Made by a program: the position numbers and the translations under genes
In this document: piece by piece, positions 1 to 64,000 of the stretch
How the letters are laid out: each line of letters begins with the position of its first letter
Numbering within the stretch: the first letter of the stretch is position 1
The notes under the pieces: generated by a model
What the model was told of the DNA's origin: nothing
Seen by the model: only the letters and a program-made list of their open reading frames with translations
Databases searched by the model: none
Source of the DNA: a virus
Strand: one strand, 5' to 3'
Virus record (IMG/VR): IMGVR_UViG_3300031576_000025
Coordinates: 1 to 64,000 of that record
Length of the DNA stretch: 64,000 bases

Positions 1-46
1 GCCGCTGTTAACGGCAAGGTTCCAGGTTCGAGTCCTGGTGCCCCAG
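1..46 (+). tRNA. tRNA-Asn(GTT), 3' part only
   Basis: The window opens inside a tRNA gene. The anticodon stem gccg/cggc encloses the 7-base loop ctgttaa, giving anticodon GTT (Asn). The T arm is ccagg-ttcgagt-cctgg (22-38), then the 3' acceptor strand tgcccca and discriminator g at 46, the usual base for tRNA-Asn. No CCA is encoded. The 5' half lies before base 1. It is followed directly by phage-type small genes and the integrase is 44 kb away, so it is more likely a phage-borne tRNA than a host attachment site. Confidence 0.85.
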
Positions 47-130
47 TCGCGGGCCCGGTCAACAGCAGGGCGTTGTCCGCGCACGACGGGACGGCGTGGG
101 TGGATTGGCTGGACACCGGGGTGGCGGCGC

Positions 131-358
131 ATGGGTGACAACGCGGCGGAAGTGGCGCGGGCGGTGGCTGCCGACAAGGACCGCGTGCTGGCGGCCGTGC
201 TGCGCGTGGTGGAAGGCGACCCGCACCTGTGGGGCTTGCGTCCGTGCCAATCCTGCCAGGCCGTCACGGACTTGGCCGGGCGGCCGTTCGGCTGCAACGT
301 CAAGGCCGCGCACGCGGCACGGGCCGGTGACGGCCGGACGCCGGGGGCGGACGGGTGA
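131..358 (+). CDS. Small CxxC-containing protein, unknown
   Basis: A 75-residue protein of unknown function. Residues 1-30 are predicted helical and charged. A C39-x2-C42 pair followed by C55 could bind a metal. The ATG at 131 gives natural composition; the frame is open upstream into the tRNA but that stretch reads as Arg/Thr-rich noise. The next gene starts with GTG at 355, overlapping this stop by 4 bases (GTGA), the coupling style used throughout the region. Confidence 0.6.
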   Translation: MGDNAAEVARAVAADKDRVLAAVLRVVEGDPHLWGLRPCQSCQAVTDLAGRPFGCNVKAAHAARAGDGRTPGADG

Positions 359-633
359 AGCCGGGGCGCGACATGGCGGAAGGCTGCATTGCCGTTGTGG
401 TCCTGGCGTTCTTTGCCTGGCTTGCTGGCCTTGGGTTTCAGGAAATGCAGGACGTGCAGCAGCGGCAGCGCAACGCGCGCCGCGCCGAAGCCATGCAGCC
501 GCGCAGCACGGCCGCGTCCTGGGCGCTGTCCCCGGTCAACCCGGCTGGCTTGCTGCGCCCGCGGACGGCCGCGCCAAGCGCCCCGGCGCGCAGCCCGGCA
601 CGGTCCTACAGGATTTTGCGGGGGTACCACTGA
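355..633 (+). CDS. Small single-pass membrane protein
   Basis: A 92-residue protein. Residues about 10-28 (CIAVVVLAFFAWLAGLGF) form one clear transmembrane helix, followed by a charged Gln/Arg stretch and a Pro/Ala/Arg-rich tail. The GTG start overlaps the previous stop by 4 bases. Function is unknown; size and topology would also suit a small inner-membrane accessory of a phage lysis or exclusion function, but nothing in the sequence shows this. Confidence 0.6.
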   Translation: MKPGRDMAEGCIAVVVLAFFAWLAGLGFQEMQDVQQRQRNARRAEAMQPRSTAASWALSPVNPAGLLRPRTAAPSAPARSPARSYRILRGYH

Positions 634-992
634 TGGCCGACAAGGCGGACGTGGCGCGCAAGGTCAAGGCGCTGCTGGCAGTGGCGGCAGACGGCAGCGG
701 GGCTACACCGGCTGAAGCCGCCACGGCGGCGGCGCTGGCCGCCAAGCTGACGACGCAGCACGGGCTGGTGTCGGACGATTTCAAGGACGCGCCGCGCGCC
801 GCGCGCGCCCCGCGGCGCGAACCGCACATGGACCCCAGCATGGCCCCGCACGTGTTCGTGCGCGTGGTCTTGCAGGACGCGGGCATTGACCCGGCGGACC
901 TGTTCGGAAATGGGTCAAACGCGACGACCAGCAGCGGTTTCTTCGGAATCTTCACCGGGGAGCGCGGCGGCTGGTGGACCGGCGAATGGTAG
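633..992 (+). CDS. DUF2786 domain protein
   Basis: A 119-residue protein. Residues about 6-46 (KVKALLAVAADGSGATPAEA, then an Ala-rich helix ending in TTQHGLV) match the DUF2786 pattern: a 'K-hydrophobic-x-x-LL' helix followed by an E-A-rich helix ending in an H. This small domain occurs in phage and plasmid proteins; its role is not established. The C-terminal half has a Gly/Trp-rich end. The start codon ATG overlaps the preceding TGA by one base (TGATG). Confidence 0.7.
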   Translation: MADKADVARKVKALLAVAADGSGATPAEAATAAALAAKLTTQHGLVSDDFKDAPRAARAPRREPHMDPSMAPHVFVRVVLQDAGIDPADLFGNGSNATTSSGFFGIFTGERGGWWTGEW

Positions 993-1303
993 GCACTGCG
1001 GGCTACGTTCTGGCGGGGGCGCTGGGGGCGCTGGCGTCAATGGCGGTGGTGTGGTTCACGGGCTGGCTGAAAAGGTCCGCCAATGGCGTGTCCAGCTGCC
1101 CCCTATGCCACGGGGCCGGGGTGGTGCCGGAAATGACCAAGCTGCGCCGGGTGCCGCTGCGCGAAGCCCTGCGCGGCCCGCTGCCGGACCCCGGGCCGCC
1201 GCCTGACCGCCCGCACAACATGCTGCCGTCGGATTTGGTGCCCAAAAAGCCTTGCAACAGTTTTTCAAGCTGTTGCGGCGGGAAAGGACCGTGTTCTGGC
1301 TGA
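986..1303 (+). CDS. Small membrane protein with CxxC motif
   Basis: A 105-residue protein. An N-terminal hydrophobic helix (residues about 4-24, ending before WFTGWLKRS) is followed by CPLCHGAG, a zinc-knuckle-like motif of the type seen in DnaJ-like repeats, and a Cys-rich C-terminus. Start is ATG 986, overlapping the upstream stop by 7 bases. Function unknown; an N-terminally anchored cytoplasmic protein is the likely topology. Confidence 0.55.
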   Translation: MVGTAGYVLAGALGALASMAVVWFTGWLKRSANGVSSCPLCHGAGVVPEMTKLRRVPLREALRGPLPDPGPPPDRPHNMLPSDLVPKKPCNSFSSCCGGKGPCSG

Positions 1304-1479
1304 TTTTCAAGGGTTGGCGAAGGCGGCACGTGGCGCGCTGCAACGTGGAACTGCGCTGGTGCTGGACCTGCGACGGCGGCAGGCGCTACTACGGCCCGGC
1401 GGCGCTGCTGGACTTGGCGGTGGCCGCCGCGGGCGTGTACGCGGCCTGGGCCAAGGCGCTGGGCCCGGTGACGCAATGA
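1291..1479 (+). CDS. Small membrane protein with CWTC motif
   Basis: A 62-residue protein. The GTG at 1291 was chosen because a ggaaagg ribosome binding site lies 3 bases upstream; a TTG at 1252 is also possible. It contains a CWTC motif in the middle and a hydrophobic segment near the C-terminus (AALLDLAVAAAGVYAAW). The downstream gene also has an RCWTCGG motif, so the two may be related or interact. Function unknown. Confidence 0.5.
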   Translation: MFWLIFKGWRRRHVARCNVELRWCWTCDGGRRYYGPAALLDLAVAAAGVYAAWAKALGPVTQ

Positions 1480-1823
1480 TGGCGGCGCTGCTGGTGCTGG
1501 GCGCGGTGGTGGCCCTGGGCGTGGTCATGTCCGGGCGGTGCTGGACCTGCGGCGGCCACGCGCACAGCCACGCCATGGCGCGCTGGCTGGGGCCTATCAA
1601 GGCGTGGGGCGACGGCAGCGGCGCGCCCGGCCGCTGGTGCGGGGTCTACCTGGGGCCGCTGCGGCTGCACCGGAAGTGGCAGGACGACCTGCCCGCGGAC
1701 GCCCAGCCGTGCTTGGTGGCGCACCTGGAAACCGGCGACAGCTGCCGCCGGGTGGCGGCGCTTTACGTGCGGGGGCTGGGGCCGGTGGAAACACAGCCGT
1801 CCTGGTGCGGCGGTCGGAAATGA
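1476..1823 (+). CDS. Small membrane protein, CWTC-containing
   Basis: A 115-residue protein with an N-terminal transmembrane helix (residues about 3-18) followed by CWTCGGHAH and a soluble Trp/Arg-rich domain. ATG 1476 overlaps the preceding stop by 4 bases; a second ATG follows directly at 1479. It shares the CWTC motif with the preceding gene product. Function unknown. Confidence 0.55.
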   Translation: MMAALLVLGAVVALGVVMSGRCWTCGGHAHSHAMARWLGPIKAWGDGSGAPGRWCGVYLGPLRLHRKWQDDLPADAQPCLVAHLETGDSCRRVAALYVRGLGPVETQPSWCGGRK

Positions 1824-2341
1824 CCACGGACCTGCACGCCTGCTGGGAACGCGGCTTGGTGGGCTATCGCAATGGCCGCGCGCTGCACCACCCTGGCCAT
1901 GGCGGGCGCGTGCTGTGCGAGGGCTGGGGGTCCGGCTGGCACGCGGCCCAGGCCAAGGCCGCCAAGCGCGGCAACCCATTCCCCGCCGGTGACGGCGCGC
2001 ACACCGCGGATGCCGCCTGCGGGGTTCCGCCGTACCTGGCGTGCCCGTTCTGCTGGGAGGACGATTTTGACCAGGTGGGCTTAAAGGGCCACCTGACCAA
2101 CGGCTGGTGCGAACCCTACAAGGACTTGGACGTGCGACCAGCGCCGCTGTCGGCTGCCGCGGCGGCCGACGAAACGGGCGTGCTGCGGGTGAACAACGCG
2201 GAACTGCGCGCGGTGCTGGAATCGGAAGCGCCCTGCACCTGCCGACCAAACGGCTTGGGGCCAGGCAAGCCGCTGCGCTGCCTGCGCTGCCGACTGCTGC
2301 ACCCGCAAGAATCCGACCCCATGCGGGACGGGACGCAGTAA
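1820..2341 (+). CDS. Zinc-finger-like protein with RMF/CrpP-like module
   Basis: A 173-residue protein. Residues 8-60 have the spacing CW..G....G (then about 20 residues) C.GWGSGWHAA......GNP, resembling the short 'W-x2-GW-x-A ... NP' module of ribosome modulation factor and CrpP-like proteins and repeated in the gene at 2856. A CPFC pair followed by H and C (about residues 79-97) suggests a bound zinc, and another Cys-rich cluster sits near the C-terminus. The 4-base overlap with the preceding gene indicates coupling. The functional link to ribosomes is only an inference from motif spacing. Confidence 0.55.
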   Translation: MTTDLHACWERGLVGYRNGRALHHPGHGGRVLCEGWGSGWHAAQAKAAKRGNPFPAGDGAHTADAACGVPPYLACPFCWEDDFDQVGLKGHLTNGWCEPYKDLDVRPAPLSAAAAADETGVLRVNNAELRAVLESEAPCTCRPNGLGPGKPLRCLRCRLLHPQESDPMRDGTQ

Positions 2342-2351
2342 AAAGCCTGGC

Positions 2352-2379
2352 TTGACAATTACCAGTAACAGGCTATAAT
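2352..2379 (+). promoter_or_regulatory. Sigma-70 promoter with TTACCAGTAA operator
   Basis: -35 TTGACA (2352-2357), 16-base spacer, -10 TATAAT (2374-2379): a consensus promoter. The spacer carries TTAC-CA-GTAA (2359-2368), an inverted repeat. The identical element recurs in the promoters near 46.3 and 46.7 kb, and variants occur near 46.6, 50.6, 50.9 and 58.8 kb. A repressor bound here would block RNA polymerase. The predicted start point is at about 2386. Confidence 0.9.
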
Positions 2380-2386
2380 GTCCAGC

Positions 2387-2608
2387 ATGGGGCCTGTCTG
2401 TTGCGCGTGCCTGTTCCGGGTCTTTTTCTTCGCGCTGCCGGTGTCGGCCATGTTCGTGCTGGCGTCCACAGAAAATGAAATGCGGTGGCTTGCGCCAAAC
2501 GTCCGCACCGTCGGCGGGCCGCTGCTGTTCTTGAACATGCTGGTGGCCGTCTGGCAGGCACGCGCAGGCGTGCTGCACCTGGACACCCACGCTTCGGCGG
2601 CGCGTTAA
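2387..2608 (+). CDS. Small membrane protein, possibly leaderless mRNA
   Basis: A 73-residue protein with two hydrophobic segments (residues about 7-25 and 44-57). The in-frame ATG at 2378 overlaps the -10 box and cannot be on the transcript, so the first usable start is ATG 2387, which coincides with the predicted transcription start; no ribosome binding site precedes it. A later ATG at 2450 is an alternative. It is the first gene under the operator promoter and may start the transcript for the genes that follow. Confidence 0.55.
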   Translation: MGPVCCACLFRVFFFALPVSAMFVLASTENEMRWLAPNVRTVGGPLLFLNMLVAVWQARAGVLHLDTHASAAR

Positions 2609-2859
2609 TGGACGGGGTGAAGGCGGACACGCGCAACGGCTGGCAGGTTTCAAAAAAGCTGGTCCACCTGTGCTTGGCCACCCACGTGCCGACCAAGTGG
2701 GTGGCCGTTGACCTGGAAACTGGGCACGTGTGGAACGCCAATCAGGACGGCTGCTGGGTCACGCCGGATTTGCCGACGGCGGAAGAAACCCTGGCGAAGG
2801 TGGCGCGGGCTTGCCTTGAAGCGCGGGCAAAATCGGCCGGGCCGCTGCCGCCCCCATGA
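2608..2859 (+). CDS. Hypothetical protein, 83 aa
   Basis: A soluble 83-residue protein with a beta-rich core (KLVHLCLATHVPTKWVAVDL, then a GHVWN turn), resembling a small barrel, and a helical C-terminus (TAEETLAKVARACLEARAKS). No family recognised. ATG 2608 overlaps the previous TAA by one base, and its stop overlaps the next ATG (ATGA). Confidence 0.6.
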   Translation: MDGVKADTRNGWQVSKKLVHLCLATHVPTKWVAVDLETGHVWNANQDGCWVTPDLPTAEETLAKVARACLEARAKSAGPLPPP

Positions 2860-3221
2860 CGCCCCCGGAGACCTGCTGGAGGGCCGGGTGGGACGGCCAC
2901 GCGGCGAAGCTGGACACGGCGGCGCGCGCGGAAGCGGCGTGCTGCGCGGCCTGGGACAGCGGGTGGGCCGCCGCTGCGGGCGGCACGCTGCGGGACGCCA
3001 ACCCGTACGTGAAGAAAGCCCACGGCCTTGGCGGTCTGCCCGACGACGCCCACGCGCCGTCCATGTGCTGGGCCGCGGGTTGGTCCTACTACATGGCGGG
3101 GGGCGGGCAGAACGACCGTGACGGCTGGAACTGCGCGGATTGGCTTGCGGGCTGGAATGCGGCGGCGGGCGGCAATCGCAAGGAAGCGAACCCGCACGCA
3201 GCGGTGACGGTGGGCCCGTGA
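2856..3221 (+). CDS. Tandem RMF/CrpP-like module protein
   Basis: A 121-residue protein built from repeats of one pattern: CW.AGW at the N-terminus, AAWDSGWAAAAGG....ANPY in the first third, CWAAGWSYYMAGG in the middle and ADWLAGWNAAAGG....ANPH near the end. The order 'GW.A..GG.....NPY ... W..GW' is that of ribosome modulation factor, where the same Gly-Trp and Pro-Tyr positions contact 16S rRNA. That is family knowledge; here only the spacing is seen. The module is duplicated, unlike the roughly 55-residue host protein. Translationally coupled to the preceding gene (ATGA). Confidence 0.55.
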   Translation: MTPPETCWRAGWDGHAAKLDTAARAEAACCAAWDSGWAAAAGGTLRDANPYVKKAHGLGGLPDDAHAPSMCWAAGWSYYMAGGGQNDRDGWNCADWLAGWNAAAGGNRKEANPHAAVTVGP

Positions 3222-3652
3222 CGCAGTACGCGCGGAACACGACGGTGTCGTGCGAAAAGTCAAAGGTGGAAATCGAACGGACGCTGACGCGCTACGGGGC
3301 CACGCACTTTTCCTACGCCACCATGCCCGAAGGCGCTGTGGTCCAGTTCGTCAAGGGCGGCAAACGAATCCGCTTCCTGGTCCCCATGCCCGCGCGGCCG
3401 GACGAAGGCGTGCGCGGCGGACCAGCGGCGTTCGTGCGGTGGGAAAAATCGCAGCGCCAGAAATGGCGCGCGCTGGGGCTGGTGATAAAGGCGAAGCTGG
3501 AAGCTGTGGCGTCGGGGATTTGCACGTTCGAGGAGGAATTCTTGGCGCACATAGTCCTGCCGAACGGGCAGACGGCCGGGCAGCACGTCATTCCGCTGAT
3601 AGAACGGGCCTACGAATCCGGGGAAGTGCCTATGCTTGGCTGGGGGGGGTGA
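3218..3652 (+). CDS. Conserved phage hypothetical protein
   Basis: A 144-residue protein starting at GTG (GTGA overlap). The N-terminal half is beta-rich with FVKGGKRIRFLVPMP; the C-terminal half is helical with WRALGLVIKAKLEAVASGI, TFEEEFLAHIVLPNG and a final LIERAYESGEVPML. This organisation is familiar from uncharacterised proteins in many siphoviruses, but no biochemical role is known to me. Confidence 0.7.
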   Translation: MTQYARNTTVSCEKSKVEIERTLTRYGATHFSYATMPEGAVVQFVKGGKRIRFLVPMPARPDEGVRGGPAAFVRWEKSQRQKWRALGLVIKAKLEAVASGICTFEEEFLAHIVLPNGQTAGQHVIPLIERAYESGEVPMLGWGG

Positions 3653-3653
3653 A

Positions 3654-4112
3654 ATGCTGAACGACAAGCAGCTGGTGGGTGTAACCGTGCTTAAGGGTGG
3701 GACGGTCAACGCTTGGGCGGTGCTGGCCTGGACCCCGGCCGCGGCGGTCCTTGGCGCGCTGGTCTTGCTGGCCGTCAGGGGCTTACCGGCCGACGTGACG
3801 GGGCCAAACGGCGAAGCCCTGGGGTGGGACGTAATCGTTTTGCTGGGGCTGCTGTGCGTGGTGCTGGTCAACGCGGTGCTGGCGCTGGCGGCCGATTTCT
3901 TACCCCCCGACAAAGACCTGGCGGCGCGCGGCGCGCTGCTGGAACCCGTGAAGCTGGCTTGCATAGGCATGACGCTGTGGGTGGCTTTCCGGCTGGTGGT
4001 GTTGTGGTCCTTGGCCATGTCCGAATTGACCGGCCTGGCGACCCACGACCAGGTGCGGCGCGCGGCTGGCGGACCAGGGGACGCCGTGCAGCCGGTGGTG
4101 GCTGCGCCATGA
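3654..4112 (+). CDS. Membrane protein, about three TM helices
   Basis: A 152-residue protein with hydrophobic segments at residues about 22-43, 62-84 and 107-127, separated by a PPDKDLAARG loop. ATG 3654 lies directly after the upstream TGA. A ribosome binding run of G residues (3644-3649) sits upstream. Function unknown; holin-like topology cannot be excluded, but it is far from the endolysin gene. Confidence 0.6.
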   Translation: MLNDKQLVGVTVLKGGTVNAWAVLAWTPAAAVLGALVLLAVRGLPADVTGPNGEALGWDVIVLLGLLCVVLVNAVLALAADFLPPDKDLAARGALLEPVKLACIGMTLWVAFRLVVLWSLAMSELTGLATHDQVRRAAGGPGDAVQPVVAAP

Positions 4113-4669
4113 CGCCGCCGGAAGGCGCGGTGCCGGGGGACGGCGCGCAGAAGCCGTCGGCTGCCGTGATTCGCCAGCGGCTTGACGAACACGACGCTGA
4201 CGCGCGTTCGTGGTTGGAAACCGTCACGCCGCGCGACGTTCGCCACCTCCTCGACGAACTGGACGCGCGCAACGCCAGTTGTCTAAAGCATGAAGGTCAC
4301 GAGCATTGCGTTACGCCGTGCGATTCCATCAGGATTCAGGAGGCGAATCACAACGCCTACCTGACCGCGAAGGACCGCGCCGACGACCTTGAATCCGAAC
4401 TCACCTTGGTCCGGGCGGCCCTTCAGACCGTCGTAGCCCGTTGGACAACACCGGGCGAGCCTGACTTTTCGGAGCTGGATTTGTCTATGGCAAAGGACGC
4501 CCTATCCAGACCCGCCCGCGCCACCAACGACAGGGCTGCGCTGGAAGCCGTGTTCCAGGCCGCGTGGAACCTGAACCATGGGAAGCACGACGGGCACGAC
4601 GGGAAGGCGGAAGTGGCGCTGGCCGAATCCGTCGCAAAGGTCAAGGCCATACGCGGTGGGAAACCGTGA
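4109..4669 (+). CDS. Helical hypothetical protein, 186 aa
   Basis: A 186-residue, mainly helical protein. Residues about 85-115 (KDRADDLESELTLVRAALQT) look like a short coiled coil. A CLKHEGHEHCVTPC stretch provides clustered Cys/His that could coordinate a metal. The C-terminus is charged. The start overlaps the previous gene by 4 bases. No family recognised. Confidence 0.6.
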   Translation: MTPPEGAVPGDGAQKPSAAVIRQRLDEHDADARSWLETVTPRDVRHLLDELDARNASCLKHEGHEHCVTPCDSIRIQEANHNAYLTAKDRADDLESELTLVRAALQTVVARWTTPGEPDFSELDLSMAKDALSRPARATNDRAALEAVFQAAWNLNHGKHDGHDGKAEVALAESVAKVKAIRGGKP

Positions 4670-4983
4670 CGAATCCGAAGGGGGCCGTTGGTGGCGCGCA
4701 GAAGGGGCTGTACGTTTCATGCGCCGCCTTGCACGTGGACGCGCGCGGGAATCGTGTCCAGTGCCCGGACGGCAAGCCCCCCAGGGAACCCGTGGTTCTG
4801 TTGTGCCCGAAGTGCGGCAACGACATGAAACCAGGAAGGACGCCGCCCTGCGACACATGCGACTGTCCGAAGCCGCAGCTTGCGCCGCAAATGTGCGGGC
4901 AATGCGGACAGGCGATTTCAGCGGCGGCCTGCGGCCCGACCCACGCCGCTGCGGCCCGCGGGGCGGGGCTGGACGCGCCGTGA
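4666..4983 (+). CDS. Zinc-ribbon protein
   Basis: A 105-residue protein with at least three CxxC pairs: CPKCG, CDTCDC and CGQCG. These make it a likely zinc-binding protein, perhaps with tandem ribbons. Start is GTG 4666 (GTGA overlap). Small phage zinc ribbons often bind host RNA polymerase or nucleic acid, but nothing here identifies a partner. Confidence 0.6.
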   Translation: MTNPKGAVGGAQKGLYVSCAALHVDARGNRVQCPDGKPPREPVVLLCPKCGNDMKPGRTPPCDTCDCPKPQLAPQMCGQCGQAISAAACGPTHAAAARGAGLDAP

Positions 4984-5222
4984 CGCCAGCGGAACAGGCG
5001 GTGTTGGTGCTGGTGGTGGCCGTCGTCGTTGACGGCTTGGTGGCCTGTGGCCGGGCGCGGGCGGCGCGGGCGGCGCTGGCGGCGCGGCGCGGACCATGGG
5101 GCAAGCTGCTGTGGCGGTGGGCCGGTGGCTGGCGGCGCGACGGCCCCGCCTTGGCCGCGCTGGCGCAGGTCTACCACGACCGGGCGCGGCAACAGGACCG
5201 GACGAACCGCGGGGACGGCTGA
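4980..5222 (+). CDS. Small membrane-anchored basic protein
   Basis: An 80-residue protein. Residues about 6-24 (QAVLVLVVAVVVDGLVACG) form a transmembrane helix, followed by an Arg/Ala/Trp-rich cytoplasmic tail. GTG 4980 overlaps the preceding stop by 4 bases. Function unknown. Confidence 0.5.
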   Translation: MTPAEQAVLVLVVAVVVDGLVACGRARAARAALAARRGPWGKLLWRWAGGWRRDGPALAALAQVYHDRARQQDRTNRGDG

Positions 5223-5224
5223 CG

Positions 5225-5506
5225 GTGACCCGCAGACCCAACGACTATGCGACTGGAAACGCCAGACCAAACGGCTGGCCCAGGGTGCAGAAGCGGGCGG
5301 TTGCCCCAGGCGCGTGCCCCCGGCGTACGCAGCCTGGACGGCCGACCGAACAAGAACACCGGCATGACGCCGGTAAGGGCATAGCCCAAAACAGCCTGAC
5401 CCGCCACCGGCCTGGTGACCGCGCGGAACGCGACCGCGCGCCGAACGGCCCGGACGGCGGGCAGGCCCAGGGCGCGCTTGGCGGCTGTCGCTGGTGGCTG
5501 CCGTAG
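5225..5506 (+). CDS. Basic, low-complexity hypothetical protein
   Basis: A possible 93-residue Arg/Pro/Gly-rich protein starting at GTG 5225, two bases after the previous stop. The composition is unusually basic and could reflect a shadow reading frame, but the start spacing and the coupled genes on both sides fit the local pattern. No family recognised. Confidence 0.35.
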   Translation: MTRRPNDYATGNARPNGWPRVQKRAVAPGACPRRTQPGRPTEQEHRHDAGKGIAQNSLTRHRPGDRAERDRAPNGPDGGQAQGALGGCRWWLP

Positions 5507-5685
5507 CAGCGGCGCGGCATTGCGGGCGCTACGGCCCCGCGGCGCGCGCCACAGCGCCCGCTGGCGCGCCTGCCGCGGCGGGGCAGCCGGACGCAGCCCA
5601 TGGCCGCCCCAGCGCCCCCAGGAAGGCCCGCCAGCGGCCCGCGGCGCGCCCGGCGGCCACCAAGCCCGGCACCGGCCGCCCGTGA
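5494..5685 (+). CDS. Ala/Pro/Arg-rich small hypothetical protein
   Basis: A 63-residue Ala-, Pro- and Arg-rich reading frame from GTG 5494. It ends in a TGA that overlaps the GTG of the next gene by 4 bases, the typical local coupling. Low complexity makes it weakly supported as a real protein. Confidence 0.35.
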   Translation: MAAVAAARHCGRYGPAARATAPAGAPAAAGQPDAAHGRPSAPRKARQRPAARPAATKPGTGRP

Positions 5686-5963
5686 CCGTCCTGCTGGTGT
5701 TCTGCCCAGCCTGCGGCACCGGGGAAGCCGTGGACGCCGACCGCCACCCGTCACCGGACCTGCAATGCGACGGCTGCGGCGGCGCGCGCGAAGCCTTCCT
5801 GCTGACCCAGCCATGCCCAGCGCAACAGCCCGGCCGCCCCAAAAGGAACGGCTGCGGGAAGCCCCAACAGCTGGCAGAAAACGACCAGGATTTGACCCCC
5901 AAAAAAGCCCCGGTTTCCAGCCCCCGCCGGACCAAGAAAAAGACCCGGCGGACGGGTCCGTGA
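5682..5963 (+). CDS. Zinc-ribbon protein
   Basis: A 93-residue protein starting GTG 5682. After a hydrophobic N-terminus (MTVLLVFC) it has CPAC and CDGC pairs about 25 residues apart, a classic zinc-ribbon spacing, then a basic Lys/Arg/Pro tail (SSPRRTKKKTRRTGP). The tail suggests nucleic-acid binding. It is the last gene of the left small-gene block; the A+T-richer repeat zone begins immediately after. Confidence 0.5.
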   Translation: MTVLLVFCPACGTGEAVDADRHPSPDLQCDGCGGAREAFLLTQPCPAQQPGRPKRNGCGKPQQLAENDQDLTPKKAPVSSPRRTKKKTRRTGP

Positions 5964-5974
5964 AACGACCAGCT

Positions 5975-6250
5975 ATGCTACAAGCATTGCTTAAGCATTG
6001 CTTAAGCATATGCTACAAGCATTGCTTAAGCATTGCTTCAAGCATAGATTTGGCCATGCTACAAGCATTTTAAGCATAGAAAAAAGGGGGGGTAAATGAC
6101 ACCGAAGGCTTGGCATGTAAATTGCCAGGAATTGCTTAAGCCTGCCACCGATGTAGGAAATTCCACACTCACGGAATGCTTCAAGCATTGCTTAAGCATT
6201 GCTTCAAGCATAAAACGGGGGGGCCATGCTACAAGCATTGCTTAAGCATG
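5975..6250 (+). repeat. Iteron-like array of AAGCATTGCTT
   Basis: Seven perfect copies of the near-palindrome AAGCATTGCTT begin at 5982, 5993, 6017, 6028, 6183, 6194 and 6233, with extra AAGCAT/ATGCT half-sites around them and a degenerate cluster at 6056-6077. Neighbouring AAGCA half-sites are 11-12 bases apart, one helical turn, so bound proteins would line up on one face. The array is A+T-richer than the rest of the phage. This is the architecture of replication iterons, partition centromeres or multi-site operators; which one cannot be told from sequence. Confidence 0.85.
6096..6245 (+). CDS. Possible 49-aa peptide within the repeat array
   Basis: An ORF starting ATG 6096, four bases after a strong GGGGGGG run. 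Its second half is the translation of the repeat array (KHCLSIASSI-like). The good ribosome binding site is the only support, and the coding content may be accidental because the repeats dominate the sequence. Confidence 0.25.
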   Translation: MTPKAWHVNCQELLKPATDVGNSTLTECFKHCLSIASSIKRGGHATSIA

Positions 6251-6432
6251 TTTTAGCATGAAAAACCGCAAAAGCCGGGCGACTATATAAAGACTCTGTA
6301 CGCCGTTAATGCCGGTTGTGCAAGCCGTTGAGAAAAAGAGAGAGATAAAAAAACGAACGGACTCTCTCGTCCCCTTCAAAAAACGACCCGAAATCCACCA
6401 CCCGAAACCCAACGGAACCACCCAAAAACCAC
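6251..6432. other. A+T-rich non-coding stretch with hairpin
   Basis: No convincing gene. It contains a TATATAA box (6284-6290) without a clear -35, and a strand-asymmetric segment where GAGAGAG (6338-6344) pairs with CTCTCTC (6362-6368). It lies between the iteron-like array and the next ORF, and could be a leader or origin-adjacent region. Confidence 0.5.
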
Positions 6433-6801
6433 ATGGACCTGCACCCACAAAATGACCACACGGAACTGCTGCCCAAACAGCCCCATTTCAACCCTTCCCT
6501 TTCGGCACTGGATTCCTGGTACGTCATGCTGCTAAACTACCCCCACGGCCGGACCAGGTCAACGAAAGCCGAACGCCGGAAAGACCGTTACGAAGTCTTG
6601 AACGAAGCCGGTCAAGGTGACCGTCAAGGCACTGTTCGACTTGGACCTGGAACAGTCCAGCTGCCGGAAGGTCCGAACGCTGGAATGTCGAAACGCCCGA
6701 ACACCGCAAAGCCTGAATGTCGGGAAGTCGGTGCGCTGGTCGGCTGGTGCTTTGGTGTTGACGTGGACTTGTCCGCAGTGGTAGACCGCAAAGGCAGGTG
6801 A
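6433..6801 (+). CDS. Uncertain ORF, possibly frameshifted
   Basis: A 122-residue reading frame from ATG 6433 with no ribosome binding site. The first 60 codons look coding (Trp/Tyr/Met-containing stretch SWYVMLLNYP, then basic residues). From about 6610 the coding character seems better in another frame (TVKALFDLDLEQSS), which ends at a TAG near 6784. This suggests either a decayed gene or an indel. No family recognised. Confidence 0.35.
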   Translation: MDLHPQNDHTELLPKQPHFNPSLSALDSWYVMLLNYPHGRTRSTKAERRKDRYEVLNEAGQGDRQGTVRLGPGTVQLPEGPNAGMSKRPNTAKPECREVGALVGWCFGVDVDLSAVVDRKGR

Positions 6802-6807
6802 ACGAAC

Positions 6808-7449
6808 ATGGGCCAGGCAGAAGGCAAGACGCAGAAGGTCGGCAGCAGGTACCCGCGTGAGCTGGTGCTGCGCGCTATCCAAGCGGTCAACGAAGGCGCG
6901 ACCCTGACGACGGTGGCCAAGGATTTCAAGGTGGCCCCGAACGTCGTCAAGTATTGGGTGGACAACGCCGACAGGTTCATGGGCCCGGCTGGCATGAAGG
7001 CCCTGACCTTCGGCACCGGCCTGGACGACCACACGCGCCAGCAGTTCCACCGCATAGGCTGGCAGTCCGTCTACCTTGCCCTGCGCGTGGCGCGCGTGAA
7101 GTTCAAGACGGCAACGCTGACCGAGATTTCAACCTTCATTGCCAACACCGTTGACCGCCTTGGCAAGCACGCCAGACCGACCGACGAAGAACGCCGCAGC
7201 GGCGACGGTGGCGAATCACCTATCAAGTCCGCGGCAAGCCGCGAAGCAGGGCGTGCCTTCAGCCAAGTGGAAGCCATGGTGGTGCGCATGACGCAGCAGC
7301 GGGAAGGGCCGGTGGAAGAACCCCAAGGTGAGCGCGAAGAGCCAATAGACGCTACCACACCGACGCCTGCGGAACCGGAACCAGCAGCGACGGACCCGGC
7401 CACCACGACGGACAACAAACACAACACCGACGAACCACCCTTGACCTAA
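6808..7449 (+). CDS. HTH DNA-binding protein (regulator or small terminase-like)
   Basis: A 213-residue protein. Residues about 14-50 (RELVLRAIQAVNEGATLTTV then AKDFKVAPNVVKYWV) form a helix-turn-helix of the transposase-OrfA type also used by some phage small terminase subunits. A middle helical region follows and the last 60 residues are an acidic Pro/Thr/Glu-rich tail. It sits between two repeat clusters (5975-6250 and 7552-7599), which are candidate binding sites. The large terminase is 5 kb downstream, so small terminase, replication/partition factor and regulator are all open. An aggtga sequence precedes the ATG. Confidence 0.65.
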   Translation: MGQAEGKTQKVGSRYPRELVLRAIQAVNEGATLTTVAKDFKVAPNVVKYWVDNADRFMGPAGMKALTFGTGLDDHTRQQFHRIGWQSVYLALRVARVKFKTATLTEISTFIANTVDRLGKHARPTDEERRSGDGGESPIKSAASREAGRAFSQVEAMVVRMTQQREGPVEEPQGEREEPIDATTPTPAEPEPAATDPATTTDNKHNTDEPPLT

Positions 7450-7512
7450 TAGCCCATTATGTCAAGGCGCATGAAGGGACATTGCCCAGGGTGAATGATG
7501 GAGGCCGGAAAA

Positions 7513-7596
7513 ATGAGGCGTCGGAGGCGCATACTCCTGCTGACCACAATTTTTTCATTTGCAAATCTGATATTTTCATTTGAAAATTTTATTTGA
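7513..7596 (+). CDS. Possible 27-aa hydrophobic membrane peptide
   Basis: ATG 7513 lies 8 bases after a perfect GGAGG (7500-7504). The product has a basic head (MRRRRR) and then a hydrophobic Leu/Ile/Phe-rich segment to the stop, the profile of small membrane peptides such as type I toxins or leader peptides. The A+T-rich repeats at 7552-7599 encode its C-terminal half. Real coding status is uncertain, but the ribosome binding site is among the best in this zone. Confidence 0.4.
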   Translation: MRRRRRILLLTTIFSFANLIFSFENFI

Positions 7597-7599
7597 AAA
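7552..7599. repeat. Three TTTTCATTTGAAAA-type palindromes
   Basis: Three adjacent copies: TTTTCATTTGCAAA (7552-7565), the perfect inverted repeat TTTTCA-TT-TGAAAA (7573-7586) and TTTTATTTGAAAA (7587-7599). This is the most A+T-rich stretch of the window. It could be a DNA-unwinding element or operator for the promoter at 7669. Confidence 0.7.
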
Positions 7600-7668
7600 A
7601 GCCGGTCCAGAAATCCTTTGCAAACAGTTGCAGCCGTCCATTCTTTCAACCCCCACCGTCTTAAAGCC

Positions 7669-7697
7669 TTGAACTTCGATTGCGACCCTGGTACCAT
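7669..7697 (+). promoter_or_regulatory. Putative sigma-70 promoter
   Basis: TTGAAC (7669-7674) and TACCAT (7692-7697) are separated by 17 bases. It follows the A+T-rich palindromes and precedes the second block of small genes, for which it is the best candidate promoter. No TTACCAGTAA operator is present, so it is probably controlled differently from the shared-operator promoters. Confidence 0.5.
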
Positions 7698-7704
7698 AGC
7701 GTCC

Positions 7705-8118
7705 GTGACCAGTCCTGGTGTGGGAAACGCGGGGTGCAGTTCCATGTTGAAGTGCGGACGTTCAGGCCGGTCAACGGTCCAAAAAAAAATCCGGTCGGAA
7801 CGGCTGGGTGGTGTTCGTCCCGTGGCGCGGGGCGGTGGCGTCCGTGGCGGGGCGTGCGTTCTTTCGTGGTGCCAGGAATCGGACGGCGGCGCGGCGTTCG
7901 CGCTGGCGGACGTGGGTGTGCGGGGGGGCTGGGCCGCGGGAAAAAAAATCCGAACGGCGGCGGGGCGCGGCGGGCCGCTGGTCCCGCGGGGCGCGCTGGC
8001 TGGGGTGGCGTTCGTGGTGACCGGCTGCCGGGTGGCCGCGTTCCCGGTCCCCGGTCCCGCGGCGCTTGGTCGGCTGGCCGCGCGCTTGAAGCCGCGGCGG
8101 CGCGCGGGGTGCGCATGA
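7705..8118 (+). CDS. Uncertain Gly/Arg-rich ORF
   Basis: A 137-residue Gly-, Arg- and Ala-rich reading frame from GTG 7705, at the predicted transcription start. It contains two A-tract segments, each encoding KKIR. Its TGA overlaps the ATG of the next gene by 4 bases. Composition is poor, so this is a tentative gene. Confidence 0.3.
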   Translation: MTSPGVGNAGCSSMLKCGRSGRSTVQKKIRSERLGGVRPVARGGGVRGGACVLSWCQESDGGAAFALADVGVRGGWAAGKKIRTAAGRGGPLVPRGALAGVAFVVTGCRVAAFPVPGPAALGRLAARLKPRRRAGCA

Positions 8119-8447
8119 AGCGGCTGGCGGTGCGGCCGGTGCGCGGCGCGCGCGGGCGGCTGGTCCTTGGGCTGGACATGGGCTGCGGCCGGGACAGGGC
8201 GGCGGCGGTGGTGGTGGCCCGCGCGCTGGTCAACGGCAAGCCCGCCTGGTCGGTGGTGCGCTTCGGGGTCGGTCAGGCCGCGGCGGCCCGGGTGACCCGG
8301 TGGTGGGCGGCCCGCGGGCGGGGCGGCGCGGTGCCGCGCGGGGCCGCGGCGCTGGCGCGGCGGGCGGCGGCGTCCGCCGCCGGGTCGCGCCATTCCCTGG
8401 CCCGGGCCGTGCGGCTGGCGCGCGCCCCAGCGTGGGCGGCGGCATGA
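8115..8447 (+). CDS. Hypothetical Arg/Ala-rich protein
   Basis: A 110-residue protein. The N-terminal strand LVLGLDMGCGRD resembles the first beta-strand of actin/RNase H-like folds, but the rest is Arg/Ala-rich and too short for such a domain. ATGA coupling on both sides supports expression. Function unknown. Confidence 0.45.
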   Translation: MKRLAVRPVRGARGRLVLGLDMGCGRDRAAAVVVARALVNGKPAWSVVRFGVGQAAAARVTRWWAARGRGGAVPRGAAALARRAAASAAGSRHSLARAVRLARAPAWAAA

Positions 8448-8659
8448 CCGCGCGCTGCGGACACGAAGCCTGCGGCCGGGCAGCCAAGACCATGACGCCC
8501 CGGGTGCCGCGCTGGCTGCCGGTCCTTTTCGCCGGGGTGTTCTTCGGCGGCGTGGCCGGGCTGGCGGTGCGGACCTTCACGGACCACGGCCCGGGGCGCG
8601 TGGCCGGTGCGCTGGCCGCGGCGCTGCTGCTGGGCTGGGCCGTTAGGGGGGCCAGGTGA
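8444..8659 (+). CDS. Small membrane protein, two TM helices
   Basis: A 71-residue protein with an N-terminal C-x3-C (CGHEAC) and two hydrophobic segments (residues about 26-43 and 52-67). Coupled by 4-base overlaps to both neighbours. Function unknown. Confidence 0.55.
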   Translation: MTARCGHEACGRAAKTMTPRVPRWLPVLFAGVFFGGVAGLAVRTFTDHGPGRVAGALAAALLLGWAVRGAR

Positions 8660-8871
8660 ACCACGCCCGGGTGCTGCTGGTTGACGACACGCGCCTGTCC
8701 CCAAGCGCCGCGGCGCTGGCCTTCGCCGTCGTCCACGCGGTCCACGCCGCGCCGCCCGCGCCGCCGGTCCCTGGTCTGCCGGACGCCACCGGCCTGCCAG
8801 CGAAAGCGGCGGCACGGGCGCGGCGGGCGCGCGCGAAAACCGGGTGGGGGGTGCCATGGACCCGTCCATAA
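8656..8871 (+). CDS. Hypothetical protein, 71 aa
   Basis: A 71-residue Ala/Pro-rich protein from GTG 8656 (GTGA overlap). It starts with a beta-strand-like VLLVDDTRL followed by helices and a basic tail. No family recognised. Confidence 0.45.
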   Translation: MNHARVLLVDDTRLSPSAAALAFAVVHAVHAAPPAPPVPGLPDATGLPAKAAARARRARAKTGWGVPWTRP

Positions 8872-8993
8872 AAGAACTGGTGTCCTGGTGGAACGCCCAG
8901 CCAGAAACCTTCCGCGCCGCCTGGCGCGAACGCAGCCCGGACGTGCCATTTTTGAAAGCCGTGCGCGCCGACTACGCGCGGCGGGCGGTCTGA
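8856..8993 (+). CDS. Small hypothetical protein, 45 aa
   Basis: A 45-residue protein from ATG 8856, with a ggtggggggt run just upstream. Its composition is more natural than its neighbours (IKELVSWWNAQPETFRAAWR), with conserved-looking Trp pairs and an amphipathic helix. It overlaps the preceding gene by 16 bases. Confidence 0.5.
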   Translation: MDPSIKELVSWWNAQPETFRAAWRERSPDVPFLKAVRADYARRAV

Positions 8994-8996
8994 CCC

Positions 8997-9377
8997 GTGG
9001 CTGGCAAGCACACCTGGTCCTTGCACTGGTGGACGGGCGGCGACAGGGCCATGTGCAAGCGGCTTCTGCCGGACGTGCCGAACTTCCCGGTGGCGCTGCA
9101 ACGGGACGATTCCACCTGTTACGATTGCCTGACCGCGAAGCTGCCGAAGCCAGACATTTTCCACTGGCAAATGCGCACCGGCAAGGCCATGTGCGGAATC
9201 AAAATCAACCTGGAAAAGCACCTGATTTCCTTCGACATAGAAACCGTCACGTGCATGAAATGCGTGGCAGGAATCGAACGCTGGCGGGATAAGGGCATTG
9301 CCCGCTGGAAGAAAAAGCGTTGGCTGCGGCAGCGGCACGCGCGGACGGCGCGGGGGCGGTTCGGGGTGCAGGCATGA
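8997..9377 (+). CDS. Cys-rich hypothetical protein
   Basis: A 126-residue protein from GTG 8997. Cys pairs at CYDC (about residues 41-44) and CMKC (about 81-84), plus an isolated Cys in MCKRL and MCGI, suggest one or two zinc sites. Trp/His-rich N-terminus (HTWSLHWWTGG), basic C-terminus. No family recognised. Confidence 0.55.
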   Translation: MAGKHTWSLHWWTGGDRAMCKRLLPDVPNFPVALQRDDSTCYDCLTAKLPKPDIFHWQMRTGKAMCGIKINLEKHLISFDIETVTCMKCVAGIERWRDKGIARWKKKRWLRQRHARTARGRFGVQA

Positions 9378-9727
9378 AACGACGCGCGGCCGTTGGACCC
9401 AAAACCAAAAAATCCGCTCGAACGGCCCCAGGCGCGCATTCGGCCGGGCGCGCGCGGCGCGCGCCGCCGGGCTTGGTGGCGCGCGCCGCGCGGGACCTGC
9501 TGGACGCGGCGGTGGCGCGCGTGGCGGCGGCGGCCGTTGACCGGGCGCTGGCTGGCGGGCCGTTCCATTACGGGGAACCGGGGGGCTTGTCGCTGTGCGG
9601 CAAGCGGCTGGACAACCTGGTGGACCGGCACACCAAGCTGGCGCAAGCCGTGTCCTGCGCCCGGTGCCGGGCCGCCCGGGATTGGGGCGCGGCGGTGGCG
9701 GCGGCTGTGGCCGGGGGGTGGCGGTGA
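9374..9727 (+). CDS. Hypothetical protein with CxxC
   Basis: A 117-residue protein with a basic N-terminus, a helical Ala-rich middle and a C-terminal LSLCGKRLDNLV...SCARCRAAR segment, in which three Cys residues could form a metal site. ATGA overlap with the upstream gene. The N-terminal codons contain an A-tract motif shared with 7781 and 7941. Confidence 0.5.
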   Translation: MKRRAAVGPKTKKSARTAPGAHSAGRARRAPPGLVARAARDLLDAAVARVAAAAVDRALAGGPFHYGEPGGLSLCGKRLDNLVDRHTKLAQAVSCARCRAARDWGAAVAAAVAGGWR

Positions 9728-10179
9728 AGCCAGGCGGCGTGCCGGTCCCGCTTGGCGCGCGCGGCCCGGGGGGCTACCGGCGCGGCGCGGCGCGCGTGAC
9801 CGTGACGCTGCGTGGGGTGGGGCTGCCGTTCCGCGAAGCGGCGCGCCGCGCCCTGGTCATGCGCATTGACGCGGCCACCCGGGAAGCCGTGGCCAAGGTT
9901 CTGGCGGGCTGCCAGTCCCCCCGCCGCAGCATGTCGGACTACGTGCGCGCGCGGCGCGCGCTGAACCATGCCCACTACGCCGGGACCAGGGATTGGTTTT
10001 CGGCGTGCGGCCGGGGGCTGTCGCCGCTTTGGGACAGCGTGACGCCGGACCACGCCGCGGTGGACTGCAAATCATGCCGCCGGACCAAGGCGTGGCGGCA
10101 AGCAGCGCGGCCAGGCCCCGCGGCGGCGCGGCCGGTCGCGCGGCACGCGCGCCACAACTGGGGTGGACCTTGTGCCTGA
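9724..10179 (+). CDS. Hypothetical protein, 151 aa
   Basis: A 151-residue basic protein from GTG 9724 (GTGA). An N-terminal beta-rich part (ARVTVTLRGVGLPF) is followed by helices and an H/C-rich segment ending in CKSCRR. The CxxC near the C-terminus with earlier Cys/His suggests a zinc site. No family recognised. Confidence 0.5.
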   Translation: MKPGGVPVPLGARGPGGYRRGAARVTVTLRGVGLPFREAARRALVMRIDAATREAVAKVLAGCQSPRRSMSDYVRARRALNHAHYAGTRDWFSACGRGLSPLWDSVTPDHAAVDCKSCRRTKAWRQAARPGPAAARPVARHARHNWGGPCA

Positions 10180-10831
10180 AAAATTGACCACAGCCGCGCT
10201 GTCTGAAATCATGGCCCGCCGCCTGGCCGTCACCGGCCGCGACACGGGGCTATGGTCCTTCGACCCCGAACGTCTACAGGGGACCACGTGGGTGGACGCG
10301 GTGGTGTGCAAAAGCCAGAACGGCGACCAGTTCAAGGTTGCCGAAATAATGCGCCCGCATGACGGCTATTTTATTGCCCATGCCCATGCGGACATTGTGG
10401 CCCTGCTGGAAGAACTGGCGGCCGTGAAGCTGGAACGCGACGTGGCCAACATGAAAACAGGGATTGCCACCGCCCTGCGCGACCTGTCGGCCCGCAGCGC
10501 GGACGACGCAAAGAACGAATTGGCGGCCGTGCTGCAAGCGATTCAACCGCCGCCCGGGCCGGACGATTACCAGCCGCAGGTCCCGACGGAACCGACGCCA
10601 GCGGCGCTGGCTGTAAAAAACGGGCGCTGCCCGGCCCATGGGGCCAATGCGCACCAGGGCTGCGTGGCCTGCGCCCTGGCGCACGCGCTGCGCGGCGTGC
10701 AGCACCGCCTGCTGGTAGCGGACAAAGCCTGCATGGATTTAGCCGACAAGTGCGCCAGGCTGGAAAGCCAGCTGTCGGAAATACGCGCGCTGCGCGCGGC
10801 GCAGAACGCCGCGCGGCCGGTCGGCGGGTAG
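10163..10831 (+). CDS. Hypothetical protein, 222 aa
   Basis: A 222-residue protein. A beta-rich N-terminal domain (residues about 20-90) is followed by helices and, near the end, a CPAHGANAHQGCVAC motif giving a C-x10-C-x2-C site, then a coiled coil (KACMDLADKCARLESQLSEI). GTG 10163 was chosen; GTG 10172 is equally possible. Function unknown. Confidence 0.6.
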   Translation: MDLVPEKLTTAALSEIMARRLAVTGRDTGLWSFDPERLQGTTWVDAVVCKSQNGDQFKVAEIMRPHDGYFIAHAHADIVALLEELAAVKLERDVANMKTGIATALRDLSARSADDAKNELAAVLQAIQPPPGPDDYQPQVPTEPTPAALAVKNGRCPAHGANAHQGCVACALAHALRGVQHRLLVADKACMDLADKCARLESQLSEIRALRAAQNAARPVGG

Positions 10832-10848
10832 ACGGGACGGGGGGGGAA

Positions 10849-11169
10849 ATGGACGACAGGGTGAAGTTCAAGGTGGGGGACATGGTGTGCTGGACCAGCA
10901 GCAGCGCCGGGACGACGCGCAACAAAACCGGCCGCGTGGTGGCGGTCATGTCCCCAGGGGTGAAACCGCAGCGCAGCAATTTCTATTCCGACCAACGGTA
11001 CAACCACACCGGGTTCGGTCTGCCGCGGGGTAGCTTCAGCTTCCTGGTGGCGGTCCTGCGCCGCGGCGCGCGCGGGCAGTCCTTGAAGCCGACCTTGTAC
11101 TGGCCGCGGGTTTCCGCGCTGCGCGCGGCGGCGGTGGCACCAATGCCGGTTCCCGGGCTGCTGGCATGA
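10849..11169 (+). CDS. KOW-like small beta-barrel protein
   Basis: A 106-residue protein preceded by a GGGGGGGG ribosome binding run. Residues 5-35 (FKVGDMVCWTSSS...KTGRVVAVMSPG) have the pattern of a KOW/SH3-like barrel: 'VGD.V....G....G.V..V.PG'. The end is Ala/Pro-rich. Such domains bind RNA or protein partners; the partner is unknown. Confidence 0.6.
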   Translation: MDDRVKFKVGDMVCWTSSSAGTTRNKTGRVVAVMSPGVKPQRSNFYSDQRYNHTGFGLPRGSFSFLVAVLRRGARGQSLKPTLYWPRVSALRAAAVAPMPVPGLLA

Positions 11170-11372
11170 CCGACAAAAAGCGCGGCTTGGCGCAGGCGTG
11201 CGTCGTAATCGGCGGCTGCGTAGGAATTCTGGCCGTTGGCGTAACGGTGGCCGGGCAGCCGTTGTGGGTGCAGGTGTTCGTCGGCGCGGCGGCGGCGTCC
11301 GCGGGTGTTGTCGGCCTGGCTTGGCTGGCCGATTATACGACGCGGGGACCGCTGCCGGGGACGCGACCTTGA
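11166..11372 (+). CDS. Small membrane protein, two TM helices
   Basis: A 68-residue protein with transmembrane segments at residues about 11-31 and 36-54 and a short hairpin loop between them. ATGA overlap with the preceding gene, TTGA overlap with the next. Function unknown. Confidence 0.55.
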   Translation: MTDKKRGLAQACVVIGGCVGILAVGVTVAGQPLWVQVFVGAAAASAGVVGLAWLADYTTRGPLPGTRP

Positions 11373-11671
11373 CCTGGTACCTTCTGCTGGCCGCTGCCGG
11401 GCTGGTCATAACAACGGACCCCGGCGAAGCCTGCCGCGCGCTGCGCGCGCCCGGGAAGGAACCGGCGCGCGTGGTGGAAGTCACGGTGACCATGACGACC
11501 TGCGGGTGCCCGGCGTCCGCGCCGTTCTGCACGATTGCCTGCGGCGACAACAGGCCGCAGCTGTCGGCGCGGCTTGTGAAATCGTGCGCTTACGCCGAAG
11601 GCCACGCTGTCACCAGCGTGCCGCAGCCGGTCATATCCTGGGAACCCGGGCGGTGGGTGTTCGACCAATGA
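11369..11671 (+). CDS. Possible exported Cys-rich protein
   Basis: A 100-residue protein starting at TTG 11369, with a hydrophobic N-terminal helix (MTWYLLLAAAGLVITTD) that could act as a signal or anchor. The rest carries several Cys residues (CGCP, FCTIACG, SCAY), consistent with a disulfide-bonded exported domain. TTGA coupling supports the rare start codon. Confidence 0.5.
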   Translation: MTWYLLLAAAGLVITTDPGEACRALRAPGKEPARVVEVTVTMTTCGCPASAPFCTIACGDNRPQLSARLVKSCAYAEGHAVTSVPQPVISWEPGRWVFDQ

Positions 11672-11859
11672 AGGCGCTTTCTTCCAACGGCCGCCGCGTG
11701 CGCGTGCTGCATGTCGGCGCGGGTGGCGTGGCGCGCGCGGCCGGGCTGCTGGCCGCGGCCGGGGCCGCCGCGGCGCTGGGCTACAGCGGCACGGCCGCGC
11801 GCGCCGCGGGCGCGGCGTTCATGGCGGCGCGCCTTTGGCTGGCCGGTGGCTGGGCATGA
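11668..11859 (+). CDS. Small Ala-rich membrane protein
   Basis: A 63-residue protein with a basic N-terminus and one long Ala/Gly/Leu-rich hydrophobic stretch. 4-base overlaps with both neighbours. Function unknown. Confidence 0.45.
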   Translation: MKALSSNGRRVRVLHVGAGGVARAAGLLAAAGAAAALGYSGTAARAAGAAFMAARLWLAGGWA

Positions 11860-12308
11860 CCACGCACCTGGTAGCCCTGGCGACTAAGCCGCTGCTGGTC
11901 GGTGAATTCAACCCCTACGGCACGGGCCCGGATTTCGCGCTGTACCCGGCACCGTCCGGGTGCGCGGGCTGGCGGCTGTGCTGCAAAATCTTGGACATCG
12001 CCCCGTCCGACTACCTTGCCCGCTTCGACCGCGCCAACCTATGCGTCGGGCGCTGGTCCATACGCGAAGCGCGCCTGGAAGCCGCGCGCCTGCTGACGAC
12101 CGGCACGGGCCCGGTGGTGGTGCTTGGGGCGAAGGTGTCCGCGGCGTTCGGCCTCGCGTTTGAACCCTACGCCAACACCACCCTGGGCGACCCGGTGCGC
12201 GCCGCCGTAATCCTGCCGCACCCGTCCGGCCTTTGCCGCCTTTGGTGGGAACCCGGCGCGTACGAACGCGCGCGGCGCGCGCTGAACATTGCCAGGGTGA
12301 ACCTGTGA
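11856..12308 (+). CDS. Uracil-DNA glycosylase superfamily-like protein
   Basis: A 150-residue protein. The N-terminal VGEFNPYG (residues about 15-22) resembles the family-4 UDG motif A, and the C-terminal LPHPSGLCRLW (about 119-129) resembles motif B with its His-Pro-Ser. A central VVVLGAKVSAAFG matches the strand-loop that follows in this fold. Similar proteins occur in many phages and are only loosely related to active UDGs, so base excision is inferred, not shown. ATGA overlap upstream and GTGA overlap with the large terminase gene place it at the head of the packaging operon. Confidence 0.7.
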   Translation: MTTHLVALATKPLLVGEFNPYGTGPDFALYPAPSGCAGWRLCCKILDIAPSDYLARFDRANLCVGRWSIREARLEAARLLTTGTGPVVVLGAKVSAAFGLAFEPYANTTLGDPVRAAVILPHPSGLCRLWWEPGAYERARRALNIARVNL

Positions 12309-13789
12309 CCAACGCCACCACCAGCAAGGACCGGCCGCACGCGGCGCGGCTTGCCGCGGCGTACTACCTGGGCAAGCACACGCTGGGGTACGACCGCTTC
12401 ACGGAACTTCACGCGGGCTGGCTGGACCTTCTGCTGCGCCATAAAAAAATCGTGCTGGTAGCGCCGCCCGGCCATTACAAATCCACGGTGGCGACAATCA
12501 CCTATCCGCTGTTCAGGTTGACGGAGGACAGGAACCTGCGGATTATGATTATCAACGAAGTCCTCGAAAACGCCAAGGCGTTCCTTTCGGAAATCAAGGG
12601 GCACCTGCGGGACAATGAAGAATTCCGTGCGGCGCACGGGACCTGGCACATGGACGCGGACGCCTGGACCGCGGACAAGATTCAGCTGCGCCGCGACGTA
12701 ATCCGAAAGGAACCGACGGTGGCCGCGGTCGGCGTGCTGGGCACGCTGGTGTCCCAGCACCCCAACCTGATAATCGTTGACGACCCGTGCAGTGGGCGCA
12801 ACACGCAGACCCACAGCCAGCGGGAAAAAGTCTGGCAATGGTGGCGGCGCGACCTAATGCCCCGCCTTGACGCCAACGACCCTGAAGCGCAAATAATCGT
12901 CGTGTCCACCCGCTGGCACCGCGACGATTTGGTGGGCCGGATAAAAGCCGACGAAGGGTACAAGGATTGGAAGATTGTTGAACTGGCCGCCGAATGGAAG
13001 GACAAGGCTGGAAAGCAGCAAATCCTTTTCCCCGAAAAATTCACGCCCAAGACGCTGACCGACCTGCGCGGGACGTTGGGCACGGCGAACTACCATTGCA
13101 TTTACGGCAGCAGCCCGGAATCGGTTTCCGGCACAGACTTCAAGCCCGCGTGGCTGGAACAGGGCCGGTATGATAAACTTCCCCCGGACTTGACCGTGTT
13201 TGCTGGCGTTGACTTGGCCATCGGCAAGACGCAGCGAAACGCGGCCTTCGCCTGGTGCGTGCTGGGCGTGGACATGAAGCGCGGGGACGGGTACGTGATA
13301 GAAGCGTACCGGGACAGGCTGCCGTTTGCGGAACAGCTGAAGGCGGTCAAGCGGCTGAACCGGCTGCACCACCCGCGGTGTATTATAATCGAGTCCAACG
13401 CCTATCAGGCGGTGTTCACGGAGGTTTTACGGACGGACAAGGAATCGCGGCTGCTGCCGTTCAAGCCGTACAACACGGTGGGCGACAAGCACGCCCGGCT
13501 GCGCGGGCTGGCACCGCTGTATGAAGCGGGCGCGCTGCGGCACCCGCGGACGAACGCCGATTGGCTGGACAACCTCGAGCAGGAAATGTTGGGGTTCCCT
13601 GACGGGACGCTGGACATGATGGACGCGGAATGGCTGGCGTTGCAGGGCGTGGAATTGCAGCGCAACGAACCGCGCATAGGCCATGCCGACGACACCGACG
13701 ACATGGACAAAGACGACGACGGGGAAGGCGCAGGGCGCGGGCAGGCCGACAGGCACACGGCCGGGCACGGCGCTGGTGCGGGGGTATAA
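12305..13789 (+). CDS. terL: Terminase large subunit
   Basis: A 494-residue DNA packaging motor and nuclease. The Walker A variant APPGHYKST lies at residues about 52-60, Walker B LIIVDDP at about 155-161 followed by the coupling segment, and the RNase H-like nuclease domain begins at AGVDLAIG (about 300-307), whose Asp is the usual first metal ligand. IVVSTRWHRDDLVGRI between them is typical of this TerL family. It acts on concatemeric phage DNA at the portal. GTG 12305 gives normal length. The acidic, Gly-rich last 40 residues are unusual and may be a flexible tail. The portal gene follows directly. Confidence 0.95.
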   Translation: MTNATTSKDRPHAARLAAAYYLGKHTLGYDRFTELHAGWLDLLLRHKKIVLVAPPGHYKSTVATITYPLFRLTEDRNLRIMIINEVLENAKAFLSEIKGHLRDNEEFRAAHGTWHMDADAWTADKIQLRRDVIRKEPTVAAVGVLGTLVSQHPNLIIVDDPCSGRNTQTHSQREKVWQWWRRDLMPRLDANDPEAQIIVVSTRWHRDDLVGRIKADEGYKDWKIVELAAEWKDKAGKQQILFPEKFTPKTLTDLRGTLGTANYHCIYGSSPESVSGTDFKPAWLEQGRYDKLPPDLTVFAGVDLAIGKTQRNAAFAWCVLGVDMKRGDGYVIEAYRDRLPFAEQLKAVKRLNRLHHPRCIIIESNAYQAVFTEVLRTDKESRLLPFKPYNTVGDKHARLRGLAPLYEAGALRHPRTNADWLDNLEQEMLGFPDGTLDMMDAEWLALQGVELQRNEPRIGHADDTDDMDKDDDGEGAGRGQADRHTAGHGAGAGV

Positions 13790-13790
13790 C

Positions 13791-16058
13791 ATGGGCTTGC
13801 GCATGACGATTTCAAAGGCGCTTGACCGGCTGCTGCCGGGCGCGCCTGCCGCGCCGGACATTGCGCTGGCCGCCGAAGCGCCTGCCCGCGCCCGCACCTT
13901 CCACGCCACGACCGACGGCGGCCAGGACCACGCCGCGGCGCTGGCGGTTCTGGAACCGCTGCGCGCCGAACTGGTGAAGCAGGGCAAGGGCCAGCAGACT
14001 TTGGCGGCCACCAGCATGGGCATGAACCTGGGCGTGGAACCGGACATGCCTTTCAAGGTGCTGGACGAAATGCACGAGCAGTCCAGCTGGGTGCGCGCCG
14101 TGGTCAGCGTCATTGTCCGCGCGGTCACCGCCAAGGGCTGGACGCTGCGCCCGCTGACCACGGACGCTTCGCCGGAAAACGAAAAGGTGCTGCGCGCGTT
14201 CTTCAACAACCCCAACCCGCAGGCCACGCTGGTGGAACTACTGGACGACGTGACGCGCGATTGCCACGTGTACGCGAACGCCTTTTGGGAACTGGTGCGC
14301 GGGACGGACGGAAAGCCGCGCGAACTGTGGACGCTGGACGCCACGACCATGCGCGTGCGCATTGACAGCCACGGCCTGGTGACGGGCTACGTGCAGGTGC
14401 CCGGCCTGTCCACGCAATCTGGCGCTGGCGTAACCGTGGAGTTCGTGCCCAATGAAGTCATCCACGTGGCCCTTGGCACCAAGGGGTCAAGCGTCTACGG
14501 CCACCCGCAGCTGGCGTCCTTGGTCCTGCCTATCACCGTGGACAAGTTGGCCCAGGTCTACAACCGGGCCTTTTTCAACAACGGCGCGAAAATCCGGGTG
14601 GCGTACGTGATGAAGGATGCGACACCGGAACAGGTGGAGCGGAACCGGGATTACCTGCGCGCGCGCGCCAAGAACCTGGACATGGCCCAGGCCGACCTGG
14701 TGCTGGAAGGCCAGGTGGAAGTCAAGCTGGTGGGGACCACGCAGAAGGACATGGAATTTCTGGAACTGCGCGTGTTCACGCGGGACGAAGTTCTGGCCGT
14801 CTACGGCGTCCCCCCCTCCATGGTTTCCATCATCGAAACCGGCAACATCGGTTCCGGCACCGGCGACACACAGCGGCAGAACTTCTACGAGGAACTGGTG
14901 GGGCCGTTCCAGCGGCGAGTGGCGGAACGCTTGACGAAGGCCGTCATACGCGAAGGCTTCGGATTCCACGACTGGGCCTTTGAATTCAACGCCCGTACCA
15001 TAGACGAAAAAGCCCAAGCCGAAATCTTCGGCCTGTATATCAGCAGCGGCGTGCTGCGCGCGGAAGAAGTCAGGCCGCTGGTTCTGGCCAGCCTGCCGCA
15101 GCTGCGCAAGGCCATGGGCATTGGCGAATCGCACGGCGAAATCACCAAAGCGTCTATCCCCCCCGCCAAAACCCTGGCCAACGCCACGCGCGCGGTGGTG
15201 CGGACAGAGGACAGCTACGCGAAGGCGCTGCGCAAGCTGTTCAAGGACTGGACCGAAGGGATTGCCACGAGCCTGCCGAAGCTGAAGGCGGACGAACTGC
15301 GCGGCAAGCTGGCCGGGCTGGACGTTTCTTTCCTTCAGGCGCGCACCCCAGTAGAAATGCTGGCCGCCGGGCGGTCGCGGCTGGTGGCCAGGCCGCGGGT
15401 GGTGACGGCCAGCGTGCAGAAGGCGCTGCCCGAATTGGAAGTAATCGTGGAAAGCGTGGACGGTGACGCGCTGCGGGAAACCCTGCTGCGGTTCAACATG
15501 AAGCTGGCCGCGCTGGGGGCCAAGCACGGCGCGCAGCGCGCGGGCGACCCGGAAGCCGCGGCGGTGTCCACGGAACTTGAGGACTTCCTGAAGGCGACCA
15601 GCACGACCGTGGCCGCCAATATCGCGGGCAGCCTGCGCGCCGACCTGCGCGCCGAACTGGTGGAAGGCATCAGCAACAACGAAACCATGGCCCAGCTGCG
15701 CGACCGTCTGGCCGCCCGCCTGGACAAGTTCTTGTCCGTGAAGGTGTCCGGCGCGGTGCGCGCGGACGGCACGCCGCACCAGTCGGCCTACACCAAGCTG
15801 CTGACCGCAGACGACGTTGCCGAATCTATCGCCCGCACCGAAGCGAACCGCGCCTACAACCTGGGCCAGCTGGACGCGCTGGAAGGGGCCGGGGTGGTGG
15901 AAGTCCAATTCCTGCTGGCGTCGGACGCCTGCGAAATCTGCCGGGAAGTTTCGGAAACGCTGCCTGGGGAAAAGCTGGGCAAGACGTTCACGCTGGAGGA
16001 GGCGCGGGAAATCGTGCCGGTCCACACGCGCTGCCGCTGCACCTGGGTTGTTGGGTAG
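13791..16058 (+). CDS. Portal protein fused to MuF head-morphogenesis domain
   Basis: A 755-residue protein. Residues about 60-480 are an HK97-type portal (SSWVRAVVSVIVRAVTAKGW, then HVYANAFWELVRG, and the YGVPPSMVSII region). Residues about 500-755 are a helical linker and a C-terminal MuF/SPP1-gp7 domain ending SDACEICREVS, FTLEEAREIVPVHTRCRCTW with its Cys residues. The portal forms the ring for DNA entry and tail attachment; MuF proteins are minor capsid components packaged in the head. Usually these are two adjacent genes; here they are one continuous ORF. Start ATG 13791 follows a gggggt ribosome binding site. Confidence 0.9.
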   Translation: MGLRMTISKALDRLLPGAPAAPDIALAAEAPARARTFHATTDGGQDHAAALAVLEPLRAELVKQGKGQQTLAATSMGMNLGVEPDMPFKVLDEMHEQSSWVRAVVSVIVRAVTAKGWTLRPLTTDASPENEKVLRAFFNNPNPQATLVELLDDVTRDCHVYANAFWELVRGTDGKPRELWTLDATTMRVRIDSHGLVTGYVQVPGLSTQSGAGVTVEFVPNEVIHVALGTKGSSVYGHPQLASLVLPITVDKLAQVYNRAFFNNGAKIRVAYVMKDATPEQVERNRDYLRARAKNLDMAQADLVLEGQVEVKLVGTTQKDMEFLELRVFTRDEVLAVYGVPPSMVSIIETGNIGSGTGDTQRQNFYEELVGPFQRRVAERLTKAVIREGFGFHDWAFEFNARTIDEKAQAEIFGLYISSGVLRAEEVRPLVLASLPQLRKAMGIGESHGEITKASIPPAKTLANATRAVVRTEDSYAKALRKLFKDWTEGIATSLPKLKADELRGKLAGLDVSFLQARTPVEMLAAGRSRLVARPRVVTASVQKALPELEVIVESVDGDALRETLLRFNMKLAALGAKHGAQRAGDPEAAAVSTELEDFLKATSTTVAANIAGSLRADLRAELVEGISNNETMAQLRDRLAARLDKFLSVKVSGAVRADGTPHQSAYTKLLTADDVAESIARTEANRAYNLGQLDALEGAGVVEVQFLLASDACEICREVSETLPGEKLGKTFTLEEAREIVPVHTRCRCTWVVG

Positions 16059-16067
16059 GTGGCGGCC

Positions 16068-17756
16068 ATGGGGAACGCCGCCGACCTGCTGAAGTTCGAC
16101 CTGGCCGAACTGGGGGACCTGTTCCGCAGGAAGCCAGACGACCTGCCGGACCAAGACCTGCTGGCCATGGACTTCATGCTACACCGCGCGTGGTCTATCA
16201 AACGCGACGGCGGGAACGTCCACCTGGGGGAAAAATCCTGGTCCTTCGAGGACATGCTGGACCTGCACGCTTTGGTCAAGCAGACCATGGCGGCGCGCGG
16301 TTTCAAGCACGTGACGAAGGACGAATTGGACACGGCGACCGACCGGCTGCTGGCCGAACAGGCCGCCGCGGCTGCTGCCGCGCCCGCGGCGAAGGCCGCC
16401 GACCAGGCCGCGCCGCCGACCGCGGAAGCGCAGCTGGTGGGGATTGTCCTGGCGCGCCGCGGCGCGGCCGGGGCCTGGTCCTACACCTACGGCCTGGATT
16501 TCCAAAGCCAGCGCGTCCCCGGCAACGCTATCCGTTCCCACGCCTGCCGAATGTACTACGCGGTGGGGGACACGCCGCCGGACGCAACGGAGCTGGAAAT
16601 AGGGGACATGGTGGCCGTCGGATACGCCACCCTGGACATGGCCCGCGCCAGCGGCGGCGTGGTGGCCCTGTCGGTCGGCGGGGCCCGCGTTGCGGGCGGC
16701 AACGGCCGCCCGCGGCCCATGTCCATTGGCGAAGCGGTGAAGGCGGCGCGCAAGGCCGGGGCCTACCTGCCGGATAACCCCGGGCACGTCCCCATGCCGC
16801 CAGCCTCGGCAGACGACGGCGCGCCGGTGTCGAAAGCGGCCACCCCGGCCGCGGCGTTCGCGGACAACCCGCCAGAAGGCGGGCGGTACAAGTACGTCCT
16901 GCAAAGCCACTGGCGCGGCAAGACGGTCCACCACGACCTGCGCCTGCAAACGCGGGAAGCCGGGGCGCTGGTCGGGTGGACGCTGGCCAGCGAAATCCCG
17001 GGCGTCGTGAAGGACCCGGTGGAAACGCTGGCTGCCGCCGCGGAATGGTCAAGGCGCGGGGACGCCTACAAGCTGGACCTGGCGGCCGGGTCCTTCAAGG
17101 ACCGCCGAAACGCGGCAGGCAACGTCGTGCCAGCCCAGCTGCGCGCCTTCCCCAAAGCCGTGCAGCCAGCGGCCTGGCTGGGGGTGGAGGGCGTCACGGG
17201 GCCGTGGCCAGCGCCGGGGTCCACGCAGCAGTTCCGCGGCGTGTTCCGTATTGACGACGCAGGGGCCGTCGAATACGGCGCGCAGAAAGACGACTCGCAC
17301 GAATACTTCCTGCACGGAAAAATGCGCGGGCGCATTGTCTTTCACCGCTTGAACAGGTCCGCGCTGAAGGCAGCCGTTGACGGCGGCCAACTGGTCCCGC
17401 CGCTGGGTGCTGACGACACCTATGCCTGCATGGGCGACCTGGAAAAGCTGCTGCCGCCAAGCGAAGGCGACGAAGGCGGGGACGCTGGAACGGCGATTTG
17501 GACGGCGATAAAGCCGGTTGACCAGCGGCCAGTGGTGCTGTCGGACGGGGCGGTGAAGAAGCGGTGGGTCCCGCCAGCTGGTGTGTCCGCGTTGCCAGCT
17601 TCGGTGCGTGACCGCGTGCCTGGTGGGCTGCGGTATTGGTCCGAAACAGACGCCGCGGAAAGGCTGGCGGTGCGCGACGAATTGGTGGCCGCGCTGGCGG
17701 ACGGAAATGTGAAGCTGGACTTTGCCGCGTTGGTCGGCCCGACGACAGAAAAATAA
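16068..17756 (+). CDS. Head-region protein with LigD phosphoesterase-like domain
   Basis: A 562-residue protein encoded between portal and protease. The N-terminal helical part is followed by an Ala-rich linker and a beta-rich domain (about 125-220). From about residue 273 it matches the 3'-phosphoesterase domain of DNA ligase D: YVLQSHWRGKTVHHDLRL, giving H281, H288, D290 and R292 in the order and near-spacing of the active site, then GWTLASE, and at the domain end FLHGKMRGRIVFHRL. The EDHP motif carrying a further catalytic His is not evident, so activity is uncertain. An agent that trims or holds DNA ends in the head is conceivable but unproven. ATG 16068 has aggtgg upstream; GTG 16059 is an alternative. 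Confidence 0.7.
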   Translation: MGNAADLLKFDLAELGDLFRRKPDDLPDQDLLAMDFMLHRAWSIKRDGGNVHLGEKSWSFEDMLDLHALVKQTMAARGFKHVTKDELDTATDRLLAEQAAAAAAAPAAKAADQAAPPTAEAQLVGIVLARRGAAGAWSYTYGLDFQSQRVPGNAIRSHACRMYYAVGDTPPDATELEIGDMVAVGYATLDMARASGGVVALSVGGARVAGGNGRPRPMSIGEAVKAARKAGAYLPDNPGHVPMPPASADDGAPVSKAATPAAAFADNPPEGGRYKYVLQSHWRGKTVHHDLRLQTREAGALVGWTLASEIPGVVKDPVETLAAAAEWSRRGDAYKLDLAAGSFKDRRNAAGNVVPAQLRAFPKAVQPAAWLGVEGVTGPWPAPGSTQQFRGVFRIDDAGAVEYGAQKDDSHEYFLHGKMRGRIVFHRLNRSALKAAVDGGQLVPPLGADDTYACMGDLEKLLPPSEGDEGGDAGTAIWTAIKPVDQRPVVLSDGAVKKRWVPPAGVSALPASVRDRVPGGLRYWSETDAAERLAVRDELVAALADGNVKLDFAALVGPTTEK

Positions 17757-17791
17757 CACTTCAAATAGTCTATAGACATTGCGGAAGAAAT
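17757..17791. other. Short A+T-rich gap with GTCTATAGAC palindrome
   Basis: A 35-base gap with the perfect 10-base palindrome GTCTATAGAC at 17768-17777. It may hold a promoter or operator for the capsid genes, but no -35/-10 pair with normal spacing is evident. Confidence 0.35.
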
Positions 17792-19039
17792 GTGGTCAAA
17801 ATATCCGCGATGAAAGCCGCGACCCTGTTAAGCAAGCAAGTTGCGTTCACCTTCCCGGTGGACATTCTGAAGCAGGACACAACCCCGGACGGCGAATTTC
17901 ACATCGTAGGGTACGCGGCCACCGTTGACTTCGACAACCAAGGCGACGTAATCACGGCCGAAGCCCTGCGTGACGCGCAGGGCGACCTGCTGAAGAACAG
18001 CACCGTCCTTCTGAACCACGACATGACCCGGCCTATCGGCCGCGTGGTGTCCGTCAAGTTCGACAAGCGCGGCCTGCTGGTTGACGTTCTCATCAGCAAG
18101 ACCGAGCCGGACACCATCCAGAAAATCAAAGAAGGCGTCCTAAACAAGTTCAGCATCCGCGGCATGGTTCTGGAACGGGAACGGTCATACGACAAGGAAA
18201 AGGACCTGACCGTGAATTACATCAAGCGCGTTTCCCTCGTCGAAGTTTCCCTGGTGTCCGTCCCGGCCAACCCCGAAGCCAAGGCCATGGGGTGGTACAT
18301 AAAGAAGGCCCTGGAAGAGCAGGGCAAGCAAGAGGAGCAAACCATGGACCCTATCAACCCCACCGCCGCCCCTTCGCCCGCCGTCGCCACAGTCACCCCG
18401 GCCGCCGCCGCGCCCGTCCCCACCGTCAAGAACGACACCCCGGCCGCGCCCGCCGCGGCACCGGCCGCCGCGCCCGCCGCCGCCACGACCCCGGCCCCGC
18501 TGTCCAAGGACATGCACGGCCACATGCAGGCGGCGCTGGACGCGCTGGCCGCGATTTCCGTGAAGGGGGACGCCGACATCAAGGCCCTTGCCGCCGTCGC
18601 CATGGACAACATCATGGCCGCCCAGGCCGCCATGGACAAGTCCCACAGCGCCGCGCCGCCCGCCGCCGCCCCTGCCGCGCCGGTGGTGGCGAAGGCCGCC
18701 GAACCGGCCCCTGCCGTCCCGCCAGCCGCCGCGCCCCAGGCGGTCCCAGCCCCGGCCCCCGCGCCCGCCGCGCCGGTCCCGGCCGCGGAAGCGCCGCTGT
18801 CCAAGTCGGACGTGCAGAAGTTGGTGGACGCCGCCGTGTCCGCCGCGACCGCCCAGCTGGAAGCCCGCATCCCCACCCTTCGCAAGGGCGTCGTGCCCGG
18901 TGCCCCCGCGGCCGACCCGGCGGCCGCCGTTCCGCCCGCGGCCGGGTCGGACGTTTTGAAGGCGTACGAGAAGCTGCCGCCGGGCGAGAAGCTGCGCACG
19001 CTCATCGCCCTACAGCATTTGCAGGACGGCGTGGCCTAG
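17792..19039 (+). CDS. Prohead protease (S78 type) with scaffold-like tail
   Basis: A 415-residue protein. Residues about 15-175 are an HK97-type prohead protease: GYAATVDFDNQGDVI, LLNHDMTRPIGRV carrying the catalytic His (about 76), and RVSLVEVSLVSVPAN carrying the catalytic Ser. It is followed by roughly 200 residues rich in Ala and Pro with coiled-coil segments, the composition of a scaffolding/delta domain, ending in a helical tail. The protease processes the scaffold during head maturation. GTG 17792 has ggaag 4 bases upstream; ATG 17810 is an alternative without one. Major capsid gene follows 46 bases later. Confidence 0.9.
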   Translation: MVKISAMKAATLLSKQVAFTFPVDILKQDTTPDGEFHIVGYAATVDFDNQGDVITAEALRDAQGDLLKNSTVLLNHDMTRPIGRVVSVKFDKRGLLVDVLISKTEPDTIQKIKEGVLNKFSIRGMVLERERSYDKEKDLTVNYIKRVSLVEVSLVSVPANPEAKAMGWYIKKALEEQGKQEEQTMDPINPTAAPSPAVATVTPAAAAPVPTVKNDTPAAPAAAPAAAPAAATTPAPLSKDMHGHMQAALDALAAISVKGDADIKALAAVAMDNIMAAQAAMDKSHSAAPPAAAPAAPVVAKAAEPAPAVPPAAAPQAVPAPAPAPAAPVPAAEAPLSKSDVQKLVDAAVSAATAQLEARIPTLRKGVVPGAPAADPAAAVPPAAGSDVLKAYEKLPPGEKLRTLIALQHLQDGVA

Positions 19040-19085
19040 GTCCGCGGAAAGCGGCCAGCCAAGACGCATAAGGAGAACAACCGAA

Positions 19086-20009
19086 ATGAAGAACGACCTC
19101 GAAGAGCTCAAGAAGGCCCTGGACACGGCCGCGGCCGGGTCCGCCCTCAACCAGCCCGCCATCGACAAGGTGCTGGCGGAAATCATCGAGCGGAACAACC
19201 CGCTGCGCATGAACTTCCCCCGCAAGCCCGGCAGCGGCAGCGCGTCCATCCACAACCAGCGCACCGCGCGCACGGACACCGGCGAGGACGGGGCCAAGTT
19301 CGTCAACGACACCGAGGAGCCGACCGAGTCCCGGGGCGTCTACGGCCAGGCGTCTTTCGCCTACAAGACCATCCTGCGCCGCGGCAAGGTCACCCGCAAG
19401 CTGCAAGCCCAGGGCAAGTCCCTGCTGGACATCGAGGCCGAAGAAATCGAGAACGCGCTTCAGGACGTGCGCGACATCGAGGAGCAGAACCTCATCGTGG
19501 GCGACAGCGCCGCGAACGCAAAGCAGTTCGACGGCCTGCGCAAGCTGGTCCCGGCCGGGCAGCAGAAGGCCGCGGGCACGAACGGCGGCGCGCTGTCGCT
19601 GAAGCTGCTGGACGAAACCATCGACCTGGTCATCGGGAACCCTTCGATGATTATCATGTCCAAGGCCATGTCGCGCGACCTGAACGCGCTGCTTCAGGCG
19701 CAGCAGCGGTTCCAGGAGACGGCGGAAGTCAACGGCGGGTTCCGGGTCCCGACCTACCAGGGCATCCCCATCTTCAAGACCATCTGGCAGCCCACCAACG
19801 AGGTGCAGGGCACGTCCAGCGTCACCCAGTCGCTCTACGTCCTCGAAACCGGCCCCGACCTGTTCACGTCGGTGCTGACGGAGCTGACGATGGAACGGCT
19901 GGCGAAGAAGTCCAGCCAGGGCGCGGAATTCGACATCTTCGAGGACCTGTCTTTGGTCCTGAAGAACCCGTTGAAGGCCGCGCGCCTCAAGGGCCTGACG
20001 CTCGCGTAA
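19086..20009 (+). CDS. Major capsid protein, HK97 fold
   Basis: A 307-residue protein with an excellent ribosome binding site (aaggaga). Length and order fit an HK97-fold capsid subunit: a helical N-terminal arm, RMNFPRKPGSGSASIHNQ, TEEPTESRGVYGQASFAYKT resembling the E-loop, ILRRGKVTRKLQAQG, LDIEAEEIENALQDVRDIEE spine helix and NLIVGDSAANAKQFDGLRKL, typical of the P and A domains. Position directly after the protease supports this. Codon use is strongly optimised for C/G-ending codons, as expected for the most abundant virion protein. Confidence 0.93.
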   Translation: MKNDLEELKKALDTAAAGSALNQPAIDKVLAEIIERNNPLRMNFPRKPGSGSASIHNQRTARTDTGEDGAKFVNDTEEPTESRGVYGQASFAYKTILRRGKVTRKLQAQGKSLLDIEAEEIENALQDVRDIEEQNLIVGDSAANAKQFDGLRKLVPAGQQKAAGTNGGALSLKLLDETIDLVIGNPSMIIMSKAMSRDLNALLQAQQRFQETAEVNGGFRVPTYQGIPIFKTIWQPTNEVQGTSSVTQSLYVLETGPDLFTSVLTELTMERLAKKSSQGAEFDIFEDLSLVLKNPLKAARLKGLTLA

Positions 20010-20015
20010 GCGCCC

Positions 20016-20312
20016 ATGCCTGAACCTACGGGGCCGTTCTACCTGCGCAAGAAGCACCCGCCGTTCGGTACGCCCGCCTCCCCGTTGTGGGAGTTCGCGT
20101 ACGACGAGCGGGTGAAGGTGGAGGGGGGACTGGCACGGTGCCAGTCCCCCGCCACCCGCGACCGGCTGGTGCGGATGGGGTACGAAGTGGTGGGGCCGGA
20201 AGCGCCGCCGCCCGCGGGCAAGATGTACGCCCCGGACTGGTGGGGCAAGCCCGCGGAAAAGCCCGCGGGTCCAGGCACGCCGCCGAAGCCGCCTACCCCG
20301 CCCGCGCCTTAA
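20016..20312 (+). CDS. Small head-associated protein
   Basis: A 98-residue protein directly after the capsid gene. Residues 1-70 contain aromatic and charged segments (WEFAYDERVKVEGGLARC, RMGYEVVGPEAPPP) followed by a Pro-rich tail (GTPPKPPTPPAP). Small proteins of this kind in this location are often head-decoration or capsid-vertex components, but there is no specific match. The gene contains a 27-base palindrome. Confidence 0.65.
   Translation: MPEPTGPFYLRKKHPPFGTPASPLWEFAYDERVKVEGGLARCQSPATRDRLVRMGYEVVGPEAPPPAGKMYAPDWWGKPAEKPAGPGTPPKPPTPPAP
20124..20150. repeat. 27-base palindrome inside gene after capsid
   Basis: Arms GGGGGACTGGCAC (20124-20136) and GTGCCAGTCCCCC (20138-20150) flank a single central G, a perfect 13-bp inverted repeat. 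It lies 115 bases downstream of the capsid stop, within the next gene. It could be a partial terminator, an RNA processing or mRNA-stabilising element, or a protein binding site. No T-tract follows. Confidence 0.8.
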
Positions 20313-20351
20313 GGCGTCCCCAAGGGGGCGCACGACGGATAGGGGGTAAAG

Positions 20352-20774
20352 GTGGGCCAGTTTCCGCTTCCGCACCCGCCCACGTTCCGGGTGTCGGAAT
20401 CCAGCCCGGGGCAGGTCAAGCTGGACTGGGGGGACTACCCACCGGCCGTGAAGGCCGGGCACAGCCTGAAAGGGTACCGCCTGTACCGCAGCCCCACCAA
20501 GGACGAGGTGGGGGTGCGGTTGGCGGACGAGGCGGTGCTGGGCCAGTCCACCTTCCAGTTCATAGACACCACCCCCGGGGCCGGTGCCACGCAGCATTAC
20601 CTGCTGGTGGCCGTGGAGGACTGGGGGCACGGTGCCCAACCTTTCGGGGAATCCCCCTACGGGTCCCAGGACCACACCGGCCTGGGACTTGTGCCGTTCG
20701 TACGCCGCGGCATGGGCAGCCCGCGGCGCGGCTGGGGCGAAGCGGCGGTGGGGCAAGACGGTTTCGGGTTGTAG
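20352..20774 (+). CDS. Fibronectin-III-like virion protein
   Basis: A 140-residue protein with a single FN3-like domain (residues about 10-95): PTFRVSESSPGQVKLDW, LKGYRLYRSP and HYLLVAVEDWG correspond to the B, C and F/G strands. Such domains decorate phage capsids and tails and bind carbohydrates weakly. Its place between capsid and connector genes favours a head decoration. GTG 20352 with aggggg upstream. The C-terminus is Gly/Arg-rich. Confidence 0.7.
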   Translation: MGQFPLPHPPTFRVSESSPGQVKLDWGDYPPAVKAGHSLKGYRLYRSPTKDEVGVRLADEAVLGQSTFQFIDTTPGAGATQHYLLVAVEDWGHGAQPFGESPYGSQDHTGLGLVPFVRRGMGSPRRGWGEAAVGQDGFGL

Positions 20775-20784
20775 CGGGGGAAAA

Positions 20785-23727
20785 ATGGCGCGCACCAACA
20801 CGGCCGGACTGAAGCTCGCAAAGCGCGACGTAGGGGACTTGAACTGGGGCGGGGATTTCAACGAATCCCTGGACGTTCTTGACGCCCACGCCAAGGGCCT
20901 GCTGCGCGCCCCCCGGACCATTGCCGCCGCGCTTGGCGCTGGCGCTGTCGGCCCCAACCTGTCCGCGTCCACCACCTACACCTACCGCATCACCGCGCTT
21001 CTCGACGCCAAGGAATCCAACGTCAACATTTTCCCGTCCACCACCCAGTCCGCCGTCACCCAGGGCGGCACGGCCGTGCCCGTGGCCCTGGCCTGGGAAG
21101 CGACGGAAGGCGCGACCGGCTACCGGATTTACCGCGCGGTGGGGGCCGGGGCGTACGAGCGAATTAAGGAAATCGGCAGCGGTGCCACCGTGGTGTACAC
21201 GGATTCCGGCAACGACGCCCCGCAGACCGGCGTAAACCCGCCTGCGGTCAACGACGCCGCGGCCGTGGTCCTGGGCATTCGCAAGCAGGGCGAGGCGCTG
21301 TTCATTCGCGGCGCGCTGGAAATCATCGCCGGTGCCAACGTCACCCTCACCCAGGACAACGTCAACCGCGCCATCACCATCGCCGCCACCGGCGGCGGCT
21401 CCCCCGCCGACGCCAGCAGCACCGTCAAGGGAATCACCAAGCTGTCCGTGGACCCGGTCAGCCCCACCGAACCCATCGCCGCCGGGACCAACGACAACAG
21501 AATCCCAACCCAGGCCGAGAACGACGCGCTGGCCGGTACCAGCGGTTCGCCGTCCAGCACCAACAAGTACATGACGGACGAGGACCCGCGCAACACGAAC
21601 TCGCGCACCCCGACAGCGCACGCGCTGGGCGGCGCGGCCCACAGCACTGACACCTTCGCCAACCTGTCCGCAAAGGTTTCGGACGCCACCCTGGTACACA
21701 GCTTGCAGGTCATCCTGCAAACCCTTGCCGACGCCAAAGGTGACATCATCGCCGCGTCCGCCGCGGACACCTGGGGCCGCCTGGCCGTTGGTGTCAACGG
21801 CCATGTGTTGCAGGCGGATAGCACGCAGGCGTTGGGCGTGAAGTGGGCCGTTGCCCCCGTCACCGCGCACGCCATTGGCGGTGCCGAGCACACCGCTTCA
21901 ACATTCGCAACGTTGGCCGCCCTGGTCAATGACGCCACCCTGGTTCACGCCGCGCAGGTCATTCTTCAGACCCTTGCCGACGCGAAAGGCGACCTCATTG
22001 CCGCCACCGGCTCAGACGCCTGGGCGCGCCTGGCAGTCGGCGCGGACGGGCAGGTGTTGCAGGCGGACAGCACGCAGGCGTTGGGCGTGAAGTGGGCCAC
22101 CGTAGCCGGTGGCGGCGGCTACGCCACGCAGGTGGTGGCCGCGCCAACTGGCGTGGCGGCCACAGACACCGCCGCCATAAACGCCGCCATAGCGGCGCTG
22201 CCCGCGGGCGGCGGCATGGTGGCGCTGCGCGAGGGCGTGTACGTGGTCAACGCCAGCATCGTGCTGCCCGCTGGCAAGCCAATTGCGCTGGTGGGCCAGG
22301 GCAAGGCGTCCATTATCCGCAGCACCGCCTCCAATATCAACATCGTGGACGGCCCAGCGTCCGGCGGCGTCCTGTCCCGGTCACTTATCGCCAACCTTTC
22401 CATCGAGTCCCCGTCCAGCGGCACCAGCACCGGCTTAAAACTGGCCCCCGCCGGTGGCGTCACCTGGTCCGATATCACCGTTTCCAACGTCCGCTTCCAC
22501 AACCTCGACATCGGCATCATGGTGCAGGCCCAGGCGGACGGAACGGTGCAGGACCTTTACGTGCTGGGCTGCACGTTCACCAGCATGAACGACGCTATCA
22601 AGATGGACAGCGGGACGCTCAACAACCAGCTGCGCACCTACTGCCGCGGCAACACCGTGCTGGGCGGGCGGGTCCGGCTGTCCGGGGTGGACACCAAATT
22701 CCAGGCCAATTATCTTGAGCCCGGACTGGCCGCTGGCAGCCCCGTGCTGTTCGTGTCGCAGTCCGTGTCCCCGGAAAACGCACGGCTGTGCATCGAGGGC
22801 AACACAATAAAAAGTGGCGAAGGCATCCTCATCAGCGGCAACACGCCGGACGCGCTCATCGCCAACAACAACATCGTGCCGGACGGCGCGGCCACCAACG
22901 CCGTCAACGTCACCGCCGCGCTGTCCAACAGCCTCGTGTCTGGCAACCGCTTCACCAAGCCGTTCACGCTGGCCCTGAACGCGGGCACGACAGGCAACAT
23001 AATCACCGGCAACAGCGGCACGGTGACGGACAACAGCGGCCAATCGAACATCATCAGCCGGGACCCGGTGGACAAAACCATCGTGAACGCCAAGGGCGAC
23101 CTCATTGCAGGCACCGCGGACAACGCGGTGAGCCGCCTTGGGGTGGGCACCAACGGGCAGGTGTTGACGGCCGACAGCGCGCAGGCCACGGGCATGAAGT
23201 GGGACACGCCGCAGGCTTCCCCATGGGTCAAGCTGGCGGACCAAACGCCCAGCAGCACCAGCGCGTTCCCGCAGGTGTCAGGCCTCAGCTGGACCACGGC
23301 CAAGGTATACAAGCTGTTCATCCACGTCAACAACAACACCGGCGGCGGGGGAAACGTCCTGCTTGTGGCTAACGCCGACGGGGCAGCGAATTACAGCTAC
23401 CAAAAGTTCAGCGTGGATGGCGCGACGGTGGCCGGGTCCAGGGTGCAGTCAACCTCGCCTGTGGTGGCGGAAATCCCAGCGGACACCAGCGTTGGTATCG
23501 AAATAACGGTTGTGCCACTGTACAATGGCAGCACCAACAACCCGGGCGCATATATCGCCTACGCCCGCGTGTTCGTGTCTGACCGCGGCTTTCCGGCCAC
23601 GCCAAAGATGCTCAAGTACGTGACCTCGTACTACCTTCACGGTGGCGACCTGACCAGCTTGCAGGTCCAGGCGTCAGCTGGAATTTTCGTCACCGGAAGC
23701 AAGGCGCTGCTGTTGCGGTTGGCGTAA
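20785..23727 (+). CDS. Beta-helix fibre protein with repeats (possible head fibre)
   Basis: A 980-residue structural protein. The N-terminus is an attachment-like segment, then an FN3-like domain with ATGYRIYRAVG near residues 110-150, then two long repeats of about 80 residues (ATLVHSLQVILQTLADAKGD, then TQALGVKWA) and a right-handed beta-helix (DTAAINAAIAALPAGGGMV..., with NNNIVPDGAATN-type turns) from about residue 455. A third copy of the KGDLIAGT..LGVGTNGQVL repeat precedes a C-terminal beta domain. Beta-helices usually sit in receptor-binding spikes with depolymerase-like folds. Location between capsid and connector genes is unusual for a tail fibre. Ribosome binding site gggggaaaa. Confidence 0.75.
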   Translation: MARTNTAGLKLAKRDVGDLNWGGDFNESLDVLDAHAKGLLRAPRTIAAALGAGAVGPNLSASTTYTYRITALLDAKESNVNIFPSTTQSAVTQGGTAVPVALAWEATEGATGYRIYRAVGAGAYERIKEIGSGATVVYTDSGNDAPQTGVNPPAVNDAAAVVLGIRKQGEALFIRGALEIIAGANVTLTQDNVNRAITIAATGGGSPADASSTVKGITKLSVDPVSPTEPIAAGTNDNRIPTQAENDALAGTSGSPSSTNKYMTDEDPRNTNSRTPTAHALGGAAHSTDTFANLSAKVSDATLVHSLQVILQTLADAKGDIIAASAADTWGRLAVGVNGHVLQADSTQALGVKWAVAPVTAHAIGGAEHTASTFATLAALVNDATLVHAAQVILQTLADAKGDLIAATGSDAWARLAVGADGQVLQADSTQALGVKWATVAGGGGYATQVVAAPTGVAATDTAAINAAIAALPAGGGMVALREGVYVVNASIVLPAGKPIALVGQGKASIIRSTASNINIVDGPASGGVLSRSLIANLSIESPSSGTSTGLKLAPAGGVTWSDITVSNVRFHNLDIGIMVQAQADGTVQDLYVLGCTFTSMNDAIKMDSGTLNNQLRTYCRGNTVLGGRVRLSGVDTKFQANYLEPGLAAGSPVLFVSQSVSPENARLCIEGNTIKSGEGILISGNTPDALIANNNIVPDGAATNAVNVTAALSNSLVSGNRFTKPFTLALNAGTTGNIITGNSGTVTDNSGQSNIISRDPVDKTIVNAKGDLIAGTADNAVSRLGVGTNGQVLTADSAQATGMKWDTPQASPWVKLADQTPSSTSAFPQVSGLSWTTAKVYKLFIHVNNNTGGGGNVLLVANADGAANYSYQKFSVDGATVAGSRVQSTSPVVAEIPADTSVGIEITVVPLYNGSTNNPGAYIAYARVFVSDRGFPATPKMLKYVTSYYLHGGDLTSLQVQASAGIFVTGSKALLLRLA
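21604..22101 (+). repeat. Two tandem fibre repeats of about 245 bases
   Basis: Two consecutive in-frame copies inside the fibre gene, beginning near 21613 and 21859. They encode the same order HA(L/I)GGA, ATLVH, QVILQTLADAKGD, QADSTQALGVKWA. A partial third copy is at about 23092-23210. The last 40-50 bases of each copy are nearly identical in DNA, suggesting recent duplication or gene conversion. Confidence 0.8.
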
Positions 23728-23740
23728 GGGGGAAGGCGAC

Positions 23741-25072
23741 ATGGCAACGATTGAAAGCCAGCTATCAGAGCAGGTAGTCGGGGCCCTGGCCGCTGACGCC
23801 CTGGCCCCAGCGCCACCCGTCCTGGGCCTTATCCAGGCGGACAGCGTGGTGGACGGCCCGAACCCCAAGGGGCGCACGCGCGTGACGCTGAACTGGACCG
23901 CGCCGACGCGCAACGAGGCGCTGGGCGGGGAAATGTTCAGGCTGCTGGACGAAAGCCCCGACCTGGCTGCCGGGACCAACGGGGCCAGCCACGAAACAGA
24001 ATTTGACCCCGTGGTGGCGGCCACGTACCAGGTCTACGAGCGGACGGCGACGGACAGCGTTGGCGCCACGCTGACGGCCAGCACGCTGCACGGCGAACGC
24101 AAGGCGTTCGTGCAGACCCCGGTTCCCGCGGCCATTGTGACGGGGGCGTGGGTTGTCGTTGAGGACACGGTGAACGCGAAGGAGGAATACGCGAAGCTGA
24201 AGGCGGTCAACACGGGCACCGGCGAGCTGACCTTCGAGGACGGGCTTTTCTTCACGCATTCCACCGGCGCGGCCGTCAAGCAGGTGACGCTGACGGTCAA
24301 GACCGAGGCGACCCACTACAACATCGCCCTGTCCACCGGCGTCCTGACAGAACTGACCAGCGGCTTCACCGCCAGCAACAAAATCGTCATCCGCTATCAG
24401 ACGACCTTGCAAGACCTGACCAAGTACGAGCTGTACAGGGTGCCAGGCAACGCCCCAGTGACGAACCCGACGCGCGCAAACGTCCTTGCCGCGTCCGGCC
24501 TGGTCACCGTGGACAACAACATCAGCGGGGCTTCCACCAGCAAGCAAGACGCCCTGCCCGTCCAGGCCGACGCTGGCAAGGACTTCACGTACTACCTTTT
24601 TGCCGCGGACAGCCAGGGCAACCCGTCCAGCCTGTCGCACGAAACCATGACGCTGAACAACCACCTGGTTTTCGTGGAGTTCATGCCGTCGGTGCCCACG
24701 TCCATGGCCGTGCAGACCAGCACCAACAAAGTGGTGGTGTCGTGGGCCGCGGCCACCGACCCCAACCCCAACGGCTACAACATCTACCGAACCGTGGGCG
24801 CGGTGTTCAACCCGGCCACGGCCGTCAAGCTGAACAGCCTGCTGATTCCGAAGGGCAGCGGCACCATTTCGTTTGACGACAGCGCCATGAACGTGACCAA
24901 CCGCGTGTCCGCGGCCACCGCCCCGTTCCCGTTGGACGGGCAGACGTTCAGCTACAAGGTGGAGACTGAGGACACGGTGACGTTTTGGGGCGACGGGACC
25001 AGCAACGTGCCTTCCTTGGACATCACCGCCAGCAAGACCGCTGGCGTTGGGGACGGCACGGGGGGCCGCTAG
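23741..25072 (+). CDS. Virion protein with several FN3-like domains
   Basis: A 443-residue protein with a helical N-terminus, then beta-sandwich domains: RVTLNWTAPTRNEALGG (about 48-130), a central domain (about 130-215), YELYRVPGNAPV (about 225-305) and NKVVVSWAAATDPNPNGYNI (about 330-430). Aromatic 'Y-x-L/I-Y-R' strands are shared with the two preceding proteins, indicating common ancestry. Probably a decoration or fibre component of the head or neck. ATG 23741 follows a gggggaagg ribosome binding site. Confidence 0.7.
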   Translation: MATIESQLSEQVVGALAADALAPAPPVLGLIQADSVVDGPNPKGRTRVTLNWTAPTRNEALGGEMFRLLDESPDLAAGTNGASHETEFDPVVAATYQVYERTATDSVGATLTASTLHGERKAFVQTPVPAAIVTGAWVVVEDTVNAKEEYAKLKAVNTGTGELTFEDGLFFTHSTGAAVKQVTLTVKTEATHYNIALSTGVLTELTSGFTASNKIVIRYQTTLQDLTKYELYRVPGNAPVTNPTRANVLAASGLVTVDNNISGASTSKQDALPVQADAGKDFTYYLFAADSQGNPSSLSHETMTLNNHLVFVEFMPSVPTSMAVQTSTNKVVVSWAAATDPNPNGYNIYRTVGAVFNPATAVKLNSLLIPKGSGTISFDDSAMNVTNRVSAATAPFPLDGQTFSYKVETEDTVTFWGDGTSNVPSLDITASKTAGVGDGTGGR

Positions 25073-25089
25073 ACGCAAAGGGGGCAGGA

Positions 25090-25440
25090 ATGGACGCCGG
25101 GAACGAAGGGCAGGCCGCCGTAGCGCAGAAGCCGGGGACCGACAGCACGCCGCCGACCGCAACCGTGGTGGGTGGCAACCGCTACACGCGGCCTTTGTCG
25201 CGGGCCGAAGTCAAGCGGGCCCGCTACCTGACCAACCTGCGCGCCCAGCACAACGCCTTCAAGGAATCGCTGGCCCACGCCCAGCATTTCTTCACCGTCA
25301 CCGAGCTGCCCGCAGAAAACCGGGCCGAAATCCAGGCGGCTCACGACCGCGCCATTTCCGCCATCGAATCCATCATCGCTGCCAAGCTGGCCGAATACGA
25401 CAAGCGCGCTGGCACCGCCGCGCCGGGGGCGTCCGCCTAA
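25090..25440 (+). CDS. Hypothetical helical virion-region protein
   Basis: A 116-residue protein. After a disordered Thr/Pro/Ala N-terminus it has two helices (LSRAEVKRARYLTNLRAQHN and NRAEIQAAHDRAISAIESII). Placed just before the connector genes; small helical proteins here are often head-completion or scaffold-like, but no family is recognised. It ends TAA overlapping the next ATG. Confidence 0.55.
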   Translation: MDAGNEGQAAVAQKPGTDSTPPTATVVGGNRYTRPLSRAEVKRARYLTNLRAQHNAFKESLAHAQHFFTVTELPAENRAEIQAAHDRAISAIESIIAAKLAEYDKRAGTAAPGASA

Positions 25441-26048
25441 TGGCCCACCTGGTCAGCCAGCTTTCCACCGGCCCAACCGTCACCCTACTGCCGCTGGTCT
25501 ACACCACGGCCATGCTGGTGTCGGAAGCCACGGACGGGGAAATTCTGGAAGCCGACGTGATGCCGGAATGGATACAGGCGGCGCGCGACGAAGTGGACCG
25601 GCGCAGCGGGCTGTCCTTCCACCTTGAGGAATTCACGGACCAGCTGGACGGTGGCGGCCTGGACACGCTTTTTGTGCGGAAGTTCCCGGTGCTTGAGGTA
25701 AACGAAATAAAGATTGACGGCGTGGTGTTCGACGCGCTGCCGCTGACCAGGACGGTTTTCAACCCCCGCACCGGGGCGCTGCGGCGCAAGGACCTTGAGG
25801 TGTGGCAGGACGGATTGCAGAACATCACGGTGCGCTACCACGCGGGCAGCCTTATTATACCCCCCCTGGTCACCCGCATTGCCACCCTGCTTGTGGTCAA
25901 GACCGCCCTGAACGCGAAGCACGGCGCGGACGTGGACAGCACCCGCGTTGGGAACTTCAGCGAGTCCAGGTCATACGCCAAGCTGAACGACGAATTGGAC
26001 CGGGCGTGGTCGGCGCTGGGGACGCGGCGGGAGTTGCATTTCGCATGA
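25440..26048 (+). CDS. Head-tail connector (gp6/adaptor-like)
   Basis: A 202-residue protein. WIQAARDEVDRRSGLSF, a beta hairpin with LFVRKFPVLEVNEIKIDGVV, then ITVRYHAGS and a long helix to the end follow the pattern of phage connector proteins (HK97 gp6/YqbG-like), which form a ring below the portal. Gene order (connector, stopper, gp10-like, terminator) supports it. Starts at ATG 25440 overlapping the previous stop. Confidence 0.75.
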   Translation: MAHLVSQLSTGPTVTLLPLVYTTAMLVSEATDGEILEADVMPEWIQAARDEVDRRSGLSFHLEEFTDQLDGGGLDTLFVRKFPVLEVNEIKIDGVVFDALPLTRTVFNPRTGALRRKDLEVWQDGLQNITVRYHAGSLIIPPLVTRIATLLVVKTALNAKHGADVDSTRVGNFSESRSYAKLNDELDRAWSALGTRRELHFA

Positions 26049-26401
26049 GCCATGACCTTGCCGCGCGTCTGCTGAACGCCAGGGTGACGGTGAAGGCGGT
26101 CCAGCACACCAACGTGGGGACCGGGACGCTGCGCCCGACCTACAAGCACGTGTCTGTGGCCACCGACGTTCCAGCGCGCTTCGACCCAATCAACGTGTCC
26201 GAACAACGCGGCGTCATGGGCAACGTGCCAAAGGGTTCCTTCCGCCTGTTCCTGAACGTGCCGGTGCCGCCAGCCACGTGGACGCTGGACGAGAACTACC
26301 AGGTGGTGCGGCAATCGGACAGCAAGGTGTTCCACGTGTCCGAAGTGCTGGACTTCAACGGCCACCACCTGGAAGCGGTGGTGCAGGAGGTGAAGGCGTG
26401 A
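26045..26401 (+). CDS. Head closure / stopper protein-like
   Basis: A 118-residue beta-rich protein: SHDLAARLLNARVTVKAV, PARFDPINVSEQRG, GSFRLFLNVPVPP and a final FHVSEVLDFNGHHLEAVVQ. Length and strand order fit Hc1/SPP1 gp16-like stoppers that close the portal channel. Identification rests mainly on gene order. ATGA overlaps with both neighbours. Confidence 0.7.
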   Translation: MSHDLAARLLNARVTVKAVQHTNVGTGTLRPTYKHVSVATDVPARFDPINVSEQRGVMGNVPKGSFRLFLNVPVPPATWTLDENYQVVRQSDSKVFHVSEVLDFNGHHLEAVVQEVKA

Positions 26402-26925
26402 TTGTCGTTCACGTCCGCGGCTTCGACACCGTGAACGCCCAGTACGCTGGCATGGGCAAGCGCCTGCTGCTGGCCGTCGTGCGCGGCGTGACGGACGCCG
26501 CCATTGAATTTTGGTCCACGGCGAAGCAGCACGCCCCGGTGTTCCGCGGCCTGCTGCGGGAATCGCTGCTGTTCAACGTGTCCGTGTCAGAACGCGGGGT
26601 GATTGGCAAGGTCGGCAGCGGGCTGGTCTATGCCAGCGTTCTGGAATCCGGCCACGGCCCCGCGGGCAGCACGCAATGGTTCCCCAACCTGGACGAAATC
26701 AGGGTGTGGGCGCGCCGCAAGCTAGGCACCGACCGCTGGACCGGGAAGGGCGGCAAGACCGGGGACCTGGCGTACCTGGTCGCGCGCGCCATGTCGCGCA
26801 CGCCGCGGACGGCGCGGGTGCAGCCCTACATGGCCCCGGCATTCGCCAACGGCAAGGCCCGCCTGACGCTGCATATTTCCGACCGCCTTGCCGCGTTCGT
26901 CCGGGCAGAAGGGGGGACCGCCTAA
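26398..26925 (+). CDS. HK97 gp10-like tail completion protein
   Basis: A 175-residue protein from GTG 26398. AIEFWSTAKQHAPVFRGLLR is the characteristic 'A....K..AP..TG.LR' helix of HK97-gp10 proteins, followed by beta strands VSERGVIGKVGSGLVYASVL and a C-terminal ARVQPYMAPAFAN, as in that family. These proteins join the tail to the head. ATG of the next gene follows the stop directly. Confidence 0.85.
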   Translation: MIVVHVRGFDTVNAQYAGMGKRLLLAVVRGVTDAAIEFWSTAKQHAPVFRGLLRESLLFNVSVSERGVIGKVGSGLVYASVLESGHGPAGSTQWFPNLDEIRVWARRKLGTDRWTGKGGKTGDLAYLVARAMSRTPRTARVQPYMAPAFANGKARLTLHISDRLAAFVRAEGGTA

Positions 26926-27417
26926 ATGCCCGCCCCGCGCCTGCACGAAAACACCATTGCGGACAAGATTGTTGACCTCATCAAAACCAACCTCGCCGCC
27001 ACCATGAACCTGAAGGTCTGTTCCGTCGGCGCGCTGGAGCTTTTCCCAGGGCTGCCGAACCTGGCCGACAGCCTGCCAGCGGTCATGGTCCAGCCGGACC
27101 CCAACACGTCCCTGCGGCGAATCACCACTGCCGAAACGTACGAAATAACTTATAATTTCCGAATCGTTTTTGTGCGCGGCTTCGGGGACGACGAAGAACC
27201 CGTGGCGCTGAAGGTGGCGGATACGCAGAAGATTGCGGAACTGCTGATTGACAACGTGGACCTTGGCGGCTTGACGCTGACGGGCGGCTGCGTGAGCAGG
27301 ACGCTGGTGGCGTCAATCGAATGGCGACCGCCAGAGGACCTGCTGGTGGCGCAGCTGAACGCGCGGGCGACGGCTACGGCGATTTCTTTTGTCGTTATGA
27401 CGGTGGCACGGAAGTAG
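26926..27417 (+). CDS. Tail terminator protein
   Basis: A 163-residue protein. An N-terminal helix (NTIADKIVDLIKTNL), LPAVMVQPDPN, and strands YEITYNFRIVFVRGFG and WRPPEDLLVAQLNARATATA fit the alpha/beta fold of gpU-like terminators that cap the tail tube before it joins the head. The assignment relies on size, fold pattern and position between the gp10-like protein and the tube protein. Confidence 0.75.
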   Translation: MPAPRLHENTIADKIVDLIKTNLAATMNLKVCSVGALELFPGLPNLADSLPAVMVQPDPNTSLRRITTAETYEITYNFRIVFVRGFGDDEEPVALKVADTQKIAELLIDNVDLGGLTLTGGCVSRTLVASIEWRPPEDLLVAQLNARATATAISFVVMTVARK

Positions 27418-27427
27418 GGGGCCTACA

Positions 27428-28393
27428 ATGGCATTTCACACCATAGAAGCAAAGGTGTTCGGGTTCAAGGCGGAAGCCGCGCGCGGCGTGTCCGAAGCGG
27501 CCCCGGACAAGTTCTTGGCGACGGGGGCCGACGCCAACCTGGACGCCAACCACGTTCCGATTGAGGACAACAAAATCCGCGGCAGCAAGCTGCGGTTCGA
27601 GTCCCAGCCCGGCGTGAAGGGCGTCATCGGAAGCGTGCCCGACGTTCACGTGGAAGCCATGACCATCGGCCCCCTTCTGAAGGGCGTCCTGGGCAGCGTC
27701 GTTTCCACCCAGCCCGACAACATCGGCGCGCCCACCGTCTGGCAGCACGTCGTCACCCGCAGCGACAACCCGCAGCTGCCGTCCAGCACGTTCTTCATGG
27801 ACCGCGGCCTGGGCAAGAAGCGGTACCCCCTGGGCATCTGGAAAAAACTCAGCTTCGCTGGCCCGACCGAGGGCCCGGTCACGGTGTCGGCGGACGTGCT
27901 GGCGCAGAAGGAAGAAGTGGCACCGACGATTGCCCCGAGCTTCGACAGCCCCAAGCCGTTCCTGTTCCACCAAACGGACTTCAAGGTGAACGGGGTAGCC
28001 GACCTGGACGTGCGCTCCTGGGCCCTGGACATCGACAACAACGCTTCCTTCCTTCGCACCTTCAACCAATCCCAGGACCCCCGGGACATCGTTTCCAGGG
28101 GCAAGTTCAACATCGAAGGCAGCTTCGAGGTGTACTTCACGACCGAAGCGAACCGCGCCGCCTTCCTGGCGAACACGGCCGCGGCGCTGCAAATCGTCCT
28201 GACCGGGGCGACTATCACCGGGGCCCACAAGTTCAAGCTGACCCTGGACATCCCCGGGGCCCGCTACCTGGAATACCCCTACGCGAACCTGGACGAACTG
28301 CTGGGCGCGGAAGTGAAGTTCCGGGCCGAACGGGACGCCGTGGCGGGCTACGAGTTGCAGGCCACGCTGGTCAACACCCTGGCCGCCATCTAA
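27428..28393 (+). CDS. Major tail tube protein
   Basis: A 321-residue protein in the expected slot between terminator and tail chaperone. FHTIEAKVFGFKAEAARGVS at the start, VEAMTIGPLLKGVLGS, FMDRGLGKKRYPLGIWKKLS, and a C-terminal GRAKFNIEG-like strand (RGKFNIEGSFEVYFTTEAN) followed by GAHKFKLTLDIPGARY fit phage tube proteins of the TTP_13/IrmA-like beta-sandwich type. High use of preferred codons matches an abundant protein. Confidence 0.82.
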   Translation: MAFHTIEAKVFGFKAEAARGVSEAAPDKFLATGADANLDANHVPIEDNKIRGSKLRFESQPGVKGVIGSVPDVHVEAMTIGPLLKGVLGSVVSTQPDNIGAPTVWQHVVTRSDNPQLPSSTFFMDRGLGKKRYPLGIWKKLSFAGPTEGPVTVSADVLAQKEEVAPTIAPSFDSPKPFLFHQTDFKVNGVADLDVRSWALDIDNNASFLRTFNQSQDPRDIVSRGKFNIEGSFEVYFTTEANRAAFLANTAAALQIVLTGATITGAHKFKLTLDIPGARYLEYPYANLDELLGAEVKFRAERDAVAGYELQATLVNTLAAI

Positions 28394-28875
28394 TGGAGGG
28401 CAAGGGGACTGCGGCGGTTGTGGACAAGGACGCGGCGGCTGCGCCGCCGGACGCGGAAGCGCCCGGCGCGCCGCCAGCGGACGCCACTGACGCCCCGCAG
28501 CCGGAAGCGGTAAAGCCGGTCCTTGCCGACGCCGCGGCGCTGAAGGCCAGGCTGGCCACGGCCGTGCAGCTTGTGGTCGGGGGGGCGCTGTACCGGGTGC
28601 GCCCGGTGTCCATGCTGCTGTTCGTGCAGGACCCCACCGCCATGTGGCAGGCGGCGCGCAAGGACAAGGCGCTGCTGGACCGGATGATAAAGGACGCCAT
28701 GGCGAACCCGTCCATGGACCAGCTGCGCCGGGTGCTGGTGTCGGGCATGGTCCACCCGCGGGTGGTGGCGGCGGAATCGCAGGAAACGCCAGGCAGCATT
28801 TGGGTGGACACGCTTTTGACGGACTACACCCTGGCAACGGAGTTGTACCTTGGGATAGCCAGGCAGTCCATTTAA
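28393..28875 (+). CDS. Tail assembly chaperone
   Basis: A 160-residue protein between tube and tape measure genes. A disordered Ala/Pro N-terminus (about 50 residues) precedes a helical domain: VGGALYRVRPVSMLLFVQDP, RMIKDAMANPSMDQLRRVLV and the end WVDTLLTDYTLATELYLGIA. This fits gpG-like chaperones that bind the tape measure. Most phages extend this product by a programmed frameshift into a second ORF; here the tape measure begins 12 bases after the stop, so no gpGT-type extension seems possible. Confidence 0.75.
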   Translation: MEGKGTAAVVDKDAAAAPPDAEAPGAPPADATDAPQPEAVKPVLADAAALKARLATAVQLVVGGALYRVRPVSMLLFVQDPTAMWQAARKDKALLDRMIKDAMANPSMDQLRRVLVSGMVHPRVVAAESQETPGSIWVDTLLTDYTLATELYLGIARQSI

Positions 28876-28887
28876 CAGGGGGGCCGT

Positions 28888-30921
28888 GTGGCCGGTATCG
28901 AGATTGAATTCGGGGTAGTTGACGCGGCCAGCCCCGTAATACAGCGCCTCAGCAAAGAACTTCTAGAGGCCGCGAAGTCCAGCGGACGATTTGCTTCTGA
29001 TGTTGCCGCCGCCAGCGGGAAGGCCGACGAGGCCCTGTCACGCATACCGTCAAAAGCTAAGGCGGCCGGTTCTAGCATGGGCGCTCTGGCGCAGGCCGGG
29101 GCTTCCCTTAAATCAGAAATAGCCGGGTTAGCTTCCGTGGCGGCTGTGACCGCGTTCTTCAAGGGCAGCGTGGAAGCGATTGCCGAAGAGGAACGCGCGC
29201 TGTTCCGTCTGACGCAAGCCCTGCGCCTGAACGGCGAAGCCAGCACCGCCAACATCACCAACCTAAAAGCATTTGCATCAGGATTGCAGGCCACCACCGG
29301 CGTGGCAGACGAACAGGTGATTGGCCTGCTGGCGCTGGCGCGGACCTACAGCACCAGCGTGGAAGGTGCGAAGCGGCTCGCTGAAGTTTCTATTGACCTT
29401 GCCGCGGCAATGGGGACGGAGCCGGTTGATGCACTGCGCAGCCTGGCTGGTGCGCAAGCAGGCATGGTGCGCGAGCTTGCCAAGCTGAACCCGGAAATAA
29501 AAAACCTGACAACCGAACAGCTAAAAGCCGGGTTCGCCACTGAATTGGTGGCGCAGAAAGTGCAAGGCACGGCCGTTGCGCTGCACCAAACCTTCAGCGG
29601 CGCACTGGCGGACGCGAAGAATCAGCTTGGTGAATTCCAAGAAGAAATCGGGGCCGGTTTAATCCCCGCGCTTCAGCCTTTGATTGCGAACCTGCGGAAG
29701 GTGTGGGAAACATTCAGGCTGCTGGGCACGTTCATAGCCGCATTCGGTGCCCAGCTCGTCGCTGACGTTGAACTTCATTTCACGCAGGCACAGGCGATAA
29801 TCAAGGGCACGGTTGAATTCATCGCCCTAACAGTGCGCGGTAAATTCGACGAGGCAACAGCAGCGGCCCAGCAGGCCATGTCTGGAATGTCGAATGCCAC
29901 GCGCGAACACGCGGACAAGACCGTTGTGATTTGGTCCGAGTTCGCCTCTGACGTGGCTGGCATCCAGGAAAAGTCCGCGGCAGCACAAGTTTCAGCTGCC
30001 GAAAGCACGGCACAGAAGGTTAATTTTATTGACGAGAAGATGCTGGAAAAGTTCAAAAAGAATAGGGAGGAAAGAGAACGGTCCATGCAATCTGCTAGTG
30101 ACAGGGTTGCCGCCCTTGAAATAGAAGCATTGCAATTGTCCGGTCAGGGTCTTGAAGCAGAAAAATTGCGGATACAGACAGAAAAGGAAGAACGTCTAAA
30201 GGCGTTGAATGAAATCGCGGCAGTAACCCCGCAAATAGAGGCCAAGATTAACGAGGCGCGCGTTCTGACCATGCAAAACGCCGCCCTAGCAGAACAAGCT
30301 GCTTTGGAGCAATTCGACGTAAGCGGTAAAGCAATCACCGCGCTTGGCGAGCAGGTGACCGGAAGCATAACAAGCGCATTCGGTGATGCATTCGCGGACA
30401 TGATTTTTGAAGGCAAGGACCTTGAACAAAGTTTATCAAATTCGTTTCGGCAGATTGCGAAGCGGGCCGTTGCGTCACTTATTGAAATCGCCATCCAAGC
30501 GGCCATAACGCAAGCAATAGTAGCTGCTGTCGGCGGCGGGGCTGGGGCCGGGGCTGGTGGCGGCGGCGGCGGCGGCGGTTTCATAAGCAAAATCATCGGC
30601 GGCCTACAGACCGGCGGCATCGTGGACAGGCCCACAGTCGCCCGCCTTGCGGAAGCAGGCGAACCCGAAGTGGTTGCGCCCGTGTCGCGCCTTATGACCA
30701 TGATAAAGGGGGCCGTCGGGGGCGGCGGCGTAGGCGGCGGTGTTGCCGTCACGGTCCACCAGCAAAACAATTTCACTTCGCCGCAGGGGTTCAGCGACGA
30801 GCAGGTGGCCCAGGTCATGCGCCGAATCGCGGCGTTCACGCGAAACGGTGCTGCCGAAGGCGGGGAATTGGTCAAGTCCATCCTTGCCCGCCAGGGCAAG
30901 GTGGAAGGGCAATCCGTGTGA
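28888..30921 (+). CDS. Tail tape measure protein
   Basis: A 677-residue, largely helical protein. It opens with VVDAASPVIQRLSKELLEAA, the usual start of tape measures, has coiled coils (about 370-470, KKNREERERSMQSASDRVAA), hydrophobic segments around 515-545 (VASLIEIAIQAAITQAIVAA), a long Gly run and the C-terminal GGIVDRPTVARLAEAGEPEV motif seen in many. It sets tail length and helps DNA entry. It is short for a tape measure, implying a tail of roughly 100 nm. Third codon positions are much less G+C biased than in neighbours. GTG start with gggggg upstream. Confidence 0.9.
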   Translation: MAGIEIEFGVVDAASPVIQRLSKELLEAAKSSGRFASDVAAASGKADEALSRIPSKAKAAGSSMGALAQAGASLKSEIAGLASVAAVTAFFKGSVEAIAEEERALFRLTQALRLNGEASTANITNLKAFASGLQATTGVADEQVIGLLALARTYSTSVEGAKRLAEVSIDLAAAMGTEPVDALRSLAGAQAGMVRELAKLNPEIKNLTTEQLKAGFATELVAQKVQGTAVALHQTFSGALADAKNQLGEFQEEIGAGLIPALQPLIANLRKVWETFRLLGTFIAAFGAQLVADVELHFTQAQAIIKGTVEFIALTVRGKFDEATAAAQQAMSGMSNATREHADKTVVIWSEFASDVAGIQEKSAAAQVSAAESTAQKVNFIDEKMLEKFKKNREERERSMQSASDRVAALEIEALQLSGQGLEAEKLRIQTEKEERLKALNEIAAVTPQIEAKINEARVLTMQNAALAEQAALEQFDVSGKAITALGEQVTGSITSAFGDAFADMIFEGKDLEQSLSNSFRQIAKRAVASLIEIAIQAAITQAIVAAVGGGAGAGAGGGGGGGGFISKIIGGLQTGGIVDRPTVARLAEAGEPEVVAPVSRLMTMIKGAVGGGGVGGGVAVTVHQQNNFTSPQGFSDEQVAQVMRRIAAFTRNGAAEGGELVKSILARQGKVEGQSV

Positions 30922-33680
30922 TTCCAGTTTCCGCCGGGTACCTGGCCGCGCAGGCGTCAAACGAATTCAAGGGCGCGCGCCGCATCACGCTATACCGCCG
31001 CAATTGGTCCGGCAGCGGTTGGGAAGGCGTGGGCATTGATATAACCAATGAAGTCATGTCCCCGCAGCGGTTGTCCGACAAGCTGGACACGGAAAAGCTG
31101 AACGAGTTTAAAATCGGGAACCTGGCGGTTTCGGTTGACAACAAGGACGGCCTGTGGGTCCAGGGCAGCACGCGGTTTCCAAACGGGACCTTCCTGCTTT
31201 TTAGGTCCAAGGTGGTTGTGGAATTGGGCATGGTTGTTGGCGGGGTGCCAGAGATTTTTCCGCGCTTCACCGGAATAATTGAGGACATGCCTGGTGGGGG
31301 GTCTACGCCCACCGTTAACCTGGACATTCGCAGCACCATGCAGATGCTCGAATCGGCGGATGCCGACAAAGCGGCGCTGACCGTTCTGGCTGAAAATCTT
31401 GGGACCGGCGATGGTGTGGCGGCTGAATTCTTAACTGACAACAGCGGGGTTGCCGAATTCAGAAACCTGGTTGTGGGCGGCAACCCGTTGCGGCCGGGGC
31501 AGCGGTGGAGCCAGGGACAGCTTGACGACCCAAACCTGCCAGGCAAAGTTTCATTCGCAAGCGAACCTGAAATTGGGGAATCCGTCTTGGCGGATTACCT
31601 GCGGTGGAAGCGGGACAAGCGCATAGAGGACGCGGTTGCTGACCTGGTGGCCGTGGTGGCGGACATGGGCGTGGACACCATACAGGCGGTGACTTTCACG
31701 CCGCCGCCCGTGCGTGAAATAGTCCACACCACCCAGGGCGACTTCATTGCCTACACGCAGAAGCGCACGCGCGTGCAGGCAGAGGCAGCGCCACCGCTTG
31801 GTGACGGGGTTATCACGCTGGACCCACTGGACACCAAGGCAGAATGGGACGCGCGCATCAATAGCAGCGGCGTCAACAACGGCAACCGCGTGCCAAACGG
31901 GCTGCACCCATTGTGGCGGCTGCAATACGAGGCCACGCACCTGCCAGAGGAAGAATATCACGCGGTAGAAGGTGTGCCGCTTCCATTTACAAGGTGGCAG
32001 GAAACGGTGTCGCTTGGTTCCACCCGCAGCGTGTCCAACAGCATCCTGACGTTCCACCATGCACCGGGTTTTGACAGTTTAATACACGGATTACTCAGCG
32101 GTGGCCCCGACGGAAACTACTTCAGCATCAGGGCCCGTATTGCCAGTAATGGTGGTAGCGCAATCTTGCATTACGCCGGATATTTTGGCAGCGGGCCACA
32201 AAAGGGGGCCACAATCCGCGTTACTGCCGGGCAAGTGGCACTGGAGTCCAGCATGGTGCAGACATTTGCCCTGGACACCGGCCAGTTCCACACCTATGAA
32301 GTATTCGTGGACACCGTTGCTGCGCAGGCTCGCCTAAAAGTTGATGGCGTGCAGGTGTTGTCCCAAGTCCTTGGGACCAGCAATCCCAACAATTTAGGCA
32401 TCAGCACGGTTGACCTATTGTTGCAAGACGCTGCTGGCTCCAGCACCTACGAGATTGATTTCATGCGGTTCAACAATGTGGAACCGCAGCCGCCGCTGCT
32501 GGATGCCACATTCGTGACGGACTATGACCCCCACCTTGGCGGCCTGACCAGCTTCTCGCTTATCACCACCCTTGGCCCATTTTTCGCCGTATTCCAAGGA
32601 GGGGCAAACAGCCCGGAGTTTTTTTGGTCCAGCAGCAACGACGGTATAAACTTCGGCCCGGAAACAGCCATCCCGCTTGGCGGAAACGTCGGGGCCTGGA
32701 CCGGAGCTGATTTTGTGCGCAAGGTGCGCCTGCGCGTCAAGTTCAGGGAAGGTGCGGACCCGGTGCCGGGTGCCATGACGCAGCTGTGGCTGCCAGGTAT
32801 TGCCCACCTGAAAATTGACGGCGGTACTGGCGTACAATCCTGGGACACGTGGACGCAGAAGGTGACGCCAAACAACGGGGCGGTCCAGGTGTTCACCGCT
32901 GGACACCACAACCTGACCAACACCGACAGCTTCTATGCGGCGCTTGGCGTAGGGGGCGCGATTCAGTCAGACAACGACCAATTTCTCGCCGGATTCGGGA
33001 TGCCAACGCACGTGAACTTCATCGTGCTTCTGAACACCGCAGGGTTGATTCTGCCGCAGCTGCGCGAGGGGATAATCAACCTGACGACCAACCAAATCCT
33101 GCTGACCCTTGCGAACTACGGCCGCGGGTCAAAGGTGCTGGCCGTGTTGCGCGAAATCACAGGAATCACCGACCGCGTTATTGGCGTGAATGGAAACGGG
33201 TCCTTCTTCTTTAAGGCCCGCACCGTGCCGGGCAGCCCGTCCAAGGTTCTGGACGACAGCAACGTATTGGAGCCACTGGCGTTTAGTCCCGGTTGGGAAG
33301 GCGTGTTCAATATCGTCCGCGCGACCTTCGGAAATTTCCGCGCGGTGGCGGACGCAGCCAGCGTGGGGGAGGGCAGCCCCACGTCAGAAAATCAGTTCGG
33401 GGACCGGCCGCTAGACTTGCCAGGCACCAGCTTGCTGTTCCAGAAGGACGTGGACCTAGCCACGGCGCTGGTCAAGAAGGCGCGCGAGCGCCTGCGGCTG
33501 CCCAAGCGGCGGCTGACCGTGCGCGTGCGGTGGATGCCAGAGGTGGAACTTCTGGACAGGGTGACCTACAATGTGGTAAAGCCGCGGCAAATCGGCCCGG
33601 CCAACCTGGACGCCATTGTGGCTGGGGCGACCCAGGACCCGGAAGGCTGGACAACGGAACTGGACCTACTGGAGATTTAA
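30918..33680 (+). CDS. Tail tip/hub protein with inserted beta domain
   Basis: A 920-residue protein. The N-terminal part (RRITLYRRNWSGSGWEGVGI..., then FTGIIEDMPGGGSTPTVNLD) and the C-terminal part (NQILLTLANYGRGSKVLAVL, then RVRWMPEVELLDRVTYNV) look like the beta-rich rings of a phage hub/Tal-like protein. The middle (about 360-620) is a jelly-roll-like insertion (NYFSIRARIASNGGSAILHY, GQFHTYEVFVDTVAAQARLK) of the concanavalin type, which often binds carbohydrate. Probably at the tail tip for adsorption. Codon usage, like that of the tape measure gene, is less G+C biased. GTGA overlap upstream. Confidence 0.7.
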   Translation: MIPVSAGYLAAQASNEFKGARRITLYRRNWSGSGWEGVGIDITNEVMSPQRLSDKLDTEKLNEFKIGNLAVSVDNKDGLWVQGSTRFPNGTFLLFRSKVVVELGMVVGGVPEIFPRFTGIIEDMPGGGSTPTVNLDIRSTMQMLESADADKAALTVLAENLGTGDGVAAEFLTDNSGVAEFRNLVVGGNPLRPGQRWSQGQLDDPNLPGKVSFASEPEIGESVLADYLRWKRDKRIEDAVADLVAVVADMGVDTIQAVTFTPPPVREIVHTTQGDFIAYTQKRTRVQAEAAPPLGDGVITLDPLDTKAEWDARINSSGVNNGNRVPNGLHPLWRLQYEATHLPEEEYHAVEGVPLPFTRWQETVSLGSTRSVSNSILTFHHAPGFDSLIHGLLSGGPDGNYFSIRARIASNGGSAILHYAGYFGSGPQKGATIRVTAGQVALESSMVQTFALDTGQFHTYEVFVDTVAAQARLKVDGVQVLSQVLGTSNPNNLGISTVDLLLQDAAGSSTYEIDFMRFNNVEPQPPLLDATFVTDYDPHLGGLTSFSLITTLGPFFAVFQGGANSPEFFWSSSNDGINFGPETAIPLGGNVGAWTGADFVRKVRLRVKFREGADPVPGAMTQLWLPGIAHLKIDGGTGVQSWDTWTQKVTPNNGAVQVFTAGHHNLTNTDSFYAALGVGGAIQSDNDQFLAGFGMPTHVNFIVLLNTAGLILPQLREGIINLTTNQILLTLANYGRGSKVLAVLREITGITDRVIGVNGNGSFFFKARTVPGSPSKVLDDSNVLEPLAFSPGWEGVFNIVRATFGNFRAVADAASVGEGSPTSENQFGDRPLDLPGTSLLFQKDVDLATALVKKARERLRLPKRRLTVRVRWMPEVELLDRVTYNVVKPRQIGPANLDAIVAGATQDPEGWTTELDLLEI

Positions 33681-33681
33681 G

Positions 33682-36096
33682 GTGGCGCTAAAACAAATCC
33701 TAGACACCCCGGCAGCCTTCGCCGCCAACGTCGGCCAGTCCGGCATGGACCTTTCCGCCGTGCCCATAAAGCTGGTCACGGTCTTTACGCAGGTCCAGAT
33801 TGACGACTTCGAGGACGCGGTGCTGGACCCGAAGTGGCTGCGCAACGGCCAGCCGAGCAACTTCATCAGCTACCTGACCAACATAGACCAGGGCAGCGGG
33901 TCCTTCAACACCAGCAGCTTCCGCAAGGCGCAGACGTTCCAGACCGTGTCCAACACAAGCATTCGGCGCGCGTCCATGATTCTTTCCGCCAGCAACCCCG
34001 GCGCGCCACCGGGGAACCTGATTTGCGAAATCCAGACGACGACTGGCGCGCCAGGCAGTGAAATCCCGTCGGGCACGATTCTGGCTTCCAGCAACCCCGT
34101 CCCAGCCAGCAGCGTCCCCAACATAGGGCTTCCACCTTTCACGTTTTTCACCCATTTTGAATTCCCGACGCCGCCCGCGCTGACGGCCGGGACCAAATAC
34201 GCCATCGTCCTGCGCCAGACCGCCATCGGCGTGGACGGAATTTCAATCTACGGCGAAAAATCTTCCAGCGCAAACTACGCCGACGGGCGCGCGCTGTTCT
34301 ACACCGAATCAACGTCCACGTGGAACGTGGCCCTAAGTTTCTTCCCGTTCATTTATGACTGGTATTTCCGCCTGTGGGAACCGGACGCGGCCACGTTCCC
34401 AATTGAAACCGGCGGCGCGCTGCGGTTCGACTACACCAGCGCCACCGTCCCCATTCGCTTGGAAACCCAGTACAACGACAGCCCGCGCGATAGCTACGAG
34501 CTGGAAACGCGGTTCATTTGGAACCGCCTTGCAGCGTCCGGCGCTGCCGGTCTGAAGTTCAGCGTGGCGCTTCTGCAAGGCACAATCGCCCCGCTGCCGC
34601 TGTCCGAAGCCGACAAGGACGCCAAGCTGCTGCTGGAAATCCAGCTGCGCGGAAACCCCACCAGCGACGATTTCAGCATCCTGCCCATAATCGTGGACGC
34701 CAGCGGCAACAAGCGGGCCTACCCACCGTCCCCGGCGAACTGGAACGGGACGCCAGCGGACCCGGGCCATTTCCTGACCCCGTTCGGGGCCGCGTCCGGG
34801 GTCCCTATCACCGTGAAGGTGTCGCGTCAGGCGGACGGCGGGGTGATTGTCAAGGCGTGGAAGAACGACGACGAATCAGGCCAGACCATTTTCCTGACCA
34901 CGGCCAGCCCGCCGGTGCGCACCAACCTGACCGGCCTGGTCCACCTGAACATCGGCAACAGCCCCGACGTGTTCAGCAGCCGGTACGATTTCAGCTACTT
35001 TAAGCTGTCCGGCCCGACGGTGGAACCGCCGTCCGGGTTCGTCACGTTCCGGCGGCAGTTCGGTTCCCCCACCAAGGTGCAGTCCTTCAATTTCACCAGG
35101 ACCTTGCCGGTGGTTGGCGACGTAATAAACGTGCGCACCAGGACCGGGGACACGCTGGCCGCGCTGCTGGCCGCGACCTTCAGCGCGCCGCACCCGACCA
35201 CGACGGTTGGCAGCGTCGAAAGCGCCACGCCCTATCTGTCCCCCACCAAGTACATCGAATATCAGCTTGAATTCGTCCACGCCAGCCCCGGCCCCCTGCT
35301 GACCGGCTTCGACATCACCATGGCGGACGCCGCGGTTGTCGAAGATTCACCGACGATTTTTAGCCTGGACGCCAACGGGCCGGGCACCAGTTCTATCACC
35401 ACGACCGAAGGCGAAACGAACACGGCGAACACCAACAAGCTGAAGGACAACGACCCTGCCACCCAGTACGCCAGCACCAACGCCACCGACGGAACGGAAG
35501 TGGGAATCACCGTGTCCATTACCCCTTCCATTCAGCCGGTCAACTGCGTGCTGCTGCGCAACACCAACCTGAAGGGCGTCAGGGTGGAATGCCCGCCTGG
35601 GTCCACGGTCTTTGAGGGCGACTTGACGGCGGACGACGAACTGGTTACGTTCCCGCTGGTCAGCAGCCCGGGCGGCGTCAAGGTGGTGGGGAAGTCCACC
35701 AAGACGCCGAACCAAACCAAGCGCATCGGGGAAATCTATATCGGCGTGGTTCAGCTGGCGCTGCCCGGGTTCGACGAATACGCGCCCAACCGGCTGATTC
35801 GCCAGGGCGGCAGCTATGAAGCCCTGGGCGGCAAGCTGATAACCTTCAACGGGGTGAAAAAGTACGGCAGCACGTGGACGATTTCGCGCATCCCCGAAGG
35901 CACCCTGGCTGACCTGTTGACCATTTTTGAGGGGCAGCGCCAAGTGACGTTCTGGCCGGAACCCGGGGCGAAGCCGCGGGAGTTGTTTGACGTGGCGTGG
36001 GCGGTGGAAGAGATGCCGCACCCCTACAGCGAATTGGTCAAGACGGACGGCCACACAGTTGAAGGGGCCATGACGGAACTAGAAGGGCGCGTGTAA
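33682..36096 (+). CDS. Tail tip/baseplate protein
   Basis: An 804-residue beta-rich protein. Residues about 55-245 resemble an adhesion domain (SSFRKAQTFQTVSNTSIRRA, FPFIYDWYFRLWEP); 250-480 a sandwich (ETGGALRFDYTSATVPIRLE, SSRYDFSYFKLSGP); 580-700 has TEGETNTANTNKLKDNDPAT, recalling discoidin/F5-F8-type binding folds; and the end (about 710-800) resembles a C-terminal tail-tip domain. Probably part of the adsorption apparatus. GTG 33682 two bases after the preceding stop with taaggtgg context. Confidence 0.65.
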   Translation: MALKQILDTPAAFAANVGQSGMDLSAVPIKLVTVFTQVQIDDFEDAVLDPKWLRNGQPSNFISYLTNIDQGSGSFNTSSFRKAQTFQTVSNTSIRRASMILSASNPGAPPGNLICEIQTTTGAPGSEIPSGTILASSNPVPASSVPNIGLPPFTFFTHFEFPTPPALTAGTKYAIVLRQTAIGVDGISIYGEKSSSANYADGRALFYTESTSTWNVALSFFPFIYDWYFRLWEPDAATFPIETGGALRFDYTSATVPIRLETQYNDSPRDSYELETRFIWNRLAASGAAGLKFSVALLQGTIAPLPLSEADKDAKLLLEIQLRGNPTSDDFSILPIIVDASGNKRAYPPSPANWNGTPADPGHFLTPFGAASGVPITVKVSRQADGGVIVKAWKNDDESGQTIFLTTASPPVRTNLTGLVHLNIGNSPDVFSSRYDFSYFKLSGPTVEPPSGFVTFRRQFGSPTKVQSFNFTRTLPVVGDVINVRTRTGDTLAALLAATFSAPHPTTTVGSVESATPYLSPTKYIEYQLEFVHASPGPLLTGFDITMADAAVVEDSPTIFSLDANGPGTSSITTTEGETNTANTNKLKDNDPATQYASTNATDGTEVGITVSITPSIQPVNCVLLRNTNLKGVRVECPPGSTVFEGDLTADDELVTFPLVSSPGGVKVVGKSTKTPNQTKRIGEIYIGVVQLALPGFDEYAPNRLIRQGGSYEALGGKLITFNGVKKYGSTWTISRIPEGTLADLLTIFEGQRQVTFWPEPGAKPRELFDVAWAVEEMPHPYSELVKTDGHTVEGAMTELEGRV

Positions 36097-36099
36097 CAG

Positions 36100-36131
36100 T
36101 TTAAAATTGGGTGCCGCCAGCATGGTAGAAT
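36100..36131 (+). promoter_or_regulatory. Weak extended -10 promoter candidate
   Basis: TGGTAGAAT (36123-36131) is an extended -10-like box, with TTTAAA (36100-36105) too far upstream for an ideal -35 (20-base spacer). It lies in the 57-base gap before the large signal-peptide gene, where the tail operon would otherwise continue. Confidence 0.3.
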
Positions 36132-36153
36132 CGCCAACGTGAGGACCAACCCT

Positions 36154-39100
36154 ATGAAAAAGCCCGCCGCCGTCGCCGTCGTCGCCGGTATCCTGCTTGC
36201 CGCGTTCGGCAGCCTGTGGCCGCTACGCGCCGAGGACGAATTGGCGCGCCGTGACGGCAACCGCACGCCGGTCATGCTGGGGGTGGTGGAAGGGACTGGG
36301 GAAATCCGCATGATTCGCACGACGCCGGACGGCGCGGTTATCATGTCCCCCGCTTCCGGCAGCCCTTCCCAGGCCGTGAACCAGGGCACGGCCGGGGCGC
36401 AGGAATGGCCGGTTAAGACCAAGAAGGGGACCAGCAGCATGGACGTTTCCGGGTCCACCGTTGGCGTCAGCGGGTCCACCGTCACCGTTCAAACCGACCC
36501 CGCCCACCCCATCAACGTCAACGTCGTTGCCGGGACCATAAACGCTGGCGTGTCCGGCTCCACCATCATCGTGACCGGCAGCACGGTCAACGTCGTCAAC
36601 GTCGTTTCCGCGCCCCTGCACGTCAACGTCGTGTCCGGGTCCATCAGCGCCGGGGTTTCCGGTTCCACGGTCCACGTCAAGAACGAGAACGGCGGGACGC
36701 TGGCCGTTTCTGCCAACAACCTGGACGTTCGGGACCTGTCCTTTGCCACCGACAAGGCCGACGTGACCGGCAGCGCCGTGCAGGTTTCCAACGCCGGTGG
36801 CGTGGCGGCCGTCAACGTGCAGGACGGCGGCAACGTGCTGTCCGTGGACGACGCCGGGGGAAGCCTGACCGTGGACGGGACCGTGGCCGCCACCCAGTCC
36901 GGTGCTTGGACGGTCACGGCCAATGCCGGGACCGGCACCCAGGCCACCGACCCCGTGGACCGGGCCGCCCGCGCGCTTGGCCGGGCCTTCCTGCGGGACC
37001 CCACCAACACCTTCAACATGGGCAGCGCCGCCGCGCCCGTGCGCGTGGACACGGTGGGCGTCACCACGGCCCCCGTCAGCGTGGACAGCCTGCCCCTGCC
37101 CGCCGGGGCGGCGACCGAAAGCACCCTTTCCACCATCAACGGCAAGCTGCCCGCCAGCGTGGCTGCCGACAGGACCGCCGCCGGGGCCCCGTCCGCCTCC
37201 CGCCTGTCGGACGGTGCCGCGTTCTACAAGGCCACCACGCCGTCCGACGTGCAGCCTATCAGCGCCACCGCGCTGCCCCTGCCCGCCGGGGCCGCCACGT
37301 CCGCGAACCAGGCCACTTCCAACGGCAGCCTTTCCTCCATAGACGGCAAGCTGCCCGCCACCGTCGCCGCCGACCGCGCCACGGCTGGCGCGCCCAGCGC
37401 CGCGCGGCTGTCCGACGGCACGGCCTTCTACAAGGCGACGACCCCAAGCGACACCCAGCCCATCAGCGCAGCGGCCCTGCCGCTGCCCGCGGGCGCGGCC
37501 ACCGAAACCACCGCCGCCACCATCGCCGGGGACACCACCAGCCTGGACGCCAAGGTGCCCAGCCAGGGCCAGGCCACCATGGCCGCGTCCCTGCCCGTGG
37601 CAATCGCCAGCGACCAGTCCGCCCTTCCTGTCACCCAATCCGGTGCCTGGGCCGTCACCGCGAACGCGGGCACGGGCAAGTTCAACACCACCGGGTCAAC
37701 GGTCAACGTGACGAACCAGGAGGGGACCAGCCTGGCGGTGAACGACGCGGGCGGGGCCTTGACCGTGGACGCCGTGAACCTGGACACCAGGGACCTGACA
37801 TTTGCCGCCGACAAGGTGGATGCCAGCGGGTCCACCTTGGGGGCCAACAACGGCGTGGATATCGGCAACGTCACCGTGGACAACACCGGCGGTGCCGGGG
37901 CCGTGAACGTCCAAGACGGGGGCAACAGCCTGACGGTGGACGACGGCGGAAGCAGCCTGACCGTGGACGGCACCGTGACGGCCAACGCGGGTACCGGCAA
38001 GTTCAATACGACCGGCAGCACCGTCAACGTGGCCAATCAGGAAGGCACCAGCTTGGCCGTGAACGACAACGGGGCCAGCCTGACGGTGGACGCCAGCAAC
38101 CTAGACGTGCGCGACCTGTCCAGCAGCCAGGACAGCATCAGCGCCGTGCAGTCCGGCGCTTGGACCGTCACCAGCCACCAGGGCACCGCCGCGGCGCAAT
38201 CGGGGCGCTGGCCCATGTTCCTGTCGGATGGGACCAACGAGCGCGGGACGGACACGCTGCCGCTTCGGGTGGACCCCACTGGCACCACGACCCAGCCTGT
38301 TTCCGGCACTGTCACGTCCAACGCCGGGACCGGCACCTTCAACGTGCAGGCGACCGCGGCCAGCCCGGCCGCCGCGCGCTTGTCGGACGGGGCGGCCTTC
38401 TACAAGGCCACCACGCCCGCTGACACCCAGCCCATCAGCGCCGCCGCCCTACCCCTTCCGTCTGGCGCGGCGACGGCGGCCAACCAATCCACCGCCAACG
38501 GAAGCCTGGCGTCCATTGACGGCAAGCTGCCTGCGGCCCTTACGGGGTCCGGCAACCTGAAGGTGTCCCTTGCGGAATCCACGGCCGTGCAGGCCGTGTC
38601 CCAGTCCGGCGCATGGACCGTGACCGCGAACGCTGGCACCGGGAAGTTCGACACGACCGGCAGCACCGTGTCTATCCACGGCTCAACCATCCAGGTCCGC
38701 AACGCCTTCGGGGAATCCCTGAATGTGGGCGACGGTTCCGGCCCGCTGACCGTGGACGGGACCGTGGCCGCCACGCAGTCCGGCAGCTGGTCCGCCGCCG
38801 TCAACAACGCCGCGGGCGCGTCCGCGGTGAACGTGCAGGACGGGGGAAACAGCCTGACCGTTGACGCGGCCGACCTTGACGTGCGCGACCTCACCAACGC
38901 TTCCGACAGCGTCACCTCCCACCAGGGCGGCGCTTGGACGGTCACGGCCAACGCGGGCACCGGGAAGTTCAACACCACCGGGTCCACCGTGAACATCGCC
39001 AACCAGGAGGGCACATCGTTGGCGGTCAACGACAACGGCGGCAGCCTCACCGTGGACGCTTCCAACCTGGACGTGCGCGACCTTTCCAGCGCCCAGGACA

Positions 39101-41121
39101 CCGTGGGCAGCGTCCAGTCCGGGGCTTGGGCCGTGTCCGTCAACAACGCGGCCGGGGCTTCCGCCGTCAACGTCCAAGACGGCGGCAACAGCCTGACCAT
39201 TGACGACGGCGGCGGCTCTATCACCGTGGACGGAACCCTGACCGCCACCGTTTCAGGCAGCACCATCGTGGTCCGCAACGGCATCGGGTCCGACGCGGTG
39301 AACGTGCAAGACGGCGGCAACAGCATCACCGTGGACGCCGCAAACCTAGACGTGCGCGACCTGGTATTTTCCACGGACAAAGTGGACGCCAGCGGGTCCA
39401 CCCTGGGGGCCAACAGCGGGGTGGATATCGGGGACGTGACCATCAACAACGCGGCCGGTGCCGCTTCGGTCAATGTCCAAGACGGTGGCAACAGCCTGAC
39501 GGTGGACGCTGCCGACCTTGACATCCGCAACCTTTCCAGCGCCCAGGACAGCGTGGCTGCCACCCAGTCCGGGGCGTGGGCCACGTCGGTCAACAACGCC
39601 GCTGGCGCTTCGGCCGTAAACGTGCAGGACGGCGGGAACAGCTTGACGGTGGACGCTGCGGACTTTGACGTGCGGGACCTTTCGAGCGCGCAGGACACGG
39701 TGGGGTCCGTGCAATCCGGTGCCTGGACCGTGACGGCCAACGCCGGGACGGGCAAGTTCAACACCACGGGAAGCACCGTGAATGTGGCGAACCAGGAAGG
39801 CACGAGCCTTGCCGTGAACGACAACGGCGGCAGCTTGACCGTGGACGGCGCGGTGACCGCCAACGCAGGCAGCGGGACCTTCGCCGTGGACAACGCCGCT
39901 GGCGCGTCCGTTTCTGTGGACGACAACGCGGGCAGCCTGACCACGGACACGCCGCAGCTTCCCGCCTCCCTCACCGGGTCCGGCAACCTGAAGGTTTCCT
40001 TGGCCGAATCCAGCGCGGTGCAGGCGGTGTCCCAGTCCGGCACCTGGAACGTGGGGCTGTCCGCCGGGTCCAACAACGTGGGCACGGTGTCCGGCAGCAC
40101 TATCGTGGTCCGAAACGGCATCGGCGTGGACGCGGTCAACGTGCAGGACGGCGGCAACAGCCTCACCGTGGACGGCACCGTGACCGGAAACCAGGGCACG
40201 GCCGCAGCCCAGTCCGGCCGGTGGCCTATGTTCCTTTCCGACGGGACCAGCGAACGCGGGACCGCCAGCAACCCACTACGCACCGACCCCACCGGGACCA
40301 CGCCGCAGCCTGCAAGCCAGTCCGGCACCTGGGTGCTTGGTTCCAACAGCGGGGTGGATATCGGGGACGTGACCGTGAACAACGGCAGCGGTGCCGGTGC
40401 GGTCAACATCCAAGACGGCGGCAACAGCGTCACGGTGGACGCCGTGGACCTTGACGTTCGGGACCTGGCCTTTGGCAGCGACAGCGTGACCGCGCACCAA
40501 GGCGGCGCGTGGTCCGTGTCGTTGGCTGGCGGCAGCGCCAGCATCGGCAACGTGTCCGGTTCCACTATCGTGGTCCGCAACGGCACCGGCGCTGACGCCG
40601 TGAACATTCAGGACGGCGGCAACAGCCTGACGGTGGACGCCACCAACCTGGACGTTCGGGATTTCGCCTTCGCCACCGACAGGGTGGACACCAGCGGCAG
40701 CACGCTGGGCGCGAACAGCGGCGTGGACATTGGCGACGTGACCGTGAACAACGCCGGTGGCGCGTCCGCGGTCAATATCCAAGACGGCGGGAACAGCCTG
40801 ACCGTGGACACCGCCGGTGGCGCGCTGTCCGTGGAAGGCCAGGGCTATACCGCCCCGGCTATCGGGACGTTCACCGTCACCACCAGCGCGTCGGCAATCT
40901 TCATTGCCAACGCCAGCGCGGTTGGGCGTGAAGTCTGCAACGAAGGTGGGGCGCAAATCCGAATCGGCACGGCCGCCACCCTGACCACGGCCGTGGGCCG
41001 CCTGCTGGACCCTGGGGCCTGCTACGTGCTGGACAGCCTGCACCGCTACTTCCGCGGCGCGCTGTCCGCCATCGCCGTGACGGGCACGGCCAAGGTGACG
41101 ACCACGGAGCTGACGCCGTAA
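36154..41121 (+). CDS. Large repeat protein with signal peptide
   Basis: A 1655-residue protein. The first 26 residues are a Sec-type signal peptide (MKK, hydrophobic core AAVAVVAGILLAAFGSLW, likely cleavage after PLRA). About 90 to 1560 is built from short beta-repeats with recurring phrases VNVQDGGNSLTVD, NAGTGKFNTTGSTVNV, NQEGTSLAVNDNGGSL and NLDVRDLSSAQD, interrupted by helical LPLPAGAAT blocks. A C-terminal domain (GREVCNEGGAQIRIGT, then DPGACYVLDS) looks like a cap. Similar repeat proteins occur in environmental phages as fibre-like proteins, but export is odd for a virion part, since tails assemble in the cytoplasm. ATG 36154 has gagg 10 bases upstream; GTG 36139 is also possible. Confidence 0.75.
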   Translation: MKKPAAVAVVAGILLAAFGSLWPLRAEDELARRDGNRTPVMLGVVEGTGEIRMIRTTPDGAVIMSPASGSPSQAVNQGTAGAQEWPVKTKKGTSSMDVSGSTVGVSGSTVTVQTDPAHPINVNVVAGTINAGVSGSTIIVTGSTVNVVNVVSAPLHVNVVSGSISAGVSGSTVHVKNENGGTLAVSANNLDVRDLSFATDKADVTGSAVQVSNAGGVAAVNVQDGGNVLSVDDAGGSLTVDGTVAATQSGAWTVTANAGTGTQATDPVDRAARALGRAFLRDPTNTFNMGSAAAPVRVDTVGVTTAPVSVDSLPLPAGAATESTLSTINGKLPASVAADRTAAGAPSASRLSDGAAFYKATTPSDVQPISATALPLPAGAATSANQATSNGSLSSIDGKLPATVAADRATAGAPSAARLSDGTAFYKATTPSDTQPISAAALPLPAGAATETTAATIAGDTTSLDAKVPSQGQATMAASLPVAIASDQSALPVTQSGAWAVTANAGTGKFNTTGSTVNVTNQEGTSLAVNDAGGALTVDAVNLDTRDLTFAADKVDASGSTLGANNGVDIGNVTVDNTGGAGAVNVQDGGNSLTVDDGGSSLTVDGTVTANAGTGKFNTTGSTVNVANQEGTSLAVNDNGASLTVDASNLDVRDLSSSQDSISAVQSGAWTVTSHQGTAAAQSGRWPMFLSDGTNERGTDTLPLRVDPTGTTTQPVSGTVTSNAGTGTFNVQATAASPAAARLSDGAAFYKATTPADTQPISAAALPLPSGAATAANQSTANGSLASIDGKLPAALTGSGNLKVSLAESTAVQAVSQSGAWTVTANAGTGKFDTTGSTVSIHGSTIQVRNAFGESLNVGDGSGPLTVDGTVAATQSGSWSAAVNNAAGASAVNVQDGGNSLTVDAADLDVRDLTNASDSVTSHQGGAWTVTANAGTGKFNTTGSTVNIANQEGTSLAVNDNGGSLTVDASNLDVRDLSSAQDTVGSVQSGAWAVSVNNAAGASAVNVQDGGNSLTIDDGGGSITVDGTLTATVSGSTIVVRNGIGSDAVNVQDGGNSITVDAANLDVRDLVFSTDKVDASGSTLGANSGVDIGDVTINNAAGAASVNVQDGGNSLTVDAADLDIRNLSSAQDSVAATQSGAWATSVNNAAGASAVNVQDGGNSLTVDAADFDVRDLSSAQDTVGSVQSGAWTVTANAGTGKFNTTGSTVNVANQEGTSLAVNDNGGSLTVDGAVTANAGSGTFAVDNAAGASVSVDDNAGSLTTDTPQLPASLTGSGNLKVSLAESSAVQAVSQSGTWNVGLSAGSNNVGTVSGSTIVVRNGIGVDAVNVQDGGNSLTVDGTVTGNQGTAAAQSGRWPMFLSDGTSERGTASNPLRTDPTGTTPQPASQSGTWVLGSNSGVDIGDVTVNNGSGAGAVNIQDGGNSVTVDAVDLDVRDLAFGSDSVTAHQGGAWSVSLAGGSASIGNVSGSTIVVRNGTGADAVNIQDGGNSLTVDATNLDVRDFAFATDRVDTSGSTLGANSGVDIGDVTVNNAGGASAVNIQDGGNSLTVDTAGGALSVEGQGYTAPAIGTFTVTTSASAIFIANASAVGREVCNEGGAQIRIGTAATLTTAVGRLLDPGACYVLDSLHRYFRGALSAIAVTGTAKVTTTELTP
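36424..40850 (+). repeat. Degenerate in-gene repeat array
   Basis: Most of the large gene consists of repeats in several arrangements of the same few DNA blocks, each 40-120 bases, encoding GGNSLTVD, TGKFNTTGSTVNV, NQEGTSLAVND and NLDVRDL units. Spacing is irregular, copies differ at third positions, and some blocks are duplicated nearly exactly (for example near 37680-37740, 38003-38060, 38960-39030 and 39740-39810). Such arrays recombine easily and may vary in copy number. Confidence 0.8.
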
Positions 41122-41144
41122 CGGGCGCTGATATGGGGGACACT

Positions 41145-41675
41145 ATGCGGCGTTACTTCATGCTGGCAGTCCTGGCCCTGACGTGCGCGGGGCAGGCGTG
41201 GGCGCTTGGCGGGCGCGCCAATCCTACGGACCTTGCGGACACGGCCTACAAGGCGGTGTCCGAGGCCGTCACCAACAGCAACACCCTACAGGATGACAAT
41301 GACCTGGTGGTGAACTTGGTGGCGTACAGCACCTACACGGTGGAAGGGCTCATCCTGTCAACCGCCGCGGCGGCGCAGCCCGATTTGAAAATATCCTTTG
41401 CCGTCCCGGCCGGGTCCACCATGTCCATCGCATACTTTGGGCCAGCCACCAATGACGGCACATTCCGCGGGGCCGTTCTCGTTGACAGCGGTGTTGCATC
41501 GGCAGAAATCCCGGCCACTGGCGGCTTCACCAGCGCGATGAATATCACCGGAACGGTGGTGACTGGGGCCAACAACGGGACCCTTACGCTGCGTTGGGCC
41601 CAGCAGACCGCTGACCTAAGCAGCACGTTCGTGCATGGCGGCAGCTACCTGCGGGTGGCGCGGAGGTTCCCTTGA
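41145..41675 (+). CDS. Secreted beta-rich protein with signal peptide
   Basis: A 176-residue protein. MRRYFMLAVLALTCAGQAWA is a signal peptide, likely cleaved after residue 20. The mature part (about 155 residues) is beta-rich: TVEGLILSTAAAAQPDLKIS, NITGTVVTGANNGTLTLRWA and a final FVHGGSYLRVARRFP, a pattern common at the ends of phage fibre and host-interaction proteins. ATG 41145 follows gggggacac; an ATG at 41133 lacks a binding site. It is the second of three adjacent genes with signal peptides. Confidence 0.7.
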   Translation: MRRYFMLAVLALTCAGQAWALGGRANPTDLADTAYKAVSEAVTNSNTLQDDNDLVVNLVAYSTYTVEGLILSTAAAAQPDLKISFAVPAGSTMSIAYFGPATNDGTFRGAVLVDSGVASAEIPATGGFTSAMNITGTVVTGANNGTLTLRWAQQTADLSSTFVHGGSYLRVARRFP

Positions 41676-41844
41676 AGAACAACCTACTGGCTGGGGCATT
41701 GCTGGTGTTGCTGGGGACCAGCCTGGCGCTGGCGTGGACGGGCAGGCCCTCTACCTGCGCGCCCCGGACGGGCATTGCGTGACCCCGGCGGTGGACAACC
41801 TGAACGTGGTCACGTGGGGAACCGCGACCTGCCCGGAACCGTAG
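41672..41844 (+). pseudogene. Small secreted protein split by a frame change
   Basis: From TTG 41672 (TTGA overlap with the previous stop) one frame encodes LKNNLLAGALLVLLGTSLALA, a perfect signal peptide, but then runs to a TGA at 41782. In the -1 frame the sequence continues as a natural mature domain (DGQALYLRAPDGHCVTPA, then VDNLNVVTWGTATCPEP) to the TAG at 41844. Joined at about 41734 they give a 56-residue secreted protein with two Cys and cleavage after ALA. No classic slippery heptamer is seen at the junction. An indel, a sequencing error or an unusual frameshift is possible. Confidence 0.55.
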
Positions 41845-41879
41845 GCGCATAGCCGTAAGACGCACAAAAGGGGGGGGCA

Positions 41880-42194
41880 ATGTCGCCAGAGGACCGCGCG
41901 CTGTTTCAGGAACTACGCCATGGGCTTGCAAACCTAGCACCGCTGCCGGGCATGGTGGCGCACCTGGACACCCGCCTAAACGGGGTTGACGCCACGCTGC
42001 GCGGCGTGCAAATCGCCGTGGCGGCCAAAGACGCCGAGCACGCCACGAAGCTGGACCAGCACGCCGGGGCCATTAAGACCTTGGGGGACCGCGTTCGGGA
42101 ACACGTTGGCCAGCACTGGACCTGGCTGCTTGCCACCGTCGGCCTGGTTGCGGCAATCATGGCCGCTGCGAAAATGCTTTCGGGGAAACCTTGA
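41880..42194 (+). CDS. XhlA/holin-like membrane protein
   Basis: A 104-residue protein with a strong GGGGGGGG ribosome binding run. Amphipathic helices with an L-x6-L pattern (HLDTRLNGVDATLRGVQIAV, KLDQHAGAIKTLGDRVREHV) are followed by one C-terminal transmembrane helix (TWLLATVGLVAAIMAAAKML). This is the layout of haemolysin-XhlA proteins and of some holins or tail-anchored spanin-like factors. Its place before the endolysin gene suggests a lysis role. Confidence 0.65.
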   Translation: MSPEDRALFQELRHGLANLAPLPGMVAHLDTRLNGVDATLRGVQIAVAAKDAEHATKLDQHAGAIKTLGDRVREHVGQHWTWLLATVGLVAAIMAAAKMLSGKP

Positions 42195-42221
42195 AGTTCA
42201 GCGCGCCGTCGGCGGTGTCCC

Positions 42222-42536
42222 GTGGCCGCTAACGGGAACGGGCACAGCGACGGCAAGGTGACGGTGGCCGTTGCCGCCGTGGTGCTGCGTGGCAAGCGCC
42301 CGGCGCGGCTGGCGCAATGGCTGAAGATTTACGACCGCGAGGAGGACAGGTTTTTCTGTGTCCGCCCCGATTTCTTGGTGGTGCAAAAGGGCGACCTGGC
42401 CGCCCAGCTACACGCGCAGGTGGACGAATTCGTGGCGGGCATGGAAGCTGGCGGCCTTGCGTACATAGGCAGCCTGTCCTACGAATCCGAAGGTGACAAG
42501 ACGGCCCCGCGGAAGCCGGGGGAAGAAAGCACGTGA
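42222..42536 (+). CDS. Hypothetical protein, 104 aa
   Basis: A 104-residue soluble protein from GTG 42222. Core VTVAVAAVVLRGKRPARLAQ followed by LKIYDREEDRFFCVRPDFLV and a helix. Its stop overlaps the GTG of the endolysin gene (GTGA). No family recognised; a lysis accessory is possible only from context. Confidence 0.55.
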   Translation: MAANGNGHSDGKVTVAVAAVVLRGKRPARLAQWLKIYDREEDRFFCVRPDFLVVQKGDLAAQLHAQVDEFVAGMEAGGLAYIGSLSYESEGDKTAPRKPGEEST

Positions 42537-43057
42537 CGGACTTCAATCTGTCCAAGCATTTAAAGTTCTACGAATTGACGACGACGGTGCGCGCTGGATT
42601 GCTGGCTGCGAACCGCGAAGGCGGCCTGCTGGTGGTGCCCAAGCTGTCGCTTCTGTGCGTCACCCTGCTGGAACCGTTGCGCCCCGTCGTCAACGCGCCG
42701 GTGTCAGTTTCAAACGGCTACCGCAGCGACGTGCTGAACCGGGCGGTTGGTGGCAGCCAGACCAGCCAGCACTGCAAGGGCGAAGCTGCCGACTGGGTGC
42801 CGGGCGACCTGCGGCGGGACAGGGCGGCCATGTGGTCCAGGTACCAGCTGTGCGCGAACTGGCTGCGGTCCAGCGGGTCCATGTTCGGCCAGTTTATTTT
42901 CGAGGAAAAGTCAGACGACAAGGGGCCGTACTTTTGGTTCCACCTGTCCCTTGGGTTCCCGTTCAGGCCGCTGGTGAAATGCGGGGAACTTATGACGTAC
43001 AATCAGCGGGACAGCTACAGGCTGCTGGAACGCATGGCGTTTCCGGGGTGGGCGTGA
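42533..43057 (+). CDS. Endolysin, peptidase M15 family
   Basis: A 174-residue zinc peptidase of the M15 (VanY/DD-carboxypeptidase-like) family. SVSNGYRSDVLNRAVGG, SQHCKGEAADW (about residues 78-88, with zinc ligands H and D) and the final WFHLSL (His about 137) are the family's conserved motifs. It cleaves the peptide cross-links of peptidoglycan during host lysis. There is no signal peptide, so a holin is needed. Single-domain architecture is typical of phages of Gram-negative hosts. GTG start coupled to the preceding gene. Confidence 0.92.
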   Translation: MTDFNLSKHLKFYELTTTVRAGLLAANREGGLLVVPKLSLLCVTLLEPLRPVVNAPVSVSNGYRSDVLNRAVGGSQTSQHCKGEAADWVPGDLRRDRAAMWSRYQLCANWLRSSGSMFGQFIFEEKSDDKGPYFWFHLSLGFPFRPLVKCGELMTYNQRDSYRLLERMAFPGWA

Positions 43058-43206
43058 GCTTGTGGGCGAAGGCGTGGGGGCTGTTGTCCGGCAAGGGCTT
43101 CCATGTGACGCTGCTGCGCTTTCGTTTCGGCGGCCCGCCGCGCGACCAGCGGCCGGACGCCGTGAAGGGCAGGAACAAGGGCGGAAAGGGGGGGACGAAA
43201 CGATGA
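43054..43206 (+). CDS. Small basic hypothetical protein
   Basis: A 50-residue protein from GTG 43054 (GTGA coupling) with a hydrophobic/amphipathic N-terminus (SLWAKAWGLLSGKGFHVTLL) and a strongly basic Gly/Lys/Arg tail. Its position after the endolysin suggests a lysis-cassette peptide, but no family fits. Confidence 0.45.
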   Translation: MSLWAKAWGLLSGKGFHVTLLRFRFGGPPRDQRPDAVKGRNKGGKGGTKR

Positions 43207-43865
43207 ACTTGTGCATGGGCTTGGGGCTGGTGCTGGTGGCGTTCGCTGGGCTGGTGACCGGCGGAGGGTGGGCGGTGCTGGCCGCCACGCTGCTGTTGAC
43301 CTTGGCGGCGCTGAACGGCCGCCGTGTCGCTTTCCCGTGGCTGGACCAGCGGCGCGTGCTGTCGTTGGCGTCCGTGACCGTGGCGCTGCTGGCGGCCTTG
43401 GCCGGTCCTGCGCTCGCCTGGTCCCCGCGGGACTACCACGTGGGCCTGCCGCTGGTCTTGCGCACGGACGCCGTGGGCGCGCGCGACCTGCAACGCGGGC
43501 AGTGGTTGTCCGGCGTCGGGGTGGACATGCTGTGGCTGCACCGCGAGGACGAAAAGCAGCCGATTTTCTACCTGTCCGGGCAGCACCTTTACAACGCCAG
43601 CGAGCAGGGTAAGGGCAGCCTGGGCGCGGCCTTCGGGGTCAACACCGGGAAGGCCGGGGAAGTGGTGCAGCGCGGCGCGGAACTGCTGCTGCCCGACCAG
43701 GCCCACCGCCTGAAGTGGCTCACCGCGCTTTCCAACTGGGTGTCCGTCGAAGCGTCCGGCGGGTACCGGGTGTTCGGCACTCCGCAAGGCCAAAGCCCGT
43801 GGGTCTACGCCGTGGGCGGCAAGGTCCGCATCCCCCTGGAACGCCTGTGGGGCGCGGCCTACTGA
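43203..43865 (+). CDS. Membrane protein of the lysis region
   Basis: A 220-residue protein. Three hydrophobic segments occupy residues about 2-20, 22-40 and 52-75 (LSLASVTVALLAALAGPALAW), then a soluble beta-rich domain (YHVGLPLVLRTDAVGARDLQ, YLSGQHLYNASEQGKG, WVYAVGGKVRIPLE). The third segment ends like a signal-peptidase site (ALAW), so the beta domain may be exported to the periplasm or outer membrane. A spanin or pore role is possible but not shown. Confidence 0.55.
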   Translation: MNLCMGLGLVLVAFAGLVTGGGWAVLAATLLLTLAALNGRRVAFPWLDQRRVLSLASVTVALLAALAGPALAWSPRDYHVGLPLVLRTDAVGARDLQRGQWLSGVGVDMLWLHREDEKQPIFYLSGQHLYNASEQGKGSLGAAFGVNTGKAGEVVQRGAELLLPDQAHRLKWLTALSNWVSVEASGGYRVFGTPQGQSPWVYAVGGKVRIPLERLWGAAY

Positions 43866-43866
43866 C

Positions 43867-44088
43867 ATGGGCCTTGTCCCCGACCATATCAGCGTAGGCG
43901 CTGACGCGGCCACGCTGACGGCCGCGCAAGGGCTGGTCACGCGCCTGTGTGGCAGCCTGGACGGGCTGCGTGACGCTGGCCTGAAGCTGGCGGACACCTT
44001 CAAGCAGGGCCGCCTGTGCATCACCGTGGACTGGGACGCCGCCAAGCGGACCCAGCCCGGCAACCCGGCCGCGCCGGGAACGACTTAG
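43867..44088 (+). CDS. Hypothetical helical protein, 73 aa
   Basis: A 73-residue protein with helices around AATLTAAQGLVTRLCGSLDG and a short beta-strand (LCITVDWD). ATG 43867 immediately follows the previous stop. No family recognised. Confidence 0.5.
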   Translation: MGLVPDHISVGADAATLTAAQGLVTRLCGSLDGLRDAGLKLADTFKQGRLCITVDWDAAKRTQPGNPAAPGTT

Positions 44089-44098
44089 GGGGGGGCGC

Positions 44099-44338
44099 AT
44101 GAACATCAAGGAATTCCTGGAGTCCAAGAAGGCAAAGGGCTTCATTCTTGGCCTGCTTGGCCTGGGCCTGGCGCATTACGGCGGGTTCAGCCAGGAAGAA
44201 CAGAAGAACATCCTCTACCTCGCCGGGCTTTACCTGGGGTCCCAGGGCGTTGCGGACATGGGGAAGGAAAAGGCCAAGGTGGAAGCCGCAGCCGCCGCGC
44301 CGCAGCCCGGTGCGTCAGGCGCGCCCGGCGACGTGTAG
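44099..44338 (+). CDS. Holin-like small membrane protein
   Basis: A 79-residue protein with a gggggggc ribosome binding site. A hydrophobic segment (FILGLLGLGLAHYGGF, residues about 15-30), a second weaker one (NILYLAGLYLGSQGV) and a charged Ala/Pro-rich tail suit a two-helix holin. Identification rests on topology and nearness to the endolysin gene only. Confidence 0.5.
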   Translation: MNIKEFLESKKAKGFILGLLGLGLAHYGGFSQEEQKNILYLAGLYLGSQGVADMGKEKAKVEAAAAAPQPGASGAPGDV

Positions 44339-44341
44339 GAC

Positions 44342-44358
44342 CCCGGCCACTGGCCGGG
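44342..44358 (+). terminator. Perfect 7-bp hairpin downstream of holin-like gene
   Basis: CCCGGCC (44342-44348), loop ACT, GGCCGGG (44352-44358), directly after the stop of the preceding gene. There is no T-tract, so it may be a Rho-assisted or partial terminator, or an mRNA-stabilising element. Confidence 0.5.
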
Positions 44359-44382
44359 CAGTCACAACAACTGGGGGACGCC

Positions 44383-44541
44383 ATGAAGAAAGCCAGGCGC
44401 ACGACGCACCGCAGCAGCAGCGGCAAGAAGCTGCTGGCCAAGCGGGACAAGTCCGGCAAGTTCAGGGACATCCAGACCTGGAAAGGCAGCAGCAGCCGGG
44501 ACCAGCGCAAGAAGCACACCAAGTCCGACCGGGCGCGGTAG
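44383..44541 (+). CDS. Very basic 52-aa protein
   Basis: A 52-residue protein from ATG 44383, preceded by ctggggga. Lys/Arg/Ser-rich (KKARRTTHRSSSGKKLLAKR...), reminiscent of small nucleic-acid-binding or host-chromatin-binding phage proteins. It is the last rightward gene before the converging integrase operon. Function unknown. Confidence 0.55.
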   Translation: MKKARRTTHRSSSGKKLLAKRDKSGKFRDIQTWKGSSSRDQRKKHTKSDRAR

Positions 44542-44702
44542 TCGCTGCAAGACGTGCGCGCGTCCCGCCCGGTCAACGGGCGGGGCCCGCAGTGGGCCCC
44601 CGCACCCGAAACACCCTCCAGGCCCTGGGTGCCGGGGTCCACTGCGGGCAGCGGCCCTGCCTGCGGATTCCTCGCCGCAGACGGGGTGCTGCCCGCAACC
44701 CG
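44542..44702. other. Convergent intergenic region, candidate attP
   Basis: About 160 bases between the last rightward lysis-region gene and the 3' end of the integrase. It holds the terminator hairpin below and further GC-rich inverted repeats (GGGCCCGCAGTGGGCCC at about 44583-44599). Integrase-proximal gaps often contain attP, but the core cannot be told from this sequence alone, and no copy of the tRNA-Asn 3' end is present. Confidence 0.4.
44564..44584. terminator. Convergent terminator hairpin
   Basis: CCCGCCCG (44564-44571), loop gtcaa, CGGGCGGG (44577-44584), a perfect 8-bp stem between convergent genes. Symmetric, so it can serve both strands. No U-tract is visible on either side. Confidence 0.6.
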
Positions 44703-45581
44703 CTAGGCCCGGAAGCCCGGGTGCGCAGCGGCGCAGGCCGCCGCCAGGTGGGTGACGGAAACCCTGGTGTAACGCTGGGTGGTGGTGATGCTGGCGTGGC
44801 CCAGGTAGCCCTGAATCGTCCGAATGTCGGCCCCGCCTTCCAGCATGTGGGTGGCGGCGCTGTGGCGCAGCTGGTGCGGGTGGACCGGCGCGGACAGCCC
44901 GGCGCGCTGCGCAAGCTGGCGCAGCACCCACCACACCGCCGCCCGGTCCAGGGGCTTGCCCCTGGGCGACAGCATGAGGGCTTCGGCGGCCGGGTAGCGC
45001 GCGGCCCGCGCGGCCATGTAGGCCCGCAGGGCGGCCACGGCACGCGGCCCGACCGGCAGCAGGCGTTCCTTCCCACCCTTCCCCTTGACCAGCACCGTGC
45101 TGTGGTCCAGGTCCACGTTCACCACCAGCAGGCCGCAAAGTTCTGACGCCCGCAGCCCGGCCACGTAAAGGACCAGCAGCAGGGCCTTGTTCCGCAGTTC
45201 AATGAAGCGGGTCCCAAAGGACTGGCCCAGCAGGCGGTCCATGTCCGACTGGTCCAGGGACTTGGGCAGGGGCAGCTTCGGCTGCTGCACGGACAAGCCC
45301 ACCGTTGGGTCAACAGCGGCCAGGCCGCGGGCCAGCAGCCAGCGGTGGTACCCGGTGGCCACGGCGACGTCCAGGGCGACCGTGGCCGGGGCCTTCCCAG
45401 CCGCCTGGCGCACGGTCAGGTAGCCCACCACGTCCGAGTGGGCGGCCGTTTCGGCGGCCTTCCCATGGGCCGCCAGGTGGGCCTGGTAGGCCGTCAGCGC
45501 CCTGCTGTAGGTGTCCAGGGTGGCCGGGGAACGCCCGCCCGCCTTCAGGTCCGCCAGGTACGCCGCCAGGTGCCCGTTCAT
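44703..45581 (-). CDS. int: Tyrosine integrase (XerC/D-like)
   Basis: A 292-residue site-specific recombinase. The N-terminal SAM-like core-binding domain (residues 1-85) precedes the catalytic domain, which has all active residues: R in VAGLRASEL, K in VKGKGGKERLLPV, HxLR in HPHQLRHSAAT, H in YLGHASI and nucleophile Y in TTQRYTRV. It is expected to integrate and excise phage DNA at attP/attB. The compact size with no extra arm-binding domain resembles Xer-type enzymes. ATG 45581 has gggggg upstream and overlaps the preceding gene's stop by 4 bases. It ends a leftward three-gene operon under an operator-bearing promoter. Confidence 0.93.
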   Translation of the reverse strand: MNGHLAAYLADLKAGGRSPATLDTYSRALTAYQAHLAAHGKAAETAAHSDVVGYLTVRQAAGKAPATVALDVAVATGYHRWLLARGLAAVDPTVGLSVQQPKLPLPKSLDQSDMDRLLGQSFGTRFIELRNKALLLVLYVAGLRASELCGLLVVNVDLDHSTVLVKGKGGKERLLPVGPRAVAALRAYMAARAARYPAAEALMLSPRGKPLDRAAVWWVLRQLAQRAGLSAPVHPHQLRHSAATHMLEGGADIRTIQGYLGHASITTTQRYTRVSVTHLAAACAAAHPGFRA

Positions 45582-45763
45582 GCCCGCCCCCCGTGCAGCT
45601 GCGCAGCCGCCGCGTCCACGCACGCCAGGTCAGCCGCGGCAATGGACAGGGCGCGCGCGGGGTCCTTGGCCATGTCCACATGATACTGCCCGCGCAGGTA
45701 GCCGTCCAGGGCCAGCTGCGCGGTGGTGTACGACTGCCTGGCCAGCCTGGTCCGCCGGGTCAC
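45578..45763 (-). CDS. Small helical protein in the integrase operon
   Basis: A 61-residue helical protein (SYTTAQLALDGYLRGQYHVD, ARALSIAAADLACVDAAAAQ) from GTG 45763. It overlaps both neighbours by 4 bases, so it is made with integrase. Excisionases and recombination directionality factors are often this size, but no winged-helix signature is seen. Confidence 0.55.
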   Translation of the reverse strand: MTRRTRLARQSYTTAQLALDGYLRGQYHVDMAKDPARALSIAAADLACVDAAAAQLHGGRA

Positions 45764-46266
45764 GGCAGCACCGTCCATTCGCGGGTGCGCACCACGAACA
45801 ACTGCGCCCGGCCCTTCGGCTTGGTCTGCCGGATTTCCGCCGTCACGTTCCATTCGGGCATGGCGTCCTGAAGCGCGAACGCCCGGGCCTTCACCCAGTC
45901 CCCCGCCTTCAGCGCCGCCGACGCCGAACTGCTGCCGGTGACGGCCTGGGTGGCAATGACCTGGCTGCCGTTGCGCAGCGTCACGGTGTAGGTGGACATG
46001 CCAGCCACCAGTTCGCGGATTTTGGAAGCCATGGCCTCGATGGCCCCCGGGCTGCTGTCGCGGACGTGCGACCAGTCGCCGCCCATTTCTAAGGCCGCCG
46101 ACAGGGTAAGCGGGCCGAAGCCGTCGCCCAAGGAGTAAACTTCCCAGTGCTGCGCCGTCGTCAGGGTCTTGCGGTTGTCGCCGTTGAAGTGCAGGTGGGA
46201 CACCACCAGGTCCCAGTTCTTGTTCGCCGCTTCCAGAAGTTCCGACATCTTCGCTGCGCTGCCCAT
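45760..46266 (-). CDS. First gene of the integrase operon, unknown
   Basis: A 168-residue protein. Residues 1-50 are helical (SELLEAANKNWDLVVSHL), followed by a mixed alpha/beta part (EMGGDWSHVRDSSPGAIEAM) and a C-terminal beta-rich barrel-like region (TYTVTLRNGSQVIATQAV, WVKARAFALQD). No family recognised. Translation start ATG 46266 follows GGGGGG(CGAAA), next to a leader hairpin, and is driven by the promoter at 46310-46337. Its coupling suggests a role in integration or its control. Confidence 0.6.
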   Translation of the reverse strand: MGSAAKMSELLEAANKNWDLVVSHLHFNGDNRKTLTTAQHWEVYSLGDGFGPLTLSAALEMGGDWSHVRDSSPGAIEAMASKIRELVAGMSTYTVTLRNGSQVIATQAVTGSSSASAALKAGDWVKARAFALQDAMPEWNVTAEIRQTKPKGRAQLFVVRTREWTVLP

Positions 46267-46278
46267 TTTCGCCCCCCG

Positions 46279-46295
46279 GCCGGGCCTTGCCCGGC
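46279..46295 (-). promoter_or_regulatory. AAG-loop hairpin next to ribosome binding site
   Basis: On the minus strand GCCGGGC-AAG-GCCCGGC, a perfect 7-bp stem with AAG loop, is followed one base later by the GGGGGG ribosome binding run (46272-46277) of the gene starting at 46266. The same arrangement recurs near 46.6, 46.75, 50.6 and 58.8 kb. Confidence 0.75.
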
Positions 46296-46309
46296 TTGCC
46301 TACACCTTC

Positions 46310-46337
46310 AGTATAGCCTGTTACTGGTAATTGTCAA
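46310..46337 (-). promoter_or_regulatory. Leftward promoter with TTACCAGTAA operator (integrase operon)
   Basis: Minus strand: TTGACA (46337-46332), 16-base spacer containing TTACCAGTAA (46330-46321), TATACT (46315-46310). The stretch from -35 through the first four bases of the -10 is identical in sequence to the promoters at 2352 and 46693. Confidence 0.9.
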
Positions 46338-46358
46338 GACCCAAAAAGGTCCTATGCC

Positions 46359-46400
46359 GTCCCCGACGGCCCCCGGGCCACGCGGCCCAGGGGCGGGGAC
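46359..46400 (-). terminator. Long compound hairpin after the 55-aa gene
   Basis: Outer stem GTCCCCG (46359-46365)/CGGGGAC (46394-46400), then CCCC/GGGG, then GGGCC-ACGC-GGCCC (46375-46388). It lies 6 bases beyond the stop of the leftward 55-residue gene and before the promoter of the integrase operon, so it probably separates the two transcripts. Confidence 0.65.
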
Positions 46401-46406
46401 CGGCGG

Positions 46407-46574
46407 CTACCCGCCCCCCCCTTCCTCCACTTCGGCCCCCGCTTCCAGGCGCGGCTTTTCGTCCGTCGTCGCCCGCATCAGCGCCGACTCAAGCAGCGCG
46501 GCGTCAATCTTCAGGTACGCCGCCAGCGCAACCAGCACCGCCTTGCCTTCCGCTTCCAGCTTCATCTTGTCCAC
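46407..46574 (-). CDS. Small leftward protein, 55 aa
   Basis: A 55-residue protein from GTG 46574, with GGGGG 7 bases upstream and a leader hairpin directly before it. Sequence is helical: MDKMKLEAEGKAVLVALAAY, then LKIDAALLESALMRA, and an acidic, Gly-rich tail. It has its own operator-bearing promoter, divergent from the DUF932 gene. Small size and position would suit a regulator or antirepressor, but no DNA-binding motif is clear. Confidence 0.6.
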   Translation of the reverse strand: MDKMKLEAEGKAVLVALAAYLKIDAALLESALMRATTDEKPRLEAGAEVEEGGGG

Positions 46575-46587
46575 TTTCCGACCCCCT

Positions 46588-46606
46588 GGCCCGACCTTGC
46601 CGGGCC
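46588..46606 (-). promoter_or_regulatory. AAG-loop hairpin next to ribosome binding site
   Basis: Minus strand GGCCCGGC-AAG-GTCGGGCC (one G-T pair) immediately precedes an A and the GGGGG binding run (46582-46586). Second member of the leader-hairpin family. Confidence 0.7.
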
Positions 46607-46620
46607 TGCCCTACATGGAA

Positions 46621-46649
46621 AGTATAGACGGATTACTAGCCATTGTCAA
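46621..46649 (-). promoter_or_regulatory. Leftward promoter with variant operator
   Basis: Minus strand: TTGACA (46649-46644), 17-base spacer, TATACT (46626-46621). The spacer carries GGCTAGTAA, which keeps the right half-site GTAA of the common operator but changes the left. The promoter at 50869 has a similar GGCTAGTAA, so this may be a second affinity class. Confidence 0.85.
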
Positions 46650-46692
46650 GACCCAGGCCGCCGGTCCATAGGACCTACGCAGAAATTGGGCC

Positions 46693-46720
46693 TTGACAAT
46701 TACCAGTAACAGGCTATACT
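46693..46720 (+). promoter_or_regulatory. Rightward promoter with TTACCAGTAA operator
   Basis: TTGACA (46693-46698), 16-base spacer with TTACCAGTAA (46700-46709), TATACT (46715-46720). It faces away from the leftward promoter at 46621-46649, 44 bases between their -35 boxes, forming a divergent control region. Confidence 0.9.
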
Positions 46721-46739
46721 TCGGGTATGGAAGCGAACG

Positions 46740-46758
46740 CCGCGGGCAAGGCCAGCGG
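46740..46758 (+). promoter_or_regulatory. AAG-loop hairpin in DUF932 leader
   Basis: CCGC-G-GGC-AAG-GCC-A-GCGG (46740-46758): two short stems separated by a G-A mismatch with AAG in the loop, followed by AAA and GGGGG (46762-46766) before ATG 46772. The match to the other leaders supports ATG 46772 as the real start. Confidence 0.6.
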
Positions 46759-46771
46759 AAAGGGGGCGAAC

Positions 46772-48037
46772 ATGGACGACGCGAAGAAGCTGGAAACGCT
46801 GGGCGAGATGTCGCACAGCGCGTGGTCGGGCCGCGGCACGTTGCAGCAGTTGGTGGACGAGCTGAAGCGGCAGGCGGCCAGCAAGGTGGATTTCGTGGCC
46901 GACACGCGCAGCCTGCGCGTGGACGCCGTGGCCGCGGTCCCCGCGGTGACGGAGGGCAAGAAGGTTGTCACGGTCGGGAAGCCCGGCAGCCTGCGCTTGG
47001 CCCCCGCGGACCTGCGCACGGGCGAATGGCTGCCGAAGGCGGGCCTGGGCATCCGGCCCAACGCCTTGGAGCAGCTGGGCCAGGCGCAGAACCCCGGAAT
47101 CCCCGGCGGCTTCCTAAAGGACCTGGCGGGACTTCGCCCGGCCCGCGCCGCCGACCTCCTGAACGGGCTCATGGCCGACGGCCCCAGCCGCCGGTTCATC
47201 CGCTGCCTGGACGGCAGCGTGCGCGCCGCCATGTCCGACCGCTACCGCGTGCTGGACAGCCTGGACATCGCCTTTCCCACCCTGGAAGCGGCGCGTTCCG
47301 TGGGCGCGGAGGTGCTGGAAGCCAACCTGTCGGAAACCCACATGCGCCTGAAGCTCATCTGCCGCAACGTGTGGGACGCCGTAGAAATGCGCCGCCAGCA
47401 GGGCGGCAGCTGGTACGCGGGCGGCCTGGGGAACCAGGACTACCTGCGCCACGTGTCCGCCAGGTCCGAGGGCGACCTGCCCGGCGGGCCCGGCACGGTG
47501 TACCCCGTCGTCACGGTGTCCAACAGCGAAACCGGAAACGGCGGCTTCAACGTCCGCATCGGCATCATGATGGGCATTTGCTTCAACCTGGCCACCGTCG
47601 AGGACGTGGTGGCGCGGGTCCACCTGGGCGAACGCCTGGACACCGGCATCTTCAGCGCGCAGACCATGGGCCTGGAGTCCAAGGTCATCCTCGCCAAGGC
47701 CCGGGACGCGGTGGTGGCGGCCTTCAACAAGGACGCCTTCGGCCGCATCGTGGCCGCGGCCCGCAAGGCGCAGGGGGACGCGGTGCAGGCCCCCACGGCG
47801 GCGGTGCAGAACGTGGTCAAGGCGGCCGGGCTGTCCGACAACGCCAAGGACGCCATCCTGGAGCACTTCCTGCGGGATTACGACCAGTCCCGCTTCGGGC
47901 TCGCCCAGGCCGTGTCCCGCCACGCGCAGGACACGCAGGACCCGAACACCGCGGACACGCTGGAGTCCCTGGCCGGGGACCTGCTGCGCGGCGGCAACAA
48001 GTATGCGCACGCCGCGCTGAACGCGGCGGCCAAGTAG
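46772..48037 (+). CDS. DUF932 family phage/plasmid protein
   Basis: A 421-residue protein. From about residue 90 it has the DUF932 (TIGR03299-like) pattern: RFIRCLDGSVRAAMSDRYRV, LSETHMRLKLICRN, VSNSETGNGGFNVRIGIMMG, with conserved Asn/Ser/Glu positions near the centre. The family is widespread in phages and plasmids; its role is unknown. ATG 46772 (gggggcgaac upstream) is preferred over an in-frame ATG at 46727 that would sit at the transcription start. A strong hairpin follows the stop. High preferred-codon use suggests strong expression. Confidence 0.8.
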   Translation: MDDAKKLETLGEMSHSAWSGRGTLQQLVDELKRQAASKVDFVADTRSLRVDAVAAVPAVTEGKKVVTVGKPGSLRLAPADLRTGEWLPKAGLGIRPNALEQLGQAQNPGIPGGFLKDLAGLRPARAADLLNGLMADGPSRRFIRCLDGSVRAAMSDRYRVLDSLDIAFPTLEAARSVGAEVLEANLSETHMRLKLICRNVWDAVEMRRQQGGSWYAGGLGNQDYLRHVSARSEGDLPGGPGTVYPVVTVSNSETGNGGFNVRIGIMMGICFNLATVEDVVARVHLGERLDTGIFSAQTMGLESKVILAKARDAVVAAFNKDAFGRIVAAARKAQGDAVQAPTAAVQNVVKAAGLSDNAKDAILEHFLRDYDQSRFGLAQAVSRHAQDTQDPNTADTLESLAGDLLRGGNKYAHAALNAAAK

Positions 48038-48047
48038 CCGGGCTGGC

Positions 48048-48075
48048 GGCGGGGCCCCTAGAACGGGGCCCCGCC
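48048..48075 (+). terminator. 11-bp GC hairpin after DUF932 gene
   Basis: GGCGGGGCCCC (48048-48058), loop tagaac, GGGGCCCCGCC (48065-48075), a perfect inverted repeat just after the stop at 48037. No U-tract, but stem stability is very high. A second imperfect repeat (GGACGCC/GGGCGTCC) follows before the next gene. Confidence 0.7.
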
Positions 48076-48137
48076 TGCACAGCCGGACGCCTGCGACGGG
48101 GGGCGGGCGTCCAGCCGGGCAGGCCCAGGGGGACGAC

Positions 48138-48356
48138 ATGGCGCTCAAGGCGGGTGACGTGGTGCGCAGGGCGGCGCGGGCAGGGGACACCCTGGTGCCG
48201 TTGCTGGTGTACGGGCTGGTGGCGGACGACAGCGGCAGGCTGCGCGCGGAGTTGTTTATTCGCCTGCCGGGAGGCGCGCCCGGGTCCTGGGCCGGGTGCC
48301 TGTCGCTGCGCAGACTTCGGCCCTGGGACACCGCGAAGGACGGGCCGCTGGCATGA
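48138..48356 (+). CDS. Hypothetical protein, 72 aa
   Basis: A 72-residue beta-rich protein (ALKAGDVVRRAARAGDTLVP, LLVYGLVADDSGRLRAELFI) resembling a small barrel. gggggacgac precedes ATG 48138, and the leader (GCCGGGCAGGCCCAGGGGG) looks like a degenerate relative of the AAG-loop leaders. Function unknown. Confidence 0.55.
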   Translation: MALKAGDVVRRAARAGDTLVPLLVYGLVADDSGRLRAELFIRLPGGAPGSWAGCLSLRRLRPWDTAKDGPLA

Positions 48357-48736
48357 AGCCGCGCACCAGGACATACGGGCCCGGGTGGGACGGGACCAGC
48401 AGAACCGAGCATTACGTCTGGCTGGACCGGGCCGGTCAGTCAACAACCTGGTCCGGCACGCGCTGGGCCATGATTCCTTTGCAGGTACGCCGCGCGCTGG
48501 TCCCGGTGCTGCCTATCCCTAATACGAACCACGGAAAGCGGCTTGTCAAGGTGGTGCTGACCGTGACCGAAGCGCGCGAGCTGCTGGGCGTTGCTGGCAA
48601 TGGCTACATGGACGGGGATTACTACCAGTTGAACAACGAAGGCCACCCGCCGACGGCAGAACAGAAGGCCGCGAACGAAGTATACAGCAGGGCGGAATCC
48701 AAGCTGCGCGCGGCCACCAACGGGACGGCACCATGA
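48353..48736 (+). CDS. Hypothetical protein, 127 aa
   Basis: A 127-residue protein from ATG 48353 (ATGA overlap). Beta-rich N-terminal half (TEHYVWLDRAGQSTTWSGTR), then VLTVTEARELLGVAGNGYMD and a helical end. No family recognised. Confidence 0.55.
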   Translation: MKPRTRTYGPGWDGTSRTEHYVWLDRAGQSTTWSGTRWAMIPLQVRRALVPVLPIPNTNHGKRLVKVVLTVTEARELLGVAGNGYMDGDYYQLNNEGHPPTAEQKAANEVYSRAESKLRAATNGTAP

Positions 48737-49137
48737 GCGCAGCCACGGACGCGCTGGACCGCCTGTACAGCAAGCTGCCGCGGCTGGACTGCCAGGGCAA
48801 GTGTCAACAGTCCTGCGGCCCCATTGCCATGGGCCAGGCCGAACTCGCGCGGCTGACCAAGCGGCTGGGCTACGTGCCGCGGTGGCCGGGCGTGGTGGCG
48901 GCCGTGACGCTGGCGGTGCTGGGGGCGGAAAAGGCCCTGACCTGCCCACTGCTGGATAAGGGCACCGGGCGCTGCACCGTGTACGCCATCCGGCCCATGC
49001 TGTGCCGCCTATGGGGCCTGGTGCGCGCCATGGCGTGCCCATGGGGGTGCGTGCCTACGCGCTGGCTGACGGACGACGAGGCCACGGCGCTGCTGGGCGC
49101 GGCCAGGCGGGTGGTGCCGGACGGGGGCGGGGCGTGA
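48733..49137 (+). CDS. YkgJ-like Cys-rich metal-binding protein
   Basis: A 134-residue protein with the YkgJ/CxxCxxCC-type zinc- or iron-chelating pattern: LDCQGKCQQSCGP near the N-terminus, CPLLDKGTGRCTVYAIRPML in the middle, CRLWG and ACPWGC after it. This family binds a metal via clustered Cys residues; its physiological role is poorly known. 4-base overlaps with both neighbours. Confidence 0.8.
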   Translation: MSAATDALDRLYSKLPRLDCQGKCQQSCGPIAMGQAELARLTKRLGYVPRWPGVVAAVTLAVLGAEKALTCPLLDKGTGRCTVYAIRPMLCRLWGLVRAMACPWGCVPTRWLTDDEATALLGAARRVVPDGGGA

Positions 49138-49268
49138 CCGCCAAGCCCGAGGTGTCCTGGCTGGCCAGGCTGGTGTGCTGGTGGCGCGGGTGCAGCCGCT
49201 ACTTTATCGAGCAGCCGGACCCTGACCACTGGTGGGTCAGGTGCAGGCGGTGTGGGCGGGTAAGCTGA
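49134..49268 (+). CDS. Small Cys/Trp-rich protein, 44 aa
   Basis: A 44-residue protein from GTG 49134 with paired Cys (CRRCG at the end, VCWWRGC near the middle) and several Trp residues, likely a tiny zinc ribbon. GTGA overlap upstream; TGATG with the next gene. Confidence 0.5.
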   Translation: MTAKPEVSWLARLVCWWRGCSRYFIEQPDPDHWWVRCRRCGRVS

Positions 49269-49465
49269 TGGGGAAACGGCAGCGGCGGCGGCTGAGCGCG
49301 AACAGGCTGCGGCGCGGCCGGGAAGCCGTGCTGGCAGCCATGCGCGCGCCTGAACCACCGGCGGCGGTGAAGCCGGACTGTACGCTGTGCGGCAAGCCAA
49401 TGGACAGGCGGGGTGAACTTCCGTGGCACCGGCCGTGCGGGTTGGAAAACGGGGTGGAATTTTAG
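49268..49465 (+). CDS. Small zinc-ribbon protein, 65 aa
   Basis: A 65-residue protein. A basic helical N-terminus (MGKRQRRRLSANRLRRGREA) precedes CTLCGKPMDRRGELPWHRPC, a C-x2-C...H-x3-C arrangement typical of a small zinc finger. Likely nucleic-acid binding. Confidence 0.55.
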   Translation: MGKRQRRRLSANRLRRGREAVLAAMRAPEPPAAVKPDCTLCGKPMDRRGELPWHRPCGLENGVEF

Positions 49466-49473
49466 GGGGGCGC

Positions 49474-50352
49474 GTGGCAAAGGAACACTTCAAGGATTGG
49501 GACCCCAGCGACGGTTCGCAGGACCGTCTGGAAAAGGTGCTGGACGTGCTGGCCCAGTACGCGGGCATGGACCTGCGCATTACGCTGCGCCAGCTTTTCT
49601 ACCAGCTGGTATCCAAAAACTTCATCGCCAACAAGCAGCGCGAATACAAGAACCTTGGCGAGCTGCTGTCGCGGGCGCGGCTGGCCGGGTTGGTGGACTG
49701 GGGGGCCATCGAGGACCGCATCCGGCAGCCGGACAAGCACGCCGAATGGGCCGACATCCCCGACCTGGTGGAATCTGCCGTGTCGTCCTTCCGCCTGCCG
49801 CGCTGGTCTGACCAGGAATGCTGCGTGGAACTGTGGTGCGAAAAGGACGCGCTGACCAGCGTGCTGGAACCTATCACGAACGCGCTGCACGTCACCTTGA
49901 TGGTGAACCGCGGCTACAGCAGCCAATCGGCCATGTACGAAGCGGCGCAGCGGTGGGCGCGCTCCGCGGACGACGGCAAGAAAAACATCCTGCTGTACCT
50001 GGGGGACTTCGACCCGTCCGGGCAGGACATGGTGCGCGACGTGCGCGACCGTCTGGCCATGTTCGGGCAGGAAGTGGACGTGCGCAAGCTGGCGCTGAAC
50101 CCCGACCAGGTGGCGCGTTACGGGCTGCCGCCCAATCCGGCCAAGCTGACGGACAGCCGCGCCGCAGGATTCGTTGCGAAGCACGGCGGCAGCAGCTACG
50201 AGGTGGACGCGCTGCCGCCGGATGTGCTGGCGCAACTGGTGCGCGGGGCAATCGAGGACACCATGGACATGAAGCTGTACGCCGCCTGGCGGGCCCAGGA
50301 AAAGGTGCTGAAGGCCAAGCTGGTGGCGGTGGCGAAGGCTACGAAGTGGTGA
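49474..50352 (+). CDS. Toprim (Spo11/TopoVI-A-like) domain protein
   Basis: A 292-residue protein. RITLRQLFYQLVSKNFIAN near residues 32-50 resembles the winged-helix region of Spo11/TopoVI-A relatives, and a Toprim fold follows with LWCEKDA (Glu about 123) and YLGDFDPSGQDM (DxD at about 178-180), then KLALNPDQVARYGLPP. The acidic residues coordinate metal for DNA cleavage or phosphotransfer in that superfamily. A catalytic Tyr cannot be assigned with certainty. Similar stand-alone proteins are found in phages and actinobacteria without known function. GTG start after gggggg. Confidence 0.75.
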   Translation: MAKEHFKDWDPSDGSQDRLEKVLDVLAQYAGMDLRITLRQLFYQLVSKNFIANKQREYKNLGELLSRARLAGLVDWGAIEDRIRQPDKHAEWADIPDLVESAVSSFRLPRWSDQECCVELWCEKDALTSVLEPITNALHVTLMVNRGYSSQSAMYEAAQRWARSADDGKKNILLYLGDFDPSGQDMVRDVRDRLAMFGQEVDVRKLALNPDQVARYGLPPNPAKLTDSRAAGFVAKHGGSSYEVDALPPDVLAQLVRGAIEDTMDMKLYAAWRAQEKVLKAKLVAVAKATKW

Positions 50353-50540
50353 CCGACGACGGCGGCGCGCAGCCGCCACGCCAGCGGCGGCACAGCTGGC
50401 GCTACGCTAGGGTGTGGGACTCCCGCTATGGCTGCCACCGCTTGACGTGGCAGGCCACCTGCCGCGCGTGCGGACTGACCATGTGGCGCAAGCATTTGCA
50501 GGGCCGTGGGCCGGGCGAGCCATGCCCCGGGTGGGTCTAA
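50349..50540 (+). CDS. Small zinc-ribbon-like protein, 63 aa
   Basis: A 63-residue protein from GTG 50349 (GTGA overlap). A basic Arg-rich N-terminus, then WQATCRACGLTMWRKH with a CxxC pair and a later Cys. It overlaps the Toprim gene's stop, so they are probably co-expressed. Confidence 0.5.
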   Translation: MTDDGGAQPPRQRRHSWRYARVWDSRYGCHRLTWQATCRACGLTMWRKHLQGRGPGEPCPGWV

Positions 50541-50546
50541 AGACCC
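50533..50546 (+). terminator. Hairpin over the stop codon before an operator promoter
   Basis: GGGTC-TAAA-GACCC (50533-50546) includes the TAA stop of the preceding gene in its loop. A larger alternative pairs CCCGGG (50526-50531) with CCCGGG (50544-50549). No U-tract. It lies just upstream of the next promoter and may limit read-through. Confidence 0.45.
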
Positions 50547-50570
50547 GGGCCGCATGGGTCCTTGTGGGCC

Positions 50571-50598
50571 TTGCGCTTTACTGGTAGAAGGCTAAACT
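50571..50598 (+). promoter_or_regulatory. Promoter with inverted-orientation operator variant
   Basis: TTGCGC (50571-50576), 16-base spacer, TAAACT (50593-50598). The spacer holds TTTACTGGTAG, close to the reverse complement of the common operator TTACCAGTAA. Spacing is the same as in the other members, which supports it despite a weaker -35. Confidence 0.7.
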
Positions 50599-50608
50599 GT
50601 GGGTGTGT

Positions 50609-50625
50609 GGCGGGCAAGGTCCGCC
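50609..50625 (+). promoter_or_regulatory. AAG-loop hairpin next to ribosome binding site
   Basis: GGCGGGC-AAG-GTCCGCC (50609-50625; one G-T pair) abuts the GGGGGG run (50626-50631) of the gene at 50640. Fourth member of the leader family; it lies just downstream of the operator promoter. Confidence 0.7.
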
Positions 50626-50639
50626 GGGGGGAAGCTGGA

Positions 50640-50861
50640 ATGGACGCTATTGGCGCGGTGTTCGACGTGGTACGGAAGGACTGGCGCGCGTACTTCGGCG
50701 CGCCGGTGCGGTCCATGACGCTGCGCGCGGCGGCTTGCGCACGGGAACTGCTGTGCCCCCGGTGCAAGGTGGCCATGTCCGGGCTGACGCACGCCGGGCT
50801 GCTGGGCGCGGAATGTCGCACCTGCCGCAGCGTGTTTATTCAGCCGGTTGGGACGGCCTGA
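50640..50861 (+). CDS. Small zinc-ribbon protein, 73 aa
   Basis: A 73-residue protein from ATG 50640 with gggggaag upstream. A helical N-terminus (DAIGAVFDVVRKDWRAYFGA) precedes LCPRCKVAM and CRTCRS, a C-x2-C...C-x2-C zinc ribbon. Its own operator promoter and leader suggest a regulatory or early role; no family recognised. Confidence 0.6.
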   Translation: MDAIGAVFDVVRKDWRAYFGAPVRSMTLRAAACARELLCPRCKVAMSGLTHAGLLGAECRTCRSVFIQPVGTA

Positions 50862-50868
50862 CGGCGGC

Positions 50869-50896
50869 TTGACTTGGGCTAGTAACCTGCTGTACC
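50869..50896 (+). promoter_or_regulatory. Promoter with half-site operator variant
   Basis: TTGACT (50869-50874), 16-base spacer, TGTACC (50891-50896). The spacer carries GGCTAGTAA, the same variant as at 46621-46649. It drives the HTH gene at 50937. Confidence 0.7.
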
Positions 50897-50936
50897 ATGG
50901 GTGCAGCGGGACAACACAAAGGACGGAGGACTGGCG

Positions 50937-51170
50937 ATGGCAAAGACGGCGAAGCACGAGTACACAACGGCGCAGCGCAAGCGCGGGAAGGAATTTCTGG
51001 ACTGGCTGAACGGCAAGGGCTGGACGCAGGATTCCTTCGCCCGCGACACCGGCATAAGCGTGGACACCATCCGCAAGTGGTGCGGCGGCACCGACCCGGA
51101 CAACATGGCCCGCATCGTCCTGCGCAACCGCTGCCCCGACTGCCCGCTGCTGGTCCAGAAGGTCGCCTAG
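50937..51170 (+). CDS. XRE-like HTH regulator (candidate operator-binding protein)
   Basis: A 77-residue protein with an XRE/Cro-type helix-turn-helix: WTQDSFARDTGISVDTIRKW (residues about 29-48), preceded by a basic arm and followed by a short helix and a CPDC pair. It resembles small Cro-like regulators. It is preceded by ggacggagga and transcribed from an operator-bearing promoter, so it is a good candidate for binding those operators and autoregulating. The HTH protein at 6808 is the other candidate. An intrinsic terminator follows. Confidence 0.7.
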   Translation: MAKTAKHEYTTAQRKRGKEFLDWLNGKGWTQDSFARDTGISVDTIRKWCGGTDPDNMARIVLRNRCPDCPLLVQKVA

Positions 51171-51216
51171 ACCAAGGAACCAGTGCCGCAGTCCAGCAGC
51201 GCCACCACAGGACCGG

Positions 51217-51256
51217 CGCGCCCGCGTGACCATAAGCGGGCGCGTACCGTTTTTTT
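51217..51256 (+). terminator. Intrinsic terminator after HTH gene
   Basis: CGCGCCCGC (51217-51225) pairs with GCGGGCGCG (51236-51244) around a 10-base loop, followed after five bases by seven T residues (51250-51256). It separates the regulator transcript from the recombination operon. An attenuator or antitermination target is possible because no promoter is obvious between it and the gene at 51290. Confidence 0.8.
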
Positions 51257-51289
51257 GCCACCCCTGACCAACCAAAGGAGAACCCGACA

Positions 51290-52252
51290 ATGGGCGAAGA
51301 ACTAGAGACAGCGCCGGAACAGCAATTGGAAACGGTGCCCACGGACAAGGCACCCATGACGTTCAACGAGGACCGCATCAACGCGCTGATTCACCTAGCC
51401 GAACGCAGCGAAGTGCTGGGCAAGGCGCTGGACACGCTGCGCGCGTTCGTGCTGAAGCGCGCGCTGCCCGGCGACTGGGTGAAGTTCGCGCAGGAAGGCG
51501 GGGACGCCTACCTCGAAATGGGCAGCGCCGGGGCCGACCGTATCGCCGCCGTGCTGGGGATTTCCTTCACTGGCTGGTCCAGCGAAAAGGTGCTGGGCAG
51601 CGACGACTACGGGGCCAAGTTCGATTGGTGGTACCGCTGCAACGTCCACTTCCAGGGCCGCACCATCGAAGGCATCGAAGGCCGCTGCGGCAGCCGGGAC
51701 AAGTTCTTTGGGTTCAGCCATGGGACCTGGAAAGACCTAAAGGACGTGCGCGAAACGGACATCCGCACGGCCGCCCGCCGCAACGCCATGAAGGAAGGCG
51801 TCAAGGTCATGCTGGGCATTCGGCGTCTGCCCATGCAGGACGCCATCAAGATGGGCCTGCCCGCGGACGTAATCAAGGGCCACACCTTCGCCAACAAGGC
51901 CGACCACGGCGGCACGCAGGCCGCGGCTGCCGGGGCCGCGGCGGGGTCCGGCGGCGGCAGCGCGGGGACCATGGAAGCCACCGAAGTGGTGGTGGACGTG
52001 ACGAACAAGACGGGCGGAACGCCCACGAAGCCATGGACCAAGTTCTTCATCAGGACCATGGGCGGCACCGTCTACAACACGTTCGATAAGGACTTCGCGC
52101 AGGCGGCCAAGGACGTGAAGGGCACCGGCCAGAAAGTCCTTATCAGCTTCATCGTGAACCAGTACGGCAGCGAGGTCAAGTCGCTGAAGGCCGCGCCGGA
52201 CAAGCCCGCGGGGGCCCCGGCCCAGGGCACGCTGCCGGGGACCGAAGCGTGA
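51290..52252 (+). CDS. Putative ssDNA-annealing recombination protein
   Basis: A 320-residue protein with an excellent ribosome binding site (aaaggaga). The N-terminal domain (about 25-195) has YLEMGSAGADRIAAVLGISF and DIRTAARRNAMKEGVKVMLG; the C-terminal part (about 235-300; WTKFFIRTMGGTVYNTFDKD, KVLISFIVNQYGSEVKSLK) looks like an OB fold. Gene order, just before an exonuclease-like PD-(D/E)XK protein and the replication genes, is that of phage annealing proteins (Sak/ERF/RecT-type). The subfamily is not recognised, so the role is inferred from context and OB-like C-terminus. Confidence 0.6.
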   Translation: MGEELETAPEQQLETVPTDKAPMTFNEDRINALIHLAERSEVLGKALDTLRAFVLKRALPGDWVKFAQEGGDAYLEMGSAGADRIAAVLGISFTGWSSEKVLGSDDYGAKFDWWYRCNVHFQGRTIEGIEGRCGSRDKFFGFSHGTWKDLKDVRETDIRTAARRNAMKEGVKVMLGIRRLPMQDAIKMGLPADVIKGHTFANKADHGGTQAAAAGAAAGSGGGSAGTMEATEVVVDVTNKTGGTPTKPWTKFFIRTMGGTVYNTFDKDFAQAAKDVKGTGQKVLISFIVNQYGSEVKSLKAAPDKPAGAPAQGTLPGTEA

Positions 52253-53283
52253 CCGACGCAGCCGCGCAGCCAGGCGCGGCAACAGAAGCCGACCCCGCCA
52301 CCACGGCGCTTTCCGTGGTGGCGGCGTTGGCGGCTGAAATCGAAACCAAGCGCAACGCCATGCTGCTGGCGACAATCACCAATCGCCCCAAGCAGAACAG
52401 CTGGGCCAGCCAGGTGTCCGCCTGCAACCGCCAAAACGTCTACAGCATCCTGAACTGGGAGGACCGGAAGCTGCACGACATACGCCTAGCGGCGCGGTTC
52501 AAGGCTGGCAACGACCAGGAAAGGATTATCCTGCGCGAACTGAACGAACTGGGCTTCGACGTTGTGGAAGGGCAGGCCACGCTGCCCACCGACATGACGG
52601 CCGCCTACCGGGTGTCCGGCCGGATTGACGGGAAGCTGCGCTACATGGGGCACCGAATCCCTTTTGAAGTGAAGTCCTGCCACCCGCGGATTTTCGCCAA
52701 GCTGGAAAGAATGTCCAACGCCGACGCGCTGGCGTTCATTTCCGCAGACCGCTACATATCCTCCCACCTTAAGCAGTTCAGCCTGTACCTGTTCGGGCAC
52801 AACGAGGAAGCGGGGCTGCTGCTGTACACGGACTGCATGGGCCATTGGAAGCTGGTCACGGTCACGCTGAACTACGCGCTGGCCGAATCCGTGCTGGACC
52901 AGCTGGACCTGGTGAAGCGGTACGTGGAGGCCAAGGAATTGCCAGACCGGATTCCTTACGACGAGGACCTGTGCGGCGGGTGCAGCTTCCTGCATATTTG
53001 CCTGCCGGACGTGGTGCGCGCGGAAACGCAGCTGGTGGACGACCCGGCCACGGTGGTTGCGCTTGACCGCCGCGCGCAGCTTTCCGCGCCCGCCGACGAA
53101 TACGAGGAACTGGACAAGGCGCTGAAGGAAAAATACCGCGGGACGACGCGGAAGATTTTGGGCGGGAAGTGGGTGGTGGAATCCAAGGAAGTGCTGGTGA
53201 AGGGCAAGCCGCAGTGGCGCACGACGTTCAAGGTTCTGGACCAGCAGGAAACGGCGGAAGCCGCGGACGCGCAGCAGGGATAG
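52249..53283 (+). CDS. PD-(D/E)XK exonuclease with Fe-S cluster motif
   Basis: A 344-residue nuclease of the RecB/Cas4/AddB type. Catalytic residues: D127 in SGRIDGK, E140 and K142 in PFEVKSCH. Four Cys residues are placed as in Cas4/AddB iron-sulfur nucleases: C59 near the N-terminus and C242, C245, C251 in CGGCSFLHIC. Such enzymes resect DNA ends for recombination, here likely working with the preceding putative annealing protein (GTGA overlap). C-terminal domain beyond 265 is helical with a basic end. It ends just before a large hairpin. Confidence 0.82.
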   Translation: MTDAAAQPGAATEADPATTALSVVAALAAEIETKRNAMLLATITNRPKQNSWASQVSACNRQNVYSILNWEDRKLHDIRLAARFKAGNDQERIILRELNELGFDVVEGQATLPTDMTAAYRVSGRIDGKLRYMGHRIPFEVKSCHPRIFAKLERMSNADALAFISADRYISSHLKQFSLYLFGHNEEAGLLLYTDCMGHWKLVTVTLNYALAESVLDQLDLVKRYVEAKELPDRIPYDEDLCGGCSFLHICLPDVVRAETQLVDDPATVVALDRRAQLSAPADEYEELDKALKEKYRGTTRKILGGKWVVESKEVLVKGKPQWRTTFKVLDQQETAEAADAQQG

Positions 53284-53346
53284 CCGCGGTCTTTCGGCGG
53301 CCTGGCCGCCAGTGGACCGCGGACGTGCGGTGGCAGCAAGGCTGCC
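53284..53346 (+). other. Nested hairpins between recombination and replication genes
   Basis: CCGCGGTC (53284-53291) pairs with GACCGCGG (53315-53322) around an inner GGCGGC/GCCGCC stem (53296-53310). Then GGCAGC-AAG-GCTGCC (53332-53346) is a 6-bp stem with AAG loop. No T-tract. The strong structure directly follows the stop at 53283, so it may act as a partial terminator or RNA-processing site upstream of the replication genes. The AAG loop is like that in the leader family, but the ribosome binding site is 17 bases away. Confidence 0.65.
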
Positions 53347-53373
53347 GCCTTGGACGCAGCAACGGAGGAGTTC

Positions 53374-54105
53374 ATGTGGCAAGACAGAATAACCGTGGAA
53401 GTCGGGTACCCACGCCACCCCAAAACAATCACCCTGATTCAACGTCTTGGAAACGGTGCCGACGCCATACCCGTCCGGCTTTGGTGCTGGGCGGCCGAGT
53501 TCAAACCACAGCATGGAAAGCTGGGGAACCTGGACATGGACCCCAGCGAGGTGGAATCGCTGGTGGATTGGTGGGGGGAACCGGGGGCGTGCTTCAACGC
53601 CATGCTGGGGCTGTTCATTGACCGCAACGAGGACGGCTTCTACCTGCACGACTGGGGCGGACATCGGGGCCACGTCACGACCTACCACGAGCGCGCGAAG
53701 GTGGCGGCCAATACGCGCTGGGCGCGCCACAAAGCCATGAAGGCAGCCAAAGAAGAACGCGCCGCGGCCGGGCGCAAGGCTTCGCAGCCAGCGATAGACC
53801 TAGTGGACCGCCTGGTTGGGCTCATGCTGAAGAACGACCCCAATGCGCGCGTGCCTGGCAAACCGGCGGCATGGCAGCAGGATGCCGAAAAGCTGCTGAC
53901 GACGGACGGCCGCGGCGCGAAGGAAGCAACCGCGGTTCTGGAATGGTGCCAGCGGTCAACCTTCTGGCGCAGCAATATCCTCAGCATGGGCAAGTTCCGC
54001 GCCAAGTATTCGCAGCTATTGCTGCGGATGCAGGACGAGGGGAAGGAATCGGTAAATGGTCCCGTTGGGTCAGCAGCCCCGGTGGCGGGCAAGTATGCCA
54101 AGTGA
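53374..54105 (+). CDS. Replication initiation protein (helicase-loader partner)
   Basis: A 243-residue protein from ATG 53374 with ggaggag upstream. The N-terminal domain (HPKTITLIQRLGNGADAIPV, LDMDPSEVESLVDW, FYLHDWGGHRGHV) resembles phage replisome organisers. The C-terminal part (ATAVLEWCQRSTFWRSNILS followed by FRAKYSQLLLRM) matches DnaD/replication-initiator tails that bind the helicase loader. Directly followed by the DnaC-like gene, as in many phages. Origin DNA would be its target; none is identified nearby. Confidence 0.75.
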   Translation: MWQDRITVEVGYPRHPKTITLIQRLGNGADAIPVRLWCWAAEFKPQHGKLGNLDMDPSEVESLVDWWGEPGACFNAMLGLFIDRNEDGFYLHDWGGHRGHVTTYHERAKVAANTRWARHKAMKAAKEERAAAGRKASQPAIDLVDRLVGLMLKNDPNARVPGKPAAWQQDAEKLLTTDGRGAKEATAVLEWCQRSTFWRSNILSMGKFRAKYSQLLLRMQDEGKESVNGPVGSAAPVAGKYAK

Positions 54106-54826
54106 AACCGGGGACCTGAAGGCCGCTGGGGACTGCCTCCCGGAAGATGCGCTGACGGCGCAGCCGGACGCGGTGGCGGTGGAATGCGGAGCGTGCGGCT
54201 ACCCGTTGCGGGTCGGCGTGTGCGAAAAGTGCGCCGAAGATAAGGACAAGGAACTGGCCGCGCAGCGGCAGCACATGGCCGACCTTGGCGGGCAACGTCC
54301 GTACAATTCCTTCACGCTGGACAAGTACCTGGTGACGGCGACGAACCGCGCGGTGGTTGACGCGCTGCGCGCCTTCGACCCGGCCAAGGACAACTTCTAC
54401 CTGCTTGGCCCGACCGGCACAGGGAAGTCCCACCTGGCCGTTGCCGTCGCCCGCCTGTTCTGGCCAAAGCTGCGCCCGCTGGTGCGCAAGCCCACCGAAG
54501 TGACCCGCGAAGCGCGGCCGAACGGGCGGCCGGGGACCAGCACCGAAGCCGACACGATAGGCAAGTATGCGCGCTGCCGCGTGCTGGTGCTGGACGACCT
54601 GGGCGTGGAACGGGACAGCCAATTCACCCACCAGGTCTTTTACGAAATCATCGAGGGCCGCTGCCTTGCCGAACGAAACGGCCTAATCCTGACCAGCAAC
54701 CTGGGCCTAAACGACCTGGCCAAGAAGCTGGGCGACGACCGCATAACGTCCCGATTGAACGGGCTGTGCAAGCTGCTGGACCTGACCGGGGAACCGGACA
54801 GGCGCGCGGCGTGGCAGGCGACGTGA
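54095..54826 (+). CDS. DnaC-like AAA+ helicase loader
   Basis: A 243-residue protein. A zinc-ribbon segment (CGACGYPLRVGVCEKC, about 31-46) is followed by an AAA+ domain with Walker A GPTGTGKS (about 105-112), Walker B VLVLDDLG (about 163-170), sensor-1 LTSNLG and the arginine-finger region DRITSRLNGL. It loads replicative helicase onto the phage origin. A PEDALTAQPDAV stretch at the N-terminus (about 14-26) is shared with the methyltransferase at 56187. ATG 54095 overlaps the preceding gene by 11 bases. Confidence 0.88.
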   Translation: MPSETGDLKAAGDCLPEDALTAQPDAVAVECGACGYPLRVGVCEKCAEDKDKELAAQRQHMADLGGQRPYNSFTLDKYLVTATNRAVVDALRAFDPAKDNFYLLGPTGTGKSHLAVAVARLFWPKLRPLVRKPTEVTREARPNGRPGTSTEADTIGKYARCRVLVLDDLGVERDSQFTHQVFYEIIEGRCLAERNGLILTSNLGLNDLAKKLGDDRITSRLNGLCKLLDLTGEPDRRAAWQAT

Positions 54827-55023
54827 ATGCGGTTGCCAGCTGGATAAATCGGGACGGCAGCATGACCGTGCTGTGCATCGGCTGCGGGTTGACCGCCAAG
54901 GTTCTGAAACCAGTGCTTGACGCCATGCCGGACCAGGCCGCGCCGTTCGGGCCTGGGGAATTTGACCACGCTTGCAGGGCTGTGCTGCCAGGTTCCGGGC
55001 GGCCTGGGGGCAGCAATGGGTGA
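54823..55023 (+). CDS. Small CxxC protein, 66 aa
   Basis: A 66-residue protein from GTG 54823 (GTGA overlap with the loader). CIGCG near the middle and a later Cys (FDHACRAVLPG) could bind zinc. No family recognised. Confidence 0.5.
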   Translation: MNAVASWINRDGSMTVLCIGCGLTAKVLKPVLDAMPDQAAPFGPGEFDHACRAVLPGSGRPGGSNG

Positions 55024-56164
55024 CCAATCCAGCATCGAATGGACGGACGCAAGCTGGATGCCGGTGCGCGGCTGCGTGCGCGTAAGCCCTGGGTGCGTGA
55101 ACTGCTATGCCGAACGCATGGCCGCCACGCGGCTGGCGCACACCGACGCCTACCGGGGGCTGGCGGCCATGACCAAGGACGGTCCACGGTGGACCGGGGA
55201 AGTGCGCCTGTCCCCGGGGGAACTGGACCAGCCTATCAGGTGGACGCGCCCGCGCAAGATTTTCGTTTGCAGCATGGCAGACCTTTTCCACAAGGACGTG
55301 CCGGACGATTACCTGGACAAAGTCTTTGCGGCGGCGGCCTTGGCCCCCCAGCACGTGTTCCAAATCTTGACCAAGCGGGCCGAACGCCTGCCGGAATACT
55401 TCAACGCGGAAGGCCGCCGGGGCGCGGTGTGCAGCGACGGCGTGGCCGCGCTGGGCTATGACGGCGAAGCACAGGAAGCCGCCTACGCCAACGTGGAAGC
55501 CGGGGGCGGGTGGCCGCCGCAGAACGTGTGGGTTGGGGTGTCGGCGGAGGACCAGGACAACGCGGTGCGACGGATTGCCCTGCTGACGCAGACCAAGGCC
55601 CAGGTGCGCTGGGTGTCCGCAGAACCGCTGCTGGGCCCGGTGGACCTGTCGCCGTGGCTGTGGGGCCCCAAGACACTTGGGCTTGGCGGCGTGCCGCGCA
55701 GCGGCCTTCTGCACTGGGTAGTGGCTGGCGGGGAATCCGGGCCCGGGTCACGACCCATGCACCCGGCCTGGGCGAAGCTGCTGCGCGACCAATGCCAGGA
55801 CGCTGGGGTGGCCTATTTCTTCAAGCAGTGGGGGGCCTGGACGCCGGAGGTTCCGAACGGCGCGCCCTACACGTCCCTGGCGCTGTTCAATCAGAATGAG
55901 AACGGGGACAAGCCCATCCTGATAAAGAACCTGGAAGCGGACAGGCGGGCTGACTGGACCGAAGGACAGGCGGACGACACGCTTATGTTCCACGCGAACA
56001 AGAAGGCCACCGGCCGTGTGCTGGAAGGACGGACCTGGGACGAATACCCGGCCATGAAGTGCATTCACTGCGCACAGCCAGCGCAGCCAGGGACGACGCT
56101 GTGCGGCCCGGCCTGCTTGTCGCAATGGCAGGCCGACCGGCGGGAGGCGGCGCGTGCTGACTAG
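55016..56164 (+). CDS. DUF5131 (phage Gp37/Gp68) family protein
   Basis: A 382-residue protein. SIEWTDASWMPVRGCVRVSPGC contains the start of the family signature; C-x6-C-x2-C (GCVRVSPGCVNCYAER, about residues 17-32) resembles a radical-SAM-like cluster site. FQILTKRAERL, VWVGVSAEDQDNAVRRI, and WVVAGGESGPGSRPMHPAWA are also typical. The C-terminus adds a zinc-ribbon (KCIHC...LCGPAC). These phage proteins are widespread and their reaction is unknown. ATG 55016 overlaps the previous gene by 8 bases. Confidence 0.85.
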   Translation: MGDQSSIEWTDASWMPVRGCVRVSPGCVNCYAERMAATRLAHTDAYRGLAAMTKDGPRWTGEVRLSPGELDQPIRWTRPRKIFVCSMADLFHKDVPDDYLDKVFAAAALAPQHVFQILTKRAERLPEYFNAEGRRGAVCSDGVAALGYDGEAQEAAYANVEAGGGWPPQNVWVGVSAEDQDNAVRRIALLTQTKAQVRWVSAEPLLGPVDLSPWLWGPKTLGLGGVPRSGLLHWVVAGGESGPGSRPMHPAWAKLLRDQCQDAGVAYFFKQWGAWTPEVPNGAPYTSLALFNQNENGDKPILIKNLEADRRADWTEGQADDTLMFHANKKATGRVLEGRTWDEYPAMKCIHCAQPAQPGTTLCGPACLSQWQADRREAARAD

Positions 56165-56186
56165 CGGCCACGACGGCCAGGGTGCC

Positions 56187-57164
56187 ATGCCTGAAGATGC
56201 GCTGGCAGCGCAGCCTGACGCCGTGCCTGGACCGGCCAGCGCGGACGGCCAGAACGTGGACCTGTTCGGTGAACCAATAGACGACTTCAAGAGCGCGAAG
56301 GAACGATACGGCACCTGGCCGGTGACGGTGTGGGATTGCGACCTATCGGACCCGACCGTGCGCAAGATGAAGGACGCCATTGGGGACATTTGCAGCAGCC
56401 GCGCCGGGACCGGCAAGCTGGGCTACCAGTCCAAGTCCCGCGGCAGCGCGCGCGCCGGGTGCCTGCGCGAAGCGACGGACGACGCCAGCGTGTACGGCGG
56501 GAAAATAACGGAATCAATCTTCAACCCGGCCGTGGCCGCCTGGATTCTGAACCTGTATGCGCCGCGCACCAAGGACGCCATCTGCTATGACCCGTTCGCC
56601 GGGGGCGGCACCAGGGCAATCATGGCCGCCAAGCACGGCATGAAGTACATGGGCGTTGAAATCCGCCAGGCCGAAGTTGACGCGGTGGAACAGCGGTGCA
56701 AGGCGCTCGGGGTGGACAAGCAGGTGGGAATCATTTGCGGCGACAGCCGCACTGCCACCAAGGACCTTGAAGGCGGCTTCGCTGATTTCCTGCTGACCTG
56801 CCCGCCCTATTACGACCTGGAAACGTACGACGGCGGCCCCAACGATTTGAGCATGGCCCACACCTATGCCGAATTCGTGGCTGGTCTGAAGGACGTGGTG
56901 GAAGAATCCGCGCGCGTGCTGCGGCCAGGGGCGTTTAGCTGCTGGGTGGTTGGGCTGCACCGCAATGACGCCGGGGAAATCCTAGCCATGCACCACGACC
57001 TTGCGCGGCTGCACCAGGAAGCCGGATTCAGGTTCAAGGAAGAAGTGATTTTGCACCAGCGCAACAACGGGGCCATTCAGCGGGTGGGCCAGTTTGAAAA
57101 AGGGGACAAGCGGTTGGTGCGCATTCACGAATACCTGCTGGTGTTCGTGCGGGGGATTGAATGA
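56187..57164 (+). CDS. DNA methyltransferase (N4/N6 type)
   Basis: A 325-residue SAM-dependent methyltransferase. Motif I YDPFAGGGTRAIMAA (about residues 134-148) comes before motif IV TCPPYYD (about 204-210), followed by VLRPGAFSCWVVG. The PPY motif indicates amino methylation of adenine or cytosine. It may protect phage DNA from host restriction; no endonuclease is adjacent. The N-terminus (PEDALAAQPDAV) repeats a stretch of the helicase loader. GTG 56154 would add 11 residues and overlap the DUF5131 gene. Confidence 0.85.
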   Translation: MPEDALAAQPDAVPGPASADGQNVDLFGEPIDDFKSAKERYGTWPVTVWDCDLSDPTVRKMKDAIGDICSSRAGTGKLGYQSKSRGSARAGCLREATDDASVYGGKITESIFNPAVAAWILNLYAPRTKDAICYDPFAGGGTRAIMAAKHGMKYMGVEIRQAEVDAVEQRCKALGVDKQVGIICGDSRTATKDLEGGFADFLLTCPPYYDLETYDGGPNDLSMAHTYAEFVAGLKDVVEESARVLRPGAFSCWVVGLHRNDAGEILAMHHDLARLHQEAGFRFKEEVILHQRNNGAIQRVGQFEKGDKRLVRIHEYLLVFVRGIE

Positions 57165-57574
57165 CCAAGACTATCAAGGCCCTGTCGCTTAAGCAGCCGT
57201 GGCTGAACTGGGTGCGCGACGGACGCAAGACGATTGAAACGCGCACGTGGACTACCAAGCACCGCGGGCCGCTGCTGCTGGTTGCGTCCAAGTCCGTTGA
57301 CAACGAAGCGGCGCTGCTTGACGACGTGACCGCGGACCACGTGTATGTCACCGGCAAGTCTATCTGCCTGGTGGAACTGCTGGACGTTCGGCCAATGACC
57401 GAAGCGGACGTGGCCGCAGCCATGTGCCCGTGCAGCCCCGGCCGGTTCGCCTGGGTGCTTGGCCTGGTGCAGCCGATTGTCCCTGTGCCAGTGCGCGGCC
57501 AGCTGAACATATTTGACGTGCCGCTGACCGCTGACGTGGCAGCTATCATTGCGAACTGGGAGGACGGGAAGTGA
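57161..57574 (+). CDS. ASCH domain protein
   Basis: A 137-residue protein with a clear ASCH fold: ALSLKQPWLNWVRDGRKTIE at the start, TRTWTTKHRGPLLLVAS, then CLVELLDV and WVLGLVQPIVPVPVRGQLNI. ASCH domains are PUA-like and bind RNA or modified nucleotides. ATGA overlap with the methyltransferase and GTGA overlap with the next gene. Function in the phage unknown. Confidence 0.88.
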   Translation: MTKTIKALSLKQPWLNWVRDGRKTIETRTWTTKHRGPLLLVASKSVDNEAALLDDVTADHVYVTGKSICLVELLDVRPMTEADVAAAMCPCSPGRFAWVLGLVQPIVPVPVRGQLNIFDVPLTADVAAIIANWEDGK

Positions 57575-57918
57575 GCCAGAACCAGGCTGACGGTCGGACG
57601 CTGCCGCTTGCTGTCGAATACAACCCGCTGCGGGACGTGCTGATGGTGGACGGGGTGAAGTACGCTGGCACGCTGTTCCGCATGATTTCCAGCGGTCGGC
57701 TTTGGCGCGCCATGCGAATAATCGAACGGACGGAAGATGGGCAAGTCGTCATGCAGGACGTGCAGACGATTGCGGACGGCGTTGTGGACGCGGCAGAAAA
57801 CCTATTAAAGGAAGCCAGCGCGCTTCAGTCGGACGGTGCCGCGCCGCCGTTGCTGGCAGCGGCCATGGCCAACCTGCGGGCTGCTGCCGCGCGGCTTGGC
57901 GGGGCTGGTGGCACATGA
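57571..57918 (+). CDS. Hypothetical protein, 115 aa
   Basis: A 115-residue protein from GTG 57571. A beta-rich first half (AVEYNPLRDVLMVDGVKYAG) with TEDGQVVMQDVQTIADGVVD, then Ala-rich helices. No family recognised; overlaps the ASCH gene by 4 bases. Confidence 0.6.
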   Translation: MSQNQADGRTLPLAVEYNPLRDVLMVDGVKYAGTLFRMISSGRLWRAMRIIERTEDGQVVMQDVQTIADGVVDAAENLLKEASALQSDGAAPPLLAAAMANLRAAAARLGGAGGT

Positions 57919-58268
57919 GTAGGACGTTGACAGTGACGGTGAAAACCCCACAGGGTCCGAAGCACATAGGCACTTTCGGTGACGCCGTGCTGCGCAAGCG
58001 TGTGGCTAAATCCAAGCACTTCCTTTGGAAGCTGCGCGCATGGGGCATGGACGCCACCGCGCTGCGCGTGCTGTCTGAACGCGGCTGCGCGACGGTGGAA
58101 TATCTGGAAACGGAAAGCAAGACGGTGTACACCAGCACCATGACCGACTGGCAGGACAAGGGGCAGCGCGCCGATTTCGGGCACGGGCCGCAGGTGTTCC
58201 TGCCGCTTATGTATTGGACCAGCAGGCAGTTGGACCAGGCGCAGCTGGAACTTTTCAAGGGGGCGTGA
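57915..58268 (+). CDS. Hypothetical protein, 117 aa
   Basis: A 117-residue protein from ATG 57915 (ATGA). N-terminal beta strands (TLTVTVKTPQGPKHIGTFGD), then RVAKSKHFLWKLRAWGMDAT and helix-rich C-terminus (LMYWTSRQLDQAQLELFKGA). No family recognised. Confidence 0.6.
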   Translation: MSRTLTVTVKTPQGPKHIGTFGDAVLRKRVAKSKHFLWKLRAWGMDATALRVLSERGCATVEYLETESKTVYTSTMTDWQDKGQRADFGHGPQVFLPLMYWTSRQLDQAQLELFKGA

Positions 58269-58744
58269 TGAAGGAATTAACGACGACCGGGAAGCTGCGC
58301 GCGGCACGCAAAGCCATTGCGTACCACCTGGCGAATTCCGAAGCCATGCGTTCGGAAATCGCCCGGCTGACGCAGGTTGTGGCGCAGTACGAACTTTCCC
58401 TGAAGGTCGCCACGGAAAGAATGGTTGACGTGGAAAAATCCAATCAGCGTTTCATGGCAGAAACGCAGGCCGCCGGTGTCGTCGCCGCAGCCGCGCGCCA
58501 TGAATCCGACCTGCAACGCCGCGCAAAAAACCACGTGGAAATGTTGCTGCGGGAAGAACGGCAGAAGTCAACGCGCTACCAGCTTATGCTGGCGTGCAAG
58601 GACTTGGCGTTGGAAAAGGGGCAGGCCGCCATCCTGGTGGCCGTGACCAACGAGAACGGCTTAGACGGTGCCGACGGGGAACGGGTGGCGGTGCTTATGG
58701 ACGCTGCGCTGCACGCAGAAGTTCGCCTGTCGGAAGGGAAGTAG
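58268..58744 (+). CDS. Coiled-coil protein, 158 aa
   Basis: A 158-residue protein that is almost entirely helical; residues about 20-105 contain a long coiled coil (EIARLTQVVAQYELSLKVAT, LLREERQKSTRYQLMLACKD). Starts at ATG 58268 (TGATG); GTG 58265 is an alternative. It is the last gene before the operator promoter at 58770. Function unknown. Confidence 0.6.
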   Translation: MKELTTTGKLRAARKAIAYHLANSEAMRSEIARLTQVVAQYELSLKVATERMVDVEKSNQRFMAETQAAGVVAAAARHESDLQRRAKNHVEMLLREERQKSTRYQLMLACKDLALEKGQAAILVAVTNENGLDGADGERVAVLMDAALHAEVRLSEGK

Positions 58745-58769
58745 GTCTACCGACCCAACGTCCTGGGCC

Positions 58770-58798
58770 TTGACAGTTACCAGTAATACGCTTATACT
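58770..58798 (+). promoter_or_regulatory. Promoter with TTACCAGTAA operator
   Basis: TTGACA (58770-58775), 17-base spacer with TTACCAGTAA (58777-58786), TATACT (58793-58798). The rightmost member of the operator-promoter set. Confidence 0.9.
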
Positions 58799-58807
58799 CC
58801 TAGTACA

Positions 58808-58825
58808 GCCGCGTCAAGGACCGGC
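58808..58825 (+). promoter_or_regulatory. AAG-loop hairpin next to ribosome binding site
   Basis: GCCG-C-GTC-AAG-GAC-CGGC (58808-58825), a short stem with a bulged C and loop AAG, abutting GGGGG (58826-58830) before ATG 58835. Same layout as the leaders near 46.3, 46.6, 46.75 and 50.6 kb. Confidence 0.65.
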
Positions 58826-58834
58826 GGGGGAAAA

Positions 58835-59164
58835 ATGGACAAGACGACCAGGCAGGGGGGACTGAAGGTGGTGCGGACGACCGCCAGAGGTCCCGTGTAC
58901 GAGCTTTTCAAGGTGGTGTCCGACTTCGGCAGCCACGGCCTGCGCGGGCACAAGGACGCCGGGACCTTCTACCCGGCTGGCGATATGTTCGCCTTCCACA
59001 CGCAGGACGCCGCCGCGCAGCGCATGGCTGACCTGCGCGCCAACAAGGACGGCGGCCTGGACACCGGCCTGCTGCCCGCCTTGGCCAGCGCCAGCGGCGC
59101 GGCCCTTGCCGACAGCCTCCGCGTCATCAGCATATTCGACGGGCCCGGCCTGGGTGGCTTCTAG
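58835..59164 (+). CDS. Hypothetical protein, 109 aa
   Basis: A 109-residue mixed protein, first in the operon under the operator promoter. GGLKVVRTTARGPVYELFKV, then KDAGTFYPAGDMFAFHTQDA and helical Ala-rich parts; a small beta-barrel start is likely. No family recognised. Confidence 0.6.
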   Translation: MDKTTRQGGLKVVRTTARGPVYELFKVVSDFGSHGLRGHKDAGTFYPAGDMFAFHTQDAAAQRMADLRANKDGGLDTGLLPALASASGAALADSLRVISIFDGPGLGGF

Positions 59165-59385
59165 TGGCCGCCGCGGGCTTCGACGAGCCGGGCTTCCTGA
59201 CCAGCGGACGGGCCTACCTTAACGGCCTGCTGGCGACCCACGCGCGGCCATTGCGGCCGGGCGAGGGCCTGGGCGGGCCGTGCTGCCAGCTGGCTGCCGC
59301 CGAGTACCTGCTGCCTGACGGCACCAAGGCGTGCCGGGCCTGCGCCAAGCTGCGGCTGCCTGCGCTGCTGGGGGTGGCGACATGA
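59164..59385 (+). CDS. Small Cys-rich protein, 73 aa
   Basis: A 73-residue protein from GTG 59164 with clustered Cys (CCQLAAAEYLLPDGTKACRAC). This C-C-x15-C-x2-C layout suggests a zinc finger. Coupled at both ends. Confidence 0.55.
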   Translation: MAAAGFDEPGFLTSGRAYLNGLLATHARPLRPGEGLGGPCCQLAAAEYLLPDGTKACRACAKLRLPALLGVAT

Positions 59386-59816
59386 CGCGCAAGCGCGGGG
59401 CGTTGGCCGCGCAGCTGGCGGCGGCTTCCGTGGCCAAGCTGGACCGTCGGGGCCTGGTGTCCCGGCTGGCGTCCAGCCCTTACCGGGTGTGGGCGGCCTA
59501 CTACGAGCTGCACTTCGCGGACAAAACCCTGTACCTGCACGTGCTGGTGGGCGCGCGGACCCACCGGGCCGCGTGCATGGCCTTCCTGTCCCAGCCGGTG
59601 CGCAAGCTGGGGCCTGTGACGGTCCAGCCCAAGGGGGTGCTTCCCAAGCCCGTGGCGCACCGGGACACCCGGGCCATGCTCATGGAGGTGGGCGGTGGGC
59701 TAGACCTGGGCACGGACGTGCTGCGCAAGCTGGCGGCGGACTTTGACCCGGACCATACGGACTTCGGTGGGCCGGTGGACGGCGCGCGGACCAACGGCCC
59801 GCGCAGGGGGGCGTGA
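59382..59816 (+). CDS. Hypothetical protein, 144 aa
   Basis: A 144-residue protein. A basic helical N-terminus, then a beta-rich core (YYELHFADKTLYLHVLVGAR, LGPVTVQPKGVLPKP) and a C-terminal part that becomes disordered. No family recognised. ATGA overlap upstream. Confidence 0.6.
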   Translation: MTRKRGALAAQLAAASVAKLDRRGLVSRLASSPYRVWAAYYELHFADKTLYLHVLVGARTHRAACMAFLSQPVRKLGPVTVQPKGVLPKPVAHRDTRAMLMEVGGGLDLGTDVLRKLAADFDPDHTDFGGPVDGARTNGPRRGA

Positions 59817-59818
59817 AC

Positions 59819-59986
59819 ATGGCGAGCACTGGCGAGGTAAAGGAAAAGGCGGCGCAGGGGACGGTGGACATGCGGTACTACAAGGCGGACGTGCGGGCGG
59901 CCATCGCCAAGCGTGGGGCCTTCACGGACACCTTCAGCATGGGCGGCCTGCGCTGGACGGTGAAGGCCGAGCTGGCGGGGTCCTGA
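59819..59986 (+). CDS. Small hypothetical protein, 55 aa
   Basis: A 55-residue protein from ATG 59819 (ribosome binding run of G 8 bases upstream; GTG 59813 would give a GTGA overlap). TVDMRYYKADVRAAIAKRGA followed by DTFSMGGLRWTVKAELAG: one helix and a beta hairpin. No family recognised. Confidence 0.5.
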   Translation: MASTGEVKEKAAQGTVDMRYYKADVRAAIAKRGAFTDTFSMGGLRWTVKAELAGS

Positions 59987-59987
59987 A

Positions 59988-60488
59988 ATGGCAACGACAC
60001 GGGCGGCGAAGGTGGCGGCGCAGTACCAGGGCGGGCTTTCGGACTGGGTGGCCAATGACCCGGGATTCATAGCCTACGCGGCGCGGGGGGCGGCCCCGGT
60101 CATGGGCTACGTGGGGCACCGCTGCCGCCGGAACTGGCTGGACGCCATCGTGGAGGAAGAGCTGCGACGGGCGGGCTGCACGGTGCCCGAAATCGTCGCG
60201 TGGCTGACCAGCACCGACGGGCGGCACACGGGCGACAGCCTGGAGGACTGCAAGGCCGCGGAAAGGATAGAAACGCGCCGCCTGGTGCGCCGCGGCTTCG
60301 GCAACATGAAGGACCGCCTTCAGGCGTGGGCCCACCCCAGCCACGGCGGCATGTGGTCGGACACCGTGCGCCTGCTGCACCAGCTGTTCCCATGGAAGTA
60401 CGACACCACGGGGCGGGTCCGGCCAGAATACGGGGGCACCGGAACGCCCCTGAAGGCCGCCGCGGACTGGGGCATCCGCCATGCGTGA
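59988..60488 (+). CDS. Hypothetical helical protein, 166 aa
   Basis: A 166-residue protein. Contains several helices (DAIVEEELRRAGCTVPEIVA, then DSLEDCKAAERIETRRLVRR) and a Trp/His-rich end (SDTVRLLHQLFPWKYDTT). No family recognised. Its stop overlaps the next gene by 8 bases. Confidence 0.6.
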   Translation: MATTRAAKVAAQYQGGLSDWVANDPGFIAYAARGAAPVMGYVGHRCRRNWLDAIVEEELRRAGCTVPEIVAWLTSTDGRHTGDSLEDCKAAERIETRRLVRRGFGNMKDRLQAWAHPSHGGMWSDTVRLLHQLFPWKYDTTGRVRPEYGGTGTPLKAAADWGIRHA

Positions 60489-61194
60489 ATCCATAAACGC
60501 CTGGGAAGAACGAACCTTCCCGAAGCACTACGCGCTGCTGGTGCCGCCCCACCTGCGGGTGGCGCTGACGCACGCCTTGGGGCGGGCCCTGGGGGTGCCC
60601 GTCTACAACGTGGAACTGACCCTGCGCCGCAACGGCTGCGGCAAGTGCTTCCCGCGCGCGCGCCATATCCTGCTGCCCATCCCCAAATGCACCGTGTCCG
60701 TGGGCGTGATAACGCACGAACTGGCCCACCAGTACGCCTACGAGCACGGTTACGACGGGCACCACGGGCAGCCCTGGCGGTCGGCCATGTGCAGGCTGGC
60801 GGCCTTCACCAAGCCGGACGTGCCGGGCAACCCGCTGGAAAAGGCGTGGGCGGAAGCCACCGCGCAGGTCCAGCAGACCGCCGTTGCGCAGGTGGCCAGG
60901 GCGCAGAAGGTGTCAGCGCGGTTGCAGCGGGAAGCCGAACGCGCCGCGGCGACGAAGGCCGCGCGGTCCACGGCCGAAAACAGATTGGCCCAGGTCCGCG
61001 CGCGGATAAAGCGCCTGGAAACCAAGGTGCGCGGCCTGCAAACCAGGCTGAAGTCGGCGCGGCGCAGCGAAGCTGCCTTGGCGCGCGTCGTGGCTGCGCG
61101 GGTGCTGCGGGCCACGGCCCCAAGCGCGTCCGAAATCGCAGCGGCAGAAGCGCGCCTGGCGTCCGACACGGGAACGTACGGCGGGGGGACATAA
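60481..61194 (+). CDS. SprT-like zinc metallopeptidase with coiled coil
   Basis: A 237-residue protein. Residues 79-83 are HELAH, the HExxH zinc-peptidase motif, with further candidate His ligands at 94-95 in YDGHHGQPW, as in SprT-like domains. The C-terminal half (about 130-215) is a basic coiled coil. SprT/Spartan relatives act on DNA-bound proteins; a phage role is unknown. It may be a self- or host-directed protease. ATG 60481. Confidence 0.75.
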   Translation: MRESINAWEERTFPKHYALLVPPHLRVALTHALGRALGVPVYNVELTLRRNGCGKCFPRARHILLPIPKCTVSVGVITHELAHQYAYEHGYDGHHGQPWRSAMCRLAAFTKPDVPGNPLEKAWAEATAQVQQTAVAQVARAQKVSARLQREAERAAATKAARSTAENRLAQVRARIKRLETKVRGLQTRLKSARRSEAALARVVAARVLRATAPSASEIAAAEARLASDTGTYGGGT

Positions 61195-61661
61195 TGGAAA
61201 CCATGCGGCGCGTCAGGAAATTGCTGCGGCCGGAAACCGGGGGCGGTGTGCTGCTGTACCTGGAATGCGGGCACACGCTGGCTTCCAACACGCACGGGGC
61301 CATGCCCGCGCTGGAAATCTTCGCGCTGTCGTTGTCCTGCGCGACCTGCGGAAGCCAAGACGCCAGCTGGGAACGGGGGCGCTTGGACGGGGTGGCGCTG
61401 GCGCGCAGCCACGCGGACGTGCGCACGCGCGAAGCGGCCAAGGAAATCATCCGCGGCGCGCACAAAACCCTGTTCCCCAAGGAAGGGCTGGGGGTGACCA
61501 GGAAGCGGTGGACCAAGGGCATGTACTTCGGCTACTGGCGCACCATGGTCAACGAAAACGGGGTGGCGGACGTGCCGTACCAGGGGGACCAGGACTTTGT
61601 GCCGGTGGGCGCGGACGGCGTGCGGCGCGCGCGGGCCGCGGGCCAGGGGCCGCTGGCATGA
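61194..61661 (+). CDS. Hypothetical zinc-binding-like protein, 155 aa
   Basis: A 155-residue protein. LLYLECGHTL and LSCATCGS give C-x-H plus C-x2-C spacing about 25 residues apart, a possible zinc site. Middle helices, then MYFGYWRTMVNENGVADVPY. No family recognised. Confidence 0.55.
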   Translation: METMRRVRKLLRPETGGGVLLYLECGHTLASNTHGAMPALEIFALSLSCATCGSQDASWERGRLDGVALARSHADVRTREAAKEIIRGAHKTLFPKEGLGVTRKRWTKGMYFGYWRTMVNENGVADVPYQGDQDFVPVGADGVRRARAAGQGPLA

Positions 61662-61999
61662 GCTGGCCGCGTGAGCCGTGGCGCATGGGCTACAGGGACG
61701 GGTCCGGCAAGAATGTCCTGACGGCCAAGGTGGGCCGCAAGCGCACTGGCCTGCTGGTGGCGTGGTCAGGAAAGGGCTGCGGCTGCTGCGCGGGCGACAC
61801 GAAGCCGATAGAACAGGCTGCGCTGGAGCGCGCTGCTTCATGCGTCAACGCCTGTGCTGGTCTGGCGGACCCGTGCGCCACCATGAACCAGGCCCGGCAC
61901 GCGCTGCTGCTGACCAGGGCACGTGTCAAGCTGGCCTTGGACCCGGTGCTGGCAGAGGCCGTGTACAAGGCGTTGGGTGTGCTGGGGGTGAGCCCGTGA
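61658..61999 (+). CDS. Hypothetical Cys-containing protein, 113 aa
   Basis: A 113-residue protein with a beta-rich N-terminus (NVLTAKVGRKRTGLLVAWSG), the Cys cluster KGCGCCAG, more Cys in ASCVNACAGLADPC and a helical C-terminus. No family recognised. ATGA overlap upstream, GTGA downstream. Confidence 0.55.
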   Translation: MSWPREPWRMGYRDGSGKNVLTAKVGRKRTGLLVAWSGKGCGCCAGDTKPIEQAALERAASCVNACAGLADPCATMNQARHALLLTRARVKLALDPVLAEAVYKALGVLGVSP

Positions 62000-62688
62000 A
62001 GCTGTACCACGGGACGGCCGCGGCGAACCTGGGGGCTGTTCGCGCCCGCGGCCTGGTGCCCCGTGGACGGTTCAACAAGCGCAGCAATTGGGAACACACC
62101 GCGCGCAGCCGCGCCGGGCACGTCTACCTGACCACGGCCTATCCGCTTTACTTTGCCCTGTGCGCCAGCGGTGACGAAAACGCGCTGGTGGTGGAAGTGG
62201 ACACCGACAGGCTGGACCCGCGGCGGATGTACCCGGACGAGGATTTCTTGGCGCACGTTCTGGCGCAGCAGGCTGTGGCCAGCAAGGCGCTGCACCGGCC
62301 GGTCCTAAATAAGCTGACGCAGACGGTCAACCTGGAAGCCAACCGCGACCTGTGGGGAAAATCGCTTGAGCTGCTGGGGACGTGCAGCTACTTCGGCCAT
62401 GTGCCGCCAGCGGCAATCACGCGCTACGCCACCGTGGACGTAATGGCGCGCCCCAGCCTGGCCATGCTGTGCGTGGACCCCACTATCACGCTGGCAAACT
62501 ACCGCTTCTGTGGCTGGAAGTACCGGCAGCTGGTGGCCTGGATTTTTGGGGACGCGCCGGACCTGCCGGGCGCGGTCCCGCCGGAACACATGGCGCAGCT
62601 TGGCGAACTGCCGGGCATGGCCGAAGCCGCTGCGGCCCTGGCTGCGGAATCCGTGGACCGCCGCGGCGTGGCGGTGCTTCTGCCGTGA
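61996..62688 (+). CDS. ADP-ribosyltransferase-fold-like protein
   Basis: A 230-residue protein. The N-terminus MKLYHGTAAANLGAVRARGL is the first-strand 'YHGT' motif of the ART/PARP/KptA fold, followed by VYLTTAYPLYFAL (about 43-55) and ALVVEVDTDRLD with YPDEDFLAH (about 79-87), which occur in DarT/KptA-like and other ART-type proteins. NAD-dependent modification of host macromolecules or RNA is the family's reaction; the catalytic glutamate is not assigned with certainty. Not paired with an obvious antitoxin. GTG 61996. Confidence 0.7.
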   Translation: MKLYHGTAAANLGAVRARGLVPRGRFNKRSNWEHTARSRAGHVYLTTAYPLYFALCASGDENALVVEVDTDRLDPRRMYPDEDFLAHVLAQQAVASKALHRPVLNKLTQTVNLEANRDLWGKSLELLGTCSYFGHVPPAAITRYATVDVMARPSLAMLCVDPTITLANYRFCGWKYRQLVAWIFGDAPDLPGAVPPEHMAQLGELPGMAEAAAALAAESVDRRGVAVLLP

Positions 62689-62696
62689 TAATTTAG

Positions 62697-62713
62697 GCCC
62701 GGCAAGACCGGGC
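62697..62713 (+). promoter_or_regulatory. Leader hairpin next to ribosome binding site
   Basis: GCCCGG-CAAGA-CCGGGC (62697-62713), a 6-bp stem with AAG within the 5-base loop, directly followed by GGGGGG (62714-62719) before ATG 62724. Similar layout to the leader family, but no operator promoter is found upstream. Confidence 0.6.
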
Positions 62714-62723
62714 GGGGGGACGT

Positions 62724-63104
62724 ATGGACAACGTAAAGACGGGCCAGCAAACGCTGGGCAGGGCGCTGGCCAAGGTGCGCGCCGCCGGGCTTAAGGCTGG
62801 CCTTGACGCCGACAAGCTGAACGCTGCGCTGCTGGCCGCCACCAACAGCAGGGCCCTGCCCACGCTGAAGCGCCTGCCTTCTGAAGTGGCCATGCGCGCC
62901 TGCGCGCTGCTGCCCAATGCCGGTGACGCGGCCATCCTGGTGCGCCTGAAGAACGGCGGGGTCCGGGTCTACACCAAGGCCAGCCACCGCACCCTGGTGG
63001 AATCCGGGCGGCGCGCGGGCAAGGCGCTCGGCGGCAATCGCAACGCGGCCGGGAAGGGCCCCACGGAAACGGCTGGGCATATCCCCGCCAGTGGCGCGGC
63101 ATGA
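62724..63104 (+). CDS. Hypothetical helical protein, 126 aa
   Basis: A 126-residue protein from ATG 62724 (gggggacgt). Helical N-terminus (LGRALAKVRAAGLKAGLDAD, KLNAALLAATNSRALP), then a beta strand (DAAILVRLKNGGVRVYTKA) and a disordered tail. No family recognised. ATGA with the next gene. Confidence 0.55.
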   Translation: MDNVKTGQQTLGRALAKVRAAGLKAGLDADKLNAALLAATNSRALPTLKRLPSEVAMRACALLPNAGDAAILVRLKNGGVRVYTKASHRTLVESGRRAGKALGGNRNAAGKGPTETAGHIPASGAA

Positions 63105-64000
63105 ACATTAACCTGCACCCTGCGACAATCAAGCTGCTGAAGGGCAAGGGCATCAAGCAAATCGAAAGGCACCTGGATTTCCACAACGACGACGTGCTGG
63201 AATTCGACCTGGACAAGCTGACGGCCAAGGAACTTTCGGCGGTGAAGGACGCCCTTGGAAAGACGGCGGCCGGGCCGGACAGCACCGAACAGCGCAGCGC
63301 CGTCCGGTCCATTGGAATCATCGCCGCCGTGGCCGACGCCGACAACGCGCCGGGGGACAAGAAGGTTGCCAAGCTGGAACTGCTGGCGACCCTGCTGCGG
63401 TCCTATATCAGGACAGCCAATGGCTACCGGGTCTACAAGAAGGCCGACGACGACGACGCTTTCTTTTTGCCGCATATCGTCACCAAGGTGACCTACCACC
63501 CCCCGGAACGCAGCCGCAGCGGCGACACGTCGCCAGCCCACGTGTTAATGCAATTGGCCCACTACAGAAATGGGTCCGTCTGCAAAGACACCCACGCCTT
63601 CTATTCCCACCACACGCGCCAAAAAACGGTTGCGCAGATTTTCCACGCCGCCGGTTACGTCCTGGCTAACGACGACCTGGACAAGACCTATGAAAACGAC
63701 CTGAAGCTGTTTCGGGAAACCGAGCACCTGGTCGGTGTCCAGTTCTTGGCGGCCGGTATCGCCAGCACAGGGCGGCACCGCTGGGACCAGTTCAGTCTGC
63801 TGGTAGACGGCCAGCGGTCGCGCGCAGTGGTTGAAGAACGCACCGACGACAACGGGAAAAAGACCAAGGAAGCGGCCGTGGTGGACATGGCGTGGTGGAA
63901 CAACGCCAAGGGCGTGCGCGACGAGGACGACCTGGACGACGACCTGGACGACGCGGGGACGACTGACGACGACGGGGTGCCGCCGCTGCACCCCTACGTC
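63101..64000 (+). CDS. Large protein, partial (C-terminus outside window)
   Basis: At least 300 residues are encoded and the frame is open at the right edge. N-terminal helical region (PATIKLLKGKGIKQIERHLD), then KDALGKTAAGPDSTEQRSAV, an alpha/beta region (YIRTANGYRVYKKADDDDAF), YENDLKLFRETEHLVGVQFL and a very acidic loop (DEDDLDDDLDDAGTTDDDG). No domain is recognised; many phages have large AAA+ ATPases in such a position, but no P-loop lies in the visible part. ATGA coupling with the preceding gene. Confidence 0.75.
   Translation, partial: MNINLHPATIKLLKGKGIKQIERHLDFHNDDVLEFDLDKLTAKELSAVKDALGKTAAGPDSTEQRSAVRSIGIIAAVADADNAPGDKKVAKLELLATLLRSYIRTANGYRVYKKADDDDAFFLPHIVTKVTYHPPERSRSGDTSPAHVLMQLAHYRNGSVCKDTHAFYSHHTRQKTVAQIFHAAGYVLANDDLDKTYENDLKLFRETEHLVGVQFLAAGIASTGRHRWDQFSLLVDGQRSRAVVEERTDDNGKKTKEAAVVDMAWWNNAKGVRDEDDLDDDLDDAGTTDDDGVPPLHPYV

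Follow-up and report, generated by a model that had tools for sequence, protein, structure and literature searches.

An operator-like spacer repeat shared by eight temperate-phage promoters, six of which also have a covarying leader hairpin

Eight sigma-70-type promoters, dispersed over an 82,218-bp temperate-phage record, carry an operator-like block between their -35 and -10 hexamers, and six of them are followed by a hairpin with an invariant loop. Judged from sequence, we consider it probable, though well short of certain, that these promoters are under dispersed repressor control supplemented by a post-transcriptional layer. Seven of the elements had been described in an earlier sequence-only reading of the window, the 64,000-nt stretch analysed here, and all seven were read at the coordinates and on the strands it gave. 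Our analysis adds an eighth site at record position 67471, outside the window, together with the six leader hairpins, a terminator after a helix-turn-helix (HTH) gene and dyads upstream of several promoters.

The exact element, TTGACA-N1-TTACCAGTAA, begins at 2352 (+), 46337 (-), 46693 (+) and 58770 (+), and a pattern search of the phage's own genome returned these three forward matches and one reverse match, with none for a backward control pattern. The full inverted repeat is found at these four of the eight sites: promoter 1 (2352..2379, +; TTGACA-ATTACCAGTAACAGGC-TATAAT), promoter 2 (46310..46337, -), promoter 4 (46693..46720, +) and promoter 7 (58770..58798, +; 17-bp spacer). The other four retain one half-site, so that the inverted repeat said to be common to all promoters is complete at half of them. 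These are promoter 3 (46621..46649, -, divergent from promoter 4; ATGGCTAGTAA, half-site CTAGTAA), promoter 5 (50571..50598, +; TTGCGC-TTTACTGGTAG-TAAACT), promoter 6 (50869..50896, +; GGGCTAGTAA, in the weak variant TTGACT-TGGGCTAGTAACCTGC-TGTACC) and the site at 67471 (TTGCAA-GCGGCTAGTAA-AACGCT-TATACT). The most complete palindromes accompany the strongest promoters; the hexamers are poor at 50571 (TTGCGC/TAAACT) and 50869 (TTGACT/TGTACC). The spacing claimed to be shared is likewise constant in part: the block lies at a fixed offset from the -35, but the -10 follows after 16 or 17 bp, the slack falling between block and -10.

A whole-genome scan, proposed in that reading as a check against random occurrence, places the element far above chance. 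The 82-kb genome holds nine copies of CYAGTAA (2.9 expected), eight of them in the promoters described here, and TTACNNGTAA occurs in four places (0.055 expected), all within these promoters. Five strict TTGACA-N16/17-TATAMT promoters are present, each with CYAGTAA at an identical offset; the expectation from 200 random genomes is 0.0. Scored with a matrix derived from them, the eight sites reach 24.7-40.8 and the rest of the genome at most 14.7, a gap that is partly circular, as the scored sites are the training sites; the top score in random genomes drawn from a trinucleotide model was 18.2. Matrix scores and motif counts against random genomes rule out a chance origin. The term "phage-wide" fits the early, lysogeny and accessory regions but not the structural operon (about 12-44 kb), which contains no element.

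The TTAC-YR-GTAA dyad in the spacer, either complete or as a half-site with a degenerate partner, most likely serves a single phage regulator as its operator; when bound, this regulator would block RNA polymerase at all eight places and may thereby switch the integrase operon, the 46.7 kb operon and the downstream early and accessory operons together. A repressor-type operator is favoured because, by established promoter logic, near-consensus promoters call for a repressor and not an activator. The operator reading draws on paralogous sites within one genome, and the four sites without one palindrome half count against it. It is unlikely that the block is instead part of the promoter proper, recognised by RNA polymerase, a sigma factor or a host activator, and that these are simply the phage's strong early promoters with a spacer preference in common. 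The fixed position of the block relative to the -35 and the retention of the CYAGTAA half alone at half of the sites are what such an element would show, and CYAGTAA is three- to fourfold enriched, in the same place and direction, in sigma-70-like promoters of unrelated viral contigs (29 independent clusters versus 7 and 10 for two controls, the only ones used, under rough clustering). Conservation of the block could therefore partly be a promoter feature, although some of the viral enrichment may itself come from genes that end in tandem stop codons, TAG-TAA. Against a promoter element stand the perfect palindrome at four sites, which is needless in a spacer, the superfluity of an activator at near-consensus promoters, and the inverted half-site at 50571, where TTTACTGGTAG reads CTACCAGTAAA on the opposite strand and places CCAGTAA on the minus strand, inverted relative to the promoter. 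An operator can be so placed; an RNA polymerase contact probably could not.

The likeliest regulator, and the only good repressor candidate, is a 77-aa Xre/Cro-like HTH protein (50937..51170, +) encoded behind the variant site at 50869. Its HTH_3 match at 51012-51089 is the sole one in the six-frame translated genome. The protein is small, its Pfam score is sub-threshold, its structure model is of low confidence, and a fold search retrieved Xre/C-protein-like folds only at E above 0.1. Given its sole HTH_3 match and the variant site ahead of its gene, its earlier nomination as regulator is a fair one. The role given to the second protein nominated, at 6808, is unsupported, as that protein has only a weak transposase-like HTH match and no element near it. 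Searches of the genome for HTH_17, RHH_1 and Peptidase_S24 regulators found none. The 50937 protein would be made from its own weaker promoter with a weaker site, in a unit closed by an intrinsic terminator directly 3' of the gene (51214..51256, +; its 12-bp GC stem is interrupted by a TA bulge and followed by T7).

Every cassette is located at a gene start, and the cassettes lie at operon borders. Promoter 2 (46337, -) heads a leftward operon, 46266-44703, that ends with a tyrosine recombinase (integrase) gene (44703..45581, -), and promoter 3 heads a 55-aa leftward gene. The site at 46693 (+) heads a rightward operon whose first gene starts at 46772, those at 50571 and 50869 (+) head a unit with the HTH gene and recombination/replication genes, and two further early operons are likewise headed by cassettes. 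At promoter 1 an ATG lies ~8 nt past the -10, which suggests a leaderless or very short-leader gene. The sequence-only reading had proposed simultaneous blocking of many promoters, including those of integrase and the HTH gene; non-random elements do head these units, while the blocking would fall to a putative repressor. Further dyads, without assigned strand, lie between the divergent promoters 3 and 4 (GGTCCATAGGACC, 46663..46675), ahead of promoter 5 (GGTCTAAAGACC, 50534..50545) and ahead of promoter 7 (GGTCTACCGACC, 58744..58755).

Every promoter except 1 and 6 precedes a leader hairpin whose C-AAG-G loop never varies; a G-run Shine-Dalgarno sequence and a start codon come next. The hairpins of the leftward promoters 2 and 3 lie at 46278..46296 (-; GCCGGGC-AAG-GCCCGGC, then GGGGGG and ATG) and 46588..46606 (-; GGCCCGGC-AAG-GTCGGGCC, then GGGGG and GTG). 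That of promoter 4, at 46740..46758 (+; CCGCGGGC-AAG-GCCAGCGG), precedes the start codon, so we place the gene start at 46772 and not at 46727. Promoter 5 is followed by 50608..50626 (+; GGCGGGC-AAG-GTCCGCC, then GGGGGG, with the gene start at 50640) and promoter 7 by 58808..58826 (+; GCCGCGTC-AAG-GACCGGC, then GGGGG and ATG 58835). Compensatory changes in six of the eight base pairs identify the hairpin as an RNA structure. Across the six hairpins 87.5% of cells are paired, compared with 66.6% after shuffling and at most 58% when slid, and there are exactly six instances of GNCAAGGNC with G4 and RTG behind it; single hairpins are not clearly stabler than shuffles of the same GC-rich sequence. 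A covariance model trained on the six recovers exactly these at E below 0.001, as it should, and beyond them a single candidate at E 0.017. An Rfam covariance search of 44500-64000 gave no credible match. A DNA operator is ruled out for the hairpin, as its arms vary while pairing persists, and so is an intrinsic terminator, as it has no T-run and lies upstream of the start codon.

In the six cassettes the hairpin would add a second layer of control, acting on how the early mRNAs begin translation or on how stable they are. Rather unlikely, but compatible with the operator model since it concerns the hairpin alone, is a nut/put-like antitermination signal that lets polymerases from hairpin promoters pass terminators at which those from the hairpin-less HTH promoter stop. 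The canonical terminator at 51214-51256 speaks for this, as the next gene starts at 51290 and no room is left for a promoter between them, and the order of hairpin promoter, small gene, HTH gene, terminator and recombination/replication genes resembles PR-nutR-cro-tR1 of lambda; there is precedent for phages with three nut sites (PMC11893012). In two other hairpin operons, too, the first gene has a strong hairpin behind it: one at 48040..48085 (+; -42 kcal/mol, z -5.9) in the operon of promoter 4, without a T-run and possibly a terminator or processing site, and one at 46347..46410 (-; -44 kcal/mol) after the 55-aa gene and upstream of promoter 2. Comparable terminators were, however, not seen in the 58770 and 67471 operons, and boxA-like sequence is inconsistent, its best matches having 1-3 mismatches of 8 and falling on the -35/operator. 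No N/Q homologue was recognised; of 136 predicted proteins, an Arg-rich product of 49232-49465 comes top for basic segments and has no recognised homology. Moreover, the distance between hairpin and start codon varies less (about 9-14 nt) than that between -10 and hairpin (about 9-19 nt), and a weaker seventh hairpin (62696..62714, +; GCCCGG-CAAGA-CCGGGC) precedes GGGGGG and ATG 62724 in an operon without this promoter. We regard as possible, but on the whole doubtful, a two-layer regulon unlike any described, in which a repressor acts on the spacer operators and a dedicated RNA-binding factor, from phage or host, targets the C-AAG-G hairpin of the same operons by antitermination or translation, with the hairpin-less regulator promoter exempt from the second layer.

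The cassettes might also be mobile or recently duplicated promoter units, as early promoter stem-loops of T4-type phages reportedly are, kept for gene shuffling and not for joint repression. Their position at operon borders and the 27 identical bases common to 2351-2377 and 46692-46718 would suit this origin. We consider it very improbable: instead of being copies, the hairpin arms as well as the leaders and flanks differ between sites and covary, the shared bases are mainly functional ones, and no cassette lies away from a gene start.

No sequenced relative was found. Blastn of 45-52 kb against phages found no close relative, and in IMG/VR searches with the 46.7-kb protein, the HTH protein, TerL and a TerL alignment no match exceeded about 31% identity. 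The full cassette pattern had no match, and the TopVI-like protein no relative, among about 85,000 genomes of bacteria and archaea. The strict element has eight matches in IMG/VR, at 33-57% GC, each a single site with no sign of kinship.

If the proposed control is correct, a single regulator and a single RNA motif would explain how this phage, otherwise unclassifiable, runs its early programme, and repressor, operators and immunity could be tested on eight defined fragments. Cluster K mycobacteriophages, in which promoter, operator and start element are coupled, would gain an independent counterpart with a covarying RNA structure, and the role of start-associated elements would become open to testing.

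Of the criteria for a dispersed regulon, a motif far above chance at many promoters and an overlap with -35/-10 that would exclude polymerase are both found here; for a further one, a repressor that binds the motif, the HTH protein at 50937 is the only candidate. This kind of control is known, and the closest known systems are, in order, the ESAS/SAS elements of cluster K mycobacteriophages, L5 stoperators, P1 C1 operators and the SPBRE of SPbeta. In cluster K, several intergenic SigA-like promoters in the non-structural region share an inverted repeat, the presumed binding site of a repressor, and many of them are paired with another conserved element immediately 5' of the start codon (PMC3203893, PMC11373665). 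Here, too, the repeats are linked to promoters and lie outside the structural genes of a temperate phage. ESAS are 15-17-bp inverted repeats, whereas ours, compared by description, is a dyad of 10 bp within the spacer between -35 and -10; and unlike SAS, a fixed 13-mer, the start-associated element is a covarying hairpin of which the loop alone is fixed. The SAS consensus GGGATAGGAGCCC has no match at start codons here with up to two mismatches. L5-type stoperators of cluster A mycobacteriophages are also numerous and dispersed, some overlap promoters, and their consensus includes the CTTGACA of the -35 (PMC9283540). They are, however, 13-bp asymmetric sites, oriented with transcription and present in promoter-free intergenic spaces as well (PMC9283540), whereas all sites here are promoters and one half-site is inverted; the stoperator consensus is not enriched (one match with one mismatch and 17 with two, nearly all scattered in coding sequence). 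P1 resembles this phage in having one repressor and many genome-dispersed operators, 22 in number (PMC8546580), but its 17-bp asymmetric A+T-rich consensus is absent here at up to four mismatches. SPBRE, 15 bp long and present in some ten promoter regions, answers to one master repressor, MrpR (PMC10516654), a likeness drawn by description; MrpR has a tyrosine-recombinase fold, whereas the only recombinase here looks catalytically intact by sequence. Finally, lambda PR-nutR-cro-tR1 and multi-nut phages (PMC11893012) likewise combine a leader hairpin, a Cro-like gene, an intrinsic terminator and replication genes; unlike boxB of lambda, the hairpin described here has the triloop AAG and six copies, with no consistent boxA and no recognised N protein.

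The seven promoters named by the sequence-only reading, each a sigma-70-like element with an operator-like CYAGTAA block between the -35 and -10 hexamers, were all confirmed by reading (2352+, 46337-, 46649-, 46693+, 50571+, 50869+ and 58770+, by -35 position and strand), and a sigma-70 promoter scan of the whole record tolerating few mismatches revealed an eighth at record position 67471+. The same scan returned five exact promoters, all five with CYAGTAA at one offset from the -35 hexamer. Whole-record scanning against random models gave counts far above those of an element occurring at random frequency. Strict TTGACA-N16/17-TATAMT promoters number five, versus 0.0 expected from 200 random genomes; CYAGTAA is found nine times in the genome counting both strands (2.9 predicted by a third-order model), and eight of these copies belong to the promoters; and TTACNNGTAA is found at four places, every one in these promoters (expected 0.055). 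A matrix built from the eight sites scores 24.7-40.8 at those sites, 14.7 at the next best place in the genome and at most 18.2 in random genomes, a gap that is partly circular because the matrix was trained on the same sites, which does not apply to the motif counts. The shared promoter element is real, and it extends beyond the set first described.

Aligned on the -35 hexamer, the eight sites give the consensus TGGGYC-TTGACA-N4-CYAGTAA-N5/6-TATACT. The complete dyad TTACCAGTAA is present in four, while the remaining four retain a single good half, which at 50571 lies on the strand opposite to the promoter. About 20 bp upstream of the -35, five promoters carry a GGYC-N3/4-GRCC dyad, one copy being common to the divergent pair; 3 of the 11 perfect GGTC dyads listed genome-wide fall at these upstream positions, which is only suggestive of a third cassette part. 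Because the promoters are near consensus with a dyad between their hexamers, a repressor, predicted to bind that dyad, is the best explanation, and an activator is not needed; repression here is plausible. A general preference for CYAGTAA in promoter spacers may contribute to its conservation: in IMG/VR (loci L006-L067 and L152-L195), CYAGTAA lies four bases after TTGACA in 29 independent sigma-70-like promoter clusters, whereas the reversed control gives 7 and the reverse-complement control 10. This excess may also owe something to tandem stop codons at gene ends. The inverted half-site at 50571 disfavors a polymerase contact.

According to gene calls, the promoter at 46337- heads a leftward operon whose last gene encodes a tyrosine integrase, and the one at 46649- precedes a 55-aa gene. 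The cassette at 46693+ heads the genes as far as 50.4 kb, among them one for a TopVI-A-like protein (phrog_6247); those at 58770+ and 67471+ head additional early genes, and that at 2352+ stands before a small membrane-like gene. No cassette occurs in the structural operon. The promoters at 50571+ and 50869+ precede a small gene and an HTH gene, an intrinsic terminator (51214-51256) and then recombination/replication genes (Cas4-like, DnaD-like and DnaC-like). Pfam scans of ~40 proteins and six-frame searches left the 77-aa product of this HTH gene, at 50937, as the sole Xre-type HTH; its structure model, of low confidence, has five helices, and its fold matches Xre, C-protein and lambda cI domains only loosely. 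The weak promoter and weak site in front of this gene, together with the dedicated terminator behind it, make an autoregulated repressor a natural reading, and a Cro-like protein fits equally well. The protein at 6808, which the sequence-only reading also named for binding tests, is not favored as a repressor: its HTH match is weak and of transposase type, and the element does not occur near it.

The leader hairpin is the new part of the finding. Six promoters (46337-, 46649-, 46693+, 50571+, 58770+ and 67471+), but not those at 2352 and 50869, have downstream of them a hairpin whose C-AAG-G loop is invariant. A G-run and a start codon come next, and GNCAAGGNC followed by G4 and RTG occurs exactly six times in the genome. 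Six of its eight base pairs show compensatory changes among the six copies, with 87.5% of cells paired versus 66.6% with shuffled partners and at most 58% when the partner is slid by one column; the covariation score is 0.58 versus 0.21 (0 of 500 shuffles as high). Taken singly, the hairpins show no clear gain in stability over shuffles of their own GC-rich sequence; the case for them is therefore one of covariation and position, not of energy. A covariance model recovers all six (E 1.7e-6 to 3e-4, as expected for its own training set) and a weaker seventh (E 0.017; 62692-62725, loop CAAGA) before the ATG at 62724, which lacks the shared promoter. Given where the hairpins lie, 46772 and 50640 become the likely start codons. 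The hairpin may have a role in translation or mRNA stability, as suggested by its fairly constant spacing from the start codon and by the location of the seventh copy inside an operon; antitermination, which we rate lower, could account for how polymerase gets past the terminator behind the HTH gene and on to the replication genes.

The record, 82,218 bp long with the window as its bases 1-64,000, probably represents a complete circular map of ~82,043 bp, since its first and last 175 bases agree at 174 positions and a tRNA-Asn (record 82017-82091) spans the join. GC content is 66% in the window. Within a low-GC island before the genes at 6433 and 6808, a 37-nt A+T-rich repeat (ATGCTTCAAGCATTGCTTAAGCATTGCTTCAAGCATA) occurs five times (5975-6262), possibly as an origin, packaging or regulator site. 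A 1655-aa tail-fibre-like protein (36154-41121) is made of degenerate VNVQDGGNSLTVD-type repeats. In the 46693+ operon, a 77-aa product (49232-49465) contains a segment (KRQRRRLSANRLRRGR) richer in Arg than any other among the predicted genes and may be RNA-binding. At record 77398-77426, a sigma-70-like promoter without CYAGTAA (TTGCAA-N17-TATTAT, TG before the -10) is a candidate for expression in lysogeny, and the product of record 79282-79857 (L005:16282-16857), possibly an anti-defence sponge, shows PGDYG together with a weak Pfam hit, below cut-off at E 7.5e-4, to the Acb2/Tad1 hairpin domain.

No relatives bearing the cassette were found in IMG/VR or ~85,000 genomes. L5 stoperators, P1 C1 operators and SPbeta SPBRE also bind repressors at dispersed positions but differ in design. 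Among described systems, the ESAS/SAS elements of cluster K mycobacteriophages come closest; in these, SigA-like promoters go together with an inverted repeat whose regulator was not identified and the start-associated sequence has no known role (PMC3203893, PMC11373665). The SAS consensus is absent from this genome at up to 2 mismatches, and the phage is therefore not a member, although its cassette would work in a like manner.

Follow-up and report, generated by a model that had tools for sequence, protein, structure and literature searches.

The repeat array at the start of the packaging/late region of an uncultured temperate tailed phage is probably an iteron replication origin, predicted from sequence to be bound by the initiator encoded at 53350-54105 and unlinked from the gene for that initiator. 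We consider the replication origin to be the most likely identity of the array because unrelated phages keep the same repeat inside the gene for their replication starter. The virus record comprises 82,218 bases and is classed as linear. Bases 1-64000 of the record, referred to here as the window, are the 64,000-base stretch that was analyzed (Table 1).

Table 1. Features of the window relevant to the array
Feature	Position	Strand	Remarks
Iteron group 1	5975..6078	+	4 exact AAGCATTGCTT; half-sites 6004, 6040, 6063, 6072; ATGCTACAAGCAT inverted units 5975, 6010, 6056
Lone degenerate site between groups	6130..6141	+	AATTGCTTAAGCC-like; TTGCTTAAGC at 6132
Iteron group 2	6176..6262	+	3 exact AAGCATTGCTT (6183, 6194, 6233); half-sites 6206, 6244; degenerate GTTTTAGCATG end
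AT-richer stretch	6237..6360	.	Directly after group 2; ~0.57-0.6 AT in 0.337 AT genome
A/C-rich, G+T-poor tract	6362..6485	+	Lowest G+T 60-nt and 100-nt windows of whole 82,218-base record
213-aa protein	6808..7449	+	Nearest gene to array; weak HTH match
Terminase large subunit (TerL)	12305..13789	+	Array lies upstream of packaging/head genes
Portal	13791		
Integrase	44703-45581	-	
O-like/DnaD-like replication initiator	53350..54105	+	Start codon uncertain; N-terminal HPKT domain, C-terminal O-like/DnaD-like match
IstB/DnaC-like ATPase	54095..54826	+	Predicted helicase loader; adjoins initiator

Layout of the array

The original prediction described seven perfect 11-base near-palindromes and additional half-sites, phased at 11 to 12 bases in two groups about 105 bases apart within a poorly coding zone. 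There are indeed seven exact copies of AAGCATTGCTT (starts at 5982, 5993, 6017, 6028, 6183, 6194, and 6233). They are accompanied across 5975-6262 by AAGCAT half-sites, which start at 5982, 5993, 6004, 6017, 6028, 6040, 6063, and 6072 in group 1 and at 6183, 6194, 6206, 6233, and 6244 in group 2. The successive spacings of these half-sites are 11, 11, 13, 11, 12, 23, and 9 in group 1 and 11, 12, 27, and 11 in group 2; the predicted phasing holds, as 11 to 13 bp, within runs and is interrupted by some larger steps (23 and 27) and one of 9. The groups lie approximately 98 bases apart (6078 to 6176), near the distance claimed. The array falls in a gap, 4669 to 6808, where a simple codon-model gene caller found no gene. 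An Rfam search returned no match.

When up to one mismatch was allowed on both strands, 14 AAGCATTGCTT-like sites were found in the window, compared with 0.60 expected by chance, and none of 100 shuffled window sequences reached this number. The exact 11-mer is absent from the rest of the 82,218-base record, which contains no second GCAWTGC array. The AT content of the array region is approximately 0.6 to 0.65, versus a genome mean of 0.337. Direct repeats that are in phase and share a core are characteristic of phage iteron origins, and the array has them.

The repeat recurs inside phage replication initiator genes

We scanned IMG/VR for two copies of the motif at 12-bp spacing and recovered eight viruses with GC contents of 0.34 to 0.66. 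The same pattern occurred in three stretches in 257 billion bases of bacterial and archaeal genomes; a search of E. coli genomes did not recover the motif, and plasmids yielded only weak, scattered matches. In most of the viruses from the scan, the array is part of a replication gene, where it occupies the linker that directly follows a helix ending in "RW," and such linker arrays translate as SNASSNA or SNAPSNAP. More broadly, the motif (core GCAWTGC, 11- to 12-bp period) is present inside the replication initiator genes of many phages, where it closely follows the DNA-binding domain; at least three initiator families are represented (O-like "HPKT," DUF1376, and Lin1244_N). The array in the window has the same core at an 11- to 13-bp period. 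Among annotated, cultured phages, Plectonema phage Lbo240-yong2 has the sites in a "replication protein" gene directly before its DnaB helicase gene. The recurrence of the motif and its period in initiator genes supports the suggestion, made from the sequence alone, that the repeats are the iterons of a replication origin, to which protein binds cooperatively. We found no account in the open-access literature of this motif, or of DUF1376, in connection with iterons.

A low-GC family of replication proteins (L029, L040, L071, and L073) encodes an SNAxSNA peptide but does so with a different DNA repeat, AGTAACGC.

A candidate initiator is encoded 47 kb from the array

The array has the iteron motif of phage initiator genes, and the one initiator of that class in the record has no iterons in its gene or linker. 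This gene, 53350-54105, and the adjoining loader gene supply the combination that is typical of phages with iteron origins, in which one genome encodes both an O/DnaD-like initiator and a helicase loader. The N-terminal domain of the initiator is 39% identical (E value, 7e-32) to that of L048, whose family carries the motif. The initiator is also homologous to those of L005 (33% identity) and L075 (tblastn, 9e-28). Its helix, RAKVAANTRW, has an alanine seven residues before RW, as in most GCAWTGC carriers. A PHROG for "replication initiation protein" was matched by 28 of the 29 aligned members of its family; a search of the protein itself against PHROG 9474, run without a positive control, gave no match, whereas its relatives do match. 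A tree of DNA-binding domains did not group the protein with GCAWTGC carriers in any clade of strong support. The domain was modeled with a pLDDT above 90 over approximately residues 11 to 130. Neither Foldseek nor VIA-align identified a solved relative that was convincing: 4pt7 and 5kbj (initiator and Rep-DNA), which ranked highest in VIA, had a Z score of 4.7, within the stated noise range of the tool. When 40 family members were searched against the record by tblastn, 53350-54105 was the sole match; no remnant of another initiator gene is thus recognizable in the array region.

The separation of approximately 47 kb between the array and the initiator gene counts against the origin interpretation, as the array is within the gene in the relatives examined. 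GC skew, suggested earlier as a check, gave a profile with no clean origin signal. The contig may contain assembly errors or be incomplete; no near DNA match to this phage was found among phages, and a search with TerL for close relatives produced distant matches only.

An HTH protein encoded next to the array had been proposed as its binding partner. The open reading frame at 6808-7449 is real and is the nearest gene, but the HTH assignment is weak (Pfam HTH_Tnp_1, E = 0.0024, short of the curated cutoff), and the protein model is poor (pLDDT, 55). Searches with the 6808 protein yielded no relative in IMG/VR or the phage collection, and we found no link between it and the motif. The 53350 initiator is the better candidate because its homologs have these iterons in their own genes, making the 6808 protein the less likely partner.

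Protein-first tests of the association

We also examined the association starting from the proteins. For the HPKT family, 33 IMG/VR loci were gathered by similarity to the N-terminal domain of 53350-54105 and not by motif. GCAWTGC pairs spaced 11 to 13 bp apart numbered 23 in 7,260 nt of linker versus 0 in 503,829 nt elsewhere, and linker sites were present in 13 of the 33 loci. Different repeats, such as GGCATGCC or GAACGGATTGC, occupy the same place in the remaining loci. Across 18 whole records, the spaced pairs formed a single cluster in each positive record. The DUF1376 set, likewise assembled protein-first (80 loci, 68 unique), had 51 pairs in 16.3 kb of linker and 16 outside it; each of these 16 fell within the same gene, between +178 and +187. 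DUF1376 genes have two groups of sites approximately 170 apart, which is comparable to the distance of 201 between the two groups in the window.

Two or more sites accompanied alanine at the position seven residues before RW in 29 of 32 cases and glycine in 7 of 29, a comparison confounded by kinship. A test on independent pairs had no power because the residue changed only 3 times on the tree, and the association of helix and iteron was initially read by eye, in a smaller HPKT set, after the data had been seen. The link between helix and iteron is partly due to kinship. A profile comparison of the HPKT and DUF1376 domains aligned a short helix region alone (probability, 50), so homology of the whole domains is unsupported.

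Tentatively, GCAWTGC iterons may form a widely shared recognition class of phage origins, in which several initiator families have a common basic helix, A-x-x-A-A-x-x-R-W, before the linker. If the helix predicts the iteron, then origins would be predictable from the initiator sequence and could leave the gene. An initiator helix tied to the origin motif across phage families would allow the origins of uncultured phages to be predicted from sequence, and an origin that has apparently gone from its initiator gene would be a useful case for understanding why most such phages keep the two together.

Among the HPKT loci, L078-L082, L089, L090, L093, L098, L099, L101, and L105 have the linker repeats GGCATGCC/GGTATACC, CGGAATTCTTCCGG, and GAACGGATTGC, and their prelinker helix varies in step.

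Flanking tracts and a proposed mechanism

An origin is expected to have an adjacent tract of low stability or strand asymmetry, and the array is followed by such DNA. We infer that the AT-richer stretch after group 2 is a candidate unwinding region. In the tract beyond it, the lowest-G+T windows of the record start at 6372 (60 nt) and 6386 (100 nt), with G+T minima of 0.133 and 0.19, respectively; the best values in 20 first-order Markov runs were 0.167 and 0.25. A G+T-poor or G-poor stretch is also present 3' of the iterons in most of 12 relatives and is weak or absent in L076, L084, and L100. With respect to the A/C tract, the central A/T is oriented the other way round from that in most relatives, which counts against the origin interpretation.

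We propose that the N-terminal domain of the 53350-54105 protein and the basic helix that follows it would bind the GCAWTGC cores, coating both groups. The neighboring AT-rich and A/C-rich stretch, 6237-6485, might then open or stay single stranded, and the initiator and the IstB/DnaC-like loader could load a DnaB-type helicase at the array. The origin would have become separated from the initiator gene in this phage and would now be at the start of the packaging/late region.

The in-gene iterons of L077, L079-L083, L087, L099, and L103 are often followed by G-free microrepeats (e.g., CCAACCAACC, CCTTCTCCTTCTCC, or CTAACCTACC) on the coding strand. In the window, the AT content of the record peaks at positions 7531-7600, just after gene 6808 (0.80 AT in 60 nt), where there is also a 13-bp repeat, ATTTTCATTTGAAA; this stretch is possibly a second unwinding or operator element.

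Packaging as an alternative role

The position of the array upstream of the TerL/portal region, with an HTH protein encoded in between, would also suit a packaging site (pac/cos type) bound by a small terminase subunit to start packaging. The 6808 protein is possibly that subunit, yet it has no TerS match, no TerS was found upstream of TerL, and TerL itself is 4.9 kb downstream of the 6808 protein. Moreover, other viruses have the motif inside replication genes and not by terminases. An unrelated phage, L215, has a second intergenic array (GGCATTGCTTAAGCATTGCTT...) at 12438-12530, near a contig end and approximately 1 kb from a TerS-TerL-portal set. Because this array is also near terminase genes, we retain a packaging role as an alternative, albeit an unlikely one.

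Comparison with known origins

The predicted origin can be compared with three kinds of phage origin. Lambdoid origins have iterons bound by an O-type initiator and an AT-rich flanking tract (PMC7466680), and the phage in the window likewise has an O-like initiator and a loader gene. The lambda origin occupies the middle of gene O, whereas the array here is remote from the initiator gene; the iteron also differs, and the flanking tract is A/C-rich as well as AT-rich. The in-gene GCAWTGC arrays of the DUF1376, Lin1244_N, and HPKT families share the core and period, and HPKT is the same initiator family, but their arrays fall within the initiator gene or right at its end.

In Bacillus phage SPP1, oriR occupies an intergenic stretch of late-region DNA, approximately 13 kb from oriL in initiator gene 38, and the origins consist of initiator-bound direct repeats and an AT-rich region (PMC6316719). 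SPP1 is thus a precedent for an intergenic late-region origin bound by an initiator encoded elsewhere, a layout comparable to that of the array, which is intergenic and unlinked from its predicted initiator gene. The SPP1 initiator gene contains repeats, whereas gene 53350 has none of the array repeats. The likeness is one of layout.

Stalling of forks at gp38-bound oriR has been proposed as the trigger for concatemer replication in SPP1 (PMC6316719). Given its similar intergenic late-region position, the array could, instead of being the main origin, bind the initiator for regulation or fork control of this kind. We think this quite unlikely, as the flanking tract expected of an origin is present beside the array. 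In addition, the lack of a second GCAWTGC array in the record indicates that the phage does not have another origin of this class within a gene.

Possible regulatory, partition, and peptide roles

Phased near-palindromes adjoining an HTH gene could also be a partition centromere, a role raised in the original prediction, or an array of operators for a regulator of transcription, the 6808 protein being one candidate. Both roles are very unlikely, since the motif recurs in replication genes of other phages and no 6808 homolog accompanies it elsewhere. A partition site is further unsupported by searches for ParB (PF02195) and ParA-type (PF13614) proteins, which found no match in the 82-kb record with positive controls; the result covers these two families only, in a record that may be incomplete.

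Some copies provide in-frame ATG codons, as had been noted, and these come from ATGCTACAAGCAT at 5975, 6010, 6056, and 6226. With G-rich sequence upstream of the ATG-led frames, the repeats might encode tiny functional peptides (e.g., MLQALLKH...). We rejected this reading as exceedingly improbable because the reading frame through this DNA varies in other viruses, or the DNA comes shortly after a stop codon: in L009, L010, L011, L012, and Mycobacterium phage Piper2020, the upstream or initiator frame ends at or just before the array (some frames were read by eye). The persistence of arrays past stop codons indicates that the conserved element is DNA and not peptide, in line with the earlier preference for DNA sites.

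Copies of the motif also occur in two actinobacteriophages, Piper2020 (L109) and Sonali (L110), where they are located after gp88 and between gp50 and gp49 and adjoin microrepeats of the TACG or CTGT type.
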